A DNA stretch of 40,876 bases from Heterotrichella gracilis. Taxonomy: Eukaryota; Sar; Xanthophyceae; Tribonematales; Xanthonemataceae. The stretch is from the NCBI GenBank assembly GCA_032358255.1, contig JAULBX010027086.1, forward strand, positions 1-40,876, in the 5' to 3' direction. This document shows, one piece after another, positions 1 to 40,876 of the stretch. How positions within the stretch are numbered: position 1 is the stretch's first letter; each line of letters begins with the position of its first letter. The translations under genes and the position numbers were made by a program. The notes beneath the pieces were generated by a model that worked only from the letters and a program-made list of their open reading frames with translations, made no database searches and had not been told where the DNA came from.

Positions 1-507
1 CCTTGCTTAGTTGAACTCAAGACTCAACTCAAACTCAGGTGCTGAGCCAACGGCTGGGTCGACCGTTGGAGGGGCAGGTGTACACCTACACTATACAGGG
101 AGTAGGGTCCAAGGTGGTAGCGATGGGCTTGGGATTAGGGCGTGGGAGCAGCCGTGGCTGCTTAGGGTACATGGTAAGGGATTTCGGCGGTATGTGTGGG
201 TTGTCACTGGCCAGCAGGCTGTGGCAGATTAGGGTTTACATCGCAGCCGGGTAGGGTACAGGTTGGGCAGCTGCCATCACAGCCATGCACCGGGTGTCTG
301 CTGATGCGTCATTCCATTGCCCAATGCACTTTCCCCGCCACCTCTGATGCTCACACCATCATCAACTGCTCCACGCCCACCTCAGCATAGGCTTCAATCC
401 TCCCCCCCCCCCTCCCCCCCCCCCTAAACCCAAAACCCCATCCCACCCACCCACCCACGCAACCAAGAGCAGGGAAGCTGACGCGTGGCGGTGCGCTGTG
501 GTTGCAG
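1..507. other. Upstream part of LIN37-like locus, intron-like
   Basis: No complete gene is visible. A candidate 13-codon exon lies at about 39-77 (+), between a CAG acceptor and a GTGTAC donor, in a phase that would join the exon at 508; this is weak because nothing diagnostic is encoded. The rest looks intronic, with a poly-C tract near 402-424 ahead of the acceptor at 505-507. The true start of the LIN37-like gene probably lies outside the window. Confidence 0.3.
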
Positions 508-1801
508 GTGCGTGTGGACCGAGGGGAGGAGGAGCTTTCCCCCTACGCCCTGCTGCGGCGCTGGGTGCAGAACGATCCTGAGGCGGATACACACCCTTTC
601 CCATTTGACGTATGTTATTTACCTCCTTTTCCAACCCTGTCCTGCCCACTAGCCATCTCTCAATATTTCCCTGGGATATACACGCCTTCCTGTTCGATTT
701 ATGTTACTCTATCCTCTGCATCCCACCCCTCTATGGCCATCCTTCGATCCTACCTCTATTCTCCTTGCCCTCCTTGCCCTAATCGCCAATCCCTCCTCCC
801 ACGCACAAGTCATGGCATGTGTATGTTATTCACGCATGCCAATCAGCTAGCAGCACGCCTTCCTCAGGCACATGTCTGCATGACAGAACCAGCTGCATTT
901 CCATGGCAGTCCCATTTGCATTTACATGTGCATGGCCATTTGCATTTGCAGGGCCATTTGCATGACGGGGCCAATTGCTGCACCAACGCCCACACCCTTC
1001 CCCTGCGTTCCCGCCCTCTTACTCCTGCAGAACCCTCCCCTTTACCATTCCCCCCAACCCCGCAGGACCTCGCCCCCTTGCAGCTCCCCCCGCCCCTGCT
1101 GGCCATCGATTCCTCGTCATACCCCCCACCCATGGAGCCCCCACTGCTCACACACCACCAGGTGCCGCCCATAGAGGTGCGTGCCGCAGAGGGTTTAGGG
1201 TTAAAGGTCCAGGGTCTAGGGTCTGCTTGCACACCAATAGCAAATAGACCGCCAGATCTGCTCACGCACGCATGCACAGATGATGGGTGCCGTAGCAGGT
1301 CCTGTGTAGACCATGCATACTGCCGGGGAGCTTGGCATGCCCGTAGCTTGCTGGTTTCACATAGGTCGGTCTCTATTTACTTTCTATAAACAAACGGAAA
1401 AGGCAGGCCATAACATGATGGCACCACGTGACCACAAAAATAAAAAATGACAGTTATTGCATTAGTATGCTCCTGACGTGCGCATACCATGAGGTCCAAA
1501 CCACATGAGCTCGCCATGCACCCGCCATGCCCCTACCACCCGCACCACCCCGCAGGGAACCCATATGCTGGTGCCTCCCTTGCACCTACCCCACCTCCCT
1601 TGCAACCCTTAACCCTAAACTCTAAACCCCGCCCCGCAGGCCCTGCAGCAGCACCTGAGTGGACACTGGAGGACGGTGCGCCAGTTCCACCAGATGCAGA
1701 GCGAGCGGCGGGGCCAGCGCTACATCCACCGCCTCAACGCGGTGGTCGAAATGGGGCGCCAGGGGGCCGCGGGTCAGGGTCAGCCACCCAATCAAACGTG
1801 A
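508..1801 (+). CDS. LIN37: LIN37-like MuvB/DREAM subunit, 5'-partial
   Basis: This is the C-terminal part of a probable LIN37 homologue. LIN37 is a core subunit of the MuvB complex, which with E2F/DP, RB-like or MYB proteins controls cell-cycle genes in the nucleus. I read exons 508-609, 1066-1176 and 1640-1801, all phase 0, ending in TGA. Three landmarks occur in the order known for animal LIN37: a short block SPYALLRRWVQNDP (compare LYPICRAWMRNSP), a proline-rich LQLPPPL stretch (compare YKLPPPTPP), and a C-terminal helix with HWRTVRQFHQMQSERR and then RYIHRLNAVVEMGRQ (compare the WKRIRQRWKEAS helix followed by LRYSESMKILREMYERQ). The N-terminus is not in the window or is in unrecognised upstream exons. 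The assignment rests on pattern similarity; a search with the joined 125 residues would settle it. The last exon is followed by decaying copies of itself. Confidence 0.6.
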
Positions 1802-2165
1802 CATTGTGCGGCCGGAATGTGTGTGGGGAGGGTCCCAGTGCAAAATTAATGCTGGCGTGGCTTCACATCAAGGTGGCATTGCGGTGTACATGTACAGGCT
1901 TACAGTGGCGGGAACATCGCTACACCCACTGCCTGGAAGCCGTTGTCGAGCTGGGGCGCCAGGGGGGCGTGGGACAGCGTCAGCCACCCAATCAACCGTG
2001 ACGTGGTGCGGACCGCCTGGGGCCAGAATATGTGTGGGGAGGAACCCAGTGCAGGAACAGCGCTTGGGTGTTTTCTCATCCATGAGGTATATGTGCAGGG
2101 GCGGGGGCACTGCCGGTACAACCGGCGGCGCTCAATGCAGTGATGGGCATGGGGCGCTGGCCGCC
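1719..2165 (+). repeat. Tandem decaying copies of the LIN37 terminal exon
   Basis: The segment from about 1719 (TACATCCACCGCCTCAACGC) through the stop codon and into the 3' flank recurs almost exactly 200 bp later, from 1921 to about 2097. It keeps GGGGCGCCAGGGGG and CAGCCACCCAATCAA. A third, shorter and more diverged copy starts near 2117 (TACAACCGGCGGCGCTCAAT). The copied region crosses the stop codon, so it is genomic duplication rather than extra protein repeats. The order of decay suggests that the first copy is the functional exon. Confidence 0.8.
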
Positions 2166-3397
2166 ATGCGCCACGTGATGTGCATGCAGCATCAGGGCAC
2201 CACCACCCACCACCCACCAGATGTTATTTAATGCAGCACCGAGGACGCCAGTTGGCAGTGAAATCGCCCATAGGCAGGTAGCACGATGCGCCGCACAGCA
2301 GCAGCACATGGGAGACATGCATCAGCAGGGCTTGGGGGGGGGGGGGGGGGGATGCCGCGGCGTGGCGACGCGTCCGAGGCTTCCTTATGCGCAGGCATCA
2401 CTATGCGCCATGTGGCAGCGACTGGGCATTGGCGAGGCATTGCACGCCATGCGGTCCACCATGCTGTCCACTACTGATGGCGGGGCATGCAGCAGGGCAC
2501 TGCATGGGGGTTTGGTGGCGGGTGCGGGGCCCAGCGCCATTGAGCTGGCGTCTGCTGTATACTGTGGTGCATGTACACAGCTAGATTGACTTTTATATTT
2601 TATTATTATTATTTTGATATTACTTTTACTGTGGCACGTTTACAATCGGGCAGTGTGCGCGGTGGAGAGCAGCCACCCATTGCTGTGCCCTACTACCCTC
2701 AGCATGTCAGTTGCAGCCCCACCTGGCAGCTTGCCCAACACATATGCTGCGGCCGCTACCACCCGGCTTTGCAGGCCTGCAATACCCTGGGGGGTTCCCG
2801 CCCAACTTATTTGGAGAGTCTTTATAGTTCTCTGTAGCCACACATAGCTGTAAATTCCAGCATTTTCGCAGTAAAGCAACTATCTTTGGCGCCACGCTTG
2901 TACATTGCCCGCACCCCAACTCAGCCAGTTGTGACACACAGACACCTTGTAGCCCTTTCCTTGTGTGGCGTCTTGGTTTGCTTTGGGTAAACCGTCTGAA
3001 TACCACTGAACAGTCTTAATACAGTGAGAGCTGGGAATATGTTGCGGGATACCTTGCAAGGCAACGTAAGGGGTGGGGATTGTGTTGCGATGCTTCCCAC
3101 GGACGCCTGGGGGTTTTGGGACAGGGTGCCAACCGAGAGGGGTTACTGACCTCCTGGTGACCCTCAATGACCCTTGCCAAGGGCCTTGTGGTGGTTTGAC
3201 ACAGCTGTTGCCCAGCTGCCCTTCTTGGCTTGTGGTGCTGAGGTGGCCACAGAAGCTCCGAGAACATTCTGGGCCAATCGCCTTGCGTCATGCGGATTTT
3301 TGCAAAAAGTTGAAGCATTTTTGAGAGGGGATGCGGTGCCACGTCGCCAAATGGCGTCCGAGTCAGCAGCTGCGGGCGCCGAATTACGAAGCTGCGC
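2166..3397. other. Intergenic region between LIN37-like and PRR genes
   Basis: I see no supportable gene. There is a poly-G run at about 2334-2350, an AT-rich patch near 2590-2635 and otherwise unremarkable sequence. Open frames on both strands here lack codon-level or motif support. Confidence 0.5.
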
Positions 3398-3552
3398 GAT
3401 ATTTCCTGGAAGATATCCTGCACACAATCCGGGAGCAATATACGGAGAATATCCCGGTTTGACCGGGGCTCTCCAGCCATGGCTTCCGAATCTGATTTGC
3501 CACTCTCCGGTCGTTTCTCGGATTTCTCAGCAATATCCGGCGATATTCTCGG
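3398..3552. promoter_or_regulatory. Cluster of ATATC/GATAT motifs upstream of clock gene
   Basis: Six close ATAT-centred motifs fall within 155 bp, about 390-540 bp upstream of the PRR start codon: GATATT at 3398, GATATC at 3412, AATATA near 3437, GAATATCCCGG at 3447, AATATCCGG at 3532 and CGATATTCTCGG at 3541. Several share an ATATCC(S)GG arrangement. In plants, CCA1/LHY-type MYB factors bind AAATATCT-like evening elements in TOC1 promoters. The motifs here share the ATATC core but are not exact evening elements. A regulatory role is inferred. Confidence 0.35.
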
Positions 3553-3938
3553 AATCGGATTCCACCCAGCACCGGTTTGCCCTTATTGGCCCGCCGATTG
3601 TCGCCATTGGCCCGCCGAGACCACGTGGAGCAAATCTCTGGCGGCCAGATACGCAAAACGGGCCCAAAAGGGAGATCTGATCGCCTTTTTCTACTTTTCC
3701 ACCGCAAAAGCCTGCACACGCATTTCGCCTGACGAGTGAAACCTGGCCCAGGCTCCGCGGACCGTCCACCAGAAATATGCTTGGCGAGCTGCTTACCAGG
3801 AACGCAAACACAGCGAAACATCGCCCCAGAACCGTCAACACAGCGCATCATCCCCACAGCCGGCAGTTTGGAGAACCTACCGTCCAGAGAACGCAGCCAG
3901 TATGTCCCCAGTGACAACACACAGCCACCCTCGTAACC
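3553..3938 (+). promoter_or_regulatory. Proximal upstream region and 5' UTR of the PRR gene
   Basis: The region directly upstream of the ATG at 3939 contains ATTGGCCCGCCGA twice (about 3585 and 3606). These are inverted CCAAT-type boxes next to GC-rich sequence. No TATA box is obvious. The start context is AACCATGG. Confidence 0.3.
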
Positions 3939-6900
3939 ATGGCAGCCTTCATGGCGCAACCGCCCAGTGCTAGCCTCAACCTGACCAGTTTGGTGGACCC
4001 AAAGACCGTGCGAGTCTTGGTCGTGGACAGCAAGCACTCCTCACGACAGGCTATCGTCAGCCTGCTGCAGGAATGCTCCTACCAGGTAGGCGCTCGTGGA
4101 AACAACGAGGGTTTCTCGCTCAGCCCGCGTGTCAGCCCAGGTGCTACTATGCCAGCCACAGAGGGGACTTTTCCCCCTCCCAGCGGTGCAGCATCCCTCG
4201 CCTTGCTGAGTCCGTTGGGCCCTGTTTCAGGTCACGCCGGTAAAGACCACCAAGGAGGCGTTGGACGTGCTTACTCAGCAGCAGCGACCCGGTGCTGAGC
4301 CGGCCTTCGACCTCGTCCTGAAAGAGCACGACCCGCCGGGCGTGGATGCGTGCAAGCTGCTCAAGAAGTTCCTGACCAGCGAAAGCCTGCAGAAAATCCC
4401 CGTGATAGGTACGTTGGAGGCAGGCTCCAGGTGGCCTGATTGGCTGCTGGGCGCTTGGAAGGTTTGGGGCAGGCGTTATTTTTTCTGCTTCCACACGACG
4501 TTGCACCCCAAGATACCTCTGTTAGATATTTTCCGTCCACTCATCTCCCGTTCACACCCCAACCCTTTCTTTGTCTGGTGTCCGGGCAGATACCCAGCAG
4601 TATCGGCCCCAAACTTCCTTGTGTCTGAATTGCGCAAAGCTTCCATCACGTTTTCGCCCACATCCGCCGACACCCGTTCACCGTTTGATCGTGATGCAGT
4701 GGTGTCATCGCAAGATGACAGGGAGGTTGTGCTCAAGTGCCTCAGCTTGGGGGCAGCCGACTACCTCGTCAAGCCCTTGCGGCAGAACGAGCTGCGCAAC
4801 CTGTGGACTCGCGTGTGGTGGCGACGGGTGAGTTGAATTGCCGTCTGGCCGTCGCATGTGCACCCATACCCATCGTGGGCAGCCTTCAGCTCCTCCTTAA
4901 GGCCAGAACGCCGGTGACTTGCTGGGAAAGGGGTAAGCTTTGCAGCCACAGCGGTTTGGAAGTGTGTGGAAACTTCGTCGACAGTGGAATTTCTCAACGT
5001 GGATTCATATCAGCCGAGGATGATTGGGGCAGCCAGGGAACCCACAGCACTCTTCCAGCCTTCGTAGCAGCCTTAAGGCCCATTCAAGGTGGCTGATCAG
5101 GGTTCTACAGCAGCACACAGCCTTGGAAACCCTGGATGGGTCAGCAGCACACCCACCTCAACATGGGTCAAATGCATGGCAGCCTGCATCATCAGCCAAC
5201 AGCCAAGCACGACTCCACCCTGCAGTGCACACACTGTACAAGAACCTCCTGTATCACTGCTCACTGTCCCACTGTGCTGTTTTGCAGGTTGCTCGGCTGA
5301 ACCCTGCCGGCCATGGCGTGCCGTATGCCTCGGTGCACCCAGCGGCAGGCCTGCCCGAGTTCTACACGCCTGCTGTCAGCGCAAGCCCCAGCAAAGACAC
5401 CAAATGGTGAGCCACAAACCACTTTGGTTGGTTTTCCATCAGCCCGCATCAAACCCAACCCCATTCTTTCCAGCAAGCACAAACTCAATTCAGTTTGTTT
5501 TCTTAAAAATCATTTACAGTTCTGGTACTGAATGCGCAAGTGCTGCTGTGCAGTGACGAGGAGGAGGAACCCACTTCCAAGGAGGGCAGCGCCCCAGACG
5601 GCAACGGCAGCAAAGATGGCAACGGCAGCAGCAGGTAAGCACACACATCTCATCCTCTGCGCCCCTGCTTGCTTCCAACCATAAATTCTGTGGCTAAACA
5701 TATAATCTCCTTAATTCTTGCCATGATCATGTAGCTGACACAACCCCTCTGTTTCCACAGGACCCAAGTCAACACTGGCAACGGGAACAGCAACGGCAAT
5801 GGCAACAGCGCCACACGCGAGCTGCACCCCATCCGTACAGGCCACGGCAGCAACAACGTGAATGGCACCTCCCGCAGCAATGCAGCCAATGGCGACTCTG
5901 GCAACAAGTGCAGCGGGAATGGCAACGGCAACAGCAACGGCAACGGCGCCTCCACCACCCTCTGGCACCATGAGGGCGCCGCATCGGTCCACCCGGTGGA
6001 GCGCGCAGGCGGCGACGGGCAGCGCTACGCAGCGGTGCACGTGGGCGCCTCCCCACAACCCCACGCCGCGCACCACCACAACTCGGGGGACCACGGCTCG
6101 GGCGGCAACGGGTCTGGAGGCCATGGCTCCGGGAACAAGCAGGTCCCCGAGAGCAAGGGCCACCTCCAGGAGAACACCAGCACCTTCTCCAAGCACGCGC
6201 AGCAGCAGGACCCCAGGCGCTTTGCCGCAGCCAAGCCCGGTCACGAGGGCGGCGGCCACCGGGTGACAACCTCCGAGGGCAAGCGCAAGGAGACGGAGGA
6301 GGAGCGGGAGGAGCAGTTCAAGGCGCCCACGCAGGGTATGTGGTGTAGGGTTTAGGGTGCGCTGTTGGTGGCGCATTGCCTTGGCAAGCTGGACCATGCA
6401 ACCCTGCACAGCAGTGGCACTTGGTGCCTTTCAAACTCATGGGCATGGCGACAGGCCTAGTGAAAATAGCACTTCATGGCGATTGTGCACTCTCAGCATG
6501 CTGACTGCTGATTGAATGGCGCAACACTCAGCACTGATCTGTAGCTGTGGCTGATCACTCCCACCTCTCCACCCCGCAGGTAACCAAGGGTTCAGGGCAT
6601 GGAGCTCGGTGGCGCGGGAGTGGCAGGGACGCAAGCGCCCAGCATACGAGGTAACAGGCCAGATGGCGGAAGCGCCCCCCGGCCCACCACCTGCCCTCGG
6701 AACCGGCCTGTTCACTTCCACAAGCACCAGCTTGCGGCCCAATGAGCTCCAGAGCGATCAGCTGGAGGTACACACCACTGCCCACCCGCCACAGCCCAAT
6801 CATCTTGTGCATGGGCTCGCGCCTACCACTGCCCACCTGCCACTGGGCGCTCACCTCATGCACTGCCGCACTTGTCACTGCCCCACCCACCGCCCACCTG

Positions 6901-9900
6901 GTGTAGCCGCCCACTGCGTGAGCCTGCCTCCCACACAAATCCACCTGCATGTCTCCCATCCCTCTGCCTTCATGCCCAGATGCACATTTCAGAACCTCAC
7001 ACCATGCCACCTACCCTGGCACCATTTGTGCTGTAAATGACCCCCCTCCTCCCACCCCCCGCAGGCCATGCGGGCATCCAACACCCCCGTCGCCGCTGCC
7101 GCCAAGTTCCCCGAGCCCAAGGCCACCGGCGGCACCCTGGACAGCCAGGCCACCGCCAGCGAGGACACCTTGCTCATCCGCCGCTCCACCCCCTCGGGGA
7201 CCGTGGTCGTCCCCGTGCCCCAGTACGCGGCATCCCAGGACCAGCAGCAGCAGCAGCAGACACACGCCAGCTTGAGCCACAGCGGCCCCATGCAGGGCCA
7301 GGTGCGGTGGCCCCCGAGCGCGCAGCAGGCCGTGGCCCAGCAGCAGCAGCTGCGCATGCAGGCACAGAAGGAGCCGGGCATGGGCGGGGGCCATGGGCCG
7401 CGCCCGCAGCTGCCGCCGCACGTGCTGCAGGCGCTCATGGCGCAGGCGCAGGCACAAGGTGGGGACAGCTGTCAATTTGTGTATCTATCTGATTGATTGT
7501 GTAGATTCGACTTGAGGGTGGTGTGTAAGGGGGCAAGGTGTTTTGCACTGGGTATGCATGCGCGTGTGGCACTGCACCCCAGCCCCCCTTTGAACCCTAG
7601 CGGGCGTGTGAATTGGTCTCTAAGCCCCTGTATTGCACTCTCGTGAGCAACTTCATTTTCATTCCCCTTGTGTGCTGACCCCCCTCCCTCTTGCCTCCCG
7701 CAGCCGGCGCAGGGTCCATGGGCCACTTCATGTCCCCGCACGCGCACCCCCAGAACTTCAACCCCTTCTCCCCCTGGGGCTTCAATGGCATGAACTCGCA
7801 GATGGCCAACCAGATGGCCTCCCAGATGGGCCCTCAGATGTCGGGCGTGAGCTCGCAGGGCAGCGACAACCCCTCGGACCAGTTCCAGCGCGCACTGCAG
7901 AACTACTACCTGCAGCAGGGCACGCAGCAGCTCATCAACGCAGCGGCAATGGTGCGGTAACATCCATAGTAGTAGTGTAAATTATCGCTATGAGCAACAT
8001 AGGGGGGGTGATGTCGGAACAGTTATTGGCATGCACTAAGATGGGGATGCCCAGCACATGCATGGTTACAGCTGCAGCTGCATCTTTGCCTCCACACCCG
8101 CCACTGGCAGCTTCCCACAAATACTTCAACCTGCCCTCCCCAGCATTCCATTAACCCGCTCCTTCTCCTTCCCTGCAGGCGCAGCACCAGCAGCAGCAAC
8201 ACCAGCAGCAGCAGCAGGCCGCCGCAGCAGCTGCTCAGCAGGCACAGCAAGCTCAGCAGCATGCCGAGGCTAACAGGGACCTCCAGCAGCAGCTGGGGGC
8301 CTACATGTACGCCCAGGGGCTGCAGCAGGGCTATGCCAACTTCATTCCGCCCTTTGGAGTGGTGAGTGCAGAGCATGTTGGTTGCTATGGAGGTGCCTTG
8401 CCTGTGTGGTGGTGCATATGTGTGTTGACCGCTGTATGCTGGATTGCTGTCGTGCCCATCCTGCATCCTGCTGCAGCCAGCCGACTCCACCCCTTCCTGT
8501 GTGCAACCCTGCTGACCCTTGCCCTAGGCCCCAAAATACTGAACACACTCTCCCCCCTTTCCAGCAGGCCGGCCAGATGCCCGGGCAGCAGATGCAGGCC
8601 CAGCAGCAGATGCCCTTCCCGCCCCAGTGGCGCCCGCCAAACTCCTGGCCCTCGGCGCAGCTCTCCTCCGAGCCCTCCATCGCCGCACCCACCAACTCCA
8701 AGGCGGTCACCACCGGCACCACCCACCCGCCCCAGCCCAAGGCCAGCAGCAAGCCCTCCACAGGTACCGCCCCCGTGGCGGTGGCGGTGGACGCCGGCGC
8801 CGGCCCCACCACCACCGGTGGCGCCAATGGGAACGGCAGCGGGAGCACGGGGAAGACGCGCAGCGACAAGCTGATCAGCGAGCCCTCGCGCAAGGAACGC
8901 CGCATCCAGGCGCTGCACAAGTTCAAGCAGAAGCGCAAGGTGAGAAGAAAAATAGTATTTTGTGTTTTATTTTGAATAGTAGTTTGGGCCACACCCCAAT
9001 GCATGTGCTGTGCATACTTTCGCAAGGCGCTTCTTGGCTACATCCTACTCCAGCGCACCAACCCAACGCTGCGCCATTGCCCCCCGTTGCATGGCCTGCA
9101 GAACCTGTGTTTCACCAGGAAGAACCCATCAAGAAAACCCTAAACCCTAACTCCTGCCTTCCCCCCCCTGCAGAACCTGTGCTTCACCAAGAAGATCCGC
9201 TACGAGTCGCGCAAGCAGCTGGCGCAGCAGCGGCCTCGCGTGAAGGGCCAGTTTGTGCGCATCAAGCCCTCGGGCGACGACGATGCAGGCACCAGTGGCC
9301 TGGACCTCACCATGACCACCGCCCAGGGCGAGGAGGATGGGACCGGCGGGACCGGCGACTACATGCAGGTGAGGGGTGTAGGTGGTTGATGTTGGTTTGG
9401 GTAGTATACGACCCTGTCCACTGCCCTAAGTGTGCAGCCTTTGGGTGGTTATGGTAGCTGCATTATGAAGTGATGCCCAGGGCAGTGATAACCCTGCCTC
9501 CCCTGCTGCTGGCCAGTCTCGAGTGCTTAAGCATTTTCACCCAGACCAGCCACTGTCATCTTCTGTCGTCTCACCACCCCCCTGTCACCTATTTGCAGAA
9601 CCCTAAACCCTCAACCCTCCATTTGCCTACCCTCACAACCCCAAACCCTAACCCCTCCTGTTTCTACCCCTGCAGGACGAGGAGTTCGACTCTGAGGAGG
9701 ACATTGACACCGAGGAGGAGGAGGGCGACGAGGAGGACGAGGACGAGAACGAGCCCGACACCAAGGGGGCCAGGGGGGGATACGAGGACGAGGACGCAGA
9801 CGTGGTGGACAGCCCCGAGGTGGGTGCAGTTTACTGTAGGATTTGTCTAGCTGGTGCTAGTCAGTGACCCGCCACCTGGTCGGTTGTAGTTACCTTAATA

Positions 9901-10465
9901 CCGCTCTTAAATGATGCATGGCAACCTCAACTGTGTACCCGCTGTAGTTACCTTGATACCGCTCTTGAATGATCCATGGCAACCTCAACTGTGTACCCGC
10001 TGTAGCAATATTACCGTGCGGGCACTGGTTGCAGAGTAGAGTAGTGGTCCTGATGTACCCATGGGGTATGTGCTTATCTCCCTTATTCCTACACCCCCAG
10101 TGCCTCTACTTCGGCCAGAGGAAGGTGCTCCCTGCTCTCCAGAGCAGCAGCAAGCCCCCCACGCTCCCACCAGCACACCGCCTGGCCCCCGGGCCCGCGC
10201 AAACCCTGGCTCAAAGAACCTAAGGAGCTCATGCCCTGTACCGCTGCAGGGCATGGAGGTGGGCGCGCGCGCGTGGCCGCACCGCTGGGCGCACGCGCAG
10301 CAGCAGCAGCAGGCGATGGGCCATGCGGGTGTCCTAGCACAGCTTTGCCTGCAGCCGGAGGTCAGCATGGGTGCCAGGAACGGCGGGTCGGACAGCGGCT
10401 CAAACTCCCCCTGCGACCAGGGGGGGAATGGGTCAGGAGGGGACGGCGCCAGCGCGCCGCTGTAG
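3939..10465 (+). CDS. TOC1-like PRR: TOC1/PRR-type pseudo-response regulator with CCT motif
   Basis: Probable nuclear circadian-clock transcription regulator. Exons read: 3939-4085, 4231-4408, 4700-4827, 5288-5406, 5554-5634, 5761-6335, 6580-6767, 7065-7458, 7704-7951, 8179-8361, 8565-8939, 9174-9368, 9676-9819, then about 10101-10124 and 10250-10465, giving roughly 1,060 residues. The pseudo-receiver spans about residues 24-150. VRVLVVDS opens it, Glu81 in LVLKEHDPP replaces the phospho-acceptor Asp, and [11 protein letters not shown] carries the conserved Lys (about 133). [14 protein letters not shown] closely follows plant TOC1. A long Asn/Gly/Ser and Gln-rich linker follows. The CCT motif (about 853-901) is split by a phase-0 intron between KFKQKRK and [20 protein letters not shown], and ends [10 protein letters not shown]. 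After it comes an acidic Glu/Asp exon and a Gly/Ser tail. The last two or three exon borders are uncertain: an alternative donor at 9823 joined to 10101 in another frame reaches the same stop. Confidence 0.88.
9096..9125 (+). repeat. Intronic copy of the PRR exon-12 acceptor edge
   Basis: CCTGCAGAACCTGTGTTTCA at 9096 repeats the real acceptor and exon start at 9168 onward (CCTGCAGAACCTGTGCTTCA) about 72 bp upstream. AAACCCTAAACCCTAA lies between them. The copy shares roughly 30 bp and then diverges. It has its own CAG acceptor, so it may be a decoy. Confidence 0.8.
9886..10001 (+). repeat. 58-bp tandem duplication in a PRR intron
   Basis: Two head-to-tail units, 9886-9943 and 9944-10001, each begin GTAGTTACCTT and end GTGTACCCGCT, with only about three differences. 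A shorter GTAG start follows at 10002. The duplication is intronic and not coding. Confidence 0.9.
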
Positions 10466-13011
10466 TCTACACCAGCTCTGAATTGACGTTTGTTTGGCAG
10501 TAAGAAATCCGGAATGGAGATGGGAGCCTTAGGCCCCAGTCCCACCACCTCCATGGTAGCCACGGGGCGAACCACACTGTTTTTGTGGGGCACGCTCTTT
10601 GTTGGCAATGCCGTGTGAAACGCACGCAAGTGATAATAGAGTTATCCCACCCACTTAATGGACGCTAATACGGTATGCGCTTTTTCAACGCTTTGTCTCT
10701 GGGCCAGTTGCAACAACATCCTGCAAGCTGCATTTCAATTCGCTCTTGCTTGCACCAACTGGTGACTGACCCTTTTCATTGTGAGTTCACTGTTGATTTT
10801 CGTCGCCTTTTTGGCACTGTTTCTGCCGGGGTATTGGGCTTGTGGGGCTGCTCCCTTGCTACTCTAAACTGTCTTCTGAGCAACACACACTGGATCCTGG
10901 GTTGTTGACAGCACACATTGAGGGCCTACAGAACACTTCTCATAACGCACGCCAGTTTGCAATGCCTGCCTTTTCTTTGCGCGGCTTCATGTCCTGTGCA
11001 GTTTGTGATGACATTTCTGCCTAGCAAGTGTCTATGTCTCGCGGGCAGGCACTATCTCTAATGCATGAAAGTACGGCTCAAGTATGTTTGTATCAACTAT
11101 TTGCCGTCCCTTGGCTGGTGTCCCTGGAAACTGAGCACTTTGCAGCCAGTGCATTTGCGCTGTCAACTTCCAACTTGTTTCACCTTTCCCAAAAAAACAA
11201 AGTTATTGTTTTTTTTTGTCTCCCTACTTATTTCCAATGTGTTCCTCCTCTTTGATGCGCACTACTTGCTTGTGCAAGAGATCCGTTGTAACCTGTTGCG
11301 CAAAAAAGTGGCCAGAGTGTCTGTTCAAACAGTGACCCTGCTGTCTGGCCCAGCCACTAACGGCTTGACATCAGGTTTTTCCTGCTTCTGAACAGAGCAT
11401 GGGTTGGGTTGCCATTGCTGCCAGGTGGCCAGCCTGGCCAGCCCAAGGTGGACTTGTGGACTAGGCCCTACAGTGTTGATGGAAGCTTCTGGGGAGGACC
11501 CAAAGGATGTAGCAACAGCGTCTTCATGTATTGCAGTGCCTAGCCGAGTTGACGCACCAAAAGAGTGCACCTCGGTTTCGATGCTTCAGGTCTTTCTGCT
11601 GCGCACCAACTTGCATGTTGGTGCAGACCCGGTCTGATCATCATGGCATGCGGCCACACAGAGCCTCCGGGAAAACCCTACAGTAGGGTCGCCAGTGCCA
11701 CGTGCCCGGCACAATAAAAATGTTCCTCAATTGCGCACGCCAAAACAAGCTGCTGAAACGTTTGCCCTATGTCCCATATATCAGCTCTGCCACCCGCTGT
11801 TGCTCATCAGTTTCTGAACCTGCTGGTGGGTTTGTGTCTGCCACCTGCGCGGAGCGACTCTGCAGCGACTGTGTCCTGCCCTCAGTCGCGTCTCTACAAC
11901 CACAGACGGAAAGGCACCCAAGGCGGGAATCCTAAAACTCCCCACCACCCCTTTGTTTTGGCGTGAGCCGTCATAGGAACAGGGTTGAAGCGCTCAGCTG
12001 TGCTTTGTACTTGGATCTTGTGGACTTGTTGCTTTGCATTTGGCTTTGCGGTTTCGAGGGACCGGCACCCTTCTACAAGCTCTCCTCATCCCTTGTACAG
12101 CATAAACAGCCCAGCTGCAGCCACGGCCACGAGCGACCGGCCACAATCAGGTATGCCAGGTTATCGAACCTGTCGTTTCCTGGTGTTCGATGGCTCGTCC
12201 CCTTCGAAGCGTTGTTGTGCTATGGCGGGTTCCAACGACTGTAACGCTTGCGCCTACGCCTAGGGCGGGCATCGCCTAGTGCTTCGCCTTTCCCTGTGCC
12301 TTGCCCCTGTACTCCAACGCAACAGGGATAACACAACATTGTTCAGCGTGCTTGAATGCCCTTCCCTGCGCATCGAGTTCTTTTGGGCGGCAATCGCTTC
12401 GATGTGCGTGCCCAGTATGTGGGCACTTGCCCATGGCTTTGCGCGCGCTTTTACAGGCTGTGCCCGTTACCACAAAACGCAAAGCTCGCCGCCTCCGACC
12501 CCTGTATGCTCTAAACCCTGTACTTCTATACTGCCTGGTGTAATATCGAGGCCCCGGTCGCGCGGTGTTTTCCGGTCTCGCTGTTTCTGGCATTGGGCCA
12601 TTTGTACTGTTTGCGTTTCATGACTCATGCTTCTGGCATGCATCTCACTCAAGGCGAACGCCCAGTGTTCAGCAACGTCTGGCGTCTCGCATTTTGTTTG
12701 ATCTGCTTGACGTATCGTCGGTTGTAAACGGTGTGTTTTTCACAGTTATGGCGCACAACGGGCATTGCATTATCGATACCTTTAGGTGCCAAACTGCGAA
12801 GTGCATGCGTACCCGCGCCAAAGCCTTGCCCTACTCATAAGCACATCTGATTCCTGACTTACCGCCATCCCTTTCCCCCGCATAGGCGGACCGATATCAC
12901 ATCTGTGAGGGTCCATCAAAGTCTCGGTCAGCTGTCCGAGGGCTGATCCAGTCAAGCGCCTGTGGAAACTCTACAGCCACGTTGCACCCTCCAAGTTCTC
13001 TCGCCCATACC
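10466..13011. other. Intergenic region, 2.5 kb, no gene recognised
   Basis: The stretch covers the 3' flank of the PRR gene and the upstream region of the secreted-protein gene. Short open frames on both strands show no recognisable domain, splice pattern or compositional support. I see no tRNA, rRNA or mobile element. Confidence 0.5.
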
Positions 13012-16000
13012 ATGGGCAACGCACGGCGCGCACACAGCGCCCATGCGCTCCACACGGCCCTGCACGTCGCAGTCATTGCAGCCTCGCTGTATGTGGCCCA
13101 AGGTATGCTGGTGCACCCCCCATGTCAAGATTTGCCACATGTGTACACATGCCACAGATGGCAACGCACGCCCCCTGTGCCTACTGCCTTCTCCCCGCCA
13201 ACTAGTGCCTAGTGGTGGGAAACGTGGGTTGTCAGCCACTCACCATGCTTGCACATCCTCCCACCACACCTCACATCCCCCACCCTGTCCACGATCAGGC
13301 GTGCCTCCCCCCACTCCTAACACCCCTCCTCTCCCTCTCCCCGACCGCAGCCCACACAGGCGCCCCTGCCCACCTCATCCTCCCCATCAGCGCCGGCGCC
13401 GGCGCCATCACAGTACCCACACCAGCCCAGCAAACAGTGGCCATCGTGGCCGGCACCACCAGCGAGCAAGACCCTCCCCTCCCGGAGTTCCAGCCCTATC
13501 GGATCGACCCCCTGCTGCCCAACAAGGAACGCATGCTGATCCAACACCGGGAGCTTGGCGAGTACGACTGCCCCACAGACTCGTGCCCCTTCCTGCAAGA
13601 CAATGGCGGAGGCAGCTTCAGCTTCCCCCCCACCTTCACCGACGGCGATAACCCCGTGCAAAACCCTGACAATGGCGAAAACTGCGCCAGGGGAGACTAT
13701 GAATCAGGCGGAGGGTGCCTCTATGACACGCAAAATGATCCCATCCACCCCACCCTGGAGGTCTGGAACTGCTTTGACACACAGGTGATGGCCGAGGGCA
13801 TAGTGCACTAGAGTGGGCTGCTAGTGGGCCACTAGGCCCTTACCCAGCATGATCGTAGTTCTCGCAGTTGCTTGCATACTTGGATGTTCCAGCAGTTGAC
13901 AGCCAGGATAGCAGTCAGTCCTGCATGCCTTGCGCAGTTGAGGTCAACAATGATTTAAACAGTGCCAAGACCAGAATGCTTGGCACTGCATGGGAAAGGC
14001 GTACTGCCAGCCTGCTGGATTGCATGTATTATACTCCATACTAGTGGATCAAAAAGTGCTGCCCCTAATCCCCCCCTGTGATTCAAAGCAACGCGTTTTT
14101 TGCAAGAACAGGATACCCAGCCATTTAAATTGGATTAAAATTATAGTTAATTTAAATCCAATTTAAATTAAATTGGATTTAAATTGGATTTAATTCCCCC
14201 GCAACGCAGGCGCCCATCGACTTTGTGGTGCAAGTAATCAACAGCGACGGCTCCTCCACTTGCCTGGGCCCCTTTGACAACATCGGCTTCACCCAGCAGG
14301 TGGTATCACAGCAAGTGACCTGCCAAACCCACACAGACACCTTCAGCGCAAGGGTGTGGTTCTACGAAAAGACCCTCCCCTACAGCAACAAGGGGGCGAT
14401 GGGGCCTGGTGGGGCCTGCGGCCCGCCCAGCGGCGGTGCCAACGACCCCCTGCCTTGCCAGGACTGCTACTATGACGTGCAGTACAACTGCTGTGGTGAG
14501 TGTGGTGAAACCCGGGTTGTGCCACTCCTGTACATGTGCCTGCACTGCACCTGTATGCGTGTCCATTGGCTTTGTGTGAAGCTGAAATGTGCTCTGTCTC
14601 TCTGAATGGCTATGGGGCTATTAATGATCAAGCCCCAGATTTTGTCAACAGCAACTGCCTAGACAATCGCGCGCGCTGACATTGTGTTGTTTCCCAAATG
14701 CAGACCCTGGCTCAGGAGGTGGATTCCCTCCGGAGCCGCCCCCACCAGAAGTCCAGTCACCGCCGCCCCCGTCGCCCCCTAAAGGTGAGTACCCTAAAAC
14801 TCGAACCCTAAACCTTGAACCCCAACCCCACCAGCACATACCCCGCATGCAGCCAGGCCAGGGTTACAACAACCCCTGACAACAATGGTGGGCACTATGC
14901 AACAGGGAACGAAGGGTTCATGCACCTGGCTTTGATTTGTGTACTATTATTATTATCAACTGCACTGGTGCTTAACCCCCTTTTTTTGCGCATCGCAGGT
15001 GGTGGCGGTGGGGATCCCCACGTGGGTGGCTTCGATGGCAGGTACTACGACTTCGATGGTTACAACGGCCAGGTGTTCAATATGATGAGCGAGAAGAGGT
15101 TCCAGGTGAGGAAGGCATGCACACCAAAACCCTACGATCAGAAACCCTAAACCCTGCCCTGCAACGGGGATCCGGAGATGTTCAGCGGGTGGCTCTTGGG
15201 GCCTGGGGATGTGCTGGTGCCCTTGCAGTGCGCAGCATTTGGCCAAGAAACCTGCTAGGGTTCTGCAACTGCGAAACACCCGTCCCTGGAAGGGTACATT
15301 CATCACAGCTCATGTCCTGCCCCAAGTCTAACGCAGTTCTCTCTCCTTTTCCCCCAGGTGAACGCACTGTTTTCCAACCTGGGCAACTCCCTCATCTCCA
15401 ATAACTACATGACCCTCATGGGGTTCAGGTTTGGCAACATGCGCATCGCAGTGGAGGCGGTCGAGGGGAGCAAGCTGAGAGGTAAACCCTAAATCCGAAC
15501 CCTAAACCGCCATGGTATCTAGGTTCAGCAACATGTGCGTGACAGTGGAGGGGAGCAAACTGAGAGGTAGGGCCAGGGTTGAAGATTCCTGCACATGCTG
15601 CATCATCCCAGTACCGTGGCTTCAAAACCCCTCATGAGGGTTCTCCCCCCTGCCTACCACTACCAAAGCCTCTCCAGAAACCCTTTCAGAAACTCCACCA
15701 ATGGGCTTTCCATGTCCACTTAAAATCTTTACTAAGGGTTCTTCACCTCCCGCTGCATTGCATGTCCTGTCAGTCTGAGCGAGCTCAACAACCTGCCCAA
15801 ACCCTTCAAAACCTTACCAAACCCTCGCTAAGGGTTTTCTCCCCATCGGTGCAGTGTACGTCCAGGACCGCGAGCTCACCAACCTGCTCACCATCGACCA
15901 GCCCTTCCGGCTGCGCGGCAGCGACGTGACCCTCACCCTGATGGAGGGCAACGCCACCGGCATCTCCGACGACTCGGGCCGCTACACCGGCTTCCGCCAG

Positions 16001-16444
16001 CTGCGCATCCAGACCTCGCTCATGAAGTTCACAGTCTACTCCGAGCACAAGTGGCTGAACATCGTGACCACGGTGCTCGACCCCAGCGTGGCGAGCATGC
16101 ATGGCGTGATTGGCCAGACCTGGAGGGACGGCAAGCCCTACACCCTGCCGGTGATCAACCAGCTGGCGCAGTGGGAGGGCACCACGGACGACTACGTGGT
16201 GCGCGACGGGCTGTTTGGCACCGACTCCCACTTTGTGGTGTATGTGGCGGCTGAGGCGGAGAAGGGCGGTGCCGGGGTGGGTGTGGCGGGGCGGGTGGTG
16301 CGGCGCATGGCCATTGAGCGGCTGGAGGACCCCAAGACGCCCACCAGCGAGCTGCTGGTGCGCTGGAATGCTGCTGCCATGATGGACAGCTCGGAGCTGT
16401 TTGGGGTGTCGGTGACGAGGTTTGGTTCAATTTCGCGGGGATGA
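13012..16444 (+). CDS. Secreted protein with Pro-rich linker and vWD/root-cap-like domain
   Basis: Predicted exported or cell-wall protein of about 570 residues. Exons: 13012-13102, 13351-13784, 14210-14495, 14704-14784, 14999-15105, 15358-15481 and 15855-16444; all phases agree. The N-terminus (MGNARRAHSAHAL, then LHVAVIAASLYVA) looks like a signal peptide. Residues about 30-270 are Cys-rich (for example EYDCPTDSCPF, LPCQDCYYDVQYNCC) and of unknown function. A short proline linker follows (PPEPPPPE, PPPPSPP). Then comes a GGGGGDPHVGGFDGRYYDFD block with GQVFNMMSEKRFQVNALFSN. This is the typical opening of von Willebrand type D or plant root-cap-like domains, GDPHxxxFDGxxYxFxG followed by FN...FQVNA. 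The C-terminal 196 residues continue a beta-rich region without a known catalytic motif. Role and binding partner are unknown. ATG 13012 was chosen because it opens the signal peptide. Confidence 0.75.
14123..14195. repeat. AT-rich foldback in intron 2 of the secreted-protein gene
   Basis: Very AT-rich sequence built from TTAAATTGGATT and its inverse AATCCAATTTAA sits about 15 bp before the exon-3 acceptor. A left arm near 14124-14139 pairs with a right arm near 14150-14166, with one small indel. Two further direct copies of AAATTGGATTT follow. It contrasts sharply with the GC-rich surroundings. Confidence 0.75.
15519..15570 (+). repeat. Intronic copy of exon-6 donor edge (secreted-protein gene)
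   Basis: The 3' end of exon 6 with its donor (GGTTCAGGTTTGGCAACATG to GCAAGCTGAGAGGTAAAC, about 15422-15487) recurs at 15519-15570 as AGGTTCAGCAACATGTG to GGGAGCAAACTGAGAGGTAG. CCCTAAATCCGAACCCTAAA separates the two. A GT donor is preserved in the copy. Confidence 0.85.
15755..15806 (+). repeat. Intronic copy of exon-7 acceptor edge (secreted-protein gene)
   Basis: The real acceptor and exon start (GTGCAGTGTACGTCC, then GCGAGCTCACCAACCTGCTC) are echoed 90-100 bp upstream by GCATTGCATGTCC, then GCGAGCTCAACAACCTGCCC. The preceding CTAAGGGTT is shared too, and may occur a third time near 15630-15645. The copy has lost its AG (GCATT instead of GCAGT). Confidence 0.7.
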
Positions 16445-18589
16445 ATGGCTTTTCCTTGGTCATGTCAGAGAGTGGGGATGGCAATTGACAGAGCACTGGT
16501 GAAAACCCTACATTGGGGTTTATGCAACTTACTTGGCAGTTGTGATAGGACGGCCCGGGGATGGAGCCGCAGCGTTGTTTCCCACACAAATACCTACATC
16601 AAAGCAATGCGCATCGGTTATTTCTTTTTGTTTCTTGAGTCGCATACAGTACTAGCTTTGGCCTTTACTTGGCCAGGTCATCTTAGCATTGCTTGCGAAC
16701 TTAGCGCAGCATGCAACCTTCCTGCACAGTCGTCTGGCGTTCTGCAATACATGACAGCTCTTATACACTGATAAGGGTTTAGAGGTTAGGGTGTGCGACC
16801 TTCTGCGCAGCAGTGCGCACTTGGGGCACAAGGTGCAGCCTTCCACCTCTGGACTATGGCAATTTATGTGGGCTTTACGCACTGTTTTAGGGCTTAGGGC
16901 ATGCAATTTATGAGAGCCCCCATGTACATGATGGGGGCTGGCACTGCATCCTTGCTGTTTCTGATCAGATATACCTACAATTACCCAGCCTTCTCCGTTG
17001 CACTTGATAAGAGGGCGTTCCCCGGCTGATCATCGGCAAATTGCCCATTCAGCATGTGCTCCCGTACACAATGTTATCTGTGGTACTTCCTGTGCCCTGC
17101 CCTATACGTATAGATGGCATTGGATATGCGTTTTTTGTTCCTTAGAATTTTACAGGTATACACTCTCTCTATTTGGCATTGTTCAGTTTCGCGGTATAGA
17201 TGCAGATTCCAGCAATTTCTAGGACATATGAAGTGGAGGCAAGCCATGTGGGACCTAACTTGCTCTGTCAGGCAGCTGGCATGGGGCATGTGCATTGGCC
17301 TTGCGTCCATTTTACTTTGCTACAAAGTAGCTACTTGGTATACTATATCCAAGTATAATATATTTCATCGACTATCGTGCCGTGTTTTGTATGTTGGTGC
17401 GGGTTTACAGCTACGCGATACGTATATATACCCCCCATGTTGACAGCTGCCCAGGCTTTTTAGATTTTTATCTCTGAGTCAGCAAAACTACTCTTTTTGC
17501 CTGAATGCAGTATACATGTACTCTGAAGCTTTAAGTTGTTACCACTATGCTTTGTCCCCATTTAGTCAGCATTATATGCTGACTGACTACGTGCCGTTAT
17601 GCTACCGCTGCCAGCTTGCCCGGCGTCGTTTGAAACGTACTACTAGTGGAGTGTAACTTGACTTGTAAACAATCTATATGTCGCATGGATTTTGTTATTA
17701 TGCGGCATTGAGCACAGTGGCAATGCCCCGTGACTGCAGTGCCTGAGGCAAGGCATGGTAAATGAATGCCCGCTGCAACAGGTTGTCTTTCAGGACCCTC
17801 GGGGCCTTCCAATGCAAAGTGCCTCAGGCTGGCAGAGATTATTAATCTGAATTGGCCATGCATTCACTGTGACATATGAATTGCATGGATTCCAAAAATG
17901 TGATAATTGTCCATTCAATGTACCGGGTAAATTACATGGACGGCCGTATTGTGACAACTTGTCTTCGAGTTGAAGACAGTCTGCATTTATGACTAAGTCT
18001 TACAAGTAGCTTACTTGCTGAGATGGATTGACAGTGTTGGAATTCCATCCAAAAGGCATCCCCAGTCAGCACTAACATGAGCACACGCCTTGTGCGAATT
18101 GGACCTTCACGCCCAGCCCAGGCTGTCAGCTGCCGAGCAGAAAGAGAGAAGAAAGGGGATGCGCAAAGGTGGAGTTGTGGGCCTCGCACCAGGTCACCTA
18201 CCACACAATGTCGAGTACCGGTAATCACAGTTGCAATAGATTGCTTTCATAGCTATTGAAGCCGCAGTAAACGATGGGCATCGTTCAATTGCGACCAAAG
18301 CGGGTAAGCACAGACCATATGACCCCATGCTGCAATCCCTGGGCCTGTATCATCCCCATGCCATGAATGTGAACCCAGCTGGCGCCCGTTGAGCGGAGAG
18401 TGGACGACTAGGTGTCACCCTTGCAACCGCACGGCCACACCCATTCCTTCCTATCAACCCCCGCACATATGACTCAACGCCAGGAAAATAACTCGGGGTA
18501 AACCACATGCTACCCCTTGTATCACGCTGAAAACATCCCTTGGCAGCGGCTGGCGCTTCTGGACAGCACATGGCGGGGTGGGGTAGGCA
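16445..18589. other. Intergenic region, 2.1 kb, no gene recognised
   Basis: This is the 3' flank of the secreted-protein gene (+) and of SF3A2 (-), which converge here. I see no supported coding region. Scattered TTTAGGG-like motifs occur near 16770-16900. A perfect inverted repeat lies at 17564-17584 (AGTCAGCAT, loop TAT, ATGCTGACT). Confidence 0.5.
17564..17584. repeat. 9-bp perfect inverted repeat
   Basis: AGTCAGCAT and ATGCTGACT are separated by TAT. This is a compact hairpin or a dyad protein-binding site in an intergenic region. Function is unknown. Confidence 0.5.
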
Positions 18590-18756
18590 GTAGCCTGGCG
18601 GGCGCCGGCGCCATCATCATCCCAGGTGACGGCGGCTCCTGCGCTGCCGGGCAAGGCGGATAGCACATCAGGGTTTGCGCCACCATCATCCCGGGTGGCG
18701 GCGGCCACATGCCTGGCGAGGCGGGTTAGCATCCCCGCGGCGCGGTTGCGCCATCA
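18590..18756 (-). repeat. Decaying copies of the SF3A2 C-terminal repeat past its stop
   Basis: Downstream of the SF3A2 stop codon (transcript sense is the minus strand), sequence encoding PPPPGMM-type units continues in degraded form: MWPPPPGMMVAQ near 18700 and PPSPGMMMAPAPA near 18610. They match PPPPGMMMAPPPPG at the true C-terminus. Stop codons and shifts separate the units. The last coding exon therefore appears to have been tandemly duplicated into the 3' flank. Confidence 0.75.
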
Positions 18757-21700
18757 TCATCCCGAGGGCCGGGGCTGGTAGTAGCCCGGCGGCGGCGGGG
18801 CCATCATCATCCCCGGCGGCGGCGGCCGCATGCCCGGCGGCTGCATGCCCGGCGGCGGCGGGCGCATCATGGGCGGCTGCGGCATGCCGGGCGGGCCGCC
18901 GTTGCCCATCATGGGAGGTCGCGGCGGGAAGTGCATGGGGGGCGGTGGGGGTCCGGGGCCGGGCCCGAGGTTCGGGCGGGGGGGCAGGTTGGCTGGGGCG
19001 GGTGGGGGTGGTGGCAGGCCTGCGGTGGGGGGTGGGGCTGTGTGGGCGACATGGTTACAAGGCAGGGGGAGAGGACAGTGACAGTGGGGGAAGCGGCCTA
19101 CAAACAAACAAACAGAAAGGCGTTCCCAAGCGGCGTACTGTGAGCGCCAAGAAGATATATATGTTATTAAAAAGGGGGTGGCATGCAACCTTACAGCAGT
19201 GCTGAGCACATGTGGAGCGGTTTTGCAGCTCCTGCTTAGTAGTGCTCAGACCTGTGTAGGGGTTTTTGTTGCGCCTGCATAGGGTTTTTGTGTCGCTGTC
19301 TCACCTGAGACATGTTTAGGGTTTATGTAGTGCCTTTTCAGGGTTTTTGTGTCGCTGCTTCTCACCTGAGACCTGCAGCATCTGTGGCGGGGGTGCCGGG
19401 GGCTTGTCGCTGTGGGGCTTGAAGGGGACTTGCAGGGAGTACACCTTGGCGTCGGGATCCCAGTGCGTGAAGAACCGCTCCTCGTTTTTCTCCACCTCAA
19501 GGTTGGGAACCTGAAGGGGTGGGGAGGGGAGGGCATGAACTAAGGAAGGCAACAGGTGCTGCTGAGAGTTTTTGCAGCCCTGAAACCCCTTATCGCACCC
19601 CATACAAAACCCCACAGAAGTGTAATGCACAAACCTAGAAGGCAAAGGCCTACCTAGAGTTCCACAGCCAACCAAAACCCTAGCACACATACCTTGAACG
19701 CAATGACCTCGTAGGGTTCTGCAGCAAACAGCAGGTACTGGTACGCCTTGTCCCATGCCTCCTTGCGCTGCTCATAAGCTGACATGAAGCGGTACCGGGG
19801 TTTCTCCCCCTCCTCAATCTCAGGGTACTCAACCTGGGTGGCGAGATTTAGGGTTTAGGGTTTATAGGGTTTAGAGGTGCAGAGGTGTACTCAATCTAGG
19901 GGTGAAATTAGGTCACCACGGTAGGGTTGAGGCATAGGGTTGGGAAGTCAGAGGGTCGAGGTCAACACAGAAGGTAGGATTGCCACACAGAAGGGTGGAA
20001 GGTTGATGGTCTAGGGTTTAAACATGAAACAGCAAATATGCACAAATCCGCTTGCCCACGGGGCGCGCTGTAGGGTACAGGCTTTTGGGTACTGATTGGT
20101 CTCTTTGTAACTAGACCACTTGAATTTGGGATTTCATGTTCAAGGTCCAGGGTGTAGGGTTTAGGACGCACCTGGAACAGCAGTGAGCGCTGCTCCGCCT
20201 CTGCCTCATACTGCTTGGGCACCTTGTAGCTGGACTACCCAATTTAGGGTTACAGGGTTTTAGGTCTAGGGTGTAGGGTGTAGGGCGCACCTGGAACAGC
20301 AGTGAGCGCTGCTTCGCCCCTGCTTCATACTGCTTGGTCACCTTGTAGCTGGACTACCCAATTTAGGGTTACAGGGTTTTAGGTCTAGGGTTTAGGATTT
20401 GGGGCGCACCTGGAACAGCAGTGAGCGCTGCTCCGCCTCTGCATCATACTGCTTGGTCACCTTGTACCCCGGCCGACCAATGCGCACTGCAGAGCATGGG
20501 AGCCAAAAGGATTAGGGTTTAGGGTACACGTTCAGGAGTCGCACCCTCACAATACTGCACCAACTGTTGGAGATTCAACTGTTGGAGATCTTCCTATACA
20601 GGGTGACTGACCGCCGCGATTTGTACATACATGTGCCCCCAGGCTTGCCCTTTCCTTTCATTATCTTCTACACGTTACATTGCTGATCACCAAACCGCCA
20701 CCAACACCACGACCACCAGCATAACCCTCTCCTGGCTTATTACCACCCCCGTCACCCATCGCCAATCATCTTTAGAGGCGATTCACCACCACCACCACTA
20801 CCACCCACCCACCCACCACCACCCGTTCCCCCACCTGTTCTCCTGGCAGTCCCCCTGATCTTGGGTGCAGGCTGGATGGGCTTCTCTGCAGCTTCACGGG
20901 CAGCGCGCTTGGCAAGGTTCTGCTGGTGGCGCTTACCCTACAGCAAGGGTGTTAGGGTTTAGGGTACTCCTTGAGCCGCAAATCCGCGCTTACCCTACAG
21001 CCAGATGGTTGGGGTCTAGAGGTGAGGGTACTTTTACAAACCCGCAAACCCGTGAAAAGGACTAGGATTATGATAGCACCCCCCTTTGCATGATGCAGGG
21101 TCTTAGGGCCAGATAACCCCTCTCGTTATCGTGCGATGTTCCCTAGTTCGCGCCGCTCAGTGTTGCCTTTCCATCCCATGTTTCTAGGGTTTCAGGGTTC
21201 TGGTGGTTCCCCACATTGTTGTGCAACGTCAAGCACAGCCGAAACTCGCACTAGCCCAGGGTCCTAGGGTTCCATGGTTTAGGGTTTTCGAACGTATGAG
21301 ATTTAGGGTTTTCTGCGTGTGCGCCAGGTAGTTCCCCTCGCTGTTTAGGGTTTAGGGCTTAGGGTTTACGGTTCTCCCAAAATCCCCACCTGCGTGTGTG
21401 CCAGATAATTCCCCTCGTTGTTGTGCAGCGTCAGGCACAGCCGGCACTCGTACTGCCCCAGGTGGTTGCGCATGAAGTAGGGGTCCTTGGTGAGGTCGAT
21501 GGTCTCCAGCGCAAGGCGGCGCAGGCGCTCGCGGCGGTCGATTGCCTGGGGAAGGGTGTGCGTGCTTTCAGCAACCCTGGTTACTTGATGGCAGATCAAG
21601 GGGGTTACAGGAGGGGCGGGTGGGTGGGGTATGGCAGGGGCAGGAGGGGTGGGGTGGGTGGGGTGTGCAGTGGGAGCGATATGGGTGTTGTTGGAGGGTG

Positions 21701-22157
21701 ACGCTTGTGGGCGGTGGGCGTTTACCCTGATTTCACAAGGGTGATATGATGGGGTGTAGTGGGCAAGCAATGGTAGGTAGGGTGACAAGGGGTGGGGAGG
21801 TGGGACTGTGGGTTGCGAGGCGCTGGAGGGCACCGTGGGCAGCATGGAAGGTCGCTGGGTCGAGGCTGGTGTGTGTGTGTGTGTGTGAGGGGTTGCTTGC
21901 ACTGTGGACGCAAGGCTTGTTGAATATACGTGGGAAGGAGATCAGGAGGGGAAAGCAATAGTCCTGGGCCAACAACATAGTGATGCATGCAAGGCTGTAC
22001 CCGGGCGCTGCGCCCCTCTCAGTTGGGGCTGACGTGGGTTCGGTCCATATTGTGGTGTGGGTGTAGGGTGGGCAGCGGTTCGCACCTCATTTTGTGAGCT
22101 GGCAGCCCCTCCCGAGCCGGGCTTGGAGCCAAACTCCCTGGCGTCCATGAAGCTCAT
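18757..22157 (-). CDS. SF3A2: Splicing factor 3A subunit 2 (SF3A2/PRP11)
   Basis: Subunit of SF3a in the U2 snRNP, needed for pre-spliceosome assembly at the branch site. Exons in transcript order: 22157-22086, 21545-21390, 20937-20835, 20486-20410, 19833-19693, 19510-19366 and 19019-18757 (the last may start at 19037), giving about 318 residues. MSFMDAREFGSKPGSGG matches the family start. DRRERLRRLALETIDLTKDP leads into a matrin-type C2H2 zinc finger (Cys58, Cys61, His74, His80; YECRLCLTLHNNEGNYLAHT, then QGKRH). RIGRPGYKVTKQ follows, then YPEIEEGEKPRYRFMSAYEQ and LLFAAEPYEVIAFKVPN. The C-terminus is proline/methionine-rich (PPPPGMMMAPPPPG), shorter than the repetitive tail in animals. The exon-3 acceptor is TAG. 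The gene is divergent from the Cpn10 gene, with 660 bp between start codons. Confidence 0.95.
19278..19373 (-). repeat. Duplicated donor region of SF3A2 exon 6
   Basis: GGGTTTTTGTGTCGCTG followed by TCTCACCTGAGAC occurs at about 19278-19311 and again at 19341-19373 on the plus strand. The second contains the true exon-6 donor (minus-strand CTCAG/GTGAGA). The first is a copy lying inside the intron, with TTTAGGG between them. Confidence 0.8.
19842..19880 (-). repeat. Telomere-like motif run before SF3A2 exon-5 acceptor
   Basis: On the transcript strand the intron reads CCCTATAAACCCTAAACCC and then TAAATC just before the CACCCAG acceptor of exon 5. CTAAA units within 15-35 nt of the AG could act as branch-point sequence. 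Confidence 0.5.
20166..20404 (-). repeat. Two tandem intronic copies of the 3' half of SF3A2 exon 4
   Basis: The donor half of exon 4 (plus-strand CGCACCTGGAACAGCAGTGA through to CTTGGTCACCTTGTA) is repeated at about 20166-20230 and 20286-20350, with a period near 120 bp. Each copy is followed by CTGGACTACCCAATTTAGGG and further TTTAGGG-like sequence. Each retains a GTGCG donor and a CAG just upstream (transcript sense CAG/CTACAAGG). Including a copy would break the reading frame, so they are exon-like but probably skipped. Confidence 0.9.
20932..21002 (-). repeat. Duplicated acceptor of SF3A2 exon 3
   Basis: GCGCTTACCCTACAG occurs at 20931-20945 (the real exon-3 acceptor edge on the minus strand) and again at 20988-21002. 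TTAGGGTTTAGGGTACTCCT lies between. The second copy lies upstream in the transcript, within the intron. Confidence 0.85.
21108..21345 (-). repeat. Three decaying copies of SF3A2 exon-2 donor region
   Basis: The true exon-2 end reads on the plus strand TGCGTGTGTGCCAGATAATT, then CCCCTCGTTGTTGTGCAGCG. Related sequences follow inside the intron: TGCGTGTGCGCCAGGTAGTT near 21315, TTGTTGTGCAACGTCAAGCA near 21217 (extending to CACTAGCCCAGG), and GCCAGATAACCCCTCTCGTT near 21108. Divergence is greater than for the exon-4 copies. TTTAGGG motifs separate the copies. Confidence 0.75.
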
Positions 22158-22817
22158 CTTGGCAGCTGTTTGGTGGCTCTACCCAACCACTGGGGAATTC
22201 TCCGAAGGTTACGGACTAGCTGGTTTGTTTCTGTGACGGGGTTGTCGAGGTATAGCGCTGGGTGTCCCTCCTCATCAGGTGGTGGTTGCCATGATGGGTG
22301 TTGCTACATATGCATGCATGTGGGTTGGCGCCAGAAGCACTTCATACAGCGCGCCGTGGGGTCGCCACAGCAGTGATTGTGGCGCCCATGCTGATCTGGC
22401 TGCGGTGTATGTGCTGTGGCTGGTCGCTGGGTAGCATGCACTTTCTTTCGCACTTGTTGATGGGACCCACAACGCAAATGGATTATGCCTGCAGCTGTGT
22501 ACTTGAGCCCACAACACGCGCCACGCTTATTGGGTAAAAGGAAAGGTTACACTGTGAGTTTACAGGAAGTATTGTCAACAGCTGAAACATCCCGATCGCC
22601 CAGGTGCCCGCCGAGGGCGGGGAGGGGAGCGCCACCGGAGCGTTGGCGGCGGCGAGTTTCACGAAACATCCAGTAGAAATGGAACGGGTTGAAACTCTCC
22701 TCTCATAGTACCTTTTTCGTACTGCAACACTTATCCACGCGCCTGTGACTGTGCTTCCCGGCAAAACTAGTCCCCTACCAGCCTCTACACGCAGGTGAAA
22801 CAGGGCAACCTCCACAG
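22158..22817. promoter_or_regulatory. Divergent promoter region SF3A2 / Cpn10 with heat-shock-type element
   Basis: These 660 bp separate the two oppositely oriented start codons. GTTTCACGAAAC at 22656-22667 contains the inverted TTCnnGAA unit of heat-shock elements, 150 bp upstream of the Cpn10 ATG, followed by GAA triplets at 22676, 22682 and 22691. Only two units are in the strict 5-bp register. No TATA box was identified. Confidence 0.45.
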
Positions 22818-24365
22818 ATGGCTTCAGCCATGCTTGCCCAGCAGCTGAGCTGCTGCAGCACCAGCCGCAGCGCAGTGGCAAACCTCTCCTCGAAGCTGCC
22901 AACCACGCAAGCTCGGTTACCAGGTATGCCCTTCACGCTTGCAGAACAACAGCACGTGTGGGGCACTAAGTATGAGTGGGGCACTAAGGGTGATGGGTGA
23001 ATTATGTTGGCGGGTTACGTTGGTTGCTTGGGGAGCTTAGTGTGGGTAGGTTTGTGTGGAACTTGGGTTTGTGTGGGGCTTTTGTACGGCCTGTGTTGGT
23101 GGGTGAGCAACCTTGGCGTCAGTTCGCAAGCTGTGGTGGGTTGCAGGGTGGGTTCACACACACTCTTGAGTGCTCCCTGTATATATGCGTGTAAGTATCT
23201 GTGGGGATACGAGGTTCTTTATATACATGCATGCAAGTACAGTGGGCAAGCTATCTCTGTGCATATGTATGCGTGTGAGTCCTGTGACCAACGGGGTTCT
23301 GGCTGTGGATGCAGGCAGGTGTGCAGTGCCCAGGAGGAGCAGTGTGGCTGTGAGGGCTGTGCTCACTGCACAGAAGGAGGAGCTGGACATTAAGAAGGTG
23401 CGCAGCGAGCTAGCATAAGTGTTTTGGACTGACTGACTCATTATTTGCTTGTGGCATGCTCATGCTTGGACGGCATGACGCGGGTCGCTGAATCATTCCA
23501 TGGGCAAGTGCTTTCTAGCCACTGTCACTGTACATTTTAACCATGGACATGTGCATTCTAGGCTCACAAGGGCAACCCTGCCACTCTGCAGTTAAGTCAA
23601 TGAGCAAGGTTTGTTCATAATCAGTTTGACTGTCGCCGCAGATGGCCCCACTGGGCGACAGGGTGCTGGTCAAGCCTGTGGAGGACGCACCGGTAAGTGC
23701 CGCACACGCTGCAGCTATGCCGTTAACCATGCTAGGGCAGAATGGCCACCAAAAAACACAACAACAGGACATGAACATGAAATACATCCCAATTATACAT
23801 GTTTCTCCTAGCCTCCTCATGCTGCCTCGTCTGACCATGGGGTAATGCTTGTGATGGTACCTTGTTAGTTCTATGGTCCAGCAGTGCAATCATGCTAGCA
23901 GTCACTCTCGCATGCTTTGCGCCACCCACGCTTGCCTTGGCAGGTTCTAAGCATACCTAAACACGTGACATTTTAACTCCCGCAACGATTCAATCATTAA
24001 CTTGCTTGTCCGTCGTGCAGCAAAACCCCAAAACGCAGACCCTGCTGTTCATCCGTGCAGCAACCCCTAGACACAAACCCTGCTGTTCCCCCATATAGCA
24101 AACCCTAAGCACAAACCCTAAACGCAACCCCCGCTGCCCTCCCTTGCAGCAAACCGACGGCGGCATCCTGCTGCCCTCCTCCGCCTCCAAGGGGATGCAC
24201 TCTGCATACATCGGGGAGGTCCTGGCTCTGGGCGAGGAGGCAGACGCGGGTGTCAAGGTTGGGGACACCATCCTGTACACCAAATCGCAGTCGTCGGATG
24301 TGGAGACAGCGGACGGGAATATCTCCTTTGTCAACCAGAAGAGCATCCTTGCCATCCTGAGCTAG
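22818..24365 (+). CDS. CPN10-like: Plastid Cpn10/GroES-type co-chaperonin
   Basis: Single-domain GroES-type lid for chaperonin 60, of 151 residues. Exons: 22818-22923, 23315-23397, 23642-23692 and 24150-24365; phases agree. The first 50 or so residues (MASAMLAQQLSCCSTSRSAV, then RRSSVAVRAVLTA) are Ser/Arg/Ala-rich and fit a chloroplast transit peptide. The GroES domain runs from MAPLGDRVLVKPVEDAP through TDGGILLPSSASKG (the mobile-loop GGI(L/V)LP motif), YIGEVLALGE and VKVGDTILYTKSQS, to NQKSILAILS. Only one domain is present, so it resembles Cpn10/Cpn11 rather than double-domain Cpn20. Plastid location is inferred from the N-terminus. A heat-shock-type element lies upstream. The intron before exon 4 carries several copies of that exon's acceptor. 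Confidence 0.9.
24015..24152 (+). repeat. Four-fold ladder of the Cpn10 exon-4 acceptor
   Basis: The acceptor edge GCAGCAAACC recurs before the real one (24146): GTGCAGCAAAACCCC near 24017, GTGCAGCAACCCC near 24055 and ATATAGCAAACCC near 24095. The units also share CCCTGCTGTTC and CACAAACCCT, with a period of about 38-50 bp. The last unit before the exon contains AAACCCTAAGCACAAACCCT. Confidence 0.85.
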
Positions 24366-25562
24366 ATTGCAAGGAAGAAGGAAGAAAGGAAAGGGGGGGA
24401 TGCGGCAGGGGCCACTTCGCTGCGCTGGGGCCAGCCTGTTGATTAAGCACCCCTCCCTGGCATGGAGGGTTCAGGGTAAACCCTAATATGTGGTTATGTT
24501 TGAAACGGGGAAATTGAGCAAATCATGTTAGGTGCATGGATTCCTACACATAATAGTTTCCTAAGGATCAAGCCGCGCTGTATTCACTACAATCTGCACT
24601 AGACTGAAGTTGCGCGCCAAGTTGTTTTGCCTACAATTGTTGCACTGGTTTGGGTATCATACTGCGGGGGAGGTGCACGCCAGATGCAACGATGTTCACA
24701 TACCAGACGTAGTGCAGCACCTGTTTCCATGCAGGTTGCAGTAGTACTGCAGGCTACGCCCCATTTACAGCACCATGTCTGAGACGTTTTGTTACACGCT
24801 TACAAGCAGTTCAACTGCAGCAAGGCTGGCTGCTTGTAATACTATATATATCTGATAATCATGATGATCATCAGCCATGAAAAACCGCAGCAAGGCTACA
24901 ACATAGGCACACTATAGTATACGCACTGCATGCATGCCAACGCATGCTAGCCGGGTGCTGCGGCGGAGGATGTGCAGCCATTTTCAAACACAAGTGCTTC
25001 AGTACACTCACTCCAAAATCTGAGATGCCGCCTCACACCCATATCCCATTGGGTGGTAACCAGGACTCAACTAGCAAACCCGATCTAATGGATGGCCATG
25101 AAAGACAGCCAGTTGCACTCCCAAAAGCATCAGTCTTAGACCCCTCGCTGCATTGGGTTCACACCCTACATTCCCACCCCTTTGCCCTGCGTGTAGCCCC
25201 CACATGCAGGGGTACACAGCACCAGCGCTTCATCACCACACATGGAATGTCACCCCGCACCACGCATGGCCCCACGGGGCAATGTATCCGCATTGCGCAC
25301 GCTGCCAAACTGCAGGTGAGGCCTCCTCCACCCAGTCTCGCCAATGCCCGCCCCCACTCACACTCGCCCCACCACCCCACCAGCCAGGTGTCCTCCTACG
25401 TCTTGATTCACGCTTCACACTCCCTTGCAGTCACGTGAGCCAGACGCCCCACCGCCCACACACCTCTTCGCACCAGAAACCGCGCAATCCACCCTCCATC
25501 CAAAGGGCGACAGGGGCATGGCACATTAGGCAATCCCAAAAAGCTGCCCTCCTCGCCGCGCC
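24366..25562. other. Intergenic region between convergent Cpn10 and DRG1 genes
   Basis: It holds the 3' flanks of both genes. An open frame at about 24944-25438 (+) has no recognisable motif and biased low-complexity content, so I do not call it. GGGTAAACCCTAA at 24475 is a small inverted telomere-like motif. Confidence 0.5.
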
Positions 25563-28500
25563 CTAGATCCGCTTCACAATCTGCACGATATCCTCATCCT
25601 GCAGAATGTGGTCCTTGCCCACCTTCTGAGGCTTGTGCTTCACACTGGTTCCCCACACCAGGGCATACTTGAACTGCTTGGCCATGGTCTTGTGGATGCG
25701 GTTGCAGAAGTCCTCCACAGAGGTGCGCTGGGCGGGCAGCACCACGGGCTCGTTGTAGTCGGGCAGCTTACCCTGCGCAAGGGTTTGGGGATTGGGTAAG
25801 GGTTTTGGATCACAGGAATGTTGTGCTTGGGCAGCTTGCCCTTTGGAAGGGTTTGGGCTTTGGCATTGGGGTTTGGGGTTACTGGATGCGGATGCAACAG
25901 TCCTCAACAGCGTGCGTATGGGGTGCAGCATCACAGGCACGACCCTGGACCCCATGCAACACACTCTGCACCCCAAACCCTCGCACCCAGCTTGGGCTTA
26001 ATGTACATCAGCACCAGGTCCAGGTACTCCCATATCATCTCAATGCACCCTCAAAGTAATCCCATAGACCCTAGACCCTAAACCCTTCACCCTGCAGCAC
26101 CCACATTTGGCTTGGTGTACACCCGCACCAGGTCCAGGTACTCCCCCATCATCTCGATGTACCCATCCAGGTTCCACCTAGACCTAAACCCTAAACCCTA
26201 AAACAGGCAACATCCTCAAAAACTGAACCCTAAAAACCCCTATCAGCACCCACCTTTGGCTTGGTGTACACCCGCACCAGGTCCAGGTACTCCCACATCA
26301 CCTCGATGCACCCATCCAGGTTCCACTCCTGGTAAGCGCACACCGAACTGCAACTAGCTCATCACATCTACCTTGCGCTTGATATTACACCTCACCTACA
26401 CCCTACACCCTAATCGTGAAACCCCCCACCCTACACTCCAATTGTAAACCCTACAGCACCCACCTTTGGCTTGGTGTACACCCGCACCAGGTCCAGGTAC
26501 TCCCACATCATCTCAATGCACCCATCCAGGTTCCACTCCTGGTAGGCGCACACCGGGCAGTAGTGCGGCAGCTTGGCCATCACATTCAGCTCCTCGAGTG
26601 TGATCTGGTCGATCTTGTTGATGACGTAGATGCAGGGGACATACACGCGGGACCCCTCAATGACGTCCACCAGGTCGTCGATCTCGTAGTCGCCCTTCAT
26701 GTGGATGTCGGCGTTGTGGATGCGGTACTCGGAGCACACCGCCTTGATGGCTGCAGGGGGTGGGGAGGAAGGGTAAGTGTGTGTGTTTTGGGGGATCTGA
26801 ATACATAAGGGCGGGGCGTTCAAGGGGGCATTAAGCTTCAATAAATTAGCGTTGGTATTTAAGATCACAGCCCTACTCCCAACGCACCATCCAAGTCCAT
26901 CGTTGGTTCAGTGATAATCTCAACCCTACACCCTAAACCTTAAACCCACCGTCCAAGTCCATCTTAGGCTCGGTGATGGTGGTGGTGAAGTTGATGCCCC
27001 CCTTGTCCTTCTTCTTGAACGAGATGTTGGGCGGCTCCTTGTTGAGCCGGATACCAAAGCCCTCCAGCTCGTGTTCGATCAGGCGTTTGTGCGTGATTGG
27101 CTTGAGGCAGTCCAGCACGATCAGGATGAGGTTGCAGGTGCGTGCCGTGGAGATGACCTGGAAAAGAGGACAGGGAGAGTTTTAGAAACTGAGTCACAAC
27201 ACTTAGCACTTTACAGTGGACAAACTCGTAAAACCCTAAGCCCTAAGGCCTCCAGCTCTGCAGCGCATGGTACTCTCGTTAATTACATGCATTCCTGCAA
27301 TACCGCGAAATTAACAGACAGGTGTAACACAACAGTTGCACAGGCGGCGCCTACTAGTTCAGTCCTGGCACTGGTCATAGCATTCGTTGATCTTGTGCGA
27401 TCTGAGGTCCTGCTGGATCAGGTCAGCCCATGTGGCCCAGGGTTAACCTACCCTTTTCGCCCCCTGCACCCTTATGAACATCGTGCATTGGGAATTCGAT
27501 CATAAGTTGAAGCCAACCTAATTTAGTGATTTCTAAAGGTTGCATATATATCTGATAGAGGGTGACACCTTTACCTTATTTATGCCTTCATGCGCACCCG
27601 CCCACCCCGCACCATTTCAATGTGGTAGAAATGATCGTTATAAAATGGTGATATGCACACCCCAACTTGATACAACCAACCCATGCATGCAGCGCTGCCG
27701 GTTGAAACTCCCTCCCCACCCGCACCCACCTGCCGCCCACGCCCCTTGCCATCCTTGGCCCCCTCAATAATCCCAGGCAAATCCAGCAGCTGGATTTTGG
27801 CCCCCCGGTACCGGATCACCCCCGGGATGCACGTCAATGTGGTGAATTCGTAGGCCGCCACCTCCGAAAATGTGCCCGTCAGCTTTGTCAGCAGCGTGGA
27901 TTTGCCCACTGAGGGGAAGCCCACCAGCCCCACCCGCGCATCGCCAACCTTGTTCACATCGAAACCTGTGGGAGGGGACGGCACCCAGTCAGGATACATC
28001 TGCGGTGTTGAAAACATGACCAAATTTTGCATCTGGTGTTACTGGGTGTTGCTCTGCCCATGGGTTGTGATTCTGCTGGTTTTGCTGGGCTTACGAGCCG
28101 GCGGCAAATGCGCACATGTCACATTAGTGGTGCAGGTGTGCAGAGCTGGGTGCGGCACAAAGACGTGGGGGAAAATCTCACACACAGAGAGAGATGGGCG
28201 CTCTGTTGAGGAGACCCATGAGCTGGCATGCGCACTGTAAGCCAGGGACGCCCTCGGCCTGTGGACTGTTGGTACCGCCGCCAATCATGTGCACTGTCCT
28301 GGCGGCAGCACCCTCAATGAATGCTGAGGCACGGTGTATAACCCCCACCGCAGTTTGGTGGACCCACAGGCCGCTCCCCAAGCGGCGCAGCGGCTCTCCA
28401 ATCCCCGGGAGGCTTACATGCACCTATGCAATAGTGTGCGTGTGCTACCGCAGGCTGTGCGATGCAGCTGTGCGTCCTTTGCCACTGCTGGTGGCGTTTA

Positions 28501-29362
28501 GGTGTTTAGGGTTTAAGGTGGACCTTCTCCCCTTGCAGCGCCCCCACCGCACCCCCACCACCAACGCCAACGCCAACAACTTCGGGATTTACAGCTCATG
28601 ATCTAGGGTATAAATTTACTACCTTCTCCCTTGCAGCCCCCGACCACCACCGCCACCTCCCGCAGGCTCTATAGTTAAGGGTGTACAATACAGGATTATG
28701 GTTTAGGGTTTCCTACCTTCTCCCCTTGCAGCGCCACCGCCGCCACCGCCACCGCTCGCAGGCTCCAGCAGCTCTCGTCGCAGCTTGGCAAGCTTGGCCT
28801 GGGGAAGGGCAGGTAGGTTTTTAGTCGCATGAGTGTTCCAGCAATGCAGGGAGAACAAACGTCAGACCTACAAGCCTTGCGCCAGCAATAATGGCAACGG
28901 CAGCGGCGCTAATGGCATGAAAACCCAGATGTGCACATAAATGGGTGTGGTTGAGCGGCTTTTCAGCAAGACCTTATGGAACCAATGGCTGGGCGTTGTG
29001 TGCGCAGGGTTGTGGGAGGGTTTTGCGGTTGAGGATGTTGTTGCCTCACCTTGAGCATGCCCAAGTGTCCACTGGTGGCCTTGTTCTTCTGCGTCCTGGC
29101 CATCTGCGGGGATGCAAGGGGAAAACGCTCACTAAACTCGATGCAGAAACCCAATTTAAGTAAAAAATACTTCGAAATTTGCACCCAGTGACAGGGTTGT
29201 GTGGACTGTCCGCGATGAAGCGATGCTTTTGGCATGTCGGCTGCATATGCATGCATATGGCGCTGGCCATGCTCCTCAGCGGGCGACTGCTGCATAAGAC
29301 CATCTTGAAGGCTGCGACCTTACCTCATCTTCAATCTCCTTGATCTTTTGCATTGACGTCAT
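25563..29362 (-). CDS. DRG1: DRG1-type developmentally regulated GTP-binding protein
   Basis: Cytosolic Obg/DRG-family GTPase, in other eukaryotes associated with translating ribosomes through a DFRP partner. Exons in transcript order: 29362-29324, 29103-29050, 28798-28717, 27965-27730, 27157-26950, 26750-26464 and 25772-25563, giving 371 residues, the usual length. The N-terminus [31 protein letters not shown] and [13 protein letters not shown] is diagnostic of DRG1, followed by a Gly stretch. G1 is GFPSVGKST (about 74-82), the G2 region YEFTTLT, G3 DLPGI and G4 NKIDQ. At G5 the usual SA is CA ([13 protein letters not shown]). The C-terminal TGS domain runs from [20 protein letters not shown] to [20 protein letters not shown]. 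The first exon is only 13 codons, but its ATG and the phases fit the family. Introns carry many copies of exon edges. Confidence 0.95.
25829..25862 (-). repeat. Intronic copy of the DRG1 exon-7 acceptor edge
   Basis: GGGCAGCTTGCCCTTTGGAA followed by GGGTTTGGG (plus strand, from 25830) repeats the real acceptor edge GGGCAGCTTACCCTGCGCAA and GGGTTTGGGG (25761-25790), about 69 bp away in the intron. Here too a copy lies upstream in transcript order. Confidence 0.8.
25984..26345 (-). repeat. Three intronic copies of the DRG1 exon-6 donor edge
   Basis: The 3' end of exon 6 with its donor begins on the plus strand at 26454 (CAGCACCCACCTTTGGCTTG, then GTACACCCGCACCAGGTCCA). It recurs at 26244-26345, 26095-26178 and 25984-26052. 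The nearest copy is almost identical for about 100 bp. The farthest has lost the donor (CACCCAGCTTGGGCTTAATG). CCCTAAACCCTAAA stretches separate the copies. Divergence increases with distance from the true exon. Confidence 0.95.
26889..26945 (-). repeat. Intronic copy of the DRG1 exon-5 donor edge
   Basis: ACCATCCAAGTCCATCGTTG then GTTCAGTGATAATC (from 26886) repeats the true exon end ACCGTCCAAGTCCATCTTAG then GCTCGGTGATGGTG (from 26948). AACCCTACACCCTAAACC lies between. The period is about 62 bp. Confidence 0.85.
28521..28675 (-). repeat. Two intronic copies of the DRG1 exon-3 donor half
   Basis: The Gly-coding end of exon 3 and its donor (plus strand ACCTTCTCCCCTTGCAGCGC, 28715 onward) recurs as ACCTTCTCCCTTGCAGCCCC at 28621 and ACCTTCTCCCCTTGCAGCGC at 28522, a period of about 95-100 bp. 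TTTAGGGTTT lies next to the real copy and near the farther one. The copies retain a GTGGACC or GTAGTA sequence at the donor position. Confidence 0.85.
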
Positions 29363-29952
29363 CGTGCTCTGTGTTTTGTGTGCTCACGCCGTACTGGCTT
29401 TTTTGTTGGGCGGCCCTCGAGGCTGTGGGTTACCAGGCCTGAACGACAGCCGACAGGCTTATGTGTGCTCTAGTGTAGTTGTTCGTGGTAGCTCATTGCG
29501 CTGGCCAAGAGCTCATGCGCTTTCCATGGCGCCAACACAACGGGAATCGAGTTGGGGTGGTGAGCAGCTGGGTTTACCAATGTAAACCCTAGACTAGAGC
29601 GTTGCACTTGTGGTTGCTGTGGGTGTCAACAAGAATGTAGCTGCTTGCACAATCACGAGCTGTGGTGTGCGTGAATAGACGCGATTAAGTCCCTGGCTAT
29701 GGTGGTTCCGTGATAAAAGAGGGTTGGGGACTGCTTGCCACCAGCTGCACCTCGAGTGGGTTTCGAGCCAGGGTCTCGAAACTTTGGACAAAAGTGCACC
29801 AGAGAAAGAGACTTCCTGCTATTCTTGCTGGCCAACTGCAAGATTGTGACTGTCGACGTTTATCTACGGTTGACGCTCAGCCCATCTTTGACGCCCTGCA
29901 AGTACCTTTGGACCATGTGATTGGCCTGGTTTCGAACGAGGGTGTCTGTAAC
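29363..29952. promoter_or_regulatory. Divergent promoter region DRG1 / amino acid transporter
   Basis: These 590 bp lie between opposed start codons. A perfect 8-bp inverted repeat, GTTTCGAG and CTCGAAAC with a 7-nt spacer, lies at 29760-29782. An open frame in phase with the transporter ATG runs upstream from 29710, so an N-terminal extension cannot be excluded. Confidence 0.4.
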
Positions 29953-32900
29953 ATGGCCCCACCTGCTAGGTTAGATAGGTTGAAGAGCATCGGCGAGATG
30001 AACCGCACTGAGAGCCAGCGAGATATCGATGCTATACTGCGGGCGAAGATCTTCGTGGAAGGAGGGGCCTCGGGCTGGTCGAGCGTGTTCACGTTATGCA
30101 ACTCATGCATAGGGGCTGGCGTGTTGTCCTTCCCTTTCGCCTTCAAGTGTGCAGGTAGGGGACCGTGTACTGTCTCGAAACTCTAGTCATCTGAGTGTGG
30201 ACGTGATTTCACAATAACACCCGGTTGGGTTGACACCATTGCACGCACTTCCCTGTTCTCACATGGGGTTGGAGTGGCTGACGTCAGACCATTTGCATAC
30301 CTGGACAATACCTGCCACACTTGGTGAACGTAAGGACCGTTATGACTTTCATCTTTCAAACCCATGTCGCGCCTTCTGCGTTTACCGCTGGTGCGTTGCC
30401 TGCCAATGCCATGAAAGGGTAGGGTTTTGTATGGAGGGTCGAGAGCTTTTCACCCCACTCCAGGTCTCGTCGGAGGCTTCCTGCTATGCTTAACGGTGGG
30501 CTCGACCATGGGCTTCACGCTGTACCTCCTGACGAGGTTCACTGAGTACTACCGGGCAAACACCTTCCAAGGCCTGGTGGGTGGTGCAGCCATATGCATG
30601 CATTACAACAATGGGTATTTTATTTGACTGACTTTTAATTTAGTTATTTATATATATATATAATACCACATCTGAACCTGCCTGAGGAGGAGCTTGCAGC
30701 ATGTTTTGAGCTGTGTTATCGCACCATATTGCTGCGTGTGCCACGCATACTTCTGTGGTGCATAACCGTTTGTGACACAAGGCTTGTGTCACCCTCTCTA
30801 GGTTCGGAAGGCGCTGGGCAAGAAAACCGCCATGTGCACCGCCACCATACTGGCCCTCTACCTCTTTGGAGGATGCGTGGCCTACCTCGTGATCATAGGT
30901 AGGGCTGCAGACGGCCCACTGCTGTTGAAAAACACCAACACTAACACAATTCTGGGGTCTTTGAGTGCTTGCTGTACACTCAACTCGCCAACTACCTGCA
31001 CTGCACCGTCCAGTAGACTCCAAACCGCACCGCAGTCCTGGATTTCTCATTGAGCACTGTGGCACGTTCAACTCGCAGTGTCTGCATTCTGTCCCCGCAC
31101 CCAAGTCACCCTAAACCCTACCAACAAATCCTAACCTTGCGTCCCCCTCACCCCAGGTGACACCTTCTCCTCGCTAGGGCACCAGCTCTTTGGACCAGGG
31201 TAAGTCATCCTCTGCTCAGCAAACTGCATTTTATTTAATGTCGTATTTTATTAAATAAGACCAAACATTGAAACAGCGCCGGGGTGGACCTGCTTGGCGC
31301 CGCTTGTGTGCATTGCTAACTCCGCATCTGGGTGTGTCGCTGAAATATGCCTGACCAAGTAGGTAACCGGCTGCTTCGCAACTGGACAAAACAAGCCAAG
31401 GCAGGCTTTGCCATTAGAATGGTCCTGTACCGAGCACGGCCCTGTATCGAGCACTGAAGCGCACCTCTTGTCTTGCAACCACAGATGGTGGGCCGACAGG
31501 AGCGTGGTGGTGTCTGTGCTGGGCACATTCTGCGTGCTGCCGCTGTGCTACCCCAAGCGACTGGGAGCCCTCTCACGTGAGTCCGCACTTGAATTGATCC
31601 CCTGCGGCGGGAACCCACGAGCATCACACCCACGTGCCACCCGATGCACGCATGAGCAGTACCCATCGTGCGCATGCGATGGCTGTGCATTCAACTCCTA
31701 GCCTGACCACAGAAACATGGGCATGGGCATTGGTTGATTGGCCATGGCATTCTGTGTGCTGCCGCTGTGCTACCCCAAGCGACTGGGAGCCCTGTCATGT
31801 GAGTCCTTGCAGCTTGCGTGATTTATAAATGTCTAGAAATAATCAAGTACCCTCCTTATCTCAAGTATGAGGGCATTGGTTGAGGAAGAGACAGAGTGTA
31901 GTCCATGCAGCTTGCGTCCCCCGTTCGCGTGCACCCTCCAAGCCATCAAATACATGACACAGGCTACGCCATGCACTCATGAGCATTGCCTGATCATCAC
32001 GCTCATGCAAACCCTAACCTGGCCACAGAAACATGGGCATGGGTTGATTGGCCACGGCATTCTGGGTGCTGTGCCGCTGCATCAATCGCAGCGAGCACCC
32101 ACTGTGGTTTGCTTCCTGCGCACCTCAACCTTCATGGTCATCCGCAGCTACCATCTTTGCCATCCAACCTATAAACCCTACTCGCCTGCCCCGCAGTGTT
32201 CAGTGCGCTAGCGGTGATTGGCTTCCTTACACCTCCACCATAGTGCTCGTATGCGGCTTCATCGTCTTTGCCGACCCTAAACCCTGATCTCAACCCTAGT
32301 TCCAACCCGATCGCCTGCGCCGCAGTGTTCAGCGCACTGGCTGTGATCGGCTTCCTATACACTTCAACCATAGTGCTCATACGCGGCTTCATACTCTTTG
32401 CCGACCGGGGGCCGGAGCGCATGGAGCCCGTGCGCCTGTTTGATTGGTCCTGGAACCTGCTGAGCGCCATCCCCATCATGGTGTTTGGATTCCAGTGCCA
32501 CACAAATGTAGGTGGCTTGCAGGGGGCAAAGGAGGGGGGATGGACCCATGGGACTCATTGCTTGGGCATCACCACCCCTGTGTGCCACTTGTTTCCCCGT
32601 GTCAATTGGTCTTGTAACCTGTTGAGCGCCAGCGCCAACATGGTGTTTGGGTTCCAATGCCACACAAATGTAGGTGCACTGTGCAGTGGGATAGATGGGG
32701 GTGGGACATGCGCATTGCATGGATTGTACCATGTTCCTCGCATGCTAACCATAAGGGGCCTGAGCACCCTACTGGCAACCCCCAGGATTTGGAGGAACGC
32801 CACCCAAGGAAGAAAGAACGAAAGTAAAGGAACCCACACTGTTTCTGTCGCCCCTCACCACTCACCCACAATGATCTTCACCCTCGTCTCCCCACCCCCC

Positions 32901-35187
32901 ACCCCCTCACCCCCCACCCCTGCAGGCTGTGAACATCTACCACCAGCTTGAGCCCACCCCACCCACCCACCACCCCACCACCCACCATCCCTGCAGGTGG
33001 TCACCATCTATCGCGAGCTTGAGCCCACCCGCACTACCCACATCATACCACAACACCCCCACCCACCCACCCCCCACCCCTGCAGGTGGTCACCATCTAC
33101 CCCACATCACACCACACCACACCCCCCACACCCACACACCACCCCACACACCACACACACCCCCACAGGTGGTCACCATTTACCACGAGCTTGAGCCCAC
33201 CCCCTCCTTCAGCAGCGGCCTGGCGGGCACCCGTCAGCAGGTGCGGCTACACATCACAGACGCGCCAACCACGCCCGCGCACCACATGCCCAGGAAGCTG
33301 ATGGCCATGAAGAGCATTGTCGCGCTCGCAGGTACGTGATGGGGGTGGAGTGTGGGTGGTGGGTGGTGGGGTGTGGGTGGGTGAATGTACTGTGGAGAGG
33401 GTAAACGTTACAGTGGTGGCTGCTTAGGGGAAGGGTATAGGTTTCGGGGTATGCACAGGTGCACATACACATGATGAAGGCGTGTACCATGCTGGCGCAC
33501 CACATGCCCAGGTAGCTGTTTACCATGAATTGCATTGTCACGCCGGCAAGTAAGTGTCGCGGGTGAGGGGTGGGTTGGCGTGTATTTCCATGAAGGGGTT
33601 GCAAACGGTTTCCATGCTGCTGCCGTCGTTCATCGCAGTCAGATCATGGATTGTAATGACACAAAGAACAAAATTACAATATAATTGCAATCACAATCTA
33701 CATTTTGTTTGTTTGTGTCCAACGATACCCTGCTCCCTCTGGCCACAGTCAGCATCAGCATGGCTGGCTACCAGGCGGTGGGCAGCGCGGGCTACCTTGC
33801 CTTCCCCACGGAGGTGCAGAGCAATGTGCTCAACACATTTTCGAGCGACGACCCATTCATCCAGGTGCGTGCGCATGGGGGTGCCGGGTGAGCAGGTGTA
33901 TTACCTTGTCTTTCAAATACCTTTTTGCGCAAAATTGGCAATTCGTGGATGTACATATCTCGTGGGCCATTCGCACCTAGACAAACGCGGCCTACCCGTG
34001 ACGTGCATCATGATTCAGACATTCCCGTAATCTGAAAACCCTAAGCCCTAAACACCTACCCCCTACCCCCTTTACCTGCAGATTGCTCGCGCCATTATCG
34101 GCGTGGTGGTGATCACCCACTACCCCATCAACCACCACCCTGCCCGGTCAGCCATCGAGGACCTGCTCAGGTTCTTCCTGGGATGGGATAGTGTTTCGAA
34201 GGGATTCAGATATGCACAGACCACCATCTTTTTTGCACTCACCCTGGTGGTGGCGATAGTGGTGGCCGACCTTGGGAAGGTAATTTACATGCTGGGGGGT
34301 TGGATTTTTTTTTTAAATGAGCAACATGCATTCCTGCAGTACGCCAGATGAGCATGCACAACCCCTGCAATTTGCACAGCATGTCAACGGTATTACCAAG
34401 GGTAATAAGATAATAATAGGACTATTATTATCTTATTCCCCTTGGTATTTCTCCGCCAACACGCACACACATACATGTGCCCTATATTATCGGCAACACA
34501 GCAGCAGGAGGATTGTAATATTCTCACATCCTTTCCACACTCCAAACCTCAGAACCGGGTGCTCCCCTTGGCCTGCTGCACAGCCGCAACCATCGCAACC
34601 CCAGATACTCCTCACCCATTCACCCACCCTCCCACCACCTACCAGGTTCTCCACGTGATTGGCGGCACAGCAGCCGCCCTGCTCACCTTTGCCATTCCCG
34701 GGCTCCTGCTCATCAACAGGCATTGAGAGCAGTGCTCAAAGTTGGGAGGCAGGGACTGTCCACTTTACCCACCTCCACTCCCCCTTGTCCTCCCCCACTC
34801 CAACCACTTTCCACCATCCCACAAGCTTCCCACTCACCCATTTACTTCACCCCCCAGGTGCTCCACGTGATTGGCGGCACAGCAGCCGCCCTGCTCACCT
34901 TTGGCATCCCCGGCCTCCTGCTCATCAACAGCGTGACAGACATACGGCTGTGGCTCAAAACAGGGGAGGCAGCCACCGACCTCACCCAGGACCTGCTCCA
35001 AGGGGAGGAAGGGGGGGAGGGGGTGCAAGGGGAGGAGGAGGCGGCGGTGGCGACCCCCCCGCCGGGGCCCCCGAGGAACGTGTTCCCCTTTTACAGCAAC
35101 AGCTGGGCGCTGGGTTCGGTGCTGCTGACCATCAGCATGGCCATTTTCGTGCTCACCATCTACACGTCATTCGTGCCGGTGCACTAG
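29953..35187 (+). CDS. AAAP/SLC38-type amino acid transporter
   Basis: Multi-pass membrane permease of 511 residues, amino acid/auxin permease family; substrate unknown. Exons: 29953-30154, 30464-30576, 30802-30898, 31157-31199, 31485-31576, 32326-32507, 33169-33331, 33749-33864, 34082-34279 and 34858-35187; all phases agree. The N-terminus carries the family hallmark SVFTLCNSCIGAGVLSFPFA. Further segments include FLLCLTVGSTMGFTLYLLTR, MCTATILALYLFGGCVAYLV, SVVVSVLGTFCVLPLCYPKR, VFGFQCHTN followed by VVTIYHELEPT, VALAVSISMAGYQAVGSAGY, FFALTLVVAIVVADLGK with VLHVIGGTAAALLTFGIPGL, and a last segment SVLLTISMAIFVLTIYTSFV. About eleven hydrophobic segments are expected. ATG 29953 is the nearest in-frame ATG consistent with family N-termini. 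At least six exon edges are duplicated in its introns, more than in any neighbour. Confidence 0.9.
31702..32085 (+). repeat. Intronic copies of transporter exon-5 donor edge
   Basis: CATTCTGTGTGCTGCCGCTG through GGGAGCCCTGTCATGTGAGT at 31748-31806 repeats the exon-5 end and donor (31526-31582) with few changes. A more decayed copy begins at 32057 (CATTCTGGGTGCTGTGCCGC). Both are preceded by the shared intronic stretch CCACAGAAACATGGGCATGG. Confidence 0.9.
32187..32282 (+). repeat. Intronic copy of transporter exon-6 acceptor edge
   Basis: CCCGCAGTGTTCAGTGCGCT through to TCATCGTCTTTGCCGACC (32190-32276) repeats the real acceptor and the first 75 bp of exon 6, which start at 32322. A CAG acceptor is retained, but it lacks part of the original reading frame (CTTCCTTACACC). 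CCCTAAACCCTGA joins the copy to the real exon. Confidence 0.9.
32602..32675 (+). repeat. Intronic copy of transporter exon-6 donor edge
   Basis: TCAATTGGTCTTGTAACCTG through CCAATGCCACACAAATGTAG (32602-32672) repeats the exon-6 end GATTGGTCCTGGAACCTGCT to CCAGTGCCACACAAATGTAG, including the GTAGGTG donor, about 165 bp downstream. Confidence 0.9.
32915..33118 (+). repeat. Three intronic copies of transporter exon-7 acceptor edge
   Basis: The real exon 7 begins at 33169 after CCCCCACAG with GTGGTCACCATTTACCACGA. Upstream lie CCCCTGCAGGCTGTGAACAT (from 32917), CCCTGCAGGTGGTCACCATC (32990) and CCCCTGCAGGTGGTCACCAT (33077). The first two continue into GAGCTTGAGCCCACC-like sequence; the third ends after about 20 bp. 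Spacing is 73-92 bp. All three keep an AG and could be recognised as acceptors. Confidence 0.95.
33488..33552 (+). repeat. Intronic copy of transporter exon-7 donor edge
   Basis: GCGCACCACATGCCCAGGTA then TGCATTGTCACGCCGGCAAG (from 33497) repeats the exon-7 end GCGCACCACATGCCCAGGAA and AGCATTGTCGCGCTCGCAGG (33278-33332), about 220 bp downstream. A GTAAGT donor follows the copy. Confidence 0.85.
34395..34446. repeat. Long near-perfect hairpin in the last transporter intron
   Basis: A 25-bp arm (34395-34419, ACCAAGGG then TAATAAGATAATAATAG) is followed, after GA, by its inverse (34422-34446) with a single mismatch. It is AT-rich in a GC-rich setting. It could be a small foldback element or a structured RNA segment. 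Confidence 0.85.
34632..34726 (+). repeat. Copy of transporter exon-10 start, possible alternative last exon
   Basis: From 34646, GTTCTCCACGTGATTGGCGG to CTCCTGCTCATCAACAG repeats the first 75 bp of the true last exon (34858 onward) with about five differences, after a CTACCAG acceptor. It then reads GGCATTGA, a stop in frame. Use of this copy would give a transporter lacking its final cytoplasmic loop and membrane segment. Whether it is used is unknown. Confidence 0.85.
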
Positions 35188-36436
35188 CGGTGGGGGGCGG
35201 GAGGTGGGGAGGGCCCCCCGGGACGATAGCGGTGGGGGGTAGGGTGGCGGCGCAGTGCAGGAGATGGATTGGTGGGGCCCGGAGTGCAGGCCATTGTGGG
35301 GGCCATGTCAGTGCGCAGCAACCCAGCGATGCTTCATTGTACAATTACAAACAGGCGACAGCCATGCATGCTTCGCTTGCCACGCCATGGTGGCGGTTCT
35401 TTTGCCTTTTCTGGTGGCAGTCACCTGATCACAAGGGTATCTTCATGTTTAGCTCAGTGCGGTGCACCTTACCGCGCAGCACGGTGTGGCATACTGCGGC
35501 ATCAAGCCAGAGTAGTATGCATGGGCTGAGGACAAGATAACCCGTTCACGCGTTGTCGGCAGTGGTTTATTTGTTGCAAGTCTAGTGAGGACTGGCGGGG
35601 ATGTATAGAAGTGAAAGGGCTCAGTTTAAGTATGCTACTAGTGTTTGAACCTGGGCCCAACGTCTGGGCAATGCCATGGGACAGTGCCATGTGACTCTGC
35701 CAAATTGGGTTTGCCAACAATTGATTCACAGTTACTGTGACCAATATCTGAACTGTATACTGGACTCAACGTGATTTTTGCTTTCAATTCCTTAGTGTCC
35801 CGTCAATAGGCATCAGCGGGTTGCTGCCTGTGTGTGCACCTAACACGATGGAAGTTCTGTCAAAACCCATTAAACTTGTCATATATGGTAAAAGGTGCTA
35901 ATTTAATCTGCAGTGCCGTGGGCCCAAAATACAACAGACTCTGCACCAGGTCCTGCTAATCTGCGCCATTGGCGGCGATCTGATATCTGTCTGGTCCTTG
36001 AACTCACCGTGGAGTCTCCACGGTGGAGAGTGGGTATTGAGAGTTTATCTTCACTGGAGAGTGGGTGTCGTTCATCATCAGGCCAGAGACCAACTTTGGT
36101 TTTGAAGGACCAACCCTCAGGTGAGACCGAGTCAGGACGTTGTGCATTATGTTTGGCCAATGGTAATTGGGGCACAGGCATCTTTATTCTGCGCTCAGTT
36201 TCAACCTGCATATGCATGCATGCAGCAATGCATGCATGCATTTCCGCTGCAGCCTGCTTTACCCACCAACCCTCCTACTCAAGCACAAACGTAGTACCTA
36301 AACCTTACAGGCGACACACTGCATCATTTGCCTGTTACATAAGAGATGCATTGGTGGACTCTGCAGTTGAAGCCGGCTCAGTTGACCCATGTGTGTTGTG
36401 TAGGTAGTCCACCCACAGCCTCCAGCCCCACCCACC
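35188..36436. other. Transporter 3' flank and F-box gene 1 upstream region
   Basis: There is no supported gene. 36211-36240 contains two CATGCATG blocks separated by CAGCAA; a similar pair lies upstream of the second F-box gene. 36346-36436 is homologous to the region just upstream of the second gene's ATG. An in-frame TAG at 36401 and possible acceptors (TGTGTAG at 36403, CCACAG at 36418) precede F-box gene 1. Confidence 0.5.
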
Positions 36437-38032
36437 AAGCCTGCCCAGCCAGCACCAACGCCCGCCTACATCCACTCCCTGCCAGAGTCGCTGCTGCAGG
36501 AGGTGCTGGGCCAGCTGCCTGTGGAGGAGCGTGTGCGCGCCCAGGCGGTGTGCAGGCACTGGCGGGAGGCCCTGCAGGGGCCCAGCGCTGCATGGCGCAG
36601 CGTAACCTGGCCCGAGTGCCTGCCACACTACCGGACTACAAAGCAGCACCGGCTTGTGACGCTCCTGACAAGTCGGGGCATGGATACAACTTCCTCTGGG
36701 AACCCCCACCAGGTCCAGCCCAGCAGCAGCGGAGCTACTTGCCACAGCGCCAACGGAGGGAGCGGCATGTTCCAACCAAGGATGCCTCACACCAGCCACC
36801 TTCGTTTATCCGCTGCGATGGACGCCGATGTCTCCCTGTTGCAAGCGGTCAGCTCACAGCATGTACAGTCGCTAGAATATCTGTGGATGTGTACTTCTGA
36901 CCCAGAAGCCTGGGCGGTGCAGGCTATGCTGGGGCGCCTCACCAGCCTGCAATCTCTGCAGGTTTTTTGGAAATTTGACAGGGTGAATGCTAAGCAGAAA
37001 GCTGTCAGCTTTGCCAATGTCCTCAGCACATTGACCAAGCTCCAAAGCCTGTCGATGGAAGTGCGCGGTGGAGAGCCAACGCGTGACCACAGCCTGTGTG
37101 CTCTGGCAGCCACAGTCACAGATGGGCTGTCCAGCTTGCAGCTCCTTACCAGCTTGGCCTTTTCTGTTGGCTACAGTCCCCATGGTAGGTGGTATGTACC
37201 GCCCAGCCTCCCGCCGCTTGCCAGCCTATCAGGCCTCAGCATCAGCATGCGGGGGACTCCCGGGACAGAGGGAGCTTTGGAGGGGTGGCCGGCAACTTTT
37301 GACCACATGCCTCAGCTCAGCGATTTGACGGTATGGATCCATTCCGGACAAGTGCCCAGGCTGCTGCCGCTGCCACACGTCACGTCCCTCACCAGCCTCG
37401 CGTTGCGCCTGGACACCTTTGGGGACGCACTACCATTTCTCGACCTACCAGTCTCCCTCAGGGGGCTGACCATTACGGGAAGTGGCTTGTCACCGGTCAT
37501 GCCCCAGCTGCCCCTGGCGTTGCAGCCGCTCACCCAGCTCACCAGCCTGCACATGCCAGTGTACGTTGGCATGGATCTCCAAGGGGCCCTTGCTGGCCTG
37601 ACGCGCCTGGAGGAGCTTGGTGTTCACGAGGGGGACTACTTTTGGTTTCATCGAGAATACCGATATAAAAAGTTCATACTTCCCCCACTGCCAAGGCTGC
37701 GTTCACTGTTGCTTGAAGGCCGAAGGTTAGCATCCGATGAGGTAATGGTGGACCTCTGGCTGCCAGAAAGCATCCCACCAAACTTCATCAACTTGGCTTG
37801 TTGGGATGACCCATGCGGCAAGGCAACAGTGATCATGAGGGGAAGGGCTGGCTTGACCTACACCTATCGCCATAGCCAGCCTCAAGGTCAAGGCCAGCCG
37901 GCATGGAGTCCCGGGGTTGGTGCCCTGTCACATGATTCCTTGGAATCTGCACTTGTGGTGGCAGAAAATGCAGCATGGGTGAGGGCAGAAATTGCCGCTG
38001 TGCGGACATTGTTTTTCATGTCCAGTGTCTGA
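36437..38032 (+). CDS. F-box/LRR protein, copy 1, start codon lost or in an upstream exon
   Basis: Probable substrate receptor of an SCF ubiquitin ligase. The F-box is near the N-terminus: LPESLLQEVLGQLPVEERVR, then AQAVCRHWREALQGPS. About ten leucine-rich units follow (LTSLQSLQVF, LTKLQSLSME, LQLLTSLAFS, MPQLSDLTV, VTSLTSLALR, LPVSLRGLTI, LTQLTSLHMP, LTRLEELGV, LPRLRSLLLE). A C-terminal region ends in VRAEIAAVRTLFFMSSV. The reading frame is open for over 1.5 kb without introns. The codon aligned with the ATG of the downstream paralogue is AAG at 36437, and a stop lies in frame at 36401. Either an upstream exon supplies the start, or translation begins at ATG 36680 and omits the F-box, or the gene is decaying. 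I set the start at the aligned codon. Confidence 0.7.
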   Translation, partial: KPAQPAPTPAYIHSLPESLLQEVLGQLPVEERVRAQAVCRHWREALQGPSAAWRSVTWPECLPHYRTTKQHRLVTLLTSRGMDTTSSGNPHQVQPSSSGATCHSANGGSGMFQPRMPHTSHLRLSAAMDADVSLLQAVSSQHVQSLEYLWMCTSDPEAWAVQAMLGRLTSLQSLQVFWKFDRVNAKQKAVSFANVLSTLTKLQSLSMEVRGGEPTRDHSLCALAATVTDGLSSLQLLTSLAFSVGYSPHGRWYVPPSLPPLASLSGLSISMRGTPGTEGALEGWPATFDHMPQLSDLTVWIHSGQVPRLLPLPHVTSLTSLALRLDTFGDALPFLDLPVSLRGLTITGSGLSPVMPQLPLALQPLTQLTSLHMPVYVGMDLQGALAGLTRLEELGVHEGDYFWFHREYRYKKFILPPLPRLRSLLLEGRRLASDEVMVDLWLPESIPPNFINLACWDDPCGKATVIMRGRAGLTYTYRHSQPQGQGQPAWSPGVGALSHDSLESALVVAENAAWVRAEIAAVRTLFFMSSV

Positions 38033-38703
38033 AAGGGAAAGATTAGTAAGTGTACTGGAGTGGGTTAAACAGTAATACGGTCATATACCGTGTATCACAT
38101 TAAATACATGTTGGCCTGTGCGCCTGTCTCACAAAAGAGTTTGCAAGTGTCAGTTTGGTGCCAGAACTTTTTGTAAGGGAGGTTGCAAGTGCCTGAAACA
38201 CTTGGGTGTGCGTTATTGACGATTCTCGATAGAATCAAACTTGATTTGGTGGTCTGGTCGAGACTTGACCCCGAGTCTATACCTGTTTGTTTGTGTAGGA
38301 CCCAGCCCTTCATTTGAGGCCGAGTGAACATCTACGAAGCGTGTTTGCCACAGGAGTCTTAGCCACAGGTCAATTATGCTTATCAATCAACCGCAATGAG
38401 CGTATGCATGCGTGCCAAAATGCATGCATACAGTGCTGTGTGTGTCCACCATGCACGCGCAACAATTATCGTCCTAGACAGTCAGCCGGCGCTCTGATAG
38501 TCAGAAATGCACCTATTGCCTATCACACTGTGCTACGGTAGTCAGGAGACGCAATACCAGAAATGCAATGTACCACCCCCATGTCACACTTTGCAGCCGA
38601 AGCCGCGTCAGCAAGCTTGACCCAGCCTGTACTGTGCAGGTGGTAACCCACAGCCTTCGCCTTTCTACCCACCGTCCACAACCGCCCACTACCCGCACCC
38701 ACC
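38033..38703. other. Spacer between the F-box paralogues, duplicated upstream region
   Basis: It holds the 3' flank of copy 1 and the upstream region of copy 2. A pair of CATGCATG-like blocks at 38403-38429 resembles the pair at 36211-36240. 38590-38703 aligns with 36346-36436, so the tandem duplication included promoter sequence. Confidence 0.5.
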
Positions 38704-40547
38704 ATGGCTGACCAGCCAGCATCCTTGCCCTTCCCCCTCCACTCCTTGCCAGAGCCGCTGCTGCAGGAGGTGCTGGGCGACCTGCCTGTGGAGGAGCGTG
38801 TGCGTGCACAGACAGTGTGCAGGCGCTGGCGGGAGGCCCTGCAGGGGCCCAGCGTGACCTGGCCTGACGCCCTGCCAAACTCCCACGCTCAAACGCTGCA
38901 CCAGTTTATTGCGTTTCTGACGGAGGGCGGGGGCAGCAACCTCAATCCCTCTGGCGATGGCATGCAGATCCAGCCTAGGGCCAGTGGAGGCAGTGGTCTG
39001 TGGGCGTGGCTGGCAAGGCTTACCTCTTTCCTGACAGGCTATTGGGGCAGCAACGCCGCTCGCTCTATCAATCGCGCCCCGGTCCAGCCTACCAGCAGTG
39101 GGGCTGTAGTAGCAGCTACACAGCCCAGCAGCAGTGAAGCCAATGACCAAGGGGCGTTGCTGCCAAGGCTGGCCCTCACCAGTGACTTGGACCTGGATGG
39201 GTTTTCCACGCCTGAACCGTTGTTGCGAGCCGCCACCCCGCAGCACCTGCAGTCATTGTGGGGACTCTTTTTAAGCTCAGAAGGCACAGACACCATGCAG
39301 GCGGTAACCGTACAGTTGTTGGGTGGACTCACCAGCCTTCATTCCCTTGTCATGGGGTGGGAAATCGATGGGAACATGGACATTTCAGCCACAACGGCCG
39401 CCTTTACTATCGCAACTAGCACACTGTCCAACCTTCAAACGCTGGAGCTCTTGCTGCGGGTGCGGGGTGTGGCCGGGCCCAGGCTGGGTGCCTTGGATGC
39501 AGCTGTGGAAGCACTGTCCAGCTTGCAGCTCCTGACCAGCCTGGAATTGTGTGATGGCTCTGCACGGTTCCACATGCCCAGCCTCCCGCCGCTCGCCAGT
39601 CTCTCAGTGCTCCACATGTACTTCTATGGGGATGCCTGGCCATGGGGCGGGAGGGATGCAAATTGGGTGCTGACAGACCTGAAGCTCATGCCTCAGCTGA
39701 ACAGCCTCACCATCGCGCTGTGGTCTACGCACCTACCCCAGCATCTACCGCTCTCCAACCTCGCTTCCCTGACCAGATTGACATTTTACCTGGGCGTTCT
39801 TCCGGTTGCAACCCATGGGAATTTGCCATCCCTGGAGCTACCAGTCTCCCTCAAGGAGTTGACCATCAGTGGAGAGGATCTGTCACCCAGGATGCCCCAG
39901 CTGCCCCTGGCGTTGCAGCCGCTCACCCAGCTCACGCGCAGTGCGCACTGCCAGTGCATGCTGACATGGACCTTCAAGGGGCACGTGCTGGACTGATGCG
40001 CCTGGAGCAGCTGGTTCTTGATGTGGACTGCATCGACTATTTACAAACTGATGATCAGGGGTCAAGGTACCAGCCTGCCAAGACATTCAGCCTGCCTCAC
40101 CTGCCTAGACTGCGCTCCCTCTGCCTGGAAACCCGTCTCAAGGAGTCCCACTCACATGAGCGGGTGTTGGACCTCTGGCTTCCGGACGTCATCCCCCCAC
40201 GCTTCATCGCCCTCACTGAGAGCTATTGGCTTGACGGCAAGCTGTATGTGGCTGACACGCGAGTACCTTTGGCTGATTGCAAAGTGGCGGTGACGGTGAG
40301 GGGCACGGCTGGCATGGCCTACAGCTTTGTGATGGGCCAAAAGGAGTTGACATGGGGTCCCCGGGACGGTGCCATGTCGCATGATCCAGTGGAATTTGCA
40401 AATGCGGTGGCTGGGAATGCGGGCCGGGTGAGGGAGGAGATTGCAGCGGTGCGCAGGTGGTTTGAGACAGCAGCCTTCATTCCAGGTGTTGAACTCAGTC
40501 AGGAGGACCGGGACGAGCAGTCATGTGTGTCGCCGTGGTACATGTAG
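38704..40547 (+). CDS. F-box/LRR protein, copy 2, frameshifted
   Basis: Tandem paralogue of the gene at 36437. ATG 38704 is followed by the same F-box (LPEPLLQEVLGDLPVEERVR, then AQTVCRRWREALQGPS) and leucine-rich units (LTSLHSLVMG, LSNLQTLELL, LQLLTSLELC, MPQLNSLTIA, LASLTRLTFY, LPVSLKELTI). Between F-box and repeats it has extra Ser/Gln-rich sequence, including GLWAWLARLTSFLTGY, absent from copy 1. The first frame is open to a stop at 39996. Homology to copy 1 then continues in another frame to the stop at 40545-40547 (MRLEQLVLDV, LPRLRSLCLE, VREEIAAVRRWFETA). Aligned with copy 1, there are 2 extra bases at about 39935-39938 in a GCGC run. With no other lesion, this is either a recent disabling mutation or a sequence error. 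Intronless. Confidence 0.65.
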
Positions 40548-40876
40548 TGGTGAGCTACGTATGTCAAACCATTGTATGCAATGTGTGAAGTACGTGCGCT
40601 ATCACGCGGTGTGACGAGCTTCGAGCACGTATACTGTGGTTTGTTCCACTGGTTGCTGCCTGGCCTGTTTGTGTTTAAAAAATTTCAACATTGCAAGTTG
40701 CTGGTTGCCAGGTTGGTGTGCGCCGTTTGCATGTGGGGGCGTTTTGAACATTTCTTTCTTCTTGGTGCTAGCGTTGTGCAGCTACTGTAGCGCGACAATT
40801 GTCACAACAGATGAGGTGATTGCCAGATCAGGTGATCACACAGGAAATAGCACTACCAATGTCCATCCCAACAACG
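40548..40876. other. 3' flank of F-box copy 2
   Basis: No feature recognised. The window ends here. Confidence 0.5.

Follow-up and report, generated by a model that had tools for sequence, protein, structure and literature searches.

Local direct copies of exon edges beside splice sites in introns of Heterotrichella gracilis

The stretch of Heterotrichella gracilis DNA analyzed here (40,876 nucleotides, hereafter the window) carries seven multi-exon genes: a LIN37-like gene, a response-regulator gene (PRR) with a CCT exon, a vWD-like gene, SF3A2, Cpn10, a DRG-type GTPase (DRG) and an amino-acid transporter (AVT). The name LIN37 is unsupported, as no Pfam match was obtained, and the vWD match lies below the cut-off. 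Exon models were drawn by us from a gene finder and the sequence, and comprise 97 edges (45 donor edges, 45 acceptor edges and 7 gene ends). With a score of at least 38 required to call a copy, 23 copies were found at 16 of these edges, in six of the seven genes: seven each in DRG and AVT, six in SF3A2, and one each in the LIN37-like, PRR and vWD-like genes. No edge copy was detected by this test in Cpn10, which carries a three-unit array in an intron. Neither the reverse complement of the same introns nor the intron of another edge yielded any copy. The copying described in the original prediction is therefore borne out, with an extent at this cut-off of 16 edges in six genes rather than at least 18 sets in all seven. 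The real edges and their copies are as follows.

1704..1801, + strand: LIN37-like gene, real last-exon end (edge-copy test)
1904..2001, + strand: copy of the LIN37-like last-exon end beyond the stop codon, 82% identity (edge-copy test)
9167..9198, + strand: PRR, CCT exon, real acceptor edge
9095..9126, + strand: copy of the CCT-exon acceptor edge, 91%, followed by a telomere-like spacer
15427..15484, + strand: vWD-like gene, real donor edge
15521..15569, + strand: copy of the vWD-like donor edge, 72%, preceded by a telomere-like spacer
18771..18839, - strand: SF3A2 last-exon stretch (low-complexity coding), with weak copies at 18580-18636 and 18679-18718
20402..20466, - strand: SF3A2, real donor edge
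20283..20347, - strand: copy 1 of SF3A2 donor edge 20402..20466, 95%
20164..20228, - strand: copy 2 of the same edge, 95%
21390..21462, - strand: SF3A2, second real donor edge, stretch spanned by two copies
21313..21345, - strand: copy of SF3A2 donor edge 21390..21462, 88%
21207..21260, - strand: copy of the same edge, 83%
24024-24150: Cpn10, three-unit array in the intron preceding the last exon
25693..25752, - strand: stretch near DRG acceptor 25772, with a weak copy at 25883-25941 (79%)
25743-25808 and 25811-25876, - strand: extra pair of lower identity in the region of DRG acceptor 25772
26456..26555, - strand: DRG, real donor edge
26246..26345, - strand: copy 1 of DRG donor edge 26456..26555, 97%
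26097..26177, - strand: copy 2 of the same edge, 95%
25983..26050, - strand: copy 3 of the same edge, 90%
26943..26977, - strand: DRG, real donor edge, with a weak copy at 26881-26915 (83%)
28709..28765, - strand: DRG, real donor edge, with copies at 28615-28669 (86%) and 28522-28559 (90%)
31526..31584, + strand: AVT, real donor edge
31748..31806, + strand: copy of AVT donor edge 31526..31584, 95%
32320..32406, + strand: AVT, real acceptor edge, with a copy at 32191-32276 (86%)
32443..32514, + strand: AVT, real donor edge, with a copy at 32605-32676 (89%)
33166..33203, + strand: AVT, real acceptor edge, with copies at 32994-33030 (92%) and 32923-32960 (84%)
33238..33338, + strand: AVT, real donor edge, with a copy at 33456-33556 (75%)
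34854..34931, + strand: AVT last exon, real acceptor edge, with a copy at 34642-34719 (95%)

Spacing in the window ranged from 62 to 473 nt, wider than the 35-210 bp first proposed. Among the copies announced past stop codons, that of the LIN37-like gene is clear, while the two of SF3A2 are weak and fall in a Pro/Gly-rich stretch of low complexity. Divergence, expected to rise with distance from the real exon, did so in four of the six sets with several copies; one set was tied (SF3A2 edge 20410, both copies 95%) and one showed the reverse order (DRG edge 28717, near copy 86%, far copy 90%).

A larger sample, composed of the window and 28 sampled 10-kb loci of the same genome (320,876 bases), was searched for pairs lying within 1.5 kb. 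Results showed 126 direct and only 3 inverted local pairs. With the score raised to at least 50, the window and 24 loci gave 106 direct pairs, 2 inverted pairs and none in shuffled sequence; chance or composition as the source of the pairs was rejected on these shuffles and the window controls. At least one direct pair was present in 21 of the 28 sampled loci, and pairs are roughly twice as dense in the window (27 in 41 kb) as in those loci (99 in 280 kb). Dense local direct copying of exon edges, splice sites included, thus holds for the window and most sampled loci, far above shuffled sequence. When whole introns of the sampled sequence were searched, 26 of 417 donor edges and 24 of 429 acceptor edges had a copy in their own intron, that is, about one edge in 16 to 18.

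These pairs are tied to exon edges. An edge in the expected order was found in 75 of the 126 direct pairs, where random shifting gave 21.5 (maximum 38 in 400 shifts), and outside the window in 61 of 99, against 17.2 (maximum 33 in 1,000 shifts); this count demands exactly one edge and at least 20 coding bases per pair, pairs within arrays are not independent, and the gene models were drawn by us. The other 51 pairs comprised 6 in the wrong order, 9 non-coding, 4 coding and 32 others. The position at which homology ends was then considered for one copy per edge, the nearest, provided that its spacer measured at least 12 nt, giving 60 events in 17 of the 29 sequences. Of the 17 events with at least 90% identity (one per edge, from 9 loci), 16 lost homology no more than 20 nt from the splice site. 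When all edge pairs at this identity were counted, the intron overhang was likewise at most 20 nt for 18 of 19. Over all 60 events, only 35 ended within 20 nt, lower-identity pairs having longer overhangs. Past the overhang, similarity did not exceed the 95th percentile of controls in 25 of 32 events; residual similarity was seen in the other 7, against 1.6 expected.

Ordinary tandem duplication of random short segments, by slippage or unequal exchange, could leave such pairs, those spanning an edge staying recognizable because the real exon is conserved. The pairs are indeed direct and close, some regular arrays include parts of the intron, and intron overhangs are longer in older pairs and arrays, with a median of 46 nt below 80% identity. 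Random duplications, simulated for donor edges at rates of our choosing, ended as near the splice site as the young events do in only 4-9% of cases, the value for duplications of comparable identity being 4%. A duplicated unit should also be homologous over its whole length and extend alike into intron and exon, whereas median overhangs at 90% identity or more were 8 nt into the intron and 48 nt into the exon (78 and 84 nt in the simulation). Moreover, pairs entirely outside coding sequence were about a quarter as numerous as expected (9 instead of 37), and the copies are separated by non-homologous spacers with a median of 97 nt. The simple tandem duplication originally put forward does not describe the young events, and we consider it unlikely as the general explanation.

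The spacers themselves are often telomere-like, the host telomere being (TTTAGGG)n. Of the 60 events, 33 had a telomere-like 6-mer within 40 nt of the exon-side end of the copy. Such 6-mers occurred in 62 of 492 intron middles (Fisher p 8e-13), and on the intron side of the copy in 19 of the 60 events (p 0.016). The enrichment at the joint is carried by spacers shorter than 90 nt (18 of 27, against 6 at the far flank). Taken whole, 35 of the 60 spacers held the 6-mer, moderately more than intron pieces of the same locus (mean 22.1, maximum 33 in 200 draws), and 25 lacked it. The sense of the telomeric spacers was C in 17 and G in 2 of 32 acceptor events, and 10 and 8, respectively, of 28 donor events. 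A telomeric tract is not favored as what keeps the overhang short: short overhangs occurred whether or not the filler was telomeric (p 0.86), and overhang and filler may be independent features. Dispersed repeats likewise found no support as a source for the two window spacers searched in the genome, one being unique and the other matching nothing except sequence that flanks another copy.

Most events (52 of 60) had a spacing of 70-230 nt. The distribution looks two-peaked, with 20 events falling between 70 and 130 nt, 8 between 130 and 190 nt and 24 between 190 and 230 nt (unimodal fits, p about 1e-4; uniform fit, 0.003). An intermediate copy is hidden in 8 of 25 events near 200 nt, so part of this peak is simply two steps.

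Alternatively, existing introns could have received edge copies, perhaps derived from RNA or DNA fragments ending near splice sites; any copy with a complete acceptor or donor context would have been open to splicing and therefore purged. This would account both for how little the copy overhangs and for the undisturbed context at the real site. It also agrees with the spacers of at least 90 nt, where the joint was no richer in telomeric motifs than the far flank (15 and 13 of 33). Insertion does not predict that the motif adjoins the real splice site above background, which was observed (24 of 60, against 210 of 984; p 0.002). The scarcity of copied exon middles (2 of 133 and 0 of 142) also speaks against it. 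We regard it as improbable, to the same degree as ordinary tandem duplication.

The fate of the copies was assessed by a polarized codon count over 17 sets, four of which are doubtful, their "real" segment being itself a copy or a simple repeat. Changes confined to the copies numbered 24, 27 and 36 at codon positions 1, 2 and 3, against 3, 1 and 4 confined to the real exons; with the doubtful sets removed, the counts were 19, 18 and 29 against 0, 0 and 4. Copies thus change at all codon positions while the real exons are conserved, and judging from the sequence most copies are probably dead relics. Could the copies instead be functional, as alternative exons or splice sites, with selection confining homology to the exon and its splice site? 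In favor of such a role, the SF3A2 copies remain in frame, and changes in the 48 pairs with at least 80% identity show a third-position excess (63, 44 and 166), a slight one persisting in the copies (36 of 87, p 0.07; 29 of 66 without the doubtful sets, p 0.048). The changes accumulated at positions 1 and 2 speak against it, as do 11 frameshifting indels in the same 48 pairs, which fall in older copies (none in the 17 pairs at 90% or more); functional exons were rejected, and a functional role in general appears very unlikely. None of the 60 events reached 98% identity, so the process, originally called continuing, is unproven as such, and the assembly could have collapsed young copies. This lack of near-identical copies may point to an assembly unable to hold them, but an artefact as the source of the copies is scarcely credible given differences of 3-29% with indels, the spread over sampled loci, and constant orientation and order.

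As originally proposed, introns holding a copy are longer. At a score of at least 52, the median intron length was 343 nt with a donor-edge copy (15 of 417 edges) against 254 nt without, and 500 nt with an acceptor-edge copy (12 of 429) against 261 nt without. Intron gain is another matter. In the tandem genomic duplication model, an exonic segment containing AGGT is doubled, and the start of the new intron then matches the downstream exon and its end the upstream exon. Such cross-side matches were rare in the whole-intron search (exon 3' ends in their own upstream intron, 4 of 429; exon 5' ends in their own downstream intron, 6 of 417) compared with the own-side matches given above. The copy of an upstream exon end retains its own donor and sits within an existing intron, and intron gain by this route was rejected.

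We therefore favor, with moderate confidence, the view that DNA breaks beside splice sites were repaired by copying and joining with filler, the copies being the scars of this repair and the introns becoming longer. A break would occur near the splice site on the intron side, and one end would be extended by copying the adjoining exon edge. The ends would then be joined with filler, often telomeric repeat, presumably added by telomerase or captured. The expected product runs from the real edge through filler and a non-functional edge copy to the remaining intron. A copy landing inside the intron spares the reading frame, and the sole consequence would be a longer intron. Decay of the copies would follow, and repeated rounds would give arrays. 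Breaks beside exons could arise, for example, from transcription- or splicing-linked R-loops ending there. A bolder version is possible but doubtful: transcription or splicing would set the breaks at exon-intron boundaries (e.g., through R-loops over exons that end at the spliceosome), copy-and-join repair with telomerase filler would heal them, and introns would be lengthened under splice-site guidance, C-strand filler giving acceptors a branch-point- or pyrimidine-like sequence.

Where intron sequence originates and why introns grow has long been asked, with few events dated so far. Edge copies at the frequency found here span a range of ages and have readable joints, and would allow repair-based intron lengthening to be counted and dated. 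The link between breaks and splice sites could be tested directly from such copies.

In plants, tandem duplications from paired nicks or patch repair leave short tandem copies with filler between them. The Heterotrichella copies resemble repair-mediated local duplication in both the close linkage of short-segment copies and the non-homologous joints. In vertebrates, repair-mediated duplications are short local copies near their source, for which synthesis-dependent repair was proposed; splice sites and exons are sometimes copied, and two copied exons evolve neutrally (PMC2671141). Partial exon/intron donors made up 4 of 824 in that study, against the 75 of 126 pairs holding an exon edge here, two rates that are not comparable since that search took repeats as acceptors; the available part of that report does not name telomeric filler, in contrast to the telomere-like filler here. 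The nearest single example is a potato RdRp gene, in which a local duplication crosses an exon-intron boundary and splice sites are copied (PMC4974935, as far as its accessible text goes); here no new intron is evident, the copies lying within existing introns with the splice site of the real edge. In mammals, breaks filled by telomerase leave interstitial telomeric insertions, and in some of these events (6 of 130 rodent and 4 of 25 primate cases) the target site is duplicated (PMC2246262). Telomeric repeats at repair joints are common to both systems, the host motif being found at 33 of 60 joints here. In the portion of the mammalian account at hand, duplication is a minority outcome and no tie to exons is noted, whereas in Heterotrichella the telomeric motif and edge duplication often occur together.

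Self-comparison within 1.5 kb returned 106 direct and 2 inverted pairs at a score of at least 50, and none in locally shuffled sequence. At a score of at least 45, 126 direct against 3 inverted pairs were found in all 29 sequences, comprising the window and 28 additional 10-kb stretches sampled from the same genome (68.5 Mb in 903 contigs for the assembly around the window). At least one direct pair was present in 21 of the 28 sampled loci, and pairs were about twice as dense in the window. The original prediction placed copies of exon edges, with their splice sites, in the introns of all seven multi-exon genes of the window. The copies are confirmed, with 23 of them on 16 of 97 curated edges and none in two controls; they occur in six of the seven genes, the remaining gene having none at this threshold. 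Introns were also searched with the terminal 60 nt or less of each exon (score of at least 36, window and 24 loci). For 26 of 417 donor edges a match lay in the adjoining downstream intron, and for 24 of 429 acceptor edges in the adjoining upstream one; the reverse-complement and wrong-intron controls gave no match in all four tests. The intron on the wrong side was matched by 4/429 and 6/417 exon ends. In long exons, edges were matched in 8/133 and 7/142 cases, and exon middles in 2/133 and 0/142.

Introns were called by a gene finder self-trained on this genome (603 in the window and 24 loci, 697 in all 29 sequences). These gene models are sequence-based, without RNA support, and copies were sometimes called as exons, so that edge counts are conservative. 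Pfam matches support five of the seven multi-exon window genes, encoding a response regulator with a CCT motif, SF3A2, Cpn10, a DRG-type GTPase and an amino-acid transporter. Pfam has no match for the LIN37-like peptide, and its match to the vWD-like peptide is below the cut-off. The gene content is suggestive of a green alga. Three other stretches of the window were observed:

1-81: the contig's first 70-90 nt recur at at least 39 other places among the matches listed (of these 39, 27 at either end of a contig, 8 internal, 4 unplaced); this is a dispersed repeat where the assembly often breaks
14123-14195: an AT-rich intronic stretch of the vWD-like gene, built from repeats of TTTAAATTGGATTTAAATT-like units
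36420-40550: two adjacent long open frames, the first matching F-box-like and, weakly, LRR models and the second apparently similar; among the local direct pairs listed at a score of at least 50, none lies here

The position of the pairs was evaluated by shifting them randomly inside their own locus, with gene models unchanged. One exon edge with its copy on the intron side accounted for 75 of 126 pairs (400 shifts: mean 21.5, maximum 38) and, with the window excluded, for 61 of 99 (1,000 shifts: mean 17.2, maximum 33). Copies therefore associate strongly with exon edges. Duplications confined to introns are rare, even though called introns cover 62% of the sequence: 9 of 126 pairs were entirely non-coding (shifted mean 37, minimum 24 in 400 shifts), or 7 with the window excluded (mean 29.5, minimum 15). 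A 58-nt tandem duplication of 95% identity, entirely intronic in the response-regulator gene (window 9885-10005), is one of two purely non-coding pairs at 90% identity or more. Pairs of one array are not independent, and the nearest copy per edge was retained, giving 60 events in 17 of the 29 sequences.

In edge pairs of at least 90% identity, homology covers a median of 48 nt on the exon side and 8 nt on the intron side, and this intron overhang is at most 20 nt in 18 of 19 pairs. Counted as one event per edge, it is that short in 16 of 17, from 9 loci.

Intron overhangs (nt) of events with at least 90% identity
Donor edges: 2, 3, 7, 8, 18, 18
Acceptor edges: 5, 5, 5, 7, 7, 8, 9, 9, 10, 10, 34

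When random donor-edge duplications were simulated with faster decay of the intron, 4 to 9% ended within 20 nt. Past the overhang, 25 of 32 events of at least 85% identity were not above the 95th percentile of unrelated flanks, and 7 were above. The sharp boundary holds for young events, since overhangs of at most 20 nt were found in only 31 of 50 events at 80% identity or more and 35 of 60 overall. Older pairs and arrays have longer homology into the intron, in part because alignments chain across several copies. Unlike two-copy events, arrays with a period of about 100-130 nt containing exon edges and intron parts were seen in three sampled sequences (L015:8601-8932, L012:5472-5777 and L021:8853-9177).

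Changes were polarised in 17 sets with at least three copies, four of them doubtful. At codon positions 1, 2 and 3, copies carry 24, 27 and 36 private changes and the real exon carries 3, 1 and 4 (19, 18 and 29 against 0, 0 and 4 without the doubtful sets). The third-position excess in copies is slight (p 0.07 for all sets, 0.048 without the doubtful ones); it is stronger in pair counts (63, 44 and 166 in 48 pairs of at least 80% identity), which also include the real exon's synonymous changes. The real exon is conserved and the copies change at all codon positions; we read the copies as mostly dead. In drifting copies that are still at least 90% alike, any copied intron part should remain visible, and its absence would thus be due to the event, not to decay. 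None of the 60 events reaches 98% identity (3 at 95-98%, 6 at 92-95%, 9 at 89-92%), so that either the process has slowed or young copies are hidden by the assembly; the predicted mechanism, continuing intron gain by tandem duplication, is only partly supported. Distances from real edge to nearest copy look two-peaked in all 29 sequences (70-130 and 190-222 nt, few between); 8 of 25 events near 200 nt conceal an intermediate copy, which accounts for part of this pattern.

The telomere of this genome is (TTTAGGG)n. Exact five-repeat matches number 101; among those listed, many lie at contig ends and others inside contigs. The heptamer CCCTAAA/TTTAGGG has 182 exact occurrences, 171 of them in introns as called, and its rotations AAACCCT and AACCCTA have 404 and 365 (median of permuted heptamers, 39). 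A telomeric 6-mer was found in the joint, no more than 40 nt from the exon-side end of the copy, in 33 of 60 events, beside the real splice site in 24, on the copy's far side in 19, and in 62 of 492 intron middles. The contrast between joint and far side is seen with short spacers (18 vs 6 of 27) and is gone at 90 nt or more (15 vs 13 of 33). Entire spacers carried the motif in 35 of 60 events, against a mean of 22.1 and a maximum of 33 in 200 draws of equal-length intron pieces from the same loci. Of 32 acceptor spacers, 17 had the motif in C-rich and 2 in G-rich form on the sense strand, and of 28 donor spacers 10 and 8; we take the acceptor bias to reflect either selection against AG dinucleotides arising close to acceptors or CTAAAC serving as branch point. 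Of two non-telomeric spacers compared with the whole genome, one was found at its own position only, and the sole match of the other flanks an additional copy within its own intron. In introns of the sampled loci, counted irrespective of copies, telomere-like motifs are also more frequent 8-48 nt from splice sites (107 and 103 of 492 introns) than in intron middles (62 of 492), and a sense C-strand peak lies 25-50 nt upstream of acceptors.

The copies most likely arose from break repair next to splice sites. A break would occur on the intron side, near the splice site; one end would be extended across the adjacent exon edge on a sister template, then joined to the other end with filler, often telomeric. 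Frame is kept only when the break is intronic, which would explain the splice site within copies, but not the closeness of the break to the exon. What stands out as odd is this closeness, combined with the lack of duplications confined to introns; it may be caused by a boundary, at exon ends, of R-loops or of spliceosome binding.

In the titles and abstract openings listed from the open-access literature, no account of exon-edge copies with telomeric joints was found, nor anything comparable in passages from PMC8226300, PMC10487979 and PMC3296678. An intron-gain review treats tandem duplication as a route distinct from repair, and its main text does not contain the word telomere (PMC3443670). 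A duplication spanning an exon-intron boundary was reported as intron gain in potato (PMC4974935). In mammals, breaks are filled by telomerase, and such insertions come with a duplication in 6 of 130 cases in rodents and 4 of 25 in primates (PMC2246262). Vertebrates have local repair-mediated duplications that now and then include exons and splice sites, partial exon/intron donors accounting for 4 of 824 (PMC2671141).
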